Origin: a virus
DNA: 44,603 nucleotides
Virus record (IMG/VR): IMGVR_UViG_3300043774_000313
Span: 1-44,603 of that record
Strand: one strand, 5' to 3'
The position numbers and the translations under genes are program-made. Positions 1 to 44,603 of the stretch are shown piece after piece. The notes under the pieces are model-generated. The model searched no databases. It saw only the letters and a program-made list of their open reading frames with translations, and was not told where the DNA came from. The stretch's first letter is position 1, and every line of letters begins with the position of its first letter.

Positions 1-447
1 TATGTATGGCGCATCCATCATTGGTGCTTCTATCTTCCATGGAAGCCATAGTGGTTCAGCCTTCTCGAAACGATGTGGTTCTGTCCAGTCAAATCCGAGG
101 TAGATGATTGATGACTCTGGTGGGCAGTTGTGTTTAATCCACTTGTTGAGAGCTTCTCTCTTGAGGATTCTTGAACAGACAGCAAACCTATTGTTTGGCA
201 CAACACGCTGATCACGCCCAACCTGCATCGGGTTTCTGCCGTCTCTGATTATGATCCACTCCCATCGTGGGGAAAGTGCTTTGACCACCTCTTCGGCGAA
301 ACGCCAGTTATCTTCGTCCTCCACCATTGTGTCGGCAGTCAGCAGGACAAGCCTGTCCTCTGGTTGTGCTTGCTCCTGTACACGGAAAGCCACTTCGGCA
401 CTCCCTGCTCCTGTGGAGAACTGTACGCATCTAACTATTCCTGTCAT
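1..447 (-). CDS. PP-loop (adenine nucleotide alpha hydrolase-like) protein, 3' end cut by window edge
   Basis: An ATG at 447, preceded by a GAAGGG-type ribosome site, opens a frame that stays open for 149 codons to the window edge, so the C-terminus is missing. Residues 10-17 read FSTGAGSA, in the place where PP-loop ATPases of the PAPS reductase/alpha-hydrolase superfamily carry SGGKDS. A strand ending LLTADT (35-40) followed by acidic residues, and a helix starting CSRILKRE (91-98), fit the same Rossmann-like fold. The loop lacks the usual lysine, so it is a divergent member. It follows the IbrA-like gene by 4 bases and is probably co-transcribed with it. Substrate unknown. Family assignment is moderately sure; function is not. 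Confidence 0.7.
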   Translation of the reverse strand, partial: MTGIVRCVQFSTGAGSAEVAFRVQEQAQPEDRLVLLTADTMVEDEDNWRFAEEVVKALSPRWEWIIIRDGRNPMQVGRDQRVVPNNRFAVCSRILKREALNKWIKHNCPPESSIIYLGFDWTEPHRFEKAEPLWLPWKIEAPMMDAPYI

Positions 448-451
448 TTCT

Positions 452-1597
452 CTACCCTTCTGTAAGTCCTTGATTGTATGTCTGTTCGGCGGCTGCTCGC
501 TTCTTCCAGTCCTTAGTCTTTGGCCCAACTGGTCGAGCAGAAGTGTTATGAAACTCATTCATAATTAGATTTCTAATCAGCCATGACAACGGGTAAGAAA
601 CTGGGTCAAGAATGTGTTTCTTTCTGTAGTCAGCAACAAATGCCAACGCAACCGTTCTGATCCCAGGAGTAAGCATGTTCTCGTTAATGCAACGCTTGAC
701 ACCATCCCAACCCTGATCTGCGTAGTCGTCAATGTACGCATCAACATCAAACTCAGGCCACAACCTGTGCTGAGCATCAACCTGGGGAAAGCAGTCATAG
801 AGAGTGTCAAACCATGCAGGTTCTGCTGCCGTATAGTCGCGCAACCTTCTGATACTTACTGAGTGGAGCGGGATACCGACGCGTTGTACTCCACCAACCA
901 TTGCGGCAAGGTCGTAGTACTCACACCATTCGGCACCGTGTTCTTCACTAATGAACTTCAACACGTCAGCCGATATCCAATCGTAGATAGGTTTCGCAAA
1001 CATCAACGGGATTGACTTCTCAAGTTTGTATGGACGAGTGATGTAGTTCTCGTTGAGCTTGTTGACAACAGATCTAAATCTCACCATTGACTCGTTCGCA
1101 CGAACACCAGTAATGAAAGCCGTACGACCCTTCTTGCCTTGCATCGTGTAATAGTCAATTGCTTCAGGGATTGCTTGATAGTTGCTTAGACCGAAATGTC
1201 CTGCATGGATAGCCCATGGCGGCATCTCCCTAACAAGCCTTCCTTGCTGTTGGCGCATACCAGACCAAAGCAATACATATTCTCGCTTACCTAGAACCCA
1301 GCATTCTTGCCCAACCGGAAGGCAGTACCACTCCATATCAACCCAGTCGTAATTACGAACTTTGTTGATGAAATCAATAACTACTGGACTGACCATCTCT
1401 TCATCTCTGAATATGACTTTGACGGGGCCAAGACCACGCGCCTCGTGAATCTCCTTAGCGAGATACAAAGCAGCAGTTGAGTCTTTGCCACCAGAGAACT
1501 GAACACAAACCGTGTCAAAGGTGTCGTAGATGTGTTTCATCCTCTCGCGCGCCGCGTCAACACATGACATATCAAGAAACATTCTTTGCCTAGCCAT
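452..1597 (-). CDS. IbrA-like phosphoadenosine phosphosulfate reductase-family protein
   Basis: 381 residues with a canonical PP-loop FSGGKDS at 34-40 following a helix and hydrophobic strand (DTVCVQF). Other conserved-looking stretches are GVRANES (164-170), KPIYDW (202-207) and RVGIPLHS (239-246). These match the PAPS-reductase-like family that includes IbrA of E. coli, which is about this length. PP-loop enzymes activate a substrate by adenylation or bind PAPS; the substrate of the IbrA group is not known to me. The gene overlaps the preceding small zinc protein by 8 bases (start inside the upstream stop region) and lies two genes after a ParB-like gene, the same pairing as IbrA with IbrB. 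The family call is firm; a role in DNA or nucleotide modification is inference. Confidence 0.88.
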   Translation of the reverse strand: MARQRMFLDMSCVDAARERMKHIYDTFDTVCVQFSGGKDSTAALYLAKEIHEARGLGPVKVIFRDEEMVSPVVIDFINKVRNYDWVDMEWYCLPVGQECWVLGKREYVLLWSGMRQQQGRLVREMPPWAIHAGHFGLSNYQAIPEAIDYYTMQGKKGRTAFITGVRANESMVRFRSVVNKLNENYITRPYKLEKSIPLMFAKPIYDWISADVLKFISEEHGAEWCEYYDLAAMVGGVQRVGIPLHSVSIRRLRDYTAAEPAWFDTLYDCFPQVDAQHRLWPEFDVDAYIDDYADQGWDGVKRCINENMLTPGIRTVALAFVADYRKKHILDPVSYPLSWLIRNLIMNEFHNTSARPVGPKTKDWKKRAAAEQTYNQGLTEG

Positions 1598-1781
1598 CAG
1601 TACCTACCTCTTCATCTGCCTGTTCCCATGTCATGCCGTACACGACTTTGGGGTTGCTCTTACAGATTCCGCATCTGCCTATTGCGTGATAACCGTGGGT
1701 CTTCCAAAGCCGGCAACATTTCGCTACCGTTTCTGGACCCCATTCATTACGAAGACGCATTCGTCCTTCACTGCTCGTCAT
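1590..1781 (-). CDS. Small Cys/His-rich protein, probable zinc binder
   Basis: 63 residues from the ATG at 1781, which overlaps the end of the upstream gene by 14 bases. A longer in-frame reading to 1907 exists but would overlap the upstream gene far more. Cysteines at 22, 23, 37 and 40 with histidines at 29 and 32, including CGIC, suggest a compact zinc site. It sits between a CCHC-type zinc protein and the IbrA-like gene, with overlaps on both sides, so translation is probably coupled. No family recognised; function unknown. Confidence 0.7.
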   Translation of the reverse strand: MTSSEGRMRLRNEWGPETVAKCCRLWKTHGYHAIGRCGICKSNPKVVYGMTWEQADEEVGTDG

Positions 1782-2013
1782 GTGGCAGTTCTTTGGTTTC
1801 TTTGTTCTGAATCCATCCGCTGTAGGAGATCTTGGTTGGAAGGTTTGACGATACCGATGTTGGTACAAACGAATACGATGCACCAGTTGGGTTGTCGTAC
1901 TTCTCAACCATCTTCACCGAACCGTCAAGATTGAACTCAACTCTCTTTACTTTCGGACAAGCAGTGACAGGGTGTTCCCCACCAAGGCAGTACTGGCATT
2001 TCTTGTCTTCCAT
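1768..2013 (-). CDS. Small CCHC zinc-knuckle protein
   Basis: 81 residues from the ATG at 2013, one base after the ParB-like stop, with GTGAGG at a suitable distance as ribosome site. A GTG at 2025 is an alternative start but has no evident ribosome site. C6, C9, H14 and C19 have the exact spacing C-X2-C-X4-H-X4-C of the retroviral-type zinc knuckle, a fold that usually binds single-stranded nucleic acid. The rest is a short beta-rich tail. It belongs to the operon RuvC - helical protein - ParB - this gene - zinc protein - IbrA-like. Nucleic-acid binding is inferred from the motif only. Confidence 0.75.
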   Translation of the reverse strand: MEDKKCQYCLGGEHPVTACPKVKRVEFNLDGSVKMVEKYDNPTGASYSFVPTSVSSNLPTKISYSGWIQNKETKELPHDEQ

Positions 2014-2014
2014 C

Positions 2015-2791
2015 TCAAACCTCACTATGTGCGTCTATGAATGATGTGATCTTCTGTGCGATTGTGTCGCCGTCGTAACCTGGGTTGGCTCTCAACCATT
2101 TCAAGAAATCCCACCAGCGAGACATCTGCTCATGATCATCAAACACGACATTGTAGGAGAACACTGCTTGTTTCGACCCAGAGTTTCCAGTTGTTCCAGA
2201 CCCTCCAGCAACGGCTAGTTTCTGATCCATTCCTGCTGGGGCAACGTATCTGTCGCTTCCATCTTCTTGGCGAACCGTATCCATTACTGGTGCTGGGTCC
2301 ATTAGTACTGGCGGAATATAGGCACCTGCAGCACCGTTTGCGTTGATTGACGAGTACGACTCGTCTACTTCGGTGCCGATGGCGGCCACTTCGTATTCGT
2401 CCCAACCGACTGCATCAAATAATTCAGGGAAGTCATACACAACATCGTTGAGAGCGGCATTTAATAGTTCTGGGTCGGTCTTTCCAAGATCTGCAACTCT
2501 GTTGTCAACCAAGGCAAACGCAAGGGCTTCAGATGTTTCCCCTTCCATCTTCACAGCAGCAACATGAGACCATCCAAGTTTCTTTACAGCCTGGAGTTGA
2601 TGGTTTCCTGCCACGACGACATACCTGCCATCCTCTTGTTCTTTGATAACAATCGGCTTTAGTTGTCCGAACTGTGAATACGAAGCCATGATGGCATCGA
2701 CGTTTCCAATGCGAGGGTTACCAGGGAGTGGATCAAGCAATGACACATCTACTGCTAAGTCAATTAAGTTCTGGTTGATATTGTGATTCAT
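2015..2791 (-). CDS. ParB/IbrB-like nuclease-domain protein
   Basis: 258 residues. Residues about 15-100 form a ParB N-terminal (ParB/Srx-type) domain: PLPGNPR (21-27), QFGQLKPIVI (40-49), then VVVAGNHQLQAVKKLGW (58-74), the phage/IbrB form of ParB box II, and LVDNR (94-98). No helix-turn-helix partition domain is obvious in the remainder, which is acidic and then Gly/Ser-rich, so this is not a plasmid-type partition protein. An AAGGAG ribosome site precedes the ATG. Position upstream of an IbrA-like PP-loop gene matches the IbrB-IbrA pairing. Family members may hydrolyse ATP/CTP or nick DNA; the activity here is unknown. Confidence 0.85.
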   Translation of the reverse strand: MNHNINQNLIDLAVDVSLLDPLPGNPRIGNVDAIMASYSQFGQLKPIVIKEQEDGRYVVVAGNHQLQAVKKLGWSHVAAVKMEGETSEALAFALVDNRVADLGKTDPELLNAALNDVVYDFPELFDAVGWDEYEVAAIGTEVDESYSSINANGAAGAYIPPVLMDPAPVMDTVRQEDGSDRYVAPAGMDQKLAVAGGSGTTGNSGSKQAVFSYNVVFDDHEQMSRWWDFLKWLRANPGYDGDTIAQKITSFIDAHSEV

Positions 2792-2810
2792 CTATCTCCT
2801 TAGGTGGATG

Positions 2811-3161
2811 TCAGTTGCTCGTCTGAGCTCTAACGTTTGCGTTAATTGTGCGAAGAGCATCAATGGAAGAACGAACTGATCCAAGTTTCTCTCTCTTTGA
2901 CTTGATGAGCGCATCGGCAATCTTCCACTCCATGTGGGTGTCGGCAATCTGATAGTCGGCCCATGCTTCACGTTCCTTGATTGAACCGTTAGCGGCAAGA
3001 TACGCCTTCGCCCATTCCGTCTTGAAACGAACTTCTTTCTTTGCAGAGTCAATAGCGAGAGTCTCAAAGACTTCCGTCTCGCTTTCTAGATCTTCTAGAA
3101 GACGCAGGATTTCCTCTTCCACCTCTACTTGGCTGATGGGCGCGTTCCTTGAGTTCTTCAT
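2811..3161 (-). CDS. Small helical phage protein of unknown function
   Basis: 116 residues from the ATG at 3161, chosen because GAGGTAG lies just upstream and the position follows the RuvC-like stop. A longer reading from 3203 would overlap that gene. The protein is almost wholly helical and charged, with an acidic N-terminal heptad-like stretch and a C-terminal helix ending in an R-T-I-N-A-N-V-R-A-type sequence. I recall similar small helical proteins near recombination genes in other phages, but cannot name the family. Its place between RuvC-like and ParB-like genes suggests a DNA-metabolism role; this is inference. Confidence 0.75.
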   Translation of the reverse strand: MKNSRNAPISQVEVEEEILRLLEDLESETEVFETLAIDSAKKEVRFKTEWAKAYLAANGSIKEREAWADYQIADTHMEWKIADALIKSKREKLGSVRSSIDALRTINANVRAQTSN

Positions 3162-3174
3162 ATCTACCTCAGTG

Positions 3175-3693
3175 CTATACGGACGGAAATCCCGACCAGT
3201 CAATCTTGTCTAGTGCAGCCATATTGGCTACTGGCCAATCATATTCACTTTCACCGAGGCGCGCTAGTCCCATTTGGCGTAATACCCACGCATCACACAT
3301 ATCGTCGGCACCTTTACCGCTCCAGACAATCCCGGTTCTGGCTGAGACAGACGAGACGACTTCGTTCTTGGATGCGTTCCCTTTGCCTGTGGCGAACTTT
3401 GCTCGGCTCGTCGGAGGAACATCAATGTATGCAACCCCCGCTTCGTAAAGGGCGAGTCTCACCACACCACCCAACTCACCAAGTGCATGAGACTGACTGT
3501 TGCGAGAAGAGAACGAATAGCCCTCAACCACAACAATCGGGTCGTCTTGTGCGGCTACAACAAGCATGATCCCATCACGGATGTTTGCAAGACGTTCCAT
3601 GCCTTTCGTCTTTGCTTGATAAGCAAACGAACCTTCTTTGGAGCAGACCCCAGTTGATGAGAGGCTGAGGTCAAGTCCAATAACGTTAGGCAT
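3175..3693 (-). CDS. RuvC-like Holliday junction resolvase
   Basis: 172 residues, the usual RuvC length. The RNase H-like fold is visible: first strand VIGLDLSLSSTG with D8, second acidic residue in VVVEGYSF (E57), and the C-terminal acidic helix GADDMCDAWVLRQMG (D130/D131 and D134). These provide the metal-binding carboxylates. Phage RuvC-like enzymes resolve branched DNA before packaging. It is the first gene of the leftward operon; a TAGTAT box six bases before its ATG suggests a leaderless transcript. Confidence 0.9.
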   Translation of the reverse strand: MPNVIGLDLSLSSTGVCSKEGSFAYQAKTKGMERLANIRDGIMLVVAAQDDPIVVVEGYSFSSRNSQSHALGELGGVVRLALYEAGVAYIDVPPTSRAKFATGKGNASKNEVVSSVSARTGIVWSGKGADDMCDAWVLRQMGLARLGESEYDWPVANMAALDKIDWSGFPSV

Positions 3694-3699
3694 GTCACG

Positions 3700-3705
3700 A
3701 TACTA
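3700..3705 (-). promoter_or_regulatory. Probable -10 box for leaderless transcription of the RuvC operon
   Basis: On the minus strand TAGTAT lies six bases before the ATG at 3693, the spacing that places the transcription start at or next to the first base of the start codon. This arrangement is common in Actinobacteria. No ribosome binding sequence fits between box and ATG. No good -35 was seen. Confidence 0.45.
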
Positions 3706-3782
3706 CCAACCGTTGTCTACGGGTTGTCGATAAATCTAAATGGTATTGTGCTTCCGTACCCCCCCACGAAAGGACATTAAAT

Positions 3783-4133
3783 ATGTCAACAGCAGTACTC
3801 GCCCCAACAACAATCGTTCTTGGAATCCCAGGAAACCTTACAACCTCAAGCATGGTTTCAGTTGCTTTGCCTTTCAATGGCTCAATCACTGGCGCATACG
3901 TTGCAGTTGTCGGTGCTCCAGCTGGTTCAGCACTCACGGCCGATCTCAAAGTTGGCGCAAATGTCGCTGCAGCTTTCTCAATCGCAGCAGGCGGTTATGT
4001 AGATGCAGGCACACTTACAGCAGCCAATACAGACTTCGTCGCAGGTGACCTCATCAGCCTTGATGTATCGGCAGTTGGTTCTGGCACCGCTGGTTCAAAC
4101 ATCACCGTAGCTTTCACAGTCGTTCAAGCCTAA
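3783..4133 (+). CDS. Small beta-rich, probably virion-associated protein
   Basis: 116 residues, nearly all Ala/Gly/Ser/Thr/Val with no charged helices. The central part, SALTADLKVGANVAAAF, then a stretch ending GDLISLDVSAVGSG and a final strand ITVAFTVV, resembles the beta-sandwich domain often found in phage fibre and decoration proteins (small molecule-free D-x-N-K-N-G and LTVDIDQVGS-type strands). First gene of a rightward operon. A ribosome site AAAGGAC precedes the ATG. A structural role is inferred from composition and pattern, not from a firm match. Confidence 0.75.
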   Translation: MSTAVLAPTTIVLGIPGNLTTSSMVSVALPFNGSITGAYVAVVGAPAGSALTADLKVGANVAAAFSIAAGGYVDAGTLTAANTDFVAGDLISLDVSAVGSGTAGSNITVAFTVVQA

Positions 4134-4165
4134 GCAACAACAACAACAAAGAGAGCAGCAGCGCT

Positions 4166-4855
4166 ATGTCTGGAATTACCCCCCCATCAATCGTCAACTA
4201 CGACTGGACCGTCAGACAAAGCGACCCTTCTTACCTGAATGTGTCTTTCCCATTCCGTGTCAAGATTGAGTCAATCTGGTTCACCACTCAGCAGGTTTAC
4301 GGTGCAACGGCAGGTCTTTGGCAGGGCGACGAGCAAACCGTAGATATTGAGACAACCGAACGACTACTGCGCCTTGCAGCAGTCAAGACCAAGAACTCAA
4401 AGACACAACATAATGCACTTGACAATCCATCAGATTGGATGTTTGGCTTTGAGGATGGCGAATGGGACTTCGTTGTTAATGAAGAACTGAAGCCAACAAT
4501 GTGGCTTGGAAACCCAGATGATGCTGCTGGAAGAATTGGTACATTTGGAACACAGCAATACTTTGGCGGTGGCGTACTTGACCTCCGAAGCACAGCATCA
4601 ACGCCTGTTGATAAAGCACACGCAAAGAACAACAATTGGGACGAAACGGAACACAACGCAAACACCTACCTCACGGATGTTGCCGTTATGAACACCGACG
4701 AAATCCTCCAACTGTTTGTTTATTCAGACGGCGGCGACTGGGACGGCTACGAGAATGACGCAAAGGTCACAATCTCGGTTGCTTACACTGGCATCCACGG
4801 CACAAATACACCATCGGCTTCAGCTAAGCCATGGACAGCATGGTGGAACGACTAA
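4166..4855 (+). CDS. Unrecognised protein, possibly structural
   Basis: 229 residues, rich in Trp, Asp and Asn, with alternating hydrophobic strands (for example ILQLFVYSDGG and VTISVAYTG) that suggest a mainly beta protein. No signal peptide or membrane segment. The leader between it and the upstream gene is CAA-rich, with AAGAGAG before the ATG. It sits between a beta-rich virion-like gene and another unknown in the same operon. I do not recognise the family. Confidence 0.8.
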   Translation: MSGITPPSIVNYDWTVRQSDPSYLNVSFPFRVKIESIWFTTQQVYGATAGLWQGDEQTVDIETTERLLRLAAVKTKNSKTQHNALDNPSDWMFGFEDGEWDFVVNEELKPTMWLGNPDDAAGRIGTFGTQQYFGGGVLDLRSTASTPVDKAHAKNNNWDETEHNANTYLTDVAVMNTDEILQLFVYSDGGDWDGYENDAKVTISVAYTGIHGTNTPSASAKPWTAWWND

Positions 4856-4864
4856 TATCGCCTC

Positions 4865-5518
4865 GTGGCGAAATTACCATCAACATTTGCTCTTGATACT
4901 GGAAACAAGTTAAGCGACAATTTCTTTGACATTCGTTGGATCTCATTTGATCCAAATACCCAAGCACCGAAACGTTGGTACACCGCTGGCGAAGAACTGC
5001 CAACTGAAGACCTAACCGAATGGGGATGGGGGGAAGTTGACGCCGAAGGACGCTTGGTTGTTAAGTATTACCGTGAGGAAGTCTTTGGGTCGGAAGACGA
5101 AATAACCAAACTCTGGTTTGTTCTTCTTGATGGTCGACATATTCAGCCAGCTCACTTTATCCTTCTTGGTTTCGCAGACGGTAGATACCCATGGGGAACC
5201 GTGATGGACGGCTCAGAGGCATCCCAAGTTCTTGAGAAGGAATACATGTCCACATGGGCTGGAATGATCAACTGGCGCGCTGGAGACCCAATGATTCAGC
5301 AAATTACTACTGCCCCTGAATGGCGGCGTAAGAGAATCTCAGTCATGATGTTTGGCGTCTGCGATGTCGTGAACGCTTGCTACGGGTTTAGTCCCGGCAT
5401 CGTTATTCATGGCGGTGCGGTCACCACGGCAGACGGCGAGAAATTGCGAGATATCTATCCTGGCGGTAGCAGTCGAATAGATGAACGCATTGGCTCAGTT
5501 GGTTCTCAAGAATCGTAG
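4865..5518 (+). CDS. Unrecognised protein with a GNAT-like C-terminal stretch
   Basis: 217 residues from the GTG at 4865, nine bases after the upstream stop. The middle contains strands such as KLWFVLLDGRHI and HFILLGFADGR. A stretch TAPEWRRKRISVMMFGVCD recalls the acetyl-CoA binding signature of GNAT acyltransferases (V-x-P-x-x-R-x-x-x-I followed by a helix). The match is weak, because the glycines of the canonical loop are absent. It overlaps the convergent HNH gene by 13 bases. Function unknown; acyltransferase-like fold is only a suggestion. Confidence 0.75.
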   Translation: MAKLPSTFALDTGNKLSDNFFDIRWISFDPNTQAPKRWYTAGEELPTEDLTEWGWGEVDAEGRLVVKYYREEVFGSEDEITKLWFVLLDGRHIQPAHFILLGFADGRYPWGTVMDGSEASQVLEKEYMSTWAGMINWRAGDPMIQQITTAPEWRRKRISVMMFGVCDVVNACYGFSPGIVIHGGAVTTADGEKLRDIYPGGSSRIDERIGSVGSQES

Positions 5519-5808
5519 GCGTGCTTAGCCAAACCAAGATCAAAGGCTAGTTGCGGGTAATTACCGATCCTGTGGTGACATTCCCTGCATACGCACATCA
5601 GATTCTCCTCGTCAAGGATTGAACCACCCTGTGATCGCCTAACTAGTTCATGGACGTCTACGGAACGTTTCCTGACATAAGTGACCTTCTCGTCATGCGC
5701 AGCAAAGACTGGACACGCCTCGCACCAAGGTTTCTCCGAGAGAAGCTTCTCAACGAGCGGTCTCCTGAGTTTGTATTCTTGTTCCTTCTTCTTGGAACGA
5801 TGCCTCAT
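5506..5808 (-). CDS. HNH endonuclease
   Basis: 100 residues with the HNH zinc/metal-finger layout: C29-X2-C32, then VHELVRRSQGG containing the active-site H53-E54, an Asn at 69, and C74-X2-C77-H78-H79. Phage HNH proteins of this size often act with the terminase at cos sites or as general nickases. The start overlaps the upstream gene's stop as ATGA, so translation is coupled. It is four genes downstream of terL on the same strand. A packaging role is plausible but not shown. Confidence 0.9.
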   Translation of the reverse strand: MRHRSKKKEQEYKLRRPLVEKLLSEKPWCEACPVFAAHDEKVTYVRKRSVDVHELVRRSQGGSILDEENLMCVCRECHHRIGNYPQLAFDLGLAKHAYDS

Positions 5809-6311
5809 GCGAGGTCAATATCAATCTCGTCAAACTTCCATTCGCCGGCGAGGCTGAACCATAAGGCCCTATCGATCTCGGTCGGGTCGTAATCGGCATC
5901 AAAGGTCATTTCCTTGTGCTTCTCAATAGCCCTACGCATGAAGTCGGCAGAGGCAGCAAACTCGCTCGGTTCATCTGACTCAATAGCGTCCAGCCTGTCG
6001 CACTCGTCAAGTCTGTTCTCCACATGGAAACGGAACCTAAGAACCTTCTTCTTGCGATCGTCAGCAGAAGCCTGGGCTTCGGCGAGCAGTTTAATTCCTT
6101 CGTCACCAAAGGATCTGTAACGTTCTTTGTCGTCCTCTTGGTGTTCGTCTATCTCAACGACCTGATCCTCAAGGTTGGCGAGGAGAACAAGGATATGTTC
6201 ACGCCATCTTGAACGGTTCTCGTAAAGCCTGAGGTATTTCCTTTGCTCATCGGTAACCCTGTTCTTGACGTCCTCGGCTACTAGTCGTGCGAACGAATCC
6301 TCGTTCATCAT
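5805..6311 (-). CDS. Conserved-looking phage protein of unknown function
   Basis: 168 residues, highly charged and helical, beginning with an EDSFARLVAEDVKNRV-type helix and including a heptad-like region around residues 30-95 (probable coiled coil). The ATG follows an AGAGGTG ribosome site. It lies between the RecB-like exonuclease gene (4-base gap) and the HNH gene (ATGA overlap). I have an impression of related proteins in other actinophages, but know no function. Confidence 0.8.
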   Translation of the reverse strand: MMNEDSFARLVAEDVKNRVTDEQRKYLRLYENRSRWREHILVLLANLEDQVVEIDEHQEDDKERYRSFGDEGIKLLAEAQASADDRKKKVLRFRFHVENRLDECDRLDAIESDEPSEFAASADFMRRAIEKHKEMTFDADYDPTEIDRALWFSLAGEWKFDEIDIDLA

Positions 6312-6315
6312 GACA

Positions 6316-7092
6316 TCACCTCTTCTTTGACCAGGCGGGGCAGTCTTTCTTGAAGGCGCACCAGTCGCACAGTTTCGTTCTGTTTGTCTTGAAGTCGTTC
6401 GTTTCGCATGATGTCTTTAGTTCTTCCCAGGCTTTGGAGACAGTTTCCTTCATCTCGGTACGGGCCTCTATCGTTGGCTCGTAGGTTACTCGGGTTCCTT
6501 TGCCCTTGAGGTAAATGAGTTCAGCGTTAGAGACTTTGATCCCCATCGTAGTCTCAACTAGCTCGGTGTAGATCATGAGTTGCAGGCGTTTGTCCCTGTC
6601 GTACGGAGGCTTGGAGACCTTACCTGTCTTGTAGTCAGAGATGGTTGCGCCGTCTTCACCCATGATCCATCTGTCGATGAATCCGAGGATTGGAACTCCC
6701 TCAATTAGGCCGAAGACTTCGTTCTCAACACCGTCTGGTTCAATTTCGTTTGGATCTTCCAACTTGAAGTAGTTCTCTACACAAGTCCACGCGTTCCATC
6801 TCATCATGTGCTGTGCGTATGGCCCGAGGTAAAGAACGTTCTCTGCGTGTTGCTGCCACTTGTCGTGCCATTGTTGAACCATGAGTGCTCTTGCGGCGTT
6901 AATGGTTCTGCCACCAGGTTCTATCCCGAATAGGGCTTCTAGAACCTCGTGGGTCATGTTTCCGACGGCCTGAGCCTCGGTTTGCTCTTCAGGGAGTTTG
7001 TCTATTCGGCTGTACTTGTACTTGAGAGGACATTGCAACCAAGTTGAAACCGAAGAGGGAGACATCCTCTCCGGCATCTGTACTGCGGTCAC
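6316..7092 (-). CDS. RecB/Cas4-like PD-(D/E)XK exonuclease with iron-sulfur cysteines
   Basis: 258 residues. The nuclease core is visible as GFIDRW with D140, then ISDYKTGK with D153 and K155, then QLMIYTELVE with Q171: motifs II, III and QhxxY of the RecB family. C21 plus C242, C245 and C251 match the four-cysteine 4Fe-4S cluster arrangement of AddB/Cas4-type enzymes. It would resect DNA ends to single strands. It overlaps the Rad52-like gene by 4 bases, so the two form a recombination pair (exonuclease plus annealing protein). Cas4 in a CRISPR sense is excluded by context. Confidence 0.92.
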   Translation of the reverse strand: MTAVQMPERMSPSSVSTWLQCPLKYKYSRIDKLPEEQTEAQAVGNMTHEVLEALFGIEPGGRTINAARALMVQQWHDKWQQHAENVLYLGPYAQHMMRWNAWTCVENYFKLEDPNEIEPDGVENEVFGLIEGVPILGFIDRWIMGEDGATISDYKTGKVSKPPYDRDKRLQLMIYTELVETTMGIKVSNAELIYLKGKGTRVTYEPTIEARTEMKETVSKAWEELKTSCETNDFKTNRTKLCDWCAFKKDCPAWSKKR

Positions 7093-7781
7093 TTATTTAC
7101 ATACTCGCCGTTGAGCTGGATGCGTACGCACTCAGCAATGCAATTCTCAACTTGTGCGTCCGTAGCAGACGACTGTGTTGGCTTCTTCTCGCCTGGATAG
7201 GTCATGCCCCACCATTCAGAGAGAGCGTCTTTCTCACCTTTGTCCATCTTTGAGAGATGACCAGAGAATGTTTCCCACAGAGCAGGAGTGACCCCACCAG
7301 TCTTTGCGGGTTGCTTCTCCTGCACCACAGGCTGCTCGTACGCCTCATCGGCATACATTGCGTCTTCGGTGCGAGCAAGGTAGAGACCGAGACCGATTTG
7401 TTGAAGAGCCTTCTTGAGCGCGTCAGAAACAGCACCCTTGAACTCGTCGCCAAGATCCACGATGTCGCCAGTCTTCTTGCGCTTGATTTGCTGTCCGCCA
7501 ACACCATCGTATGTGGCGCTGATGCGTTCGTTGATGTGAGAGTTGTGCAAAGTTACGGTGACTCGCACATGGGCAATAACCCAGTCGGAGTCAATTGCGT
7601 CTCGACGTACGTCAATCACTTCGCTTGACCAGTTTCCTACTCCGATGACTTTGTTCATCTTGTTGATGACTTCAGCAATCGGGAGGTAAGTGAGTGCGCG
7701 ACCACTCTTGTTTACTGTGCGTTCCATTTCAACTGGGAAAGGATCGGATAGTTGTTGATAAATGTCAATGCTAGTTGTCAT
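7089..7781 (-). CDS. Rad52/22-type single-strand annealing protein
   Basis: 230 residues. The N-terminal two thirds match the Rad52/22 double-motif family: ALTYLPIAEVINKMNKVIG, then strands ending WVIAHVRVTVTL, a GVGGQQIKR turn, and the helix GDEFKGAVSDALKKALQQIG. These proteins form rings that anneal complementary strands. The C-terminal part (about 150-230) is hydrophilic, as in phage homologues. The stop overlaps the exonuclease start by 4 bases. Confidence 0.92.
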   Translation of the reverse strand: MTTSIDIYQQLSDPFPVEMERTVNKSGRALTYLPIAEVINKMNKVIGVGNWSSEVIDVRRDAIDSDWVIAHVRVTVTLHNSHINERISATYDGVGGQQIKRKKTGDIVDLGDEFKGAVSDALKKALQQIGLGLYLARTEDAMYADEAYEQPVVQEKQPAKTGGVTPALWETFSGHLSKMDKGEKDALSEWWGMTYPGEKKPTQSSATDAQVENCIAECVRIQLNGEYVNK

Positions 7782-7786
7782 GTTTA

Positions 7787-8311
7787 TTATTCCTCTGTGT
7801 CTGGGTCTTGGCCGTCGACGATAGTCATTGCCTGTCGTACGACGATTGATGTCTTGGGTTCGCCGACCTCGCAGTATTCGTCTGCAATTACGCCGATCTT
7901 GGCTAGGTTCTTAACTCGCCAGTAAGAGACCGCCCCGTAGGACAGCATCTCTTTCATCATTTCTTCAGGAGATTTCATCACTTCTCCTGTGTCCATGTCA
8001 ACTGCTGAACCAATAATTCTTCGCGCTACTTCATCAGCAATCTCGTCATGCTTCCAAGCTTTGCGTGGAGCACCTGTGCGTTTCTCAACGATTGCTCCGT
8101 TGATTTCAATTTCAGGATCGTCGCCCATCACATCTGCGAGCATTCCGGATACGTGTTCCCACGCATCGGCAATCATCTTCTTGATGGTGTGCAGTTCGGA
8201 AACTACGGCTGCCATCTCTCTTGGTGTGCTGCGAAGTTGAACAGCTTGTTGTGTCAATTCGTCAATGATGGTCTCTACTTTGGAGACCCTTTCTTGTGGA
8301 TCTATACTCAT
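7787..8311 (-). CDS. Unrecognised protein upstream of the recombination pair
   Basis: 174 residues. An N-terminal helical region (about 5-75) is followed by a strand pair EIEINGAIVEKRTGAPRKAW and a helical C-terminus. A good GAGGAACC ribosome site precedes the ATG. The next gene starts 5 bases after its stop, so it is part of the recombination operon. Possibly a recombination mediator or ssDNA-binding partner by position; no family recognised. Confidence 0.8.
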   Translation of the reverse strand: MSIDPQERVSKVETIIDELTQQAVQLRSTPREMAAVVSELHTIKKMIADAWEHVSGMLADVMGDDPEIEINGAIVEKRTGAPRKAWKHDEIADEVARRIIGSAVDMDTGEVMKSPEEMMKEMLSYGAVSYWRVKNLAKIGVIADEYCEVGEPKTSIVVRQAMTIVDGQDPDTEE

Positions 8312-8345
8312 CGGTTCCTCGTTTGTCTAGGGGTAAGGATTATCT

Positions 8346-9656
8346 CTAAGCAATGATGATAGCCCGACTTCGCTGCGGAAGTCCAAGCCCAGCGAGAAAT
8401 GAATATGCCCCTACACAGGAGTCCACTTGGTCGTCATGGACGGTTGCTTCTGGGAAGGAAGACATCTCGTCAAGCCAAGCCGTCAGCCAAGAAGCCCTAA
8501 CCACACGAACATTTCCGTTTGCCACCGCAGCCCCAAATGGGCGCGCTCTAGTGACCTTGTCACCCGTAGCCCTGATCCCTGAGAAGTCATAGCCGGCAAG
8601 GACATAACGGGCATATTGGTCAATAAGGTTCTTACCTGCCGAGCCAGGTTCCTGCTCCATCCTGATTGACACCGAAGGGCCGTCTTCCCTCGCCGTCCTA
8701 CCAATGAGTTCCTCCACCTTGTCGCCCTTAACCCTTGCCCGTTGAACATCAAGCACCCATGCGATGCCTTTGTCAAACATGACGAGCGTCCCAACTGTCC
8801 AGTCAGGATTGGGGTTCGAGTGGGTGGGTTCGGTTCCTGCAAGGTCCCAATACCTAACGACCCGAGCCGAACTAGTAGAAATCTCGGGTATCTCAAATGG
8901 GTCAACCAAGACAAAGTCGTCTCTTTGGAACAAGGTTCCGAGGGTTGTTGTCCACCAGTCGCCCTCTTCAAGCCTTCTGCGTTCAATCGGGTCAAGTTCC
9001 TGAAGAGCCCTACGGTACGAATCGGGGTCAATACCTGGGTTGTCGGTCAACTTGGAAGGTACGAACACACGTCCGTATTCGTTCCCCTCAACCAAGAACC
9101 TCTGCCTCACCCAGTTAGGGGCAGGGTTGGAAGCACATCTCATCCTCAGGGGGACTTGAGACAATGGCCCCGAGGAAGGACGGCGCAGACGAGAGAACAA
9201 ATACCTGTAGTCGGACTCACGGATTTCGGTTACTTCGTCCATCCCGATGAACTGGAGCTCAACACCCTTGTATCGCAGATAGTCGTCTTTGTTGTTTAGG
9301 TAGCCGAATCCAATTCGTGCGCCAGACGGGAAAGTCGCTGTGTAAGTGTTTGCGTTCCATCTGATCTCATCGTGTGGAGCAATCCATTCCCTGAAGCGAT
9401 CCATAAGTGCTCCAGGAAGAGTGAGGTCTTGCAGGGTACGACGAAAGAGAAGAGCAGAATAACCAGGAATATCTACATATTGAAGAGCAGCCATCAAGAT
9501 GGCCGATGACTTACCTCCACCAGCAGCACCACCGAATAATGCTTCCATAGCGTTCGACCTAAGGAACACCTTCTGCTGCATTGATGCCCTCTCGGGACAA
9601 TACGGAGACTCCTTCGGTGTTAGAAACTCAAGAACTTTCTCCCAGTCTGTACTCAT
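8346..9656 (-). CDS. terL: Terminase large subunit
   Basis: 436 residues, a normal TerL size. The packaging ATPase is marked by Walker A GGAAGGGKSS (42-51) and Walker B QFIGMDEVTE with D140-E141. The adenine-binding Q appears in the helix MQQKVF. The C-terminal RNase H-like nuclease begins at VVRYWDLAGT (D271) and ends with an acidic TVHDDQVDS motif. It pumps and cuts DNA at the portal. A GGAG ribosome site precedes the ATG. No small terminase subunit was recognised nearby. Unusually, the portal gene is on the opposite strand just beyond it. Confidence 0.97.
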   Translation of the reverse strand: MSTDWEKVLEFLTPKESPYCPERASMQQKVFLRSNAMEALFGGAAGGGKSSAILMAALQYVDIPGYSALLFRRTLQDLTLPGALMDRFREWIAPHDEIRWNANTYTATFPSGARIGFGYLNNKDDYLRYKGVELQFIGMDEVTEIRESDYRYLFSRLRRPSSGPLSQVPLRMRCASNPAPNWVRQRFLVEGNEYGRVFVPSKLTDNPGIDPDSYRRALQELDPIERRRLEEGDWWTTTLGTLFQRDDFVLVDPFEIPEISTSSARVVRYWDLAGTEPTHSNPNPDWTVGTLVMFDKGIAWVLDVQRARVKGDKVEELIGRTAREDGPSVSIRMEQEPGSAGKNLIDQYARYVLAGYDFSGIRATGDKVTRARPFGAAVANGNVRVVRASWLTAWLDEMSSFPEATVHDDQVDSCVGAYSFLAGLGLPQRSRAIIIA

Positions 9657-9713
9657 ACCACTCCATCTACTAGGATTTCAACCACCGCAGCCCAATGAAT
9701 GTAAGGTGGTAGA

Positions 9714-9905
9714 GTGAGATTACCGCGCCGTGTCCCCCAGAAGATCAAAGACGGAATAGGAGGTAGAGCTTTCTTTGCATACCTATCCCTGATTGTCTTC
9801 GTGTTTGCCACGCCTATTGGAGTATTCATGATCAACCCATCCTACGGTTTCATCTCGCTTGGCGGTGCCTCTCTTGTTAGCGCATGGATTCTAGGGGCTG
9901 AATAA
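9714..9905 (+). CDS. Small membrane protein
   Basis: 63 residues from a GTG with GGTGGTAGA upstream. A basic N-terminus (RLPRRVPQKIK) is followed by two hydrophobic segments, about residues 20-41 and 45-61, consistent with a two-pass membrane protein. Its stop overlaps the portal start as TAATG, arguing for coupled translation and that the gene is real. A holin is conceivable from size and topology, but the lysis gene is far away and nothing specific supports it. Confidence 0.6.
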   Translation: MRLPRRVPQKIKDGIGGRAFFAYLSLIVFVFATPIGVFMINPSYGFISLGGASLVSAWILGAE

Positions 9906-12094
9906 TGGCTTGGAATACGACCAGCAACAAGTCTGTTTCTAACGCCGGGGAGAAAGCCCTCCCTATGGGCGCACCCATTTCTACAAACCCATCTTTCACT
10001 CAGAGGGGTTACCACGACTCGTGGGATATTGAACGGGTCTACCGAGACGGTGTACGTAAAGTTACTTGGGTCTACCGTTGTATTGATGCAATCTCTGGAA
10101 ACCAAGCCCGTCTGCCAATGCTTGGGCACAAAGACAACAAGCCCGATGGTGAAATTGTCAAGGACGCCAAGGTTCTAGATCTCCTAAACCGTAGAAGTAA
10201 CGTCGGCGAAGACTCCTTTGCTTTCCGTTACAGACTCTCGGCCCAATTACTCACATCAAGCCGAGGAGCGTTCGTTGAAGTCTTGCGTGGACGTGGTGGC
10301 GATCCAATCGCACTCAACCTTCTCCCACCCCAATACACATCTCCGATTCCTGATCCCAAGAAGTTCGTATCTGCCTACGAGGTAAGACTGCCGAACATGG
10401 GTATTCAGTACATCAAGCCTGAAGACGTACTGTGGTTCAAGCATCCTCACCCTCTTGACCCATACCTGTCAATGACCCCAATGGAATCAGCAGGCGTAGC
10501 CATTGAGCTTGAGACTCTCGCAAAGTTCTACAACAGAAACTTCCTCGTCAACGACGGACGCCCAGGTGGCCTTCTCGTAGTTAGAGGCGACATGGACGAA
10601 GACGACAAAGATGAACTCAGGTCTCGCTTTCGTGGAAACATCGGTAAGACCGGATCAACAACCGTCATCGCATCCGCTGAGGGAGTTGACTATGTTGACA
10701 CAGGTGCTTCACCCAGAGACGCTGCATACATTGAGATGCGCCAAATCTCCAAAGAAGAAATCCTTTCCGCTTTCGGCGTTCCCGAGTCAATCATCGGTAA
10801 CGCATCAGGCAGGACATTCTCTAACGCCGTAGAAGAAACAAGAGTCTTCTGGCTTGAGACAATGCCTCAGCATCTTGAAATGCTTGCGCGTGGACTTGAC
10901 CCATTGCATCCCGATCTTTATTTCGACTTTGACATCAAAGATGTGCCAGTTCTTCAGATTTCCAAGCAAGAGAAAGAAAGATTCCTCATGCAGGAGTTCG
11001 CTAGTGGTCTTATCACCGCCAACGAATACCGAACAGGAACTGGTCGCAAATTGGTTGACTCAGAACTTGCCGATGCAATGTTGGCAAGCCCGAACCTTGC
11101 ACCAATCGGTAACACCGAGAAGAAGATGGAAGCACCTCCTCAGCCAGGAATGATGGGGCCACCGCCAGCTGGCGAGCCTGCACCAGAACTTGGACAAGAA
11201 GCAGCCATGGGTGAACAAGCAGGAGAGGCTCCTCTTGAAGAAGGAGTCACTACACCTGATCAAGGCGTAGCTGCTGACACAATGCTTTCAGCATCAACAT
11301 CGATCGGTAAATGGGGGACCAAACAAGCACCCGAGAACAACGCAGAAGACGGTTGGGATACCAAGGAACTTGATGATGCCGATAGGTGGGCCGAGATTCT
11401 TGACTCAAACCTAGAGAGGTTCTTTGATCGTCAACAGCGAGTCGTGATGGAGAAGTCTGACGGAGCGAAAGCGAAGAAATCCCTCATTGCGGGAACACTC
11501 ACAGCAGCAATGATCTTTGATCTAGATGTCTGGAACAAACAAATGCGCGACGACATCAGACCACTAGTTAAGGCAGTTGTTGAAGACGCAATGCGCACAG
11601 CCAACGAACGTACTGGTATGCCGATGGATACTTCAGAAGAAGAAGTTGAGCAGTACATCAACGAACAGATGTCCCGGATTGAGAAGTCAAACAATACGAC
11701 CAGCGACGAAATTGGCGCAGCAATTGTTGTAGCGATGGCTATGGCTCAGGAAGATAAAGAGGAAGGCGCACCAGCCCTCAAGTCCGCTTTGGTTGCTACT
11801 TTCGTTCATCTCCTCGCCAAGAGGAAGAGGCTTATCGCCGAGCATGAATCACAGACTGCCTACAACGCAGGAATGTGGTTTGCGGGCAAACAAGCAGGTG
11901 CAATAAATAAGACTTGGGTGACTCGTAAGGACACGAGCGTAAGAGCGACCCATAGAGAACTGCAAGGTAAGAGCATCCCTCTTGCTGACGGATTCACGGT
12001 AGGGAACGAATCATTGCGATTCCCTGGTGACCCACTAGCACCAGCAGGTTTGACAATTAACTGTCGATGCAGACTTAGGTTTAGCGTCTCTTAA
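9905..12094 (+). CDS. Portal protein fused to a MuF-type minor capsid domain
   Basis: 729 residues. The N-terminal part is an HK97-type portal: a VTWVYRCIDAISGNQARLP segment early on, a PEDVLWFKHPHPLDPYLSM segment, a following helix, and a clip/wing region ending with a Pro/Glu-rich linker around 400-460. The C-terminal part carries a long helical region and ends with a MuF signature, WVTRKDTSVRATHRELQGK, then NCRCRLRF. MuF proteins sit with the portal inside the head. Usually portal and MuF are separate genes, so this is a fusion. It begins with a TAATG overlap and ends 4 bases into the convergent 64-residue gene. Confidence 0.95.
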   Translation: MAWNTTSNKSVSNAGEKALPMGAPISTNPSFTQRGYHDSWDIERVYRDGVRKVTWVYRCIDAISGNQARLPMLGHKDNKPDGEIVKDAKVLDLLNRRSNVGEDSFAFRYRLSAQLLTSSRGAFVEVLRGRGGDPIALNLLPPQYTSPIPDPKKFVSAYEVRLPNMGIQYIKPEDVLWFKHPHPLDPYLSMTPMESAGVAIELETLAKFYNRNFLVNDGRPGGLLVVRGDMDEDDKDELRSRFRGNIGKTGSTTVIASAEGVDYVDTGASPRDAAYIEMRQISKEEILSAFGVPESIIGNASGRTFSNAVEETRVFWLETMPQHLEMLARGLDPLHPDLYFDFDIKDVPVLQISKQEKERFLMQEFASGLITANEYRTGTGRKLVDSELADAMLASPNLAPIGNTEKKMEAPPQPGMMGPPPAGEPAPELGQEAAMGEQAGEAPLEEGVTTPDQGVAADTMLSASTSIGKWGTKQAPENNAEDGWDTKELDDADRWAEILDSNLERFFDRQQRVVMEKSDGAKAKKSLIAGTLTAAMIFDLDVWNKQMRDDIRPLVKAVVEDAMRTANERTGMPMDTSEEEVEQYINEQMSRIEKSNNTTSDEIGAAIVVAMAMAQEDKEEGAPALKSALVATFVHLLAKRKRLIAEHESQTAYNAGMWFAGKQAGAINKTWVTRKDTSVRATHRELQGKSIPLADGFTVGNESLRFPGDPLAPAGLTINCRCRLRFSVS

Positions 12095-12285
12095 TAAGAG
12101 ACATTGACCCTTAATGTTGCGGCTTCAGCACGGAGTTCGTCAATCACTAAGTAAAGTCTTTCGTTCTCCGCAATAAGAGCTGGCAGATCACGGACAATCA
12201 AAGTCTCGCGATAAATCCATCTGTGCGAATAATCGCTGTCCATCATGTTGCGAAGATTCTCCTTCGCCCTTTCGGATGCTTTCAC
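12091..12285 (-). CDS. Small helical protein of unknown function
   Basis: 64 residues from a GTG overlapping the upstream methyltransferase-fragment stop (GTGA). Charged and helical, with a leucine-rich C-terminal helix (LIAENERLYLVIDELRAEA) that looks like a short coiled coil. Its stop overlaps the convergent portal stop. Coupling to the methyltransferase fragment favours a real gene. No family recognised. Confidence 0.55.
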   Translation of the reverse strand: MKASERAKENLRNMMDSDYSHRWIYRETLIVRDLPALIAENERLYLVIDELRAEAATLRVNVSY

Positions 12286-12995
12286 CAGCTTTGTTCCTCT
12301 GTTGCGTTCTTAGCCTGCACATAACGCAACCCGAACCATTCAGCAACATTAGCTACAACACCATTTCCACACATGCGGTAACGATGTGTATCGGCCATCT
12401 TGACTTCTGTTCCGTCTTCTTGGATGCCTGCTGAAGTCCAACCTTCGTCCCAGCCCATAAGAAGTTCACACTCCAACGGGGTAAGGCGCCTCACTACGAG
12501 GTTTGTTTCTTGTCCTGTCATTTCTTGTCCTCCTGAGAACACTTGTAGATGATTACTGTCTACGGATTGATTATTTATTTGCATCTTTGCACCCATGTCG
12601 GTGGTTAAGGTTCCTACTGGGCCTTGGCTTAGCAATGTTGGCTCTTCGTATCCGACTATGTGCATATCGTGTCCGTGCATCGCATTGAGAGTAAACGAAA
12701 CCGAGCCATCATTCAAGACCGTATTGCTCTTTGATCCTTGAAAGTTCAGCATGGCGAAAGGCTCTGGAGAAACGATTGCATGAGAGGACTTTGATGCTCC
12801 AGCGCGCAACGAGTTCTTCACGCCGCTTTCAGCCCAGTTCTCTTCCCTCATAGACATTGGTTCAAACAGATGCACGTCTTGATAGGCAATGAAGTCCGAA
12901 CTGTCTCGCCCGATCCTGAGAGTCCTGTGAACTCCACTGTCATCAATCTTCTGGTTGTACCCGTCGTACTCCCACACGGTTGGTTCGTCAGTCAT
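12282..12995 (-). CDS. Cytosine-C5 methyltransferase, C-terminal part (motifs IX-X)
   Basis: 237 residues from the ATG at 12995, which lies 8 bases inside the preceding fragment's end. An in-frame reading to 13076 exists but has no better start. The last 65 residues hold methyltransferase motif IX (VRRLTPLECELLMGW) and motif X (HRYRMCGNGVVANVAEWFG), which complete the fold and cofactor site of Dcm-type enzymes. The earlier part consists of degenerate repeat-like segments of the kind present between motifs VIII and IX in large phage enzymes. Alone it lacks the catalytic Cys. It could act as the beta chain of a split enzyme or be the remnant of a broken gene. Confidence 0.85.
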   Translation of the reverse strand: MTDEPTVWEYDGYNQKIDDSGVHRTLRIGRDSSDFIAYQDVHLFEPMSMREENWAESGVKNSLRAGASKSSHAIVSPEPFAMLNFQGSKSNTVLNDGSVSFTLNAMHGHDMHIVGYEEPTLLSQGPVGTLTTDMGAKMQINNQSVDSNHLQVFSGGQEMTGQETNLVVRRLTPLECELLMGWDEGWTSAGIQEDGTEVKMADTHRYRMCGNGVVANVAEWFGLRYVQAKNATEEQSW

Positions 12996-13170
12996 TATGG
13001 GATCCTTGAATCTCTGTCTGGACGATGAATATCTGAGCGTGATGAGACTGCGGTGACGGCTGAAGCGCATTGACACACAGCCCTATTTCTGTCTCGGTCG
13101 CCGAGAAAGTGTTTGCCTTGGCATCCTCACGGATTGAGTAGGCAACTGGATTATCGGGTCTCTTTGTCAT
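12988..13170 (-). CDS. Methyltransferase middle fragment (PSPQSHHAQ repeat)
   Basis: 60 residues from an ATG 20 bases inside the previous fragment. It contains AYSIREDAKANTFSATET and a PSPQSHHAQIFIVQ segment, sequences I know as part of the long target-recognition region in single-chain phage C5-methyltransferases. Here they stand as a separate reading frame. It could be independently translated by coupling, or it shows that the ancestral gene has been shifted out of frame. Confidence 0.6.
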   Translation of the reverse strand: MTKRPDNPVAYSIREDAKANTFSATETEIGLCVNALQPSPQSHHAQIFIVQTEIQGSHND

Positions 13171-13429
13171 CTTTGTTCACTATGTCGTGTGCAATCAATG
13201 GGACGTTGTTTCCACCAGTTCCCATTCGTGCGAGCAGTGCTGGGAACACATCGGGATACACACGGAAGTCGTCAGTTCTTTGACCCTCGAAACATACGAC
13301 ATATCCAACGGCATGGGATCCGGTTGTGTCCAATGTGTACATCGGATCACCAACTTCACCAACATTGAAACCGTTCGCTTTAGTGTTGGCTGTCCTGAGA
13401 GGAACTACTGATTCTGCGTGGTCACTCAT
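13151..13429 (-). CDS. Methyltransferase middle fragment (repeat region)
   Basis: 92 residues from an ATG overlapping the N-terminal fragment's stop (ATGA). It carries two or three degenerate units of the pattern P-x-x-x-L-(D/R)-x-x-G-x-x-x-(V/A), for example MYTLDTTGSHAVGYVV and ALLARMGTGGNNVPLIA, the same kind as in the end of the upstream fragment. It is therefore part of the methyltransferase target-recognition region rather than an unrelated gene. Confidence 0.6.
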   Translation of the reverse strand: MSDHAESVVPLRTANTKANGFNVGEVGDPMYTLDTTGSHAVGYVVCFEGQRTDDFRVYPDVFPALLARMGTGGNNVPLIAHDIVNKDDKETR

Positions 13430-14724
13430 TCTTGATCCTGCACTACAAAGTTGGTGTTGTGCATCCCGTTCTCAGCGTTCAACGACCCTGCGTATCCAGG
13501 CATAATCCTGACTTCATCACGTTGGTTCTGTTGGAACAGTACTGGAGTCTCATTGGTGTCGTACATGATTGCGTGCCCGCCACCCTCAGCGCGAAGCGTT
13601 GGGAAAGCCGATGTAGAAGCCTGGTGATCAAGTCCTTGTGTGTGTGAGAAACCGATTGCCTTGAAAGCTTCTTCCTGCACTACGAGGTTCTCACCCCTGC
13701 TTGAAGGAACACCACCATCGCCACCACTCCTAAGACAAGCGGCAACTTCTGGCTTAACAATCAAGGTTTCTGACCCCCCACCAAGATCCCCACCATTAGC
13801 ACGGAGGGTTCCAATACCTTCGCCATACTGTGCGAACTGTGTCTGAGTAAACGGAATTGATCCGTCGTGAACTGCAAGAACAGTCGCACGTGAGTCACCA
13901 CCATTATCAAAGGCATTCAGGGTCGGGCTAACAATCTGCTCTTTCCAAGAGTCGTCATCCGTGTTAGAACTTGCCCTCTTGGACTTCACCCAACTTCGGG
14001 TGTCTCCGTCGGTTCGTCCGGCTCGGTCGCTGCCAGCGTCGTCAGAGCGGTCCTTAGAGGCTCCGGAAGCTCGCGTCCCCGTCTCTCGGCTCGTCTGATG
14101 ATTCCCTTGGCCGCTCTGGCGCTCAAGCAGTAACGGCGCAAGCCCTCGTGCCACGGTTCCAGAACATCCGACAACGTAGATACGACGGCGTCGTTGGGGA
14201 ACTCCGAAACGCTGGGCATCGGCAATACGCCAGATGGCTGTCCGCTTTGGTCCCACCAGGACGCCGGACTTGGCCCACTTCTGCTTAGGGGGCAACTCAA
14301 CGAGTGCTCCTGTGATTCCCCACAGCACGGCAGCAAAGTCGGCTCCGTTGTTACTAGATAAGGCGCCGGGGACGTTCTCCCAGAAGATATCCGCCCCGAT
14401 TTCGTCAGCGATACGACATTGTTCCCAGAAGAGTCCAGATCTTGACCCATCAAGTCCCTTACGACGTCCGGCAACGGAGAGGTCTTGGCAGGGGCTTCCT
14501 CCTGCCACAATGTCTGGGCGGTGAATGTTGTCTGTGATGAGTCGCTCACGAGTTACCTCTCTTACGTCGTTGTATATGTATGTGTCTGGCCAATGTTTCC
14601 TAAGCACCATTCGTGCCTTGGGGTCAATTTCGCAAAGTGCGACAACATCCATCCCAGCGCGTTGAAGGCCGAGATCAAGACCGCCAGCCCCACTGAACAG
14701 AGACAGAACCTTGATTCTTGTCAC
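13426..14724 (-). CDS. Cytosine-C5 DNA methyltransferase, N-terminal catalytic part
   Basis: 432 residues from a GTG preceded by AAGGAG. The catalytic half is complete: motif I LSLFSGAGGLDLGL (7-20), motif IV GGSPCQDLS with catalytic C79, motif VI FWENVPGAL (E116), motif VIII QRRRRIYVVG (177-186). From about residue 265 it turns into degenerate units such as SPTLNAFDNGGDSRATVL and FPTLRAEGGGHAIMY. Motifs IX and X are absent; they occur about 1 kb further on, in another frame. The enzyme would methylate cytosine in phage DNA, protecting it from host restriction. Natural split C5 enzymes exist (M.AquI, M.EcoHK31I), so activity by subunit assembly is possible. Confidence 0.93.
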   Translation of the reverse strand: MTRIKVLSLFSGAGGLDLGLQRAGMDVVALCEIDPKARMVLRKHWPDTYIYNDVREVTRERLITDNIHRPDIVAGGSPCQDLSVAGRRKGLDGSRSGLFWEQCRIADEIGADIFWENVPGALSSNNGADFAAVLWGITGALVELPPKQKWAKSGVLVGPKRTAIWRIADAQRFGVPQRRRRIYVVGCSGTVARGLAPLLLERQSGQGNHQTSRETGTRASGASKDRSDDAGSDRAGRTDGDTRSWVKSKRASSNTDDDSWKEQIVSPTLNAFDNGGDSRATVLAVHDGSIPFTQTQFAQYGEGIGTLRANGGDLGGGSETLIVKPEVAACLRSGGDGGVPSSRGENLVVQEEAFKAIGFSHTQGLDHQASTSAFPTLRAEGGGHAIMYDTNETPVLFQQNQRDEVRIMPGYAGSLNAENGMHNTNFVVQDQE

Positions 14725-14767
14725 GATTACTCCTTAGTTACATAAGCCCGATACGGACAAGACAAAT

Positions 14768-14808
14768 ACTAGCAGTCAGGGTACCCGTAGAAAGGCCCTC
14801 TGTCTAGT
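14768..14808. promoter_or_regulatory. Inverted repeat in the divergent methyltransferase/RNR promoter region
   Basis: ACTAGCAG (14768-14775) pairs with CTGTCTAGT (14800-14808) with a single bulged T, in the 133-base gap between the leftward methyltransferase and the rightward RNR operon. The same right arm and a matching left arm occur upstream of the major capsid gene. On the minus strand TAGTAT (14766-14771) could serve as a -10 for the methyltransferase. Operator or hairpin; function inferred from position only. Confidence 0.4.
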
Positions 14809-14857
14809 AGATATTCGCGTATTCCTAGCACACTCCGATTTCCTCTAGTGGTCGCCA

Positions 14858-15199
14858 ATGGAGTATCTTCGACGTATGGTCGCGCGGAACGAAACACAAG
14901 GTGAAGAGATATTCCCTGGGGTAACACTCTTCTCTGCGGGTCGTGAACCTTGCATTATTTGCGGTCATCCAACAGGCGATTGTGCGTCACATTTCAATGA
15001 TGAACGAGCCCTTACTGCTCCTAGGATTCAGTTCGGCGAAATAGTAAAGAAGGACAAAGAGGACAACCCTGAGATACGGGTTGAGCATGACATCTTCAAA
15101 GAAGTTCAACTTACATCTATGACAAAGACCAGAGTTCTAGTCGCTAGAGCTGGAACATTTATCACTAAGTCGAAAGCCCAGGAACTGGGTCTCATCTAA
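14858..15199 (+). CDS. Small Cys-rich protein upstream of RNR
   Basis: 113 residues. PCIICGHPTGDCASHF holds three cysteines and two histidines in a short span, a likely zinc site. The C-terminus VLVARAGTFITKSKAQELGL resembles the small basic end seen in phage proteins that bind nucleic acid. It precedes the RNR gene by 29 bases in the same direction, so it is probably co-transcribed. The ribosome site is weak, so the ATG seven codons further on is an alternative start. Function unknown. Confidence 0.75.
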   Translation: MEYLRRMVARNETQGEEIFPGVTLFSAGREPCIICGHPTGDCASHFNDERALTAPRIQFGEIVKKDKEDNPEIRVEHDIFKEVQLTSMTKTRVLVARAGTFITKSKAQELGLI

Positions 15200-15228
15200 C
15201 AAACAACAACTACAGAAAGAACCACAAG

Positions 15229-17148
15229 ATGGCAATCTCAAAGGACTTCGTGTCCACCTACACAAACAAGCAAGCACCATGGGGTTTCGGAGGACTCGGC
15301 GAAATTGTGTACCTCCGCACTTATTCGCGTGAAGTTGAAGGTCGTAAAGAAACATGGCCCGAGACAATTGAACGTTGCATCAATGGCGCAATGAGTATCG
15401 GTGCTGCACTCACAGACGAAGAAGCGGAAACTCTCTTTGACCACATCTTCAACCTTCGCTGCTCGTTATCTGGACGCGCACTCTGGCAACTTGGCACACC
15501 ACTTGTTGACAGGTTCAACGGAACAAGCCTCAATAACTGCTACTTCGTAAACGTTGAGAAAGTTGAAGACTTTGAGCTCATCTTTGACTACCTTATGCTG
15601 GGTGGTGGCGTTGGTTACTCAGTAGAACGCGCTCGCATTCACGAACTTCCAAAGGTCAAGACAGGCGTAGTAATTAACCACGAACGCACCAATGATGCAG
15701 ACATTATTGTTCCTGACAGTCGTCAAGGCTGGCGCAGACTTCTTCATGCCGTACTGAAGTCATACTTCTACACAGGCAAATCTTTCGACTACTCCACAAT
15801 TCTTATTCGTGAGTTTGGTGCGCCCCTGAAGACATTCGGAGGAACAGCATCTGGCCCAGGAGCGTTAATTGACGGTGTTGTTGACATCTGCAAAGTGATG
15901 GATGCTCGCGCTGGAAAGAAACTTCGTTCAGTAGACGTTCTTGACATCTGCAACATCATCGGACGAATTGTTATCTCTGGATCATCTCGCCGTTCGGCTC
16001 AAATTGCTATTGGCGACCCTGACGACGTGTTGTTCCTTCGCGCAAAGAACTGGTCATCAGGAACAGTTCCAGCATGGCGAGCCAACTCAAACAACTCCGT
16101 CTACGCAGACTCATACGACCACATCATGTCGGAACTTTGGAAAGGATACGACGGCTCTGGTGAGCCATACGGTCTCATCAACCGCGGCCTTGCTCGCAAA
16201 GTAGGACGTCTCGGAGAGAAGAACCCAGATCCAACCATTGACGGTTTCAACCCTTGTGCTGAGATTGGTCTCGCCGATGGAGAATCATGCAACCTTGCAA
16301 CAATCTTCCTACCCAACATCACCTCCTACGAGCAAATGTCGGAAGTCAGCAGGCTCCTGTACAAAGTCCAGAAGTCAATCACATCTATGGAGTACCCATA
16401 CGAGAAGACCACCAAGGCAGTTCAGAAGAATCGCCGGCTCGGTCAGTCCGTCACAGGAATCCTTCAATGTTCCGAAGAGCAAATCTCATGGCTGTCAAAG
16501 GCATACGAAGACCTCAAGGAATACGATATTTGGTGGTCGGAACAGAATGGCATTACCCCATCTGTTCGCCTGACCACCGTACAGCCCTCTGGAACGCTCT
16601 CTCTGCTCCCAGGAGTGACGCCGGGTATCCATCCTGCATTCGCTCGTTATTACATCAGGCGAGTCCGTTTCGGTGCCGCTGATCCACTCATTGAGAAGTG
16701 TCGTAAGCGTGGATACAAGGTTGTCCCAGAAGTCGGTCTTGACGGCAGGGAAGACCACAGCCGTTGGGTTGTGGAGTTCCCCTGTGAGTCTCCTGAAGGC
16801 TCAATCCTTGCTGCCGACATGACAGCCGTAGAACAGCTTGAATGGGTGAAGAAGATGCAAACAGAATGGGCCGACAACGCCGTATCTGTGACCGTCTACT
16901 ACCGCAAGGAAGAACTTTCCCTGATCAAAGAATGGCTTGAGAAGAACTACGACAACGCCGTAAAGAGCGTCTCGTTCCTCCTCCATGCCGATCACAACTT
17001 CCCACTTCCTCCATACGAGGAAATCACTAAGGAAACCTACGAGAAGCTCCTCGGAAAGGTTGACTTCACAGTCGCCCTCCAAGACACTGTCGGTTTCGAC
17101 CTTCTTGATATGGATGATTGTTCAACGGGGGCTTGCCCAGTCCGTTAA
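15229..17148 (+). CDS. nrdJ: Adenosylcobalamin-dependent (class II) ribonucleotide reductase
   Basis: 639 residues. The 10-stranded barrel is marked by LNNCYFVN (C104, one of the substrate-reducing pair), FNPCAEIGL (N341, radical C343, E345) and TVQPSGTLSLLPG (phosphate-binding turn). The C-terminal shuttle pair is C631/C636 in DCSTGACPVR. There is no ATP-cone. The layout is that of the monomeric class II triphosphate reductase, here shorter than the Lactobacillus enzyme. It makes dNTPs independently of oxygen but needs host or environmental B12. The short gap to the upstream gene leaves no room for a cobalamin riboswitch. Confidence 0.96.
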   Translation: MAISKDFVSTYTNKQAPWGFGGLGEIVYLRTYSREVEGRKETWPETIERCINGAMSIGAALTDEEAETLFDHIFNLRCSLSGRALWQLGTPLVDRFNGTSLNNCYFVNVEKVEDFELIFDYLMLGGGVGYSVERARIHELPKVKTGVVINHERTNDADIIVPDSRQGWRRLLHAVLKSYFYTGKSFDYSTILIREFGAPLKTFGGTASGPGALIDGVVDICKVMDARAGKKLRSVDVLDICNIIGRIVISGSSRRSAQIAIGDPDDVLFLRAKNWSSGTVPAWRANSNNSVYADSYDHIMSELWKGYDGSGEPYGLINRGLARKVGRLGEKNPDPTIDGFNPCAEIGLADGESCNLATIFLPNITSYEQMSEVSRLLYKVQKSITSMEYPYEKTTKAVQKNRRLGQSVTGILQCSEEQISWLSKAYEDLKEYDIWWSEQNGITPSVRLTTVQPSGTLSLLPGVTPGIHPAFARYYIRRVRFGAADPLIEKCRKRGYKVVPEVGLDGREDHSRWVVEFPCESPEGSILAADMTAVEQLEWVKKMQTEWADNAVSVTVYYRKEELSLIKEWLEKNYDNAVKSVSFLLHADHNFPLPPYEEITKETYEKLLGKVDFTVALQDTVGFDLLDMDDCSTGACPVR

Positions 17149-17168
17149 CAGGCCGTATATTCGTGGGT

Positions 17169-17534
17169 ATGGGATTCAGCAACCTACCCACGAAGAAAGC
17201 CTCAGACGCTCTACGGCTCGCCTCTGTGCTCGTCTCTAGACGGGGACATTGCAAAGGCACAATCAGAAACCCAGACGATGAATCAGTAAGTGCTACTGGT
17301 GCAATTCTTTCTGCATGTGGAATACCTTGGGCTTCCTTAACTGACGACGAAGAAGAAATGTTCAACCTGTTACCTCAGTCAAACAGATCACACGCGCTTC
17401 TGGCCTTGGAATGCCTAGAAGCATCAGTTGATGATCTTTACGCATGGGAGGACAGACCCGATGTGAGAACTTCTCACGTTGTGAAACTTCTTGTTGACTG
17501 CGCTGACAGGCTCGCAATAGTCACCCGTAAATAA
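17169..17534 (+). CDS. Unrecognised protein downstream of RNR
   Basis: 121 residues from the ATG at 17169, 20 bases after the RNR stop. An earlier in-frame ATG at 17118 lies inside the RNR gene and is less likely. Helical, acidic C-terminal half (LLALECLEASVDDLYAWED and following). No motif recognised. It ends 4 bases before the convergent oxygenase gene. Confidence 0.65.
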   Translation: MGFSNLPTKKASDALRLASVLVSRRGHCKGTIRNPDDESVSATGAILSACGIPWASLTDDEEEMFNLLPQSNRSHALLALECLEASVDDLYAWEDRPDVRTSHVVKLLVDCADRLAIVTRK

Positions 17535-17538
17535 GAAA

Positions 17539-18087
17539 CTACATTGCGTCTATTATCAGATGCACCCTGTCTTGTTGACCTTTATTCTCAACGCTGTGGT
17601 ATCTGCCCACATTGTCAATAATCCAGACCTCCCCGGCTTGAAGGTTTCTTACTTCATCATCAACAGTAAACAGACATTGTTCGTTCGTTATAACCGGAAC
17701 ATGGATGCGATGTGTCTTTGCAGTCAGTGGACCTCTGTCTCTGTGCCTACCTATGACCGACCCTGAACGCAACCTTGTGAGCATCGCCTGTTTGATGCTG
17801 AGTGTTCCCAAGGATTCGCTAACCAATTCCATTACTGCATCCATGTAAGGATTGAAGATGCCGTATTTCTCGTGAATGATATTTGAGTTGATGTTCTGCG
17901 CAAGATCATAAATAAGAGGGATTGTGTCTGTTTGTTCAGCGGCGGCACCTCCCCGAAGTCTCCTCTCTCTGTACTGAGTCCAGTCGTCTTCCGACAACAG
18001 AGAAATCTGGGTGAGAAGAGAACCAAACGATGGGGTCTCTCCTATGAACTTGAAACTTTCTGATTCCTTCATAACAAATTGTCCCAT
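17539..18087 (-). CDS. Aspartyl/asparaginyl beta-hydroxylase-like 2OG-Fe(II) oxygenase
   Basis: 182 residues. The C-terminal half has the double-stranded beta-helix residues of the AspH family: H115-x-D117 in GRHRDRGP, then HRIHVPVITN, distal H164 in RYHSVEN and R174 in QDRVHLIID, the 2-oxoglutarate-binding arginine. Members hydroxylate protein Asp/Asn side chains or small molecules; the target here is unknown. A second start at residue 6 is possible. It lies just beyond the terminator that follows the capsid gene and may be expressed by read-through. Confidence 0.88.
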   Translation of the reverse strand: MGQFVMKESESFKFIGETPSFGSLLTQISLLSEDDWTQYRERRLRGGAAAEQTDTIPLIYDLAQNINSNIIHEKYGIFNPYMDAVMELVSESLGTLSIKQAMLTRLRSGSVIGRHRDRGPLTAKTHRIHVPVITNEQCLFTVDDEVRNLQAGEVWIIDNVGRYHSVENKGQQDRVHLIIDAM

Positions 18088-18094
18088 ACATAGA

Positions 18095-18128
18095 AAGAAC
18101 CCCCCGCCATTTCTGACGAGGGGTTCTT
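18095..18128 (-). terminator. Intrinsic terminator after the major capsid gene
   Basis: AAGAACCCC (18095-18103) and GGGGTTCTT (18120-18128) form a perfect 9-bp stem with a 16-base loop. Read on the minus strand it is followed by TTCTTTCTATG, a U-rich tail. It lies 26 bases after the capsid stop. A strong terminator behind the capsid gene is common in phages. Confidence 0.8.
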
Positions 18129-18153
18129 CCAGCCTGTTACGGCAGTGCTTTGA

Positions 18154-19491
18154 TTAGGCTTCTGGAGCGCTGTCGAAGTCAATCTTGACGAATGCTTCTG
18201 GACGCTTAACCGCAAGTGCGAGACGCTGTTCGGCGAGAACCACGATTGCGTTACGAACGAAGAAGTCTGCGTGCTGTTCGCTGATGCGAATGCTTGCTTG
18301 TTCACGGTCGTACAACTGTGCTGCTGTACCGAATGCACCAACAAGTGCTTCGCCTTCTGGGATTGCTGGGGTGTCAATGACTGGCATACGCCAGATACGA
18401 GCCTCTGAACCGAGTTGCATCGAAACTGCCATGAGGTATGTACCTTGGGTGTTCTTTGTCAATTCGATATCTTCCCAGTCGTTCGGGTGAAGAACAACGC
18501 CAGTTGGCTCGTAGTAAGCCAAGAATGCCAAGGTTGCGGCGCGACGAATCGCATCTGCCTTGGTGTCAACTACTGGTGTGTTTGCGCCGTCTGACCAGTT
18601 GTATTCCTGAACGCCAGGTGTGTTGAGCACGCCGAGAAGGTTCTCGCCTGTGCCGTCACCTTGGAGGATTTGGAAATCTTCCTGAAGACGAAGACCGTAC
18701 ATGAGCTCGTTGTCGATGATTGAACGCAATTGTGGTTCATCAGCAAGAACGTTGCGGTGTGCAGCTTCCCAGTGGGCCAACGTACGAACAGGAGCCTGAT
18801 GGCCTTCAAAGACCATTGACGACTGTGGCTTGGCGGCAAAGTTGCTACCTGAACGCTGTGCTACTGGACCTGCGTTGTTTACCGCAGTTGTACCTGGAGT
18901 GGTAAATCCGATTTGGCGGAAGTACTCAATCACGGCTGCTGTGGTTGTACGTGCTGGGAACAGGTCGCGGACGCGCTTTGTACGCATTGGTGGGATCACC
19001 ATTGCATCGCGCTCACGGGTTCCGAAGCCGAGGAATGACAAGCCAGATGTGTCTACAAGGCTGCTGTAAACATCCTTCTGACCGTACTGACCGGTGAGGT
19101 CTCCACCGTTGACCATGAATGGTGAAGGCATGTTTGCGCCGTTCTTGCCACCTTGGAGGGACTTGAACTCTGCTGAGTCCAAGAACATTTGACCAAGGCT
19201 CTTGTAGCCACTCTGCTTTGCGAACTCATGACCAGCTGCTGCAACTGCTGCAACTGATTCGTTCATTGGCTCGTCTGACCAGCTCTTTACAGAACCCATT
19301 GACTCAAGACCCTCAATGAGGCCCTTGATGTCTTTGATGTCGCGCATGTTCTTGTCGAACGCGCCCTTCTGTTCTGTGGAGACTACGACTGTGCCGTCTT
19401 CTATCTTGAATGAGTCTGCGATTGCCTTATTGTCGGCCATCTTTACTCGGAGAGCTTCTTGTAGCTCGTTGATCCTTGCCTTGTCGGTCAT
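18154..19491 (-). CDS. Major capsid protein (HK97 fold)
   Basis: 445 residues. A charged helical N-terminal segment (about 1-105, including KARINELQEALRVKM) looks like the delta/scaffold domain removed by the prohead protease. The remainder has the HK97 capsid pattern: RTKRVRDLFPARTTTAAVIEY, then AHWEAAHRNVLADEPQLRSIIDNELMYG, the DGTGENLLGVLN loop, VLHPNDWEDIEL, and a C-terminal strand-rich end with RISEQHADFFVRNAIVVLAEQRLALAV. It builds the head shell. It is the last gene of the long leftward cluster and has its own upstream region with an inverted repeat. Confidence 0.95.
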   Translation of the reverse strand: MTDKARINELQEALRVKMADNKAIADSFKIEDGTVVVSTEQKGAFDKNMRDIKDIKGLIEGLESMGSVKSWSDEPMNESVAAVAAAGHEFAKQSGYKSLGQMFLDSAEFKSLQGGKNGANMPSPFMVNGGDLTGQYGQKDVYSSLVDTSGLSFLGFGTRERDAMVIPPMRTKRVRDLFPARTTTAAVIEYFRQIGFTTPGTTAVNNAGPVAQRSGSNFAAKPQSSMVFEGHQAPVRTLAHWEAAHRNVLADEPQLRSIIDNELMYGLRLQEDFQILQGDGTGENLLGVLNTPGVQEYNWSDGANTPVVDTKADAIRRAATLAFLAYYEPTGVVLHPNDWEDIELTKNTQGTYLMAVSMQLGSEARIWRMPVIDTPAIPEGEALVGAFGTAAQLYDREQASIRISEQHADFFVRNAIVVLAEQRLALAVKRPEAFVKIDFDSAPEA

Positions 19492-19581
19492 GGGTGCTTG
19501 TTCCTTCTCTTGTAAGAGTTGATGATTGGATTGTGATGGACCACTTTGGCTCAGGTCAGCACCCAGCCCCTAGTTGTCTTG

Positions 19582-19616
19582 ACTCAGACAGTAGCAAGAT
19601 AAGTACTCTGTCTAGT
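19582..19616. promoter_or_regulatory. Inverted repeat upstream of the major capsid gene
   Basis: ACTcAGACAG (19582-19591) and CTGTCTAGT (19608-19616) form a 9-bp stem with one bulge and a 16-base loop, in the 138-base gap between the 1532-residue gene and the capsid gene. No T-run follows on either strand, so an operator or promoter element is likelier than a terminator. The loop contains AAGATAAGTACT. The right arm recurs upstream of the methyltransferase/RNR pair. Confidence 0.45.
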
Positions 19617-19629
19617 GGAAGGGTGCTAT

Positions 19630-22600
19630 CTATTTCTTGACCATCGGATAGGGGATAGATTCAACACCAGATACGGGCACATCGGCCACTACGCCTTTAC
19701 CCATCTTCTTCAGGCTCTTCTGCATTAGTTTGTAGTAAGCGACGATGTCTTTGTTTGTTTCGTCAACATCAGAATCCTCAATAGAAACACCCGAAATTGC
19801 TGCTCTATAGATCATTTGCCGGGTCTCTGGAGACAGCGTAGGCTCGTCTCCTAGTCGGTCGTAAAGCTTGTCTGTCGGCACAACAACATCGTTCGCAGTG
19901 ACTGTTCGCCCACTTGAAACATGGTGACACATTGTTGTTGAATAGAAGTTGTCATCGTCGGCAGTGAGAGGAATTGGGGTCTTGTTGTCTTCCGTGGCGG
20001 GAGTGTCTGGCTTCATAATCAACTGAGGCATGGATGAAAGTTTCCCACTTGCATCAGCCTTGGTTGCTGGCTGCTCTGGAATCAGACCAGCTTTCCTTGG
20101 AGGGATAGCACCAGTAGTGATCGTTGCGGCGTTCTGTGCTTGCAGTTCTGTCTCAAGAGCCTTCTTGGCGAGGGCACCCTCAACAAGCGAAGCATGAGCC
20201 TGGTAAGCAGCCTCTTCACCATGTCGGTCAAACCCACGTCCCGTAGCGGCATGGCCGAAAGCGTCATGAATTGCTCTGAATCTGTCACTCTGTTCATCGT
20301 CCCACAATGGGTGTTTCTCGTCTGGTGTAGTCCGTTTGACTTTGAGAGTCTTGTTCATCTCAATGTCGTCAATCATCTCAAGATGGCTTCTGTACGGGTC
20401 GTTGTCTACAAACTCAACGTTGATACCCATGTCCTTGGTAAGCAAGGAATATAGGCGATCGGTTTCTGTACGCAGGTCTTCGTACGCCTGTTCGGCTTCC
20501 TTAGACACGACTTCCATCTCCTCGTAAGCGCGGGCAAGTTCCTGCCTTCTCTCCTCGGTCACAGCCTTAACCTTTGAGTAGTCCACCCCTCCAGGAAGGA
20601 CAGCAGCAAGTGCGGGTGATGGTTCAGCAATTATTGAGTCAAATCCTTCAATCTTGGCGGTGCGTATCCTGCGATCAGCGACTCGCTTTGATGCGATGAA
20701 CCTTGCTTTGCCTTCTTCGGCGAAATAGTTGACATCTTCATACTTCTGAACCGAGTTCTGTGACGCTTTGCCCAGAATATGCTTCCAAGCTTCCTGGTCG
20801 TGAACGACAAGAGTCCCATCTTTGTAGGCGGCAATCGTGTACGGATTACTGTGATCTTCGTTGTTTACGATTTCAAGATCGTCATAGACCCCATTCTGAA
20901 GACCATGCAATACGGCTCTCGCAACGTCAATGTGCGTATCAATAACAACCGACGGAGGAACTCCCCTGCCTGTCTCTTCCTGCCTTCTCTCAGCCTCAGA
21001 TACAGCCATAGAGATAGGGACATCAGCGATTCTTCCCTTGATGATGTAGCCATTCTCCCTAAGAGCATTCATTCTTTCAGCAAACGCCCTTGGGCCTCCA
21101 TCGCCAGTACTGTCAACTACTACATGAAACCCTTCTTCGGAGGCTCTCTTGATTGCAAGTTTCTGAATGTATGTTGATTCCGAATGAACAAGTTCTGCTG
21201 CTTGCAAAGGATCCATTCCTCTTTCCTGCAACTCTTTGACGAGAGTGTCAAACTCAGGAAGCATGTGCTTGATTTCGTCGGCATCAAGATGAACGGCTTC
21301 ATTACCGCGTTGAGGCGTATCAAAGAAACCACCCTGCCTGAGGAATGTCTTTCCGCTTGCAGGTCCTCCACCCATCATCCAAGCCATTGGCTTGTCACTC
21401 CTGCGAGGTGACCATTCACCGTTGCCAAACATGATTGACTCAATGATTGAATCGTGAAGGGCTTGCCTCTCGGGAGTTATCATCCCTGACCCAAGACCAA
21501 AGTGCTCAAATGTGCTTGTCATCTTGCCGTTTGGTTGGATTAAATCGTCTACTGATGCGCCCTTGTGATCCCCAGCAGGTGCTGGCGCATGTGCGAAATC
21601 TCGTTGAGTTTGAACAAGCCTGTAGTGGCTCTTTCTTGATGGAAGCAAACCCCTCAACCTTGAGGACGCCAGCGGCTGAGGAACATCTTGAGTGATGTCT
21701 GGTACGAAGATGTTCTTCTCTGGTTCGCCACCTCTGAGTTCGTTAATAGTTTCTTCAATCCTCGTGGAGATACCTCGCGCAATTCGTCTGTTCTCTCGAC
21801 CCGTGGAACCTTCTGACGAAACAACACGCACCCTTGACTTTGGTTTCCTGCCACGGACACGTGATCCAGCACCTCTGACAGCATCTGCTACATCGGTTGC
21901 GAAACCAACGAAACGACGCTTCAACGGTTCGTTCTCATCAATCCAACCATCACGATCGGCATCACGAGGGAGAGACTTTGTTGAAACCTCATCTGGATTT
22001 CTGATACCACTACAAACCGAAACAAATAGGTCTCCGTTGTCCATAACGGTAAATGCCTTCTTCTTGCGTTCTGATTTCTCATCAAGCCATTCCGACATCT
22101 TTGCCCAACCATCTGCTTCAGGAATGGGGTGACCTAGTTTCTGCGCAGATCGTGTCTCTGCCACCATCTCAAAGTTGTTCACATTTGCATAAGGACTCAC
22201 TTGTGAACGGAAACCAGAGTTGTCTATTGTCGCAACTTCTTCATCGGAAAGTCCGTCAAACGGTCTTGACGACCACAAATCATCTATTGCCTGATAGTTC
22301 TCGGTCATGAATAGCTGTCTTGCGAGAAGACGAGCCTCTGTCGTGGACATGCCTTCGGCGACAAGCTTGGCCTCTATTTCATTGATTGCATCACTTGTTT
22401 CTCGCGGAGAAAGACCATTCATTTCCCCTGCTTTGTCAACACCATCAAACCCAATCTTGAAACCGATATCTTCAAATGACTTAGAGAAATGAAGAACATG
22501 ACTCCATTCGTGAGTAGAAACATAAGCACCGTACATCTCATCAATGTCTGATTCTGGAATCCCTTTCTTCAATGCGTCCCTCACAACCGCATCACACCAG

Positions 22601-24228
22601 CCATCGGTAGATTTAGGATTAGCAGGAATATTCTTTACTGCTCCTCTGCCTACTGTCGGATTGATGTCAATGTAGCCACCAATCTTGCCGTTACGAACCA
22701 TAACCCCAGCAAGACCGATATAACCACCAATGCGATTATTGTGAATCATTCTGCCAGTTGAAGACAACACCAACATTCCATCGGCATACTTCTTGCTGTT
22801 CATTCCTTCATGTAATAATCCGATAATGACACCACGCAAGGTTGCTGGGATTTCTCCATCGTTCTCTTCGATATCAAAGTCAAACTCAACGAGCTTCTTG
22901 AACACCTTCTTCAGTGCTTTGTGGGCCTGTTTCTCTGTCTTTATCTCGCCAAACCTCTGTTCGACGGTCTCTTTCATCTTTGCGTAATTAGCAATAATGT
23001 TTGCTGGATCAGAATCAACACGTTTCTTCTCATCGTTATCTCCACCAAGAGGCATCAGAGCAGCGCGACGTCCTGGTTCACCAACCATCCTTGTTGGTGC
23101 TGGCATCTCTCGAGTTTCGCCATCGTAAACAACACCATCTCCGTCACCGTCTAACGGGATAGCACTAGAAAGGTTTCTAGGAATCTTTGGCAACGCTTTG
23201 GTCTGTTGACCCCAAGGATGTTCTTTCTTCAGAAGGTCATTATCGGCGATGTATTTCGGATTATCCGGCCTGCCAGAAGAAAGCATCTTGAGATACGCCT
23301 CTACTCGCATCTCTCCCCATTTGGATCTATTACCTAAATCGGGTCGGTTGAGTGAGTCGAAAGCAGCAACACCACGCCTCATGACGGACTTCAGTTCCGA
23401 AGCAGAAGCAAACGACCATTGAGGCATCCCAACTGATCGCATCTTCACGTTGTGTTCCCTCGCGGCGACAATCAACGACTTAGTTGCGTCTTGAGTGATT
23501 GAAACAGATTTAGCGTTCCTCCTGCTAGTCCTGCTTCCACGGATTGATTTCTTGCTTCTAGAGAAAGCTGAGGCTCTCGCTACTTCCCTGCGAACAACGC
23601 GTTCAATTCTTTGCTGTTCAATACGTCCACGTTCGTTCCTGTACGCACCCTGACCCGTACGACGATCAAAGGTCACCCCCGTAGTACAAGGCATCCATAC
23701 CTGCCTGCCGGAAGATGTTGTGTACCTGCGAATACCAGTACAACCGACTTGAGCGGCCCTCATACGTGCAGCGTCGGGACTAGTGAAAGTGTCTGGATCT
23801 CCAACCTCTGGAGTGAAAGGTGCAATACCTTTACCTCCGCCACCCATGTCGCCTGTTATCCCTGGGCCAGATCCACTAGAAACAATCCCACCCATTGGAC
23901 TCGCCGGCATAGCTGGAGGAGCAGAAACAATCCCTGCTGATGTGCCAACCATTCCGTAACTTCTCTCGGTGAGTTTCTCCCACCGTTTACGATCAACAAG
24001 TTTGCGGCGTTTCCTACCTGACGATGAAATCTTTATTTCATTCGCAGCCTTAGGCATAGAGAACGGCACTTCAAGATTTGACCCTGCAGCTTCGGATAAA
24101 CGGTTCAGTTCTTCTGCGCTCCCACAAGGCATCCATGTGCCATCAACTTGATGTGCGCCAGAACAACCAATGTTCTTGGCCATCTCAAGAGCGTCGTCTT
24201 TAGAAACTGATTTCTTCTTATCAGCCAT
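19630..24228 (-). CDS. Giant modular protein with zincin and zeta-like P-loop domains
   Basis: 1532 residues from the ATG at 24228, which overlaps the upstream stop as TGATG (a GTG at 24237 is an alternative). In order: two Cys motifs of the form GCSG...WMPC (about 22-35 and 162-181); a basic region; a Ca-loop-like DGDGDGVVYDGE (about 360); a zincin segment STHEWSHVLHF (HExxH near 573-577) with a possible third ligand in NNFEMVAETRSA (near 690); another loop DADRDGWIDENE (near 756); a P-loop domain with GGGPASGKT (about 953-961), HLDADEIK and FHVVVDSTG, like zeta toxin kinases; a helical linker; and RAIHDAFGHAATGR, a His-rich block. No membrane segment. Placed just before the capsid gene, it may be packaged in the head. 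The overall role is unknown. Confidence 0.85.
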   Translation of the reverse strand: MADKKKSVSKDDALEMAKNIGCSGAHQVDGTWMPCGSAEELNRLSEAAGSNLEVPFSMPKAANEIKISSSGRKRRKLVDRKRWEKLTERSYGMVGTSAGIVSAPPAMPASPMGGIVSSGSGPGITGDMGGGGKGIAPFTPEVGDPDTFTSPDAARMRAAQVGCTGIRRYTTSSGRQVWMPCTTGVTFDRRTGQGAYRNERGRIEQQRIERVVRREVARASAFSRSKKSIRGSRTSRRNAKSVSITQDATKSLIVAAREHNVKMRSVGMPQWSFASASELKSVMRRGVAAFDSLNRPDLGNRSKWGEMRVEAYLKMLSSGRPDNPKYIADNDLLKKEHPWGQQTKALPKIPRNLSSAIPLDGDGDGVVYDGETREMPAPTRMVGEPGRRAALMPLGGDNDEKKRVDSDPANIIANYAKMKETVEQRFGEIKTEKQAHKALKKVFKKLVEFDFDIEENDGEIPATLRGVIIGLLHEGMNSKKYADGMLVLSSTGRMIHNNRIGGYIGLAGVMVRNGKIGGYIDINPTVGRGAVKNIPANPKSTDGWCDAVVRDALKKGIPESDIDEMYGAYVSTHEWSHVLHFSKSFEDIGFKIGFDGVDKAGEMNGLSPRETSDAINEIEAKLVAEGMSTTEARLLARQLFMTENYQAIDDLWSSRPFDGLSDEEVATIDNSGFRSQVSPYANVNNFEMVAETRSAQKLGHPIPEADGWAKMSEWLDEKSERKKKAFTVMDNGDLFVSVCSGIRNPDEVSTKSLPRDADRDGWIDENEPLKRRFVGFATDVADAVRGAGSRVRGRKPKSRVRVVSSEGSTGRENRRIARGISTRIEETINELRGGEPEKNIFVPDITQDVPQPLASSRLRGLLPSRKSHYRLVQTQRDFAHAPAPAGDHKGASVDDLIQPNGKMTSTFEHFGLGSGMITPERQALHDSIIESIMFGNGEWSPRRSDKPMAWMMGGGPASGKTFLRQGGFFDTPQRGNEAVHLDADEIKHMLPEFDTLVKELQERGMDPLQAAELVHSESTYIQKLAIKRASEEGFHVVVDSTGDGGPRAFAERMNALRENGYIIKGRIADVPISMAVSEAERRQEETGRGVPPSVVIDTHIDVARAVLHGLQNGVYDDLEIVNNEDHSNPYTIAAYKDGTLVVHDQEAWKHILGKASQNSVQKYEDVNYFAEEGKARFIASKRVADRRIRTAKIEGFDSIIAEPSPALAAVLPGGVDYSKVKAVTEERRQELARAYEEMEVVSKEAEQAYEDLRTETDRLYSLLTKDMGINVEFVDNDPYRSHLEMIDDIEMNKTLKVKRTTPDEKHPLWDDEQSDRFRAIHDAFGHAATGRGFDRHGEEAAYQAHASLVEGALAKKALETELQAQNAATITTGAIPPRKAGLIPEQPATKADASGKLSSMPQLIMKPDTPATEDNKTPIPLTADDDNFYSTTMCHHVSSGRTVTANDVVVPTDKLYDRLGDEPTLSPETRQMIYRAAISGVSIEDSDVDETNKDIVAYYKLMQKSLKKMGKGVVADVPVSGVESIPYPMVKK

Positions 24229-24524
24229 CACACCCACGTACGAATGTACTTCTCCGCAATCCTTGCGTTTCTACCTGTCATCTCCATTGACGAACAACCA
24301 GAGAACCGGTTATTCCAACTGTCAACATAGTCGTAGTAGAACTCTTCAGCCTCCTCTGGATCAAGAGATAAAGAGTTGCCGTTTAGCACCCCAAGTTTGC
24401 TCTTGTACGGCGACCCAGCGGGAGCATGGAACCTAAGCATTCCGTTCCTGAGAGTAATCATCGCAATCGGTTTATCGTCTGACCCAACATCGGTGTTGTA
24501 TACCAGGGCAACCATGTCTTTCAT
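24228..24524 (-). CDS. Unrecognised small protein between the giant genes
   Basis: 98 residues; the start overlaps the upstream stop as ATGA and the stop overlaps the next ATG as TGATG, so it is tightly coupled on both sides. An N-terminal beta-like half (MVALVYNTDVGS, IAMITLRNGMLRF) is followed by an acidic helical part with two tyrosines and a tryptophan (EEFYYDYVDSWNN). Beta-grasp-like or KTSC-like small domains have this look, but I cannot assign one. Confidence 0.75.
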   Translation of the reverse strand: MKDMVALVYNTDVGSDDKPIAMITLRNGMLRFHAPAGSPYKSKLGVLNGNSLSLDPEEAEEFYYDYVDSWNNRFSGCSSMEMTGRNARIAEKYIRTWV

Positions 24525-24955
24525 AGCGAGTCCTTCATTGCGAGAGAGTTAAGGAAAGCAGCCATTGTCTCTGATTCTGATCCTATAGCCCATTCGGAAT
24601 CCTCAATCACCAAAGGTCTAATCAATGAATCTTTGTCTCTGTCTAGAGTGTCAATGATGATTCCTGAGTCAATCTTGTTCAGTGACGCAGGTTTCAGAAT
24701 CAAATAAGGAAGATCTAACGGAGCTAAAGAAATAACACCTTGTCCGTTCTCGTCCACTAATGATCCAGACATAATCACCATTCTTGCCGTGGGATCGTTG
24801 AGATAGGAGTGAACCATCGGCCTGTCCGTGCCGAACATTTGTATTTCTTCTTCGTCAGGATCGTCTGACTTTGATGTGGTTGGCCATGGGGCGACCTTCT
24901 CGTACTCCGACACAAGGTCGGCGAACTCCATCACTCTCTTTGATTCACTAGCCAT
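24521..24955 (-). CDS. Unrecognised small acidic protein
   Basis: 144 residues, acidic, with several hydrophobic strands (ARMVIMSGSLVDENG, LPYLILKPASL, GIIIDTLD). Starts 2 bases after the giant gene's stop and overlaps the next gene by 4 bases. No family recognised. By position it may be a partner or chaperone of one of the giant proteins. Confidence 0.75.
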   Translation of the reverse strand: MASESKRVMEFADLVSEYEKVAPWPTTSKSDDPDEEEIQMFGTDRPMVHSYLNDPTARMVIMSGSLVDENGQGVISLAPLDLPYLILKPASLNKIDSGIIIDTLDRDKDSLIRPLVIEDSEWAIGSESETMAAFLNSLAMKDSL

Positions 24956-24957
24956 GA

Positions 24958-27900
24958 TTACGCCACCGTCTTTCCTGGTACATCAATCTCCGCACCGTTA
25001 AAGAAGGTATTGTAAACAGTCACTGCAGCGTTCTTCCCAATCAGTTGCTCTAAGCCTAAATTGCTAAGAACACGATAGTTTCCAGCTGCATCCCTAACGA
25101 CATGGAACTTGACATCAGCATTCTCTGAGGCGGCCTTCAATGCGCGCTTCTTTGCTGTGGTCACATTAGGAGTCTTCTTCAACCCCTTGTCACCCCAGTA
25201 GAAATAAGCGGAATTAAGATTTGTTGGTATGTCGCCTGGAAGTACAACCAATTCTTCTGTTGGCTTATTGAGAGAAGACTTTGACGCAACGCTGAATCCG
25301 TGAAGCGAACTGCTTGAGAAATTAGGGCCAAGCATCTTTCTTGCGCCGTCAGGAGACGCAATGAAGAAGTCCTCTACGGGGATGCCGTTAATTTCATCAA
25401 TACCTTGGTCTTTGTAAATCTTGATGAGGTTCAACCTTCTGTTTGCGGAGTATCCACCATTTAGAACGACACCCTTCATCTTGTCTAGTGTCGCCGCACC
25501 ATCAGGAAGGAACTCGAAAGTTTCTTTCTTACTCATGTTGCCAACAGATGTCTTAGAGGAAACCGAGTTAATCCTTCCACTATCAGGGTTGATTACGCCG
25601 AATGGGCCATCATGAGGACCATGTGCCCACCATCCGATATCTCGGAGCATTGCTTCACCATCAAAGATGACATCGGTTCCACGGGTGGTCCATACATCCT
25701 TGTGCTTCCCAGTAGTAGCCACAGGGGTCATGAATACTCCCTTGCCACCGCCGGTACCAAGATCTTCTTGTGCCGAGGCTCCACCGCCACCGCCACCAAC
25801 CGATGTTCCACCAAGACCGAATCCTGCTGTTACCTGATCAGCCTTACTTAGTACTCCACCAGAAGTAATCATGCGCGTAATGTTTGCCTCATCGGCGTAT
25901 GCGTTCATCGTCTTAATCATCACATGACCAGATTCTTTGAGACCAGGGTTGTTGGTCTGCACTCGAGCCCATGCTTCGTCACTAAGCCTGAACCTCATGC
26001 GACCCATAGAGTCAAAGTAAGGCTCAAGATCGTTGACCGTTAGTCCTTGCTCTGAAGCAACTCTTGCTAGTCGCGTTCCGAGTGGTTCTTTCATCTTTGT
26101 TGGATCAAACCCATCGTATGTCCTCACCAACAGTTCGGCAGCCTGTGCTTTCCATTGGTCATCAGCTGTGTAACCAGAATCCTTGATGCCTATCTTTGCA
26201 AGAACATCATGTACCTGTTGAGGGGTTGGTGCCGTGTCGCCTGCGAAATGAACCTGCACAGTACCTGCCGTTGAGTACGCACTTCCTGCGGTTCCTGTAT
26301 TGACGATGATTACATGTCCCTCTTCAGTCTTTGCGATGATATGAGCCGAGGCGGTATCTCCAGCAGTTCCACCGATTTCCGTCAAATTAGAGTTGTAACC
26401 GTTGGGGTCTCCAAGATCAGCAGTGCGTGGATCCGCTTTGAGAACTCCGTTATCCGTCCTGAAGAACTTATGTTGTCCTCCGATAGACAGGATTTCAACA
26501 CCTGAACCAGAGGCATCAATCTTTGCTGCCAAGGAAGCCGCTAAAGCCTTTGCCTCATTGTCATCAATAGCCAGTGTCATTGTTGTCAGGTTTGGGGCAC
26601 CGCCGGCTACTGGTGTTACATGGATTCTTGCCCCGCCCTTGACCTGTCCGCCACCGATTGAAACATAATGATGGCTTCCGACATTTGCCTGTGCAGCTTC
26701 AAGTGCCGAAGTGACCGTCTTTGCATTCGGAAGAGCTGGAGCGTTTCCGAACGCTTCTTCACCAGCAATCGGTTCAGCCTTCGTCATCTTGGAAACCGTT
26801 TGACCAGGTGAAGTTACTTTCTTCGGAGTCTTTGACGCCTTGAGTAGACCAGTACCGACTTCGTTCTCAACCGTCTGACGTGCAGTAGCAATTTCTTCGT
26901 CGGACATTCCGAGTTCTTTCAGCATTGGATCAACATACGAGGCAATCCTTGCTTTCTTCTCATCAAGCCTTTGTGCTGATTTCCTGACAGTTGCTGCGTT
27001 TGCGCCGGAAAGGTTCTGACCAGAAATCAACTTCTCCGCTTCTTCTGCGTAATCAGTTGTCTCTGCGCGATGAACAGCGTGAAGTACTGCCTCAGCGAAA
27101 CGTTGCTTGCGTTCTGGGGTCGTCATTGACTCCTTGGCAAGTTTCCATGTTCCATCACCATCAAGACCCGTAAACATGAAACCAAGCTTGTCTTCGGTTG
27201 CTTGAGAGTTTGCACCCTTCGGCATCTTGTTGCCGTCTTTGTCAAAGAACTTGTGTTGCTTGAAATCACCGAAAGCGTTACCGTGGTCAATTGGGTGGTA
27301 TTGAACCGTTCCATCTGGGTTCTCAACAGCAATCCAGTTATGACCTTGCCTGTCGTAGTACCTAAACATTGAGTCCATGACGACTCCGCCTGCAAGCGAC
27401 TCTGGAGTAAGCCTTGAGATAACCTCTTCGCGCTCAGCTTTAGGCATATCCCTGACATGGCCAAGGTTCTTACCTTCGTAAAGCATCTCTGAAGACTCAA
27501 GAAGAACGCTGAACTGTTCGGATTCAGGGTTGGAATCTGGATGCGAGTATTGGGCATACTTATTTGGTGCAGTAAAGATGACGCTTGCCGTACGACCACC
27601 AGACGATGGGAAACCAAGGGTCTGCATGACTTGGTTGCCGAATAGTTCGCGTGCTCCTTCTTGGTCGTTCCTCGTGGCTGACTTGAGAACAAATGTATGT
27701 CCCGTAGCGGTATCAAGGAAACGATGAGTCTTCTTCTTCTCGTCGGGAGCGTACGAGTCGTTGTATCCAGATGCCTTTGAGAGGAACTTGAAACGCCCAC
27801 TCTTTCCGGCTCCTTCACGGTGCTGCCAAATTGCTTCAAGAAGCAAGTCGTTAGGAACGTCTGCAAGGCTTCCGCCCGTCGCAATGAAGTCATCAAGTTT

Positions 27901-30900
27901 GGCTGCTTCCGTTGCAATCAGTTCGTCACTTGCGTCCGTTGGAAGACCAGAAGGAACGAACTTTCCAATTGCTACTCCGTTCGGGGCTGATACACCAAGG
28001 TTCTCAATTCCTGCGTATCCCTCCTTAACCTTCGGCATGCCTGGCGAAGTCATCAAGTCCATGACATCGGTTGCGTCAGCAATAGGAATGCTTCCTGGTA
28101 CTGCGTTAGTGAATATCGCTTCGGGAGCCGCCATGTTGGCGTTGATGGCTTCCTCCATGTCAATCACGGCGTACTTGTCGTCTGAAATCTTAAAGATTCC
28201 AAGTTGTTGACCCTGTTTCAGAATCGGGGCAATTGCTGTTGCAACATCAGCAGCCTGCTGAACGCTAGGTGAGTTCTCATGGAATACTGACCCCTGCTTC
28301 AGGAAACGTTCTTCTCCGTCAACGATAAGCACGGTCTTGCCTGCATATTTCTTGTCCTTGAACTGAGAAGCAATTTCTTTGATTTGTTTCTCTGTTCCAA
28401 TAGAAGCCTTCATCTTCTGCTTTGCCGAGATGTAATCAGTAATATGTTCAGCAGTTGACTTGTCGCCAAGCACGCCGCTATTCAAAGCTTCTGCGGCTTC
28501 TTCCATCATCTTCTTAGCGATGTTGGCTTGTTCTGTAGCATCGTTAATTGCTGGCAATAAATCTTTCGGATCGTTGTACACGCCAGCAAGAAGGTTCTTG
28601 TTAACCTCAGCAACGGTTTCCATTGAGTCAAGGTTGTAGGCGGCGTTATTTGCAAGCCATGCCTTTGCTGCCTGGCGGCGAATGAGAGTACTGCGCATCT
28701 TCGTTACGAAGCTGTCGTGATCAAGACCCTTCTCGGTAAATGCGGCCTTGATTTCGTCTTCTGACATCTTTGATATGTCTTTACCATCAAAGACCATGTC
28801 AAATTGCTTCTTCATGTCAGCCAAACGAACGTTTGCTTCTTCCAACTTCTTGCTTGCGAGGGAAGACCCACCACCGTCAAGTTTCTCTGCCCAATTATTC
28901 GCAACAGCAAATGTGGCAGCAGCATCAATTCCTTCTGCTTCCATCCAGTCGTTGTCGTCTGGATTGCTCAGCACTTTGCCGATCGTCTTGGATGAATCCG
29001 ATGTCATTTCACCGACATAGTCCGTGTACGAACCTGAAGAATCAAATCCCCCAATCTTCTGGAAGATTGCTGGATACTTATCTGCAAGGAGGATATTAGA
29101 TCCCTTTATTCTCAGAATTACTGGATCAGCATCGCCAAACTTGACAGAGTAGAAAGCCATTTCTTCATCAGGGCCTTTGCCGTTGTTGATTTCAACCTGA
29201 ACCTGCTCAACATAGTGAGCGATATTCTGTCTTGACTCTTCGTTGTCAAGACCAAGAAGGTCGGAAGTTGAAGATATAAGTCCAGAGTTCTGAAGTGCGT
29301 ATGCGTTTGGAAATCCATCCAATGTCATTGCTGGCTGATTCATCCAAGCAGTGACTACGTCAAGTTTCTCTGATTCCGTGAGGTCAACGAAGTCGTTTGG
29401 AAGCTTGCCTGTGCCAACTTCACTTCCAGCCCATGTTGACCACACAGGCTTAATGTCGCGAATAACAGCAAACTGATCCTGCTGTTCTCCCGTGAGGGCT
29501 TTCCATTCACTTCTCTTGACGACATGGAATAATCCATCTGAGTCCTTAACGACCACGCCACCATTTGATCCAAACTTCTCGTAGAAGTCTTTGTCGAAAG
29601 TCTTACCAGCATCTGTCGAGTAGAGGTTGATGTTGTCAAAGTTCTTACTGCTTGAATCCATGAACGCATGTTCAAACGGGTTGACAATATCGTTAATGAG
29701 GGAGTATTCGTCAGAAGTACTTAACGATGCCTTCTCAAAGAGTGGAGAACCTTCAGAAGGAGTGAAGTCACCCTTGACCCATTGTGTAGCAATACTTCCA
29801 CCGATGACCCCAGCAGGAATTGGATTGCCATCGGAGTCCTTGCCGTCGTAGGAGTACATATGCGGAACCGTTTCCTGCCATGCCCCTAGTTCGTCGTTCT
29901 TCGTGAACTTCTCATCAACCCAGTATCCAACCTTGGAGTCATCGTTCTCGAAATAATGGAGGATGCCAGTCTTACCCTTGAACTTGGGCGCATTGCCGTC
30001 GTTGACTTCTTGGTTTGCTTTCTCCCAGTCAGAAACAACACCGAGGATTGCTCCTTCTGGTGCTGCGTCAATGAACGCCTGGTTGATCTTTCCACCACCA
30101 GCTTTGACTTCTTCAATCTGGGCAGATACAGCAGACGCGCTGGTGTTCTGAATCTTCGGTGCTTCTGGTTCTGGAGGATTGACAGACTCTTCAATCTTCT
30201 TAATGTCCTCAGCGACTTGCTTCTTCGTCTGCTTCTTCGTGCCAATCTTTGCAAGAGCTGCTTTCTTAAAGTCCACTTCGGAGTTAGAAAGACTCTTGAT
30301 AATACCCTTCTGTGCGGACGGCCCGAGATGGTTGAACCGGTCTATGGCTGTCATGTCGGGAGCGTTCTCTGACGAGTATGAACCGTCCCTTGTCAGAACA
30401 TCAAAGTTGTGCAGATGGGTTCTGAGAGCAGCAATTTCACCAATGTCGTCACCGTTCTCAACCTTGGAACGTAATTTCTCAACAAGAGACTTCCTGAGTG
30501 CTCTTTCTCCCGCTACTGACTTGACCACCCATTGTTCACCAGTCTCACCATCTGGAAGGTTTGTCTCTTCAAGATAAAGAAGACTTGTGTCTGCGATGCC
30601 GGACTTTCCTAGATAGTCAATGAGGTTGTCTTTGGCGGCACCAAGTTCCGTGGAGATAACTAGTTCTGTTGCATTATCTTTGTCGGCAGCATCAATCTGC
30701 TTGCTCGTCTTGAAAGGTACTGGCGAGTCTGGGCTTACTTTCTTCGGATTGTTCTGTGCGTAATCAAAGTCTTCAAGTAATTTCTTCTTGAGCAAATCAC
30801 CTTTCTCGTTGATGATGTTCTTTATCGCTTCGTAATCAAGGGCTTTCTTGGCTTTATCTAGCTTGGCATCAAGTTCACCAATGACTGACTCGTAATGTAT

Positions 30901-33900
30901 GTCCCTTTCCGCTTGGGACATGGATGCGGTTTCTTTGACCGATACGGACTTCGGAAGGTTCTGTGGCGAGAATAAATCTTCACCACTGATCTTGTAGCCG
31001 ATTTCTTCCGCCAGTTTCTCTCTGGTGTAATCAATGTCAAGCATTAGTGATTGAAGTTCGTTAACCTTGCCAGTCTCGTCGTCAATCTTCAAGTCAGAAA
31101 TGTAATCAGTCAGCTGCTTTCTCAGGTCATCCAACGCTTGAAGCTTCTGTTCATCGCTCAAAGTTGAATCAGAAATCTCGTTGAAGATATTCTCCGCGTT
31201 GACTATGTTGTAAATCTTCTTGTCTGAGTCCAGATACCAAGAACCCTTGAATCCGGATGTATCAAATGCGTTCTCAAAGTCTTCCAACGCGGCATCAAGA
31301 TAGTCAAGCTGCTCTGTTACGAGGTCGCCCAACGGGCCATCTTTGCCAAGGCTCTCAAGTTCGTACTTGATGGTTGCGTGCTGGTTAAGCCAGTCTGCTT
31401 TCTGAGATTCCGTCCAGTTGGCTACATCGGTGTCTTGGAAGTTGTCAATCAGATTGGCGACGTTGTTTGTCTCCATATCCAATTTCGGAGCAATCTCCAT
31501 AGCTTTCTCTGTATCAAGATTGAGAGAGAGTTGTTCAATTTCCTTGTAGACATCATTTGAGGCAGCATCCATCTCTGCCGCCTTGTCAATTTCCTCATCA
31601 ATCTTTAGATCGCTTGAGTACTTGTCAATTTCGTACTTGAGATCCCAGAGATCATTCATCTTGTCGATGGTGTCTTTGTCGGAACCAAGGATTTCCTTCA
31701 CCGTGTTCTTGTAGCCAGAAAGAGCAGACCCGGTTGGAGACTCTTTCTCTTCGGTGCCCATCGCCTTGATCTTCTTCTTGGCTGCAAGACCATAAGTCTT
31801 GGCGGCATTCTTGAAGTCTTTAGGGGTCAATCCAGTAATGGCTTCTGTTTCTAGAAGCCGAATAAACACCTCGGCTGCGTCCATCTCGGCAGGATCTTCT
31901 GACCCCAACATCCTCTCAGCGAGAGCGTCCATGAGTTTGAGCTTGTCGTAACCGTCGTACTTACCGCCAGGCTTGAGGTCGTCGGCGATTTCCTTCATCT
32001 GCGATTCAACATCCTTGAAGTGACTCTTCGCCTCTTCGCGCACCGTTGTGCCGTTCATGTCGGCTATATCTTGCCCTTTACCGTCCACCCATGCGTCAAG
32101 ACTAAGGTCGGGACCCAAATCGGTCATCGGATCCATAACAGCACCTGTTGCTGGGTTGAACCATGTGGGGTTCTCGTCCTTGCCAAGAGGTTTGTTATTC
32201 TTGACGGACTTCTTGGTTTCAAAGTACTTACTGGCCTTAGCGAAAGAATTAGACAGTAGGAGGCTTCTAGCGTGAGCATCAAGATACTTGTCAAGGTTCT
32301 CCTGATTCGGAATAGCCGTGTACATCGCCACCGAAGCTTGATAATCCTTCTCCGCTTTCTTGCGATCAGCAATCCACTTCTTGCTGTCAAACGAACCGTC
32401 AGGCTTCGTGTAAGCCTCGTAGTTAGCGCCAACGCTGTCTTTGAACTTCTTAGCTGCCACGGTCTCAAGTGCAGTCATTTCTTTGGTGAAACGCTTTGGA
32501 AGACCAGTACTTTCAAGCACGTCGCCAGCATCTACAACTTCCTTAGATGCACTCCTCTTCATGCCGTATGTTTCGGCCATCTCTTTGAGGGTTTCAACAC
32601 TAACAATGTACGGAGGCTGAGTAGACCCAGAAGGAATTGGCTCTACTGAACCGTCTGTCTCGAAACCATCAAGTTTCTCGTACCAAGCATCAACCAATTT
32701 CTGGTCAGGCTTAGGCTTACTCTTCCCGTCCCATGAAGGCCCGTACAAACCTTGAAGCATTGCATCAAGTTCATCCTTGAGTGAATCATGCTCTTTGAGA
32801 GAAAGTTTCTTCTTCTCAACCTTGGACTTATCAAGTTCGGCCTTGAAGAACTCGTCTACGACATCCTGAATATCTTTGCCTGTGCCAATGGTTAAATCAA
32901 TGATTGCAATGTTGTTTCGTATACCTACAAGTTCGTCTTCATAATCGTTGTAGGCACCGAAAGCCTGTATCTCCATCGGAGTCAAAGACTCAAGTTCGGC
33001 AAGAGCCTTCTCAAAGACCTTCTTGTACTCGGTTAGTTCTTTGTCGGAGTAAACACCCGCCATTGAGGCATTAAGAGATTCAGCATCCGCCAAGGTAGAC
33101 AGCTTCGCTTCCAAGGCGTCGTCAAGTTCCTTCTTAGTAGGAACCTTCTCCATCGTCTTTAGGTACGAACCATTGATCTTGGCAAGCTCTTCCCGGAGGA
33201 TGTCAACAACCTTGTTCTGTTCATACGAATCAAGAATGTCGTCCAATTCAGCAATAGACATCTCAAACGAGTCTTTGTCTCCGTTGGTCCATTCGGATGA
33301 TGGTTTGGTCAAATCTTCTTTGAGTATCGCCATTGCGAACTGGATTTGCCCGCTCTGCCCTGTCGTAATCTTCTTTGGCTTGGATTGTTTCTCAGGCTTG
33401 ATTCCGTCTTGGGTGTTTGTCTCGGCGGCCTTTATCTTCTCGTCAAGGATCTTGATGTACTTATTAGCCCAGTCAACGGCAGGACCTTCTTTGCCAATTG
33501 AATCACGCATATCCTTCCAGGCTTCGCGTACCTTCTTGAGTGTTGCGGCATCGCCGTCTGTGGACAGTTTGTCCCACGACGACTCGGGGTGTTTACCGAT
33601 CAACGGCCAGTTCTTCAGGTTTGGTATTTCCTGCGGGCCACCTGTCCATGTGGGGGATTCATCTACAATCTTACCCTTGTCTGCATTTGGGGTTGCGTCT
33701 TCTTTCGGCTTGAAAGCTGGTGCAGGCTTGAAGTACTTCTGGTCGGATGTGTAAACAGGCTTAATACCCATTGCATCAAGACGATCTTGATCCACAACCC
33801 TGAAACCTTGATCCGTCTCAACGACGTGATACAGACTGCCATCAGCAGAAGAAAGTTCGTTGGCGCGCTTTGCTGCTGACTTCTCGTTCTTGAACGGCCT

Positions 33901-35451
33901 GCCGAACTGCTTGCCACCAAGTTTCGGGGTCTTCTTCTTTGCGTCGTCAACAACTTCAGTCTTCGGAAGAGTCTCATCAAGCGTAGGCATTGGTGGTTCG
34001 CCAGGAATCTCACCTACGGGTTTCGGCTTGCTTTCCTTCTTTGGCTTCTTGACCGGGTCGGTCATTCCCCATGCGACTTCGTTTCCTTTATGATCGAAAG
34101 AAGCAACAGGTTCAATACCTAAAGCTTGAAGTTTCTCGTCGTCAACAAGAGTGGCAAGCCCGTTATCTAATTTGACAACATGGAGATGGTCGCCCTCTTC
34201 AAAGTCTTTGTCTGGATAGACGCTGTTCTTGATGTTTCGAGCCTGATCAATGGCTGTATCGGTGGTGGCAAACTTTCCTCCACCAGACCAACCAGCCGTA
34301 TCATCAAGAGCTTTCTGGCTTGTTGAATCTTTCTTCTTCTTTACTGGTGCGCCATCACGCGCAATCATTGAACCGGCCTTGTAGGAAGCAATTGGCTTAG
34401 CCTTCATGGCTTTCATGCGTTCGTCGTCAACGACAATCATCTTGCCGTCTTCGTCCTTTACGACATGAAATACGACATCTTTCTTCTTGCTTGATGCGTC
34501 CTTTGCTCCAAGGAGTGCAGAGTTCTGATCTTTGTGGGCGGTACCAAATGCTTTACCAGGGAGTTTCTCTTCCGATACGGCAGTAGCGGTCATATCCTCA
34601 GCAGCGGCTGATCCAGATGGTTTCTTCTTCCAGTTCTCAATCGCTTCGGCCCACGCATCAGGTTCTTCTACAACTTCAGGTGTCTTTGGTGTTGGCGTTA
34701 CCGCTTCTGGGATATCGGCTTCAGGAGCATCTGCTTCTGGTGCCTTCGGCTTGCGTGGCTTCTCTGGTACTTCTGAAGGTTTGTCTGTCGGGGAAAGACC
34801 GAGATAGTCCATCACCCTTGTCTTCTTCGGCTTCTTCGGCTTCAGTTTCCTTGCTTCAACACGAGAAGCGACATCGTCAAGACGACCTGCAATACGCTCT
34901 TTGAGTGGCCCACGCTGTTCGCGCCTGCTCTGCCTCTCATCAAGCTTGTCTGCGCCTTGTTCAAGAATGTTTGCAAGCCTGCGCTTGCCTTTCTTGATCT
35001 TCCTCTTGGCGCGCTGGGTGATGCTAGGGCGTTCCCATGGAGTGTTGTCTTGAACTAACCCGTCACCGTCAGCGTCCTGCGCATCGGGGTCATAAGCCTG
35101 TGCCCCTCTGCCGATGCTACCGAGGGCTTTGATATCAATGTTGCCGATGCGATCAGCCCAGACAATCATTGAATCGGCATTAGCAAGAGACTTGTGAGCG
35201 ATTTGCGCCCGTGAAGAGAAAGACTTTGTCGCTACTTCAATGCGATCAGAGTGAACCCGGTCAAGAGAACCGTACGGAAGACTTTGATCTAAGGGGTAGA
35301 CGATTACATCAACGTCAGAAGAGATGTCCTTCTGAGACAGGACGAGACCTTTAGAAATCCTATTTCTCGTCCTTGCAGTAAGCGCAACAGAAGACCCCCG
35401 AATGGCGGCCTTGTGTTGAAGGATCGAGAACTCTACTCGTTCTTTACGCAT
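24958..35451 (-). CDS. 3497-residue giant modular protein
   Basis: One uninterrupted 10.5-kb frame. In order: N-terminal 110 residues of basic/mixed sequence; DADGDGLVQDNTPWERP (126-142); a Lys/Pro-rich linker; three HVV modules (about 300-573), with later copies near residue 1973 and at the C-terminus (FHVV at 3449-3452); a very long acidic/lysine-rich helical region (about 600-1900) that looks like coiled coil; a mixed alpha/beta region; a PI3/4-kinase-like domain (about 2575-2730) with YYDRQGHNW and YHPIDHGNAF as catalytic-loop and metal-binding motifs; then a Gly/Ala-rich region and a final alpha/beta part. No membrane segments. A tape measure is unlikely given the capsid context and enzymatic domain. 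It may be a virion-internal polyprotein; the role is inferred. Confidence 0.85.
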   Translation of the reverse strand: MRKERVEFSILQHKAAIRGSSVALTARTRNRISKGLVLSQKDISSDVDVIVYPLDQSLPYGSLDRVHSDRIEVATKSFSSRAQIAHKSLANADSMIVWADRIGNIDIKALGSIGRGAQAYDPDAQDADGDGLVQDNTPWERPSITQRAKRKIKKGKRRLANILEQGADKLDERQSRREQRGPLKERIAGRLDDVASRVEARKLKPKKPKKTRVMDYLGLSPTDKPSEVPEKPRKPKAPEADAPEADIPEAVTPTPKTPEVVEEPDAWAEAIENWKKKPSGSAAAEDMTATAVSEEKLPGKAFGTAHKDQNSALLGAKDASSKKKDVVFHVVKDEDGKMIVVDDERMKAMKAKPIASYKAGSMIARDGAPVKKKKDSTSQKALDDTAGWSGGGKFATTDTAIDQARNIKNSVYPDKDFEEGDHLHVVKLDNGLATLVDDEKLQALGIEPVASFDHKGNEVAWGMTDPVKKPKKESKPKPVGEIPGEPPMPTLDETLPKTEVVDDAKKKTPKLGGKQFGRPFKNEKSAAKRANELSSADGSLYHVVETDQGFRVVDQDRLDAMGIKPVYTSDQKYFKPAPAFKPKEDATPNADKGKIVDESPTWTGGPQEIPNLKNWPLIGKHPESSWDKLSTDGDAATLKKVREAWKDMRDSIGKEGPAVDWANKYIKILDEKIKAAETNTQDGIKPEKQSKPKKITTGQSGQIQFAMAILKEDLTKPSSEWTNGDKDSFEMSIAELDDILDSYEQNKVVDILREELAKINGSYLKTMEKVPTKKELDDALEAKLSTLADAESLNASMAGVYSDKELTEYKKVFEKALAELESLTPMEIQAFGAYNDYEDELVGIRNNIAIIDLTIGTGKDIQDVVDEFFKAELDKSKVEKKKLSLKEHDSLKDELDAMLQGLYGPSWDGKSKPKPDQKLVDAWYEKLDGFETDGSVEPIPSGSTQPPYIVSVETLKEMAETYGMKRSASKEVVDAGDVLESTGLPKRFTKEMTALETVAAKKFKDSVGANYEAYTKPDGSFDSKKWIADRKKAEKDYQASVAMYTAIPNQENLDKYLDAHARSLLLSNSFAKASKYFETKKSVKNNKPLGKDENPTWFNPATGAVMDPMTDLGPDLSLDAWVDGKGQDIADMNGTTVREEAKSHFKDVESQMKEIADDLKPGGKYDGYDKLKLMDALAERMLGSEDPAEMDAAEVFIRLLETEAITGLTPKDFKNAAKTYGLAAKKKIKAMGTEEKESPTGSALSGYKNTVKEILGSDKDTIDKMNDLWDLKYEIDKYSSDLKIDEEIDKAAEMDAASNDVYKEIEQLSLNLDTEKAMEIAPKLDMETNNVANLIDNFQDTDVANWTESQKADWLNQHATIKYELESLGKDGPLGDLVTEQLDYLDAALEDFENAFDTSGFKGSWYLDSDKKIYNIVNAENIFNEISDSTLSDEQKLQALDDLRKQLTDYISDLKIDDETGKVNELQSLMLDIDYTREKLAEEIGYKISGEDLFSPQNLPKSVSVKETASMSQAERDIHYESVIGELDAKLDKAKKALDYEAIKNIINEKGDLLKKKLLEDFDYAQNNPKKVSPDSPVPFKTSKQIDAADKDNATELVISTELGAAKDNLIDYLGKSGIADTSLLYLEETNLPDGETGEQWVVKSVAGERALRKSLVEKLRSKVENGDDIGEIAALRTHLHNFDVLTRDGSYSSENAPDMTAIDRFNHLGPSAQKGIIKSLSNSEVDFKKAALAKIGTKKQTKKQVAEDIKKIEESVNPPEPEAPKIQNTSASAVSAQIEEVKAGGGKINQAFIDAAPEGAILGVVSDWEKANQEVNDGNAPKFKGKTGILHYFENDDSKVGYWVDEKFTKNDELGAWQETVPHMYSYDGKDSDGNPIPAGVIGGSIATQWVKGDFTPSEGSPLFEKASLSTSDEYSLINDIVNPFEHAFMDSSSKNFDNINLYSTDAGKTFDKDFYEKFGSNGGVVVKDSDGLFHVVKRSEWKALTGEQQDQFAVIRDIKPVWSTWAGSEVGTGKLPNDFVDLTESEKLDVVTAWMNQPAMTLDGFPNAYALQNSGLISSTSDLLGLDNEESRQNIAHYVEQVQVEINNGKGPDEEMAFYSVKFGDADPVILRIKGSNILLADKYPAIFQKIGGFDSSGSYTDYVGEMTSDSSKTIGKVLSNPDDNDWMEAEGIDAAATFAVANNWAEKLDGGGSSLASKKLEEANVRLADMKKQFDMVFDGKDISKMSEDEIKAAFTEKGLDHDSFVTKMRSTLIRRQAAKAWLANNAAYNLDSMETVAEVNKNLLAGVYNDPKDLLPAINDATEQANIAKKMMEEAAEALNSGVLGDKSTAEHITDYISAKQKMKASIGTEKQIKEIASQFKDKKYAGKTVLIVDGEERFLKQGSVFHENSPSVQQAADVATAIAPILKQGQQLGIFKISDDKYAVIDMEEAINANMAAPEAIFTNAVPGSIPIADATDVMDLMTSPGMPKVKEGYAGIENLGVSAPNGVAIGKFVPSGLPTDASDELIATEAAKLDDFIATGGSLADVPNDLLLEAIWQHREGAGKSGRFKFLSKASGYNDSYAPDEKKKTHRFLDTATGHTFVLKSATRNDQEGARELFGNQVMQTLGFPSSGGRTASVIFTAPNKYAQYSHPDSNPESEQFSVLLESSEMLYEGKNLGHVRDMPKAEREEVISRLTPESLAGGVVMDSMFRYYDRQGHNWIAVENPDGTVQYHPIDHGNAFGDFKQHKFFDKDGNKMPKGANSQATEDKLGFMFTGLDGDGTWKLAKESMTTPERKQRFAEAVLHAVHRAETTDYAEEAEKLISGQNLSGANAATVRKSAQRLDEKKARIASYVDPMLKELGMSDEEIATARQTVENEVGTGLLKASKTPKKVTSPGQTVSKMTKAEPIAGEEAFGNAPALPNAKTVTSALEAAQANVGSHHYVSIGGGQVKGGARIHVTPVAGGAPNLTTMTLAIDDNEAKALAASLAAKIDASGSGVEILSIGGQHKFFRTDNGVLKADPRTADLGDPNGYNSNLTEIGGTAGDTASAHIIAKTEEGHVIIVNTGTAGSAYSTAGTVQVHFAGDTAPTPQQVHDVLAKIGIKDSGYTADDQWKAQAAELLVRTYDGFDPTKMKEPLGTRLARVASEQGLTVNDLEPYFDSMGRMRFRLSDEAWARVQTNNPGLKESGHVMIKTMNAYADEANITRMITSGGVLSKADQVTAGFGLGGTSVGGGGGGASAQEDLGTGGGKGVFMTPVATTGKHKDVWTTRGTDVIFDGEAMLRDIGWWAHGPHDGPFGVINPDSGRINSVSSKTSVGNMSKKETFEFLPDGAATLDKMKGVVLNGGYSANRRLNLIKIYKDQGIDEINGIPVEDFFIASPDGARKMLGPNFSSSSLHGFSVASKSSLNKPTEELVVLPGDIPTNLNSAYFYWGDKGLKKTPNVTTAKKRALKAASENADVKFHVVRDAAGNYRVLSNLGLEQLIGKNAAVTVYNTFFNGAEIDVPGKTVA
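33732..34551 (-). repeat. Three tandem HVV protein modules in the giant protein
   Basis: Residues about 300-365, 391-457 and 513-573 share the pattern K/G-x-F-(G/A)...K-x-x-A-x-x-(A)-x(about 10)-(F/L/Y)HVV-x-x-D-x-G-x-x-x-V-(V)-D-x-(E/D)-(K/R)-(L/M)-x-A-(M/L)-(G/K)-x-(K/E)-P-(I/V)-x-(S/T). Examples are FHVVKDEDGKMIVVDDERM, LHVVKLDNGLATLVDDEKL and YHVVETDQGFRVVDQDRL. They are separated by Lys/Pro-rich linkers. Two more copies occur far downstream in the same protein. Diverged at DNA level. Confidence 0.75.
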
Positions 35452-35510
35452 GTCCCCGTCATTCTGTAGGCGTTACCAACTGCAAGAGGTTACCATTCAG
35501 CAAAGCCCTG

Positions 35511-35798
35511 TCAGGACAAAGGAACCTGTTGTTCGGATTCTTCCGTTGTTGTCATTGAGTCAATCTCGACTCTTTCAGCGCGTGTAGGCACTCTCGGCCC
35601 GTCAATCTGGAAACTCTCCCCCAACGACCAGAGGATTTGAGAAACAAGCCTTCTCTGTGATGATGGCAATAGGTCAACCCATTTCTCCCATTCTTTGCCT
35701 TGTTCTGAAAGACCAATAACGTCTACTCCTTCGTCTTTCTCTACGGCAAGAGCAAACTTAGTTCCGTTCTGGTTGTTAATCTTCGCTATTGCCTTCAT
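35511..35798 (-). CDS. Unrecognised small protein
   Basis: 95 residues; the ATG overlaps the stop of the 891-residue gene (TAATG), so translation is coupled. A beta-like N-terminus (KAIAKINNQNGTKFALAVE) is followed by a helical segment with WEKWVDLLPSSQRRLVSQILWSLG and a hydrophilic tail. No family recognised. It sits directly before the giant gene. Confidence 0.75.
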   Translation of the reverse strand: MKAIAKINNQNGTKFALAVEKDEGVDVIGLSEQGKEWEKWVDLLPSSQRRLVSQILWSLGESFQIDGPRVPTRAERVEIDSMTTTEESEQQVPLS

Positions 35799-38473
35799 TA
35801 GATGTTGACTCCCAATGTCCTAAGAAACATCTTCCTTGATGATTTCATCTGGTTGACACGAGAAGAGAACAGACGTTTGACTGTTTCAAGATGGTTCTTC
35901 TCAGCATCGGTGATTCCAGCAATTTGAAGCCTTGAAATATAAGCGTCCCAGTCAAACATTTGTGCGTTCTTCAGTAGGTCCTCATACATTTGAGCGACCT
36001 TTGCCTTAATGCTCTCCTGTTCCTTGATCTTCTCTAGTAGCCACCTAGCGGATCCGTCCTGCTTGAGGTACGCAGGCAAGTCAAGACCCGTGAACCTGCC
36101 ACCTGCAGCAAGAACGTTTCTTCCATTGGAGAAGGAAGCAACATCAACACCCTGCCCCTTCAATGGAACAACAGTTCCTGGGGTACGCCCCTCGTTGTTC
36201 GTGAGGTAGTCAAGCATCACAAGACGAGCGATGTCTGAGGATTGAACATCAGAAATAGCCATGTCGTAATCAGGCTTACCCTTATCAAACGAGTCTGGAA
36301 TCTGAACAAGAGAACGCCTGTCGTTGGCTTTACCAACAATCAAAGAAGATGGAGCTGGGACACCGAGAGCGTTAGCAATATCGTTGCCGACGACTGTTCC
36401 AAGATGAGAAACCCCAGAACCTTTAGTCTCGACCCATACTGTCCCATCGGACATTGTCACTAGCCTTCTGCCATTGCCGTAATCAGTGGTCTTTGCCTTG
36501 TCAATAACTGAACCCCTCTGGAAGGAATCAGTAGCCAAGAGGGATTCCATTGTGGCTTCAATCTTCTTGCCTGTCTCAACAGCCTCGTCGTTGCCCTGTA
36601 CGGAAACAGTATCTACGATGCTCCACGATTCTTGTGATTTGCCCTTACCCTTTGAGTCTCCTGACATCCAAGATTCGTAAATCCATCTAGCGACCGTCTT
36701 TGTTTCGTTGCCTTTCTTTACGACAACAAGTTCGTTTGGCTTGTCGATACCAGGGAAGCTTTCTGTATAGACAAGATCCCCCTTGGAGTCTCTAACCATT
36801 TGCCTCAGAGCCGCGCCACCTTCATCACCTGAACGCCTAGCGGCTTCTAGGCTCCTGCGTAAAGCAGCGGCTCTTCCTTGACTTATTGGCTTAGTAGCAG
36901 AGATGCCGAGTTCTCCAGATCCAGGCAATGCGTATCTGATGCTTACGATGCCGGCTCCAAATAAAGAAACTTCGTTTCCTCCGATATTTGTAGGAGATCC
37001 GAGTGTTGTAATCCATGTGCCACCCGCAATATCTGGATTCTTTCTCTGCTTGGCAATCCTGTTGACATCTGCAACAGGGGAAAGAACAACACCGTCGGCT
37101 CTAATCAGCCTGCGATAATCACCACTTACGGAGTTGGCGGCCCGAACTTCTTTGGCTACGACTTCTTCCATCTTCTTTGCTGAGGCTTTGGATATTGGAG
37201 GGATTTGTGCTGCGCGTTGAATTGCAATTGGGGATCCAAGATATTGACCACCTTGAACAGCTTCACCCCTTCGGATTGATGGGGCACCAACAACAGAAGT
37301 TCTTCCTCTACTATTCACGCCGTTGGCAGCATTTGCAGCAGCAATTAAAGCCATCTCGAATAGTTGTGTTCCACAGTTGGAGAAAGTGTTGTTAGCGAAT
37401 CGTCCTCCGTGTTCATAGCCAGGAGGACAACGCCTGACTTGATTTCCGCCGATGCGAGCCAGCATTCTTCCTCGACCACCACCACCGCCTCCAGGTGTTA
37501 AAGCTCTGTATGCAGTTGACCTAACAGGACTACGAAGTCTTGACATATCACCAGGAATCACATAAGACACAGCAGCCTGAGCTGCTCTTCCTGCGCCACT
37601 GCGTGTCCGAACTAAACCAGTCTTTGCACGTAAAGACAGGTTGTCTCCCGTTGGTTCGTGAAGAATTGTGCGTTCACCAGAAGCAGTAGCAATGATTGCC
37701 ATCTTTATGTCAATCAGATTCTGCCTTCTAGAAATAGAACCAGTCATGATTGACGACTCGTGGAATGAAACAACATCATCGGCTTTGGAGTTGAGCCTGA
37801 GAGCGAATGGTTCGGTTGTTTCTTCGCCTCCACAGTCATTGCATCCGCAACCACAATCATCCTTGATTGGGTCTTGCTTCTTGTTCAGTGAAGCAGAGTA
37901 ATGAAACACATTTGCTATCTGCGCAAAGGGATCAACTTCCTCTAGTAAAGACTTCTCGCTCGCCCTGACAATCTTGTTAACCCATCCGATTGCTGCATTG
38001 CCACCCCAAGCGGCCCATGCGACTCTTCCGGGTGATGGGTAACCCTCGTCGCCTGGACTCCATCCTTGTCCTTGCTTGTCAACATTGTGCCGAGCTAAAT
38101 ATGACTTCATGCGTTTGATTGTTGCAAGAGAAACAGGTGATCCTGAAGCAAGTTGCTTTGCTCGCGCTCTACCAACATCAGTAAAGCCATCACCGGCGTG
38201 TCCTTCTGACATCCATTTCAAGGCGCGTTTGGCTTCTTCCACTACTGCTTTAGGAGGCGAGAAAGAATCTTGAGACTTTACAGAGACACGTGATTCAAGA
38301 ACGTCTTGAACATAACGAACCTTCTCATCCCACACCGAAGTGATTGTCTGATCAGGGTCATCAATTGCCGAGAGCATCCTCTCGGTGTCTTCAGTAAGAG
38401 TTGCTGACCACGACTTGGTGGACAACCTTCTACCGTTTAGGGCTTTACCCGCGATGCGCTCGTCGGCGTCCAT
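35798..38473 (-). CDS. 891-residue modular protein with a degenerate kinase-like domain
   Basis: In order: a helical N-terminus; a segment of about 80-170 with ARAKQLASGSPVSLATIKRM, SYLARHNVDK and RVAWAAWGGNAAIGWVNKIV, a small domain recurrent in phage head-region proteins; a Cys cluster CGCGCNDCGG (near 207); a Gly/Arg-rich part; a CPPGYEHGGRF...NCG motif (near 350), also recurrent in actinophage structural proteins; a mixed region; and a kinase-like segment (about 680-800) in which the catalytic loop reads DYLTNNEGRTPGTVV, where PI3/4-kinase/HipA relatives have D-R-H-x-x-N. The key residues are replaced, so it may be a pseudokinase. It follows the acidic 85-residue gene by 8 bases. Probably virion-associated by context; function unknown. 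Confidence 0.85.
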   Translation of the reverse strand: MDADERIAGKALNGRRLSTKSWSATLTEDTERMLSAIDDPDQTITSVWDEKVRYVQDVLESRVSVKSQDSFSPPKAVVEEAKRALKWMSEGHAGDGFTDVGRARAKQLASGSPVSLATIKRMKSYLARHNVDKQGQGWSPGDEGYPSPGRVAWAAWGGNAAIGWVNKIVRASEKSLLEEVDPFAQIANVFHYSASLNKKQDPIKDDCGCGCNDCGGEETTEPFALRLNSKADDVVSFHESSIMTGSISRRQNLIDIKMAIIATASGERTILHEPTGDNLSLRAKTGLVRTRSGAGRAAQAAVSYVIPGDMSRLRSPVRSTAYRALTPGGGGGGRGRMLARIGGNQVRRCPPGYEHGGRFANNTFSNCGTQLFEMALIAAANAANGVNSRGRTSVVGAPSIRRGEAVQGGQYLGSPIAIQRAAQIPPISKASAKKMEEVVAKEVRAANSVSGDYRRLIRADGVVLSPVADVNRIAKQRKNPDIAGGTWITTLGSPTNIGGNEVSLFGAGIVSIRYALPGSGELGISATKPISQGRAAALRRSLEAARRSGDEGGAALRQMVRDSKGDLVYTESFPGIDKPNELVVVKKGNETKTVARWIYESWMSGDSKGKGKSQESWSIVDTVSVQGNDEAVETGKKIEATMESLLATDSFQRGSVIDKAKTTDYGNGRRLVTMSDGTVWVETKGSGVSHLGTVVGNDIANALGVPAPSSLIVGKANDRRSLVQIPDSFDKGKPDYDMAISDVQSSDIARLVMLDYLTNNEGRTPGTVVPLKGQGVDVASFSNGRNVLAAGGRFTGLDLPAYLKQDGSARWLLEKIKEQESIKAKVAQMYEDLLKNAQMFDWDAYISRLQIAGITDAEKNHLETVKRLFSSRVNQMKSSRKMFLRTLGVNI

Positions 38474-38481
38474 CTGGGCAA

Positions 38482-38739
38482 TCAGCCCTCGTCGGAGTCG
38501 GCCTGCTTCTTGCGCGAGCGCTTAGAGGAGGTCTCCTCTGTAGCTTCGGCTTCTGCCACATTGTCAGCGACAGCAGGCTCCTCGGCCTTCGGCTCTTCAG
38601 TAAGTTCTTCAACTACAGGAGCCTCAACGACTTCTTCTGCCTTCTGTGTTGCTTCTTCAACCTTCGCGGGTGCTGGCGACAATGTCACCTGCGGGGCCTG
38701 CGGGGCATCTTGACCAACTAAACGGTGTTTCTTCTTCAT
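38482..38739 (-). CDS. Small acidic low-complexity protein
   Basis: 85 residues, mostly Glu, Ala, Pro and Val with repeated (V/E)EE(A/P) patterns, and basic ends (MKKKHR and SSKRSRKKQ). Probably unfolded. Small acidic proteins beside protease and capsid genes are sometimes scaffold- or cargo-related, but composition alone supports no function. Starts 9 bases after the upstream stop, so in the same operon. The opposite strand also has an open frame here; the minus strand is preferred because of operon continuity and a better ribosome site. Confidence 0.6.
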   Translation of the reverse strand: MKKKHRLVGQDAPQAPQVTLSPAPAKVEEATQKAEEVVEAPVVEELTEEPKAEEPAVADNVAEAEATEETSSKRSRKKQADSDEG

Positions 38740-38748
38740 GTGATCCTC

Positions 38749-40020
38749 CTAGATCAATCCTTGTTCGTGGAGTTCAGTTTCCATTTGAAGAGCCTCAAAC
38801 TCCATGAGTGCTGCTTCAATTTCTGACTGTTCTGCGCTCTTCTGTTCACCAGCGACCAAAGCAGAAGTTTCGTACTCCCACTGATCCATGGCAAGAACCT
38901 TGCCGTCGGTGTCAACAAATACGTCGTATGAATAGCCATCTTCGCCATCCATCTCAACGCAGTAAGCAACTTGTCCCTCAAACATTTGAACACCAACTGA
39001 AAGAGCCTTACCCTGGATTGAACCAGCAGCAATCTCGATCGCTTCGTCTCCGCCGATTACATCGTCACCGATAGTAAGAGCGTCTTCTGTAATTGGGTGC
39101 CATCCTTCTGATTCTCCTGAACCAGTGAAGTAAGCCTCAATGAGCCTTCCGTCTTTGCGACGCATGTCAACAACAAACTTGTCGTACTTCTCGCTGTAGC
39201 CAGAATCAACAACTTCTGCGTCGTACATATCCTCAGCCATTGCTTCAACTTCAAGAAGGTCTGCTCCACCCTTAATTGGGAAACAGCCACCTGTGCAGCC
39301 TTCGCATGGACTTGTTCCCTCGTCCATAACTTTGCGTTCCATTGCGCAGAGGAAGTCTCCATCAAGAGAGTCTTTCTTGCCCATCTTTGCGAGCTTTGCT
39401 TTACGCTTTGCGAGATTTGACCGACGAACAAGTTCGCCTTTCATGTTGTCATCGTCTGCCACAGAGTCGCCAGGCATCACGTGGGTTGCACCCATGCCCT
39501 TCATCTCTTCGTCTTCTTCTTCATCTTCCATTACCTCTGCGACTTCATTGGCACCCTTGGTCATAACAGCCATGGCCCCACATTTGCCGCATACTTTGTC
39601 GCCGGCTTTGTAACCACAACCTTCAGCTGCACCCTTAGGGCAATTCTTGACGCCTCCGTCTCCGTTGATCCTCACGACAGCTTTGCCTTCAACGGCTTCA
39701 TCGCTCTCTGGAGTCTCAACTGCATCTTCTTCAAGACTGACAGCCTCTTCTGGAGTTTCAAGTTCGTCTTCGTCTTCGCTCTTACTAGAAGACCAGTTCT
39801 CAGGAAGTATTCCCTCAAGACCCAAAGCCTTTGCGCGCTTCAAGATGTACTTCATCGTTGCTTGCTTGTCTTTCGCCCTACCGAAAGCCTTGACGGCATT
39901 CTTCAGGTCCTCTTCATCCTTGATGGGGTAAGAACCGTCTGGCATAGCCATACCTTCTTCTGCCATGTCGGTGCGGCTCTCTGTTGAGTAGTCGCGCTTC
40001 ATGTCGTATTCATCAGCCAT
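38749..40020 (-). CDS. Acidic Cys-rich protein with a PepSY-like C-terminal region
   Basis: 423 residues from the ATG at 40020, chosen because GGAGGAAC lies 5-12 bases upstream; an in-frame start at 40065 is less suitable. It has MPDGSYPIKDEEDLKNAV and a following basic helix ending GLEGILPENW, a module recurrent in phage head-region proteins. Then come a very acidic linker, a zinc-ribbon-like CPKGAAEGCG...CGKCGAM region, a second Cys cluster SPCEGCTGGCF, and a C-terminal part with AIEIAAGSIQGKALS and AYCVEMDGEDGYSYDVFVDT, a PepSY-like beta-helix pattern. It lies right after the prohead protease. A scaffold or internal virion role is plausible; unproven. Confidence 0.8.
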   Translation of the reverse strand: MADEYDMKRDYSTESRTDMAEEGMAMPDGSYPIKDEEDLKNAVKAFGRAKDKQATMKYILKRAKALGLEGILPENWSSSKSEDEDELETPEEAVSLEEDAVETPESDEAVEGKAVVRINGDGGVKNCPKGAAEGCGYKAGDKVCGKCGAMAVMTKGANEVAEVMEDEEEDEEMKGMGATHVMPGDSVADDDNMKGELVRRSNLAKRKAKLAKMGKKDSLDGDFLCAMERKVMDEGTSPCEGCTGGCFPIKGGADLLEVEAMAEDMYDAEVVDSGYSEKYDKFVVDMRRKDGRLIEAYFTGSGESEGWHPITEDALTIGDDVIGGDEAIEIAAGSIQGKALSVGVQMFEGQVAYCVEMDGEDGYSYDVFVDTDGKVLAMDQWEYETSALVAGEQKSAEQSEIEAALMEFEALQMETELHEQGLI

Positions 40021-40132
40021 TGGTTGTTCCTCCGTTGTCTTTCGGGGTAATCGATACTTCCCCATTGATAATAGGGAGAGTGTCGGCAGTTCCGATAGAA
40101 CTGTACAGCATCCCCTTTCCTTTACAGATCAT
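40013..40132 (-). CDS. 39-residue ORF coupled to the prohead protease gene
   Basis: The ATG at 40132 overlaps the protease stop as AATGA. The frame runs 39 codons (starts MICKGKGMLYSSIG, then a hydrophobic LPIINGEVSI stretch) to a TGA at 40013-40015, eight bases inside the next gene. It exactly fills the 108-base gap between two genes, with coupling geometry on both sides. Too short for a family call; it could also be a non-functional translational bridge. Confidence 0.45.
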   Translation of the reverse strand: MICKGKGMLYSSIGTADTLPIINGEVSITPKDNGGTTNG

Positions 40133-42480
40133 TGTCCGTTCTCCTGCGCTGTCTTAAAGGCGCTGAAGAAGACATTGAATGCTTCTTCGCCAAGATCAGA
40201 GACATCGTAGGAGACCATGTTTCCTTTGACGCTGTAGCCGACTCCGTGGTATGCAACGACTGGCGCAAGCCATTCAGCATGAATACCGAAATCAAGCGAC
40301 TTGCCCTCTGTTGCCCATTTGGCAACACGTTCTTCGGCGGCAATACGGTTCTTCTCTGATTCCTCGAAAGCAATGCGCTTCATTTCAATCAGCGTGGCTT
40401 CATCCATTTCGTCAACCTTGACTTGAACACTCTGCTGTGGAGACCCACCGTTGATGACCTCACCAAGGGCTTCGTAAGCCATCTGAAGTTTCGCCATGTT
40501 CTTGCCTGAAAGGACACGCCCGGCTTTCACCGAGATTGAATCCTGTTCGTCATTAACCGTTACTTCATCCGTCTTCTCGTGATTACAGCCACAACCCTCA
40601 TCTGGGTTGCGCACACCTGGAATAAGCCATGAATGCTGACTCCAATCGTCGTTCATACCCTGTCCTTCGTGCATCCAGTTGTCGTCATCCTTGATTTCGG
40701 CTGCCACATCAGGGTTCGCAGCAAAGTAGCCCTTGAGCATCTCTGCGAACATCTTGTAGTCAACCTCTTCGGATTCTTCTTCTGGCAAGTTCTGATCCTC
40801 GGACCACATCTTTGCCATTTCATAGGTTGAGTCGACGCGATCATCCCACGATGTGTTCCCCTTGAAGTCATCCATATCAAGAGACTTTCCAGGAATGTTC
40901 CTCTGAATCCTGTTGGCGAACTCCGCTTCTGACCAGAGGCTTGGCTTGGAAGGCTTGCCCTTTAGTTTGCGACGACAGTTCTTCATGCCTGGGTGATGAC
41001 ACCCTTCGTTTGGCCAGAGACCCGTTGTCTCATGATGCAACCATGCGCAGATGTTATTGAGAGGGTAAAGTTCTGGGTGATCGGCAAGAATGACGCGACA
41101 CCTACGGAAGCCACCTGGTTGAAGCATGATCTTGCGCCAGTAACGAAGAAGGTCAGACAAGTCTCCGCCACGCTTTCCAGGAGAAGTATCGGCTCCAGGA
41201 ACAAGCGAAGCAAGGTTCTCTAGACGGCTGTTCCCTGGTGAGTTGCCAGCCTTGATCTCTTCAATCAATTCTTTGACTGAATTATCTTTGGCAGGAACAC
41301 AATTGGGAACCATTTCCCCGTTCTTACCCTTCTTCATTCCAATTTGTACATATCCAGGCCAACATGGGCCATCGGAGTTGCCCCCCTTGGAATCCTGAAT
41401 GTTCTCATCAACTGAGCCAACATCCACAACACCCTTAGGAATAACTGCGAAACGACACTTTCCACCTGGCTCAATATCCATGTCAATGATGTCGCACGAA
41501 CCGTTGCGATTGAAGAACACACAGTTTGAACATTTAACCCCGATTGAGGCAACCCTGTTCTCATCGGCTGGGGTGTAGCCCGCCCAGACTCCGTCTTTGT
41601 CTTCATTGAAACGTCCGTGCGTAGAAACGATACTCAATAAAGCTGCTCTGAGGTCTGATTCCTCGGCGTCAAGCACGGGCTTATCGGCATCCATGTCGTC
41701 TGAGTCGTATTTAACGACGATGTCTGTCTTAATCAATACAGCATTTCCAAAGAGGAACTCTTCCCCATCAAATGAGTAAGAAGTTGAATAGGTCTTTGTG
41801 CCGTCTGAATCCAGAACTTCGTAAACAACTGAATCGGCGTCGTAACCCTTGACCCTGACAGACGATGCGTCCTGGGTGGCGAGAGAAAGGGCGATGGCTT
41901 TCTTGAATGGATCCGTAGAGAAACCATTGTCTTCGGCATCTTTCTTGTCTGTCATGAGGTTCGCTACGGCAGACTTGATTGACAGTGTTGATGTCAGTTG
42001 GTTGGCACCATGCAGTACTGGTGAGACTTCGTAAAGTTCTAGTTCTTTGAGAATGTTTGCCTGCATCTTGGGATCAAAGATTGCATCAAGCGTCTTGTAT
42101 CCGATTGACCATTCTTGCTCTTCACCAAAGAAAGTGACAGAAGCGAAAGCCTCGCGACCCCTTTCTGACTTGAGGTTGAATTGAACTCGGGCGTAGACGG
42201 CTCCGAGACCAAGGCTCTTTACCTTCATTGGAAGGCGTGGGTCGGATGGTGGAACCTCAAAGATGTCAAGTACTTTGCCGATGGGCTGATTCCAGTCATG
42301 TCCCCATACAACACGGGGTTTCCTGCGCTTGAGGCTTCTATTAAAGGCTCCTGGGATAATGACGTCGCCTACGGAGTCTTTATTACCGATTACAGCAACA
42401 AAGCATTCAACGATTCCAAGTGCTTCGTCAACGCCAACTTGTCCGTTTAACGCCTTGAAGTTCAGGATTTCTTTCGACAT
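40129..42480 (-). CDS. HK97-type prohead protease with long multidomain extension
   Basis: 783 residues; typical prohead proteases are about 200. Residues 1-170 are the S78-like serine protease: IGNKDSVGDVIIPGAF, VVWGHDWNQPIGKV with catalytic H61, EWSIGYKT with S125, and SPVLHGAN. Beyond this come a Cys motif CSNCVFFN...C...GKC (near 312-345), a CWPGYVQIGMKKG segment, and a DLLRYWRKI...RRCRV...HHETTGLWPNEG domain (near 440-500), often fused to phage proteins. Then come a second Cys/His stretch GCGCNHEK and a helix KAGRVLSGKNMAKLQMAYEAL, recurrent at the end of phage protease/scaffold proteins. It would cleave the capsid delta domain and perhaps the giant proteins. First gene of the cluster. 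Confidence 0.93.
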   Translation of the reverse strand: MSKEILNFKALNGQVGVDEALGIVECFVAVIGNKDSVGDVIIPGAFNRSLKRRKPRVVWGHDWNQPIGKVLDIFEVPPSDPRLPMKVKSLGLGAVYARVQFNLKSERGREAFASVTFFGEEQEWSIGYKTLDAIFDPKMQANILKELELYEVSPVLHGANQLTSTLSIKSAVANLMTDKKDAEDNGFSTDPFKKAIALSLATQDASSVRVKGYDADSVVYEVLDSDGTKTYSTSYSFDGEEFLFGNAVLIKTDIVVKYDSDDMDADKPVLDAEESDLRAALLSIVSTHGRFNEDKDGVWAGYTPADENRVASIGVKCSNCVFFNRNGSCDIIDMDIEPGGKCRFAVIPKGVVDVGSVDENIQDSKGGNSDGPCWPGYVQIGMKKGKNGEMVPNCVPAKDNSVKELIEEIKAGNSPGNSRLENLASLVPGADTSPGKRGGDLSDLLRYWRKIMLQPGGFRRCRVILADHPELYPLNNICAWLHHETTGLWPNEGCHHPGMKNCRRKLKGKPSKPSLWSEAEFANRIQRNIPGKSLDMDDFKGNTSWDDRVDSTYEMAKMWSEDQNLPEEESEEVDYKMFAEMLKGYFAANPDVAAEIKDDDNWMHEGQGMNDDWSQHSWLIPGVRNPDEGCGCNHEKTDEVTVNDEQDSISVKAGRVLSGKNMAKLQMAYEALGEVINGGSPQQSVQVKVDEMDEATLIEMKRIAFEESEKNRIAAEERVAKWATEGKSLDFGIHAEWLAPVVAYHGVGYSVKGNMVSYDVSDLGEEAFNVFFSAFKTAQENGQ

Positions 42481-42586
42481 TCTTGCTCCATTCGCAGGTC
42501 TTGGGGAACCCTAGCAAGACAAGGCTTTCGGGGGGAGCAACATTGACGGCAAACCCCCCAAATGATTTACGGCAATCAAAGGGTGG

Positions 42587-42615
42587 TTGACGGACCCAGA
42601 AATACAGGTTAGGTT
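42587..42615 (+). promoter_or_regulatory. Sigma70-type promoter for the lysin gene
   Basis: TTGACG (42587-42592), a 17-base spacer, then TAGGTT (42610-42615). The -35 has five of six consensus bases and the -10 fits TAnnnT. Transcription would start near 42622, giving a leader of about 210 bases that begins just before the structured element. Confidence 0.5.
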
Positions 42616-42634
42616 CTTACCAAGCACAAACACG

Positions 42635-42763
42635 TTGCTTCAGCCGAGGAACCCGGACGCCCATGCGGTGAACGCCCTCAGACATAAGTGCTGAGCACAC
42701 AAGTATGCGACTGGATTCGCCCTAGGAGGAGCGGACAGTCAGAGGCCACACCAGGCCGAGCAA
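42635..42763 (+). ncRNA. Structured 5' leader, possible ydaO-class (c-di-AMP) riboswitch
   Basis: A long-range closing helix pairs TTGCT (42635-42639) and GCC (42643-42645) with GGC (42754-42756) and AGCAA (42759-42763). Inside are GAGGAACC (42646-42653), GGTGAACGCC (42667-42676), a hairpin CTCAG...CTGAG (42677-42695), and GGACAG (42733-42738). The order GGAACC - GGUGAA - hairpin - GACAG near the closing helix resembles the ydaO/yuaA class, and in Actinobacteria that class controls rpf genes. The highly conserved CAGCUAAC box is not present as such, so this is a diverged or different RNA. Structure is seen; identity is inference. Confidence 0.3.
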
Positions 42764-42764
42764 G

Positions 42765-42778
42765 CGGACACCCGTCCG
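42765..42778 (+). promoter_or_regulatory. Short perfect hairpin in the lysin leader
   Basis: CGGAC (42765-42769) and GTCCG (42774-42778) around an ACCC loop, two bases after the end of the closing helix of the structured leader. No T-run follows. It could be part of an expression platform; the ribosome site GGAG (42823-42826) is 45 bases further on, six bases before the lysin ATG. Confidence 0.35.
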
Positions 42779-42832
42779 TCATGCACGAAACCAAAGTGAA
42801 CCCCTGACAGGGAACCAGAAACGGAGAAGCCA

Positions 42833-43963
42833 ATGCGCAAGACCTTTCTTTGGGCTGTGCCATTGATCATTTCGATCACGGCATTAGCTCAATCACCAGC
42901 CCTCGCTGAGGGAGAAACAACCGACACAACCGTTCCACACGTTGCTGCGGCACATGTAGAACAAGTTGTCGACACAAAGCCCTACGAGGTCTCCTCGTTG
43001 GGAAAGACAAAGCACCCCAAAGTATCCCTAGATTTCTGGGATGAACTCGCTCGCTGCGAAACTGGTGGCAACTGGAAGAACGGTGGCAACTGGGCTGGCG
43101 GACTAGGTATCGCCCTAAGCACATGGCGCGGGTACGGAGGAACAGAGTTTGCTAAACGACCCAATCACGCCACCAAAGAAGAGCAAATAATCGTTGCTAC
43201 CCGAGTAGCACTCACCGGATACCAAACCAAGAATGTGTTTCTCAAACTTGAAGACATCCCAAATAAGCCCTTCTTCCGTCCAGCCGTAGGGTTTGGTGGT
43301 TGGGGCGCATTACCTTGCGCTGGTGGACGTCCAGAGATGTTCAGATACGACCGCCCGTCCCTGCTTCTTCATTCCCGTTTCACAATGGGTCAGAAGGGGA
43401 CAGCAGTCGCAGAACTACAAATGATTCTTCGCACACGGGTCACAGGCACCTACGACAAGAACACACGATCCAAGCACCTTTCTAAACTTCAAAGAATGGG
43501 CGAGAAGACCACAGGTGTTCCACCCCTCAAGAAGCCGAAGACGAAGACGGCAGAAGTACATGCTTCGTCCGTGTCTGTGGGAACAGTAAAGAAGTCGTGC
43601 CCACAGTACGAGAAACTTATGAAGAAATACGGTCTTCCTGTTGACGCATTCACCTACATCATGTGGCGTGAGTCGCGCTGCCAGACGAAAGCAATCGGAT
43701 GGAACTACAAGAGTGGTTATGGCCCGTCAAACTGCAAACTCTCGCCGGCTGAGACCTACAGAAAGTGCAAGGCAGTCAGATCTTATGACTCGGGTCTGCT
43801 CCAGATCAACTCAAGCTGGAAGACAGTTACGGCAAGGATATGCAAATCCAAGTTCGGAGACCTCACCGTCTTACTAAACGCAGAATGCAACCTGAAAGTC
43901 GCAAGTTACCTCTTCAAAGAGGGTGGCGGCATCAGTAACTGGAAAGCCACCAGCGGAAGTTAA
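42833..43963 (+). CDS. Secreted Rpf-type and lytic transglycosylase-like muralytic protein
   Basis: 376 residues. MRKTFLWAVPLIISITALAQ and SPALA form a Sec signal peptide with cleavage after A25. Residues about 66-165 are an Rpf (resuscitation-promoting factor) lysozyme-like domain: FWDELARCETGGNW with catalytic E76, GGLGIALSTWRGYGG, ATKEEQIIVATRVA, and a C75-C162 disulfide pair ending GWGALPC. A short peptidoglycan-binding-like segment follows (GQKGTAVAELQMILR...TGTYD). The C-terminal 120 residues resemble a second transglycosylase: MWRESRC with E280 and SYDSGLLQINSSW. It would cleave peptidoglycan outside the membrane, as the Sec-secreted phage lysin or to remodel the wall. A GGAG ribosome site precedes the ATG. 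The stop overlaps the next convergent gene by 4 bases. Confidence 0.92.
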   Translation: MRKTFLWAVPLIISITALAQSPALAEGETTDTTVPHVAAAHVEQVVDTKPYEVSSLGKTKHPKVSLDFWDELARCETGGNWKNGGNWAGGLGIALSTWRGYGGTEFAKRPNHATKEEQIIVATRVALTGYQTKNVFLKLEDIPNKPFFRPAVGFGGWGALPCAGGRPEMFRYDRPSLLLHSRFTMGQKGTAVAELQMILRTRVTGTYDKNTRSKHLSKLQRMGEKTTGVPPLKKPKTKTAEVHASSVSVGTVKKSCPQYEKLMKKYGLPVDAFTYIMWRESRCQTKAIGWNYKSGYGPSNCKLSPAETYRKCKAVRSYDSGLLQINSSWKTVTARICKSKFGDLTVLLNAECNLKVASYLFKEGGGISNWKATSGS

Positions 43964-44603
43964 GCTTCCTGCTCCTCAAGCACACCTTCGGCCCTGTATT
44001 CACAACTTGAACACAGCGGACCAGATTTAAGATCCTCAGCAGTGAGTTTGTGATTCACTCCCCACCCCCATGTACAGACCTTCTCTGGAAGACCAGCGGC
44101 GCGAACCTCAACTTCAAGTTGCCTGATTTCAGCGGCCACCTCAGGGAAGAACATTTCAATTTCTGCGAGTTCGTCCTTATGTGCGAAAGCACCACATAGG
44201 CATTCGCCCGACATGTGAATCAAATCGGAGACCCTGTTCGTAGGGACATCGCCCGCCCAGTCTCTATATGTATAGAGATCCGTCTTCGTCCAGTTCACCA
44301 GCGGTGACACCCAAACCACGGAACCTTCACGGTTCAACTCAGGGACATTGGCACGGCGCGCAGATTCGGTACGCCTACGCCCAGCAAGAAACACAACACG
44401 CTCTTTGCGAGGGTTGGTCACTATCTGCTTACGGGCTTGCCTCAAGCAACGTTCCTTCAACCTTTGATACATCTTCCAATGATGGCCAGGACCTGGGAAA
44501 CCCTGATCAAGAATCAACTCTTTGTATGTTGATCCAGCAGGAGGGAAATACTCACGCAACTCAAGACCCCACGCGCTGCACGTATCGCGCACAAACTCAC
44601 GAG
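43960..44603 (-). CDS. Phosphoadenosine phosphosulfate reductase-family protein, 5' end cut
   Basis: The frame is open to the right edge (codons reading R-E-F precede a GTG at 44592, which is therefore probably internal), so the N-terminus with the PP-loop is missing. The visible part has REFVRDTCSAWGLELRE, then GFPGPGHHWKMYQRLKERCL, VVFLAGRRRTESARRA with the usual GxRxxES-like signature, and a C-terminal cysteine set SGECLCGAF, VCTWGW and LCSSCEY that may bind a metal or iron-sulfur cluster. This is the form common in actinophages. A third PP-loop-family gene in the window. Substrate unknown. Confidence 0.88.
   Translation of the reverse strand, partial: REFVRDTCSAWGLELREYFPPAGSTYKELILDQGFPGPGHHWKMYQRLKERCLRQARKQIVTNPRKERVVFLAGRRRTESARRANVPELNREGSVVWVSPLVNWTKTDLYTYRDWAGDVPTNRVSDLIHMSGECLCGAFAHKDELAEIEMFFPEVAAEIRQLEVEVRAAGLPEKVCTWGWGVNHKLTAEDLKSGPLCSSCEYRAEGVLEEQEA

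What the first reader, a model, noticed from the sequence alone, without database searches (positions are those of the whole stretch)
19630..38473. Giant modular proteins inserted between prohead protease and capsid genes: candidate virion-packaged effector system
The leftward cluster runs protease, acidic proteins, 891-, 3497- and 1532-residue proteins, then the major capsid protein. In HK97-type phages the protease and capsid genes are usually adjacent or a gene apart. The intervening proteins carry enzyme-like modules (zincin, zeta-like P-loop, PI3/4-kinase-like) joined by Lys/Pro-rich or acidic linkers, without membrane segments. One explanation is a set of polyproteins co-packaged in the head, matured by the prohead protease and injected into the host.
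Basis: partly seen in the sequence, partly recalled or inferred. Interest (0 to 1): 0.82.

Follow-up and report, generated by a model that had tools for sequence, protein, structure and literature searches.

The report
Phage giant effectors beside prohead protease
Between its head-maturation protease and capsid genes, this uncultured tailed phage carries very large multi-enzyme proteins that are probably loaded into the virus head and injected into the bacterium; in close relatives such effectors are fused to the protease itself.

Summary
On the minus strand the order is S78 prohead protease (783 aa), acidic 438 aa, 85 aa, 891 aa, 95 aa, 3497 aa, 144 aa, 98 aa, 1535 aa, then an HK97-type capsid gene, with about 22 kb between protease domain and capsid. 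It is not chance or misassembly: 28 of 28 IMG/VR relatives with both genes keep them on one strand 15-36 kb apart, and all 26 intervals read in full hold at least one ORF of 1000 aa or more. Cultured cousins (Gordonia Gray and GMA6, Brevibacterium Cantare) keep protease and capsid adjacent. The tail module with its own tape-measure-position gene lies elsewhere in the same phage, so the giants are not tape measures. Modules: zeta-toxin kinase (secure), an atypical PI4K/CtkA-like kinase with intact catalytic residues (good), an HEWSH zincin-like site (motif only). In 11 relatives the S78 protease and the polyvalent-protein metallopeptidase MPTase-PolyVal share one open frame (up to 4736 aa, also with ArdC-N, UvrD helicase, exonuclease or sigma-region-4 domains). 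The nearest cultured zeta-bearing giant (P-SS2 ORF030) was detected in virions by mass spectrometry. Best reading: head-packaged polyvalent effectors. Packaging, cleavage and injection are untested here.

The parts
40129..42480 (-). S78 prohead protease (domain at residues 23-171; catalytic-type His in GHDWN and Ser in EWSIGYKT) with a 610-aa C-terminal extension
   Evidence: PF04586 1.1e-12, phrog_80 7.7e-27; same His and Ser motifs in fused giants
38749..40065 (-). acidic 438-aa protein, scaffold-like; N-terminal part equals the C-terminus of the GMA6 protease
   Evidence: blastp 52% over 82 aa to GMA6 protease residues 379-460; D+E 23%
38482..38739 (-). 85-aa acidic protein
   Evidence: ORF only; D+E 24%
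35798..38473 (-). 891-aa conserved head-locus protein
   Evidence: homologues about 680 aa in the same slot in over 40 relatives
37793..38275 (-). module of the 891-aa protein that in cultured phages is fused to prohead protease (phiPsal1) or lies in capsid/portal ORFs (S-CBS, CRP phages)
   Evidence: phrog_2859 8.5e-42
35804..36511 (-). C-terminal kinase-like region lacking the DRxxxN catalytic site (proposed pseudokinase)
   Evidence: family alignment, DxLTDqRxR in place of DRxxxN; inference
35511..35798 (-). 95-aa stand-alone copy of the stub A domain that begins giants in relatives
   Evidence: blastp 45% to N-termini of 1005- and 1047-aa giants
24958..35451 (-). 3497-aa giant protein
   Evidence: open frame; C-terminus 94% identical to a near relative with dN/dS 0.11
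35032..35106 (-). junction motif DADGDGLVQDNTPWERP in the 3497-aa protein
26887..27999 (-). atypical kinase module (residues about 2485-2855)
   Evidence: invariant K, E, DR..N, PIDxG; model pLDDT 70.5; Foldseek PI4KIIalpha 1.2e-4, CtkA 3.2e-4
24521..24955 (-). 144-aa protein, conserved next to the giant in nearest relatives
24228..24524 (-). 98-aa protein, conserved in nearest relatives
19630..24237 (-). 1535-aa giant: head-locus stub + zincin-like + zeta kinase + phrog_3170 domain
   Evidence: dN/dS 0.07 against L002
23638..24237 (-). stub B anchor (two DUF3721-like motifs), a stand-alone protein of about 240 aa before the capsid gene in most relatives
   Evidence: PF12518 7.5e-12
23083..23166 (-). 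junction motif DGDGDGVVYDGET between anchor and zincin-like module
22078..23037 (-). zincin-like region (HEWSH; SPYANVNNFEMVAE)
   Evidence: motif pair also in L017, L021, L069, L071; fold not confirmed
21898..21978 (-). junction motif DADRDGWIDENEP between zincin-like and zeta modules
20839..21408 (-). zeta-toxin kinase domain (Walker A GGGPASGKT)
   Evidence: PF06414 2.7e-21; PDB 1gvn 3.2e-9; P-SS2 ORF030 3e-28
20071..20595 (-). phrog_3170 domain, also in Rhodococcus phage E3 gp205 (annotated structural protein) and C1 mycobacteriophages
   Evidence: phrog_3170 6e-36
18154..19491 (-). HK97-type major capsid protein
   Evidence: PF05065 7.3e-42

Best explanation
The 891-, 3497- and 1535-residue proteins are head-locus cargo of the polyvalent-protein kind. 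A conserved head-binding stub or the protease itself carries enzyme modules (zeta kinase, atypical kinase, zincin-like peptidase) into the prohead with the scaffold; the S78 protease and/or the zincin trims them; they leave with the DNA and act on the new host in the first minutes. Shown: gene order, domains, conservation of the arrangement, protease-polyvalent fusions in relatives, a separate tail module. Inferred: packaging, cleavage, injection, targets.
For: Same slot in 28/28 relatives. S78 and MPTase-PolyVal in one open frame in 11 relatives, in phase, with ArdC-N, UvrD helicase, RNase_T or sigma-70 region 4 in those scanned; MPTase-PolyVal absent from 14 control genomes. Zeta in 17/39 records; NUDIX, DnaJ, RNase_T, ART, GNAT and HTH domains in giants at these positions. 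Stubs stand alone in some relatives and begin giants in others; giant sizes trade between protease fusion and stub B (Spearman -0.72). A shared junction motif, 37 in cargo and 8 in other ORFs, 0 in shuffles. The p891 module is fused to the prohead protease in phiPsal1. P-SS2 ORF030, a 1500-aa MuF-zeta protein, had 96.5 virion peptides. Separate tail module.
Against: No virion proteomics was found for this group. The window phage has no Pfam MPTase-PolyVal hit and no fusion of cargo to its protease; its zincin-like module rests on motifs. The 3497-aa protein is mostly unassigned and may be partly scaffold. No capsid-type cleavage signal was found in the giants. P-SS2 uses a different head module (MuF), so its virion data carry over only by analogy.
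Confidence: 0.72

Rival explanations
1. The giants are an enlarged prohead scaffold or core whose enzyme-like domains are mostly structural leftovers, degraded before or after packaging and not delivered as active effectors.
For: Position between protease and capsid is where T4-type phages keep core and scaffold genes (own knowledge); acidic neighbours; p891 kinase-like region looks catalytically dead.
Against: Catalytic residues are kept in the kinase and the zeta Walker A is intact; relatives carry varied enzymes incl. NUDIX, DnaJ, helicase, exonuclease, which scaffolds do not need; strong purifying selection.
Confidence: 0.13
2. The giants are late-expressed cytoplasmic effectors that merely sit in the head operon and never enter the virion.
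For: No direct virion data for this group; the zeta toxin could act before lysis (inference).
Against: In-frame fusion of polyvalent domains to the prohead protease in 11 relatives; stubs fused to cargo; P-SS2 zeta giant in virions.
Confidence: 0.08
3. They are external head proteins (decoration or head fibres) or other virion structural proteins without effector role.
For: Large Lys/Pro-rich linkers; GMA6 has a head-fibre gene between portal and protease.
Against: Kinase and zeta folds with intact active sites; cargo domains act on intracellular substrates.
Confidence: 0.05
4. They are tape-measure or tail proteins.
For: Size alone.
Against: The same phage has sheath, tube, chaperone, a 1513-aa gene in the tape-measure position and a baseplate gene in order, in the 23 kb to the left of the window.
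Confidence: 0.02

Closest known systems
Phage-type polyvalent proteins (Iyer et al. 2017, PMC5512222)
   Same: Giant multi-domain proteins in the late/virion gene cluster; zincin-like peptidase, zeta-type kinase, other protein kinases; relatives here carry MPTase-PolyVal and ArdC-N themselves.
   Different: Here the S78 protease is at the N-terminus of the fused polyproteins; Iyer et al. found assemblin-like peptidases always at C-termini. Cargo also sits on dedicated head stubs, with a shared junction motif. The kinase here resembles PI4K/CtkA, not evidently the group they describe.
MuF-linked giants and MuF polymorphic toxins (P-SS2 ORF030; Jamet et al. 2017 PMC5576092)
   Same: Head-targeting N-terminal part with toxin-like cargo incl. 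zeta; the P-SS2 giant is in virions.
   Different: No MuF domain on the giants; in this phage MuF is fused to the portal.
T4 internal proteins and jumbo-phage ejection proteins (SPN3US, PMC5694885)
   Same: Head cargo ejected with DNA, part of it trimmed by the prohead protease.
   Different: Not multi-enzyme giants of this type; SPN3US and T4 proteases cut C-terminal to glutamate at defined motifs, a specificity not known for this S78 enzyme.
Bendigovirus and Cantarevirus head modules (Gordonia Gray, GMA6; Brevibacterium Cantare)
   Same: Capsid 45-47% identical; about 1000-aa proteins, and in the Gordonia phages a VIP2-like ADP-ribosyltransferase, in the head operon.
   Different: Protease adjacent to capsid; large proteins lie between portal and protease; junction motif absent.
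N4 virion RNA polymerase
   Same: Head-packaged giant of similar length (own knowledge: about 3500 aa) that contains a zincin-like domain.
   Different: No RNA polymerase domain detected in the 3497-aa protein.

Membership tests
Phage-type polyvalent proteins | two or more unrelated domains in one polypeptide | tested here: met
   1535-aa protein: DUF3721 stub, zincin-like site, zeta, phrog_3170
Phage-type polyvalent proteins | encoded among late virion genes | tested here: met
   between S78 protease and capsid, 28/28 relatives
Phage-type polyvalent proteins | zincin-like MPTase (common hub domain, about 36% of members) | tested here: inconclusive
   window phage: HEWSH motif pair only, no Pfam or fold match; relatives: PF18818 in 14/39
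Phage-type polyvalent proteins | transferred into the host with DNA | not testable with these tools
   needs infection experiments
MuF polymorphic toxins | N-terminal MuF domain on the giant | tested here: not met
   no PF04233 on the giants; it is on the portal fusion
Tape-measure proteins | lies after the tail chaperone in the tail operon | tested here: not met
   a separate 1513-aa ORF holds that position
Prohead-protease substrates or ejection proteins | cleaved by the prohead protease at a common site | tested here: inconclusive
   no motif shared with the capsid N-terminus found; junction motif of unknown role
N4-type virion RNA polymerase | single-subunit RNA polymerase domain | tested here: not met
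   no Pfam or PHROG match
Zeta-toxin kinases | Walker A and zeta fold signature | tested here: met
   PF06414 2.7e-21; PDB 1gvn alignment with GGGPASGKT
PI3/4K, HipA/CtkA-like atypical kinases | catalytic K, DRxxxN, IDxG | tested here: met
   invariant in 10 relatives; only kinases among Foldseek matches at E<=0.001

The most novel reading that the evidence does not exclude
A modular cargo-loading system: the protease-to-capsid interval has a fixed skeleton with exchangeable cargo slots (C-terminus of the prohead protease, a slot before p891, stub A, stub B). Enzyme cargo is appended after head stubs at a common D-x-D-x-D-G..(E/Q)RP junction and released inside the prohead, so the head-maturation protease doubles as an effector loader and activator.
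Probability: 0.35. Interest if true: 0.82.

Novelty: new variant of a known kind. Interest (0 to 1): 0.66.

Why it matters
Phage polyvalent proteins were proposed to be packaged mainly on the basis of gene neighbourhood and fusions to virion domains. Here polyvalent domains are found in one open frame with the prohead protease, in many relatives, which ties the effectors physically to head maturation and gives a concrete, testable loading and release mechanism. The shared junction motif and stubs suggest a modular way to load very large enzymes into phage heads, of interest for early takeover of hosts and for protein delivery research.

Tried and rejected
Tape measure: rejected, separate tail module. 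Complete circular 44.6-kb genome (PAPS-reductase genes at both ends): rejected, a second record extends 23 kb to the left. A K-S prohead cleavage motif shared by capsid and giants: not conserved in 84 capsid proteins. Zincin fold by AlphaFold2 and Foldseek: low confidence, no match; PDB sequence search: none. phrog_3170 domain in PDB: none. Junction motif in cultured phages by tblastn: no match, though short low-complexity queries are weak; not seen in the stretches read of Gray, GMA6, Cantare and E3. Link between the Asp/Asn beta-hydroxylase gene and the motif: no association. Close relatives of the whole 3497-aa protein: only the same phage and one near relative. The kinase module in cultured phages: none.

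Full report
OBSERVATION. The window is a 44,603-base linear virus record. On the minus strand it encodes an S78 prohead protease (40129-42480), an acidic 438-aa protein, an 85-aa protein, an 891-aa protein, 95 aa, 3497 aa, 144 aa, 98 aa, 1535 aa and then an HK97-type major capsid protein at 18154-19491. The protease domain ends about 22 kb from the capsid start. The giants show no membrane segments and evolve under purifying selection comparable to the capsid: dN/dS 0.07 for the 1535-aa protein, 0.11 for the C-terminus of the 3497-aa protein, 0.06 for the capsid.

NOT A TAIL OPERON, NOT A WHOLE GENOME. A second IMG/VR record of the same phage (G004, identical over 35,322 bases) extends 23 kb to the left. 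There lie, in order, tail sheath, tube, assembly chaperone, a 1513-aa gene in the tape-measure position, an endolysin-type gene and a baseplate gene. The phage is therefore a myovirus whose tape measure is elsewhere, and the window is a fragment.

CONSERVED ARRANGEMENT. The capsid is 45-47% identical to Gordonia phages Gray and GMA6 and Brevibacterium phage Cantare. In all three the protease is directly before the capsid gene (in GMA6 by homology). In IMG/VR, 80 loci with 69-100% identical capsids were fetched. Of 39 whole records, 28 had a detectable S78 domain: in all 28 it is on the capsid strand, 15.3-35.9 kb away, median 23.8 kb. The 26 intervals read in full are 96-99% coding; all have an ORF of at least 1000 aa, and 33 ORFs reach 2000 aa. 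A skeleton recurs: protease, 350-550-aa protein, a slot often holding a giant, small genes, the p891 homologue (about 680 aa), stub A, a small gene, stub B, capsid. In one group the protease ORF is 2.9-4.7 thousand residues and the stubs are about 240 aa; in another the protease ORF is about 785 aa and the stubs become giants of up to 3927 aa. Protease-ORF and stub-B sizes are inversely ranked (Spearman -0.72, n=26, not corrected for relatedness).

STUBS AND CARGO. The first 200 residues of the 1535-aa protein (two DUF3721-like motifs) are a separate protein of about 240 aa right before the capsid gene in most relatives, and the N-terminus of giants in others. The 95-aa protein of the window matches the N-termini of giants in relatives. 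The 891-aa protein carries near its N-terminus a module that in cultured phages is fused to the S78 protease (Pontimonas phage phiPsal1) or lies in capsid or portal ORFs, which points to the head.

JUNCTION MOTIF. A signature close to FDPxAxDGDxDGxVQ(D/E)GTxFERPA occurs in otherwise unrelated cargo proteins: 37 strict matches in 213 kilo-residues of ORFs upstream of the capsid, 8 in 231 kilo-residues of other ORFs (mostly large ORFs near the capsid), none in shuffles. Near-identical relatives are counted separately in these figures; 40 distinct contexts of a looser form were seen. In the full-interval set it is 29 inside (212 kilo-residues) against 3 outside (91 kilo-residues). In the window it is at residue 126 of the 3497-aa protein and at residues 363 and 759 of the 1535-aa protein, that is on either side of the zincin-like region. 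It also occurs in protease-bearing ORFs of relatives. It looks like a calcium-binding-type acidic loop used as a domain junction; a role in sorting or cleavage is inference.

ENZYME MODULES. Zeta: PF06414 2.7e-21, PDB 1gvn 3e-9 with an intact Walker A; it is found in 17 of 39 relatives. Kinase: residues about 2485-2855 of the 3497-aa protein align with nine relatives with an invariant lysine, glutamate, DRxxxN and PIDxG; the AlphaFold2 model (pLDDT 70.5) matches only kinases at E<=0.001, led by PI4K type II alpha and including CtkA and CotH. TM-scores are low (0.2-0.35 on the query), so this is a fold class, not a substrate. The p891 C-terminus looks like a version without the catalytic site. 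Zincin: HEWSH plus SPYANVNNFEMVAE 105 residues on, with equivalents in the stub-B giants of L017, L021, L069 and L071; the fold was not confirmed.

LINK TO POLYVALENT PROTEINS. Giants in the same interval of relatives carry NUDIX, DnaJ, RNase_T, helix-turn-helix and sigma-region, ADP-ribosyltransferase and acetyltransferase matches. Some repetitive helix-turn-helix matches (L052) may be inflated. Decisively, PF18818 (MPTase-PolyVal) lies in the same open frame as the S78 protease in 11 relatives, in phase and with no stop. Two of these proteins were scanned whole: 4736 aa (S78, sigma-70 region 4, KTSC, UvrD helicase, RNase_T, ArdC-N, MPTase-PolyVal) and 4202 aa (S78, UvrD helicase, ArdC-N, MPTase-PolyVal). 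At least two pairs of the 11 records are near-identical, so about nine are distinct. The S78 His and Ser motifs are kept. Iyer et al. 2017 describe assemblin-like peptidases in polyvalent proteins, but always at the C-terminus.

VIRION EVIDENCE BY HOMOLOGY. The best cultured-phage match to the zeta region is in ORF030 of Prochlorococcus siphovirus P-SS2 (30% over 246 aa, 3e-28), a 1500-aa protein that by inspection has a MuF-type region before the zeta region. Its published table lists 96.5 detected peptides in purified particles, under the name major capsid protein (PMC2784084). The other good cultured match, for the phrog_3170 domain, is Rhodococcus phage E3 gp205, annotated as a structural protein; the basis of that annotation could not be checked.

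MECHANISM. Likely steps: (1) late expression with the head genes; (2) entry into the prohead through stub domains or the protease; (3) trimming by S78 and/or the zincin; (4) ejection with the DNA; (5) zeta kinase acting on cell-wall precursors and the kinase on unknown targets. Steps 1-2 are supported by gene order and fusions; steps 3-5 are inferred from SPN3US and T4 (PMC5694885) and from Iyer et al. The host is probably an actinobacterium: cultured relatives, a resuscitation-factor-type lysin domain, and a 72% capsid match in an Actinomycetota MAG contig. This is not shown; weaker capsid matches lie in MAGs of other phyla.

NOVELTY. The class (head-packaged polyvalent effectors) is known. 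The variant is new as far as the library searched shows: N-terminal prohead protease fused to polyvalent domains, a fixed cargo locus between protease and capsid, interchangeable carrier stubs and a shared junction motif. Papers outside the open-access library were not searched.

Noticed in passing
window 9905-12094 (+): Portal protein fused to a C-terminal Phage_Mu_F domain (PF04860 1e-50, PF04233 1e-10), on the strand opposite to the head cluster.
   Followed up: no
window 17539-18087 (-): Aspartyl/asparaginyl beta-hydroxylase directly after the capsid gene, matched in 31 ORFs of the fetched relatives; no association with the Asp-rich junction motif was found.
   Followed up: partly
window 12282-14724 (-): C5-cytosine methylase appears split over three ORFs (N-terminal part 13426-14724; 12282-13076 looks like the C-terminal part).
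   Followed up: no
window 1-1597 and 43960-44603 (-): PAPS-reductase-type genes near both ends of the record; the window is nevertheless a fragment.
   Followed up: partly
window 42833-43963 (+): Protein with a signal-peptide-like N-terminus and two transglycosylase-type domains, one of resuscitation-factor type (PF06737), just upstream of the protease on the other strand.
   Followed up: no
window 24958-35451 (-), 3497-aa protein: Short unit with an HVV..d.G...V.D.E pattern repeated several times in the N-terminal part and again near the C-terminus; meaning unknown.
   Followed up: no
L019:11638-17058 and L023:2301-8741: Large ORFs (1806 and 2146 aa) shortly after the capsid gene in relatives carry the same junction motif twice, so cargo may also sit downstream of the capsid gene.
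   Followed up: partly
G020:C1:21207-27824: 2205-aa ORF outside the protease-capsid interval with the junction motif at residue 76.
   Followed up: no
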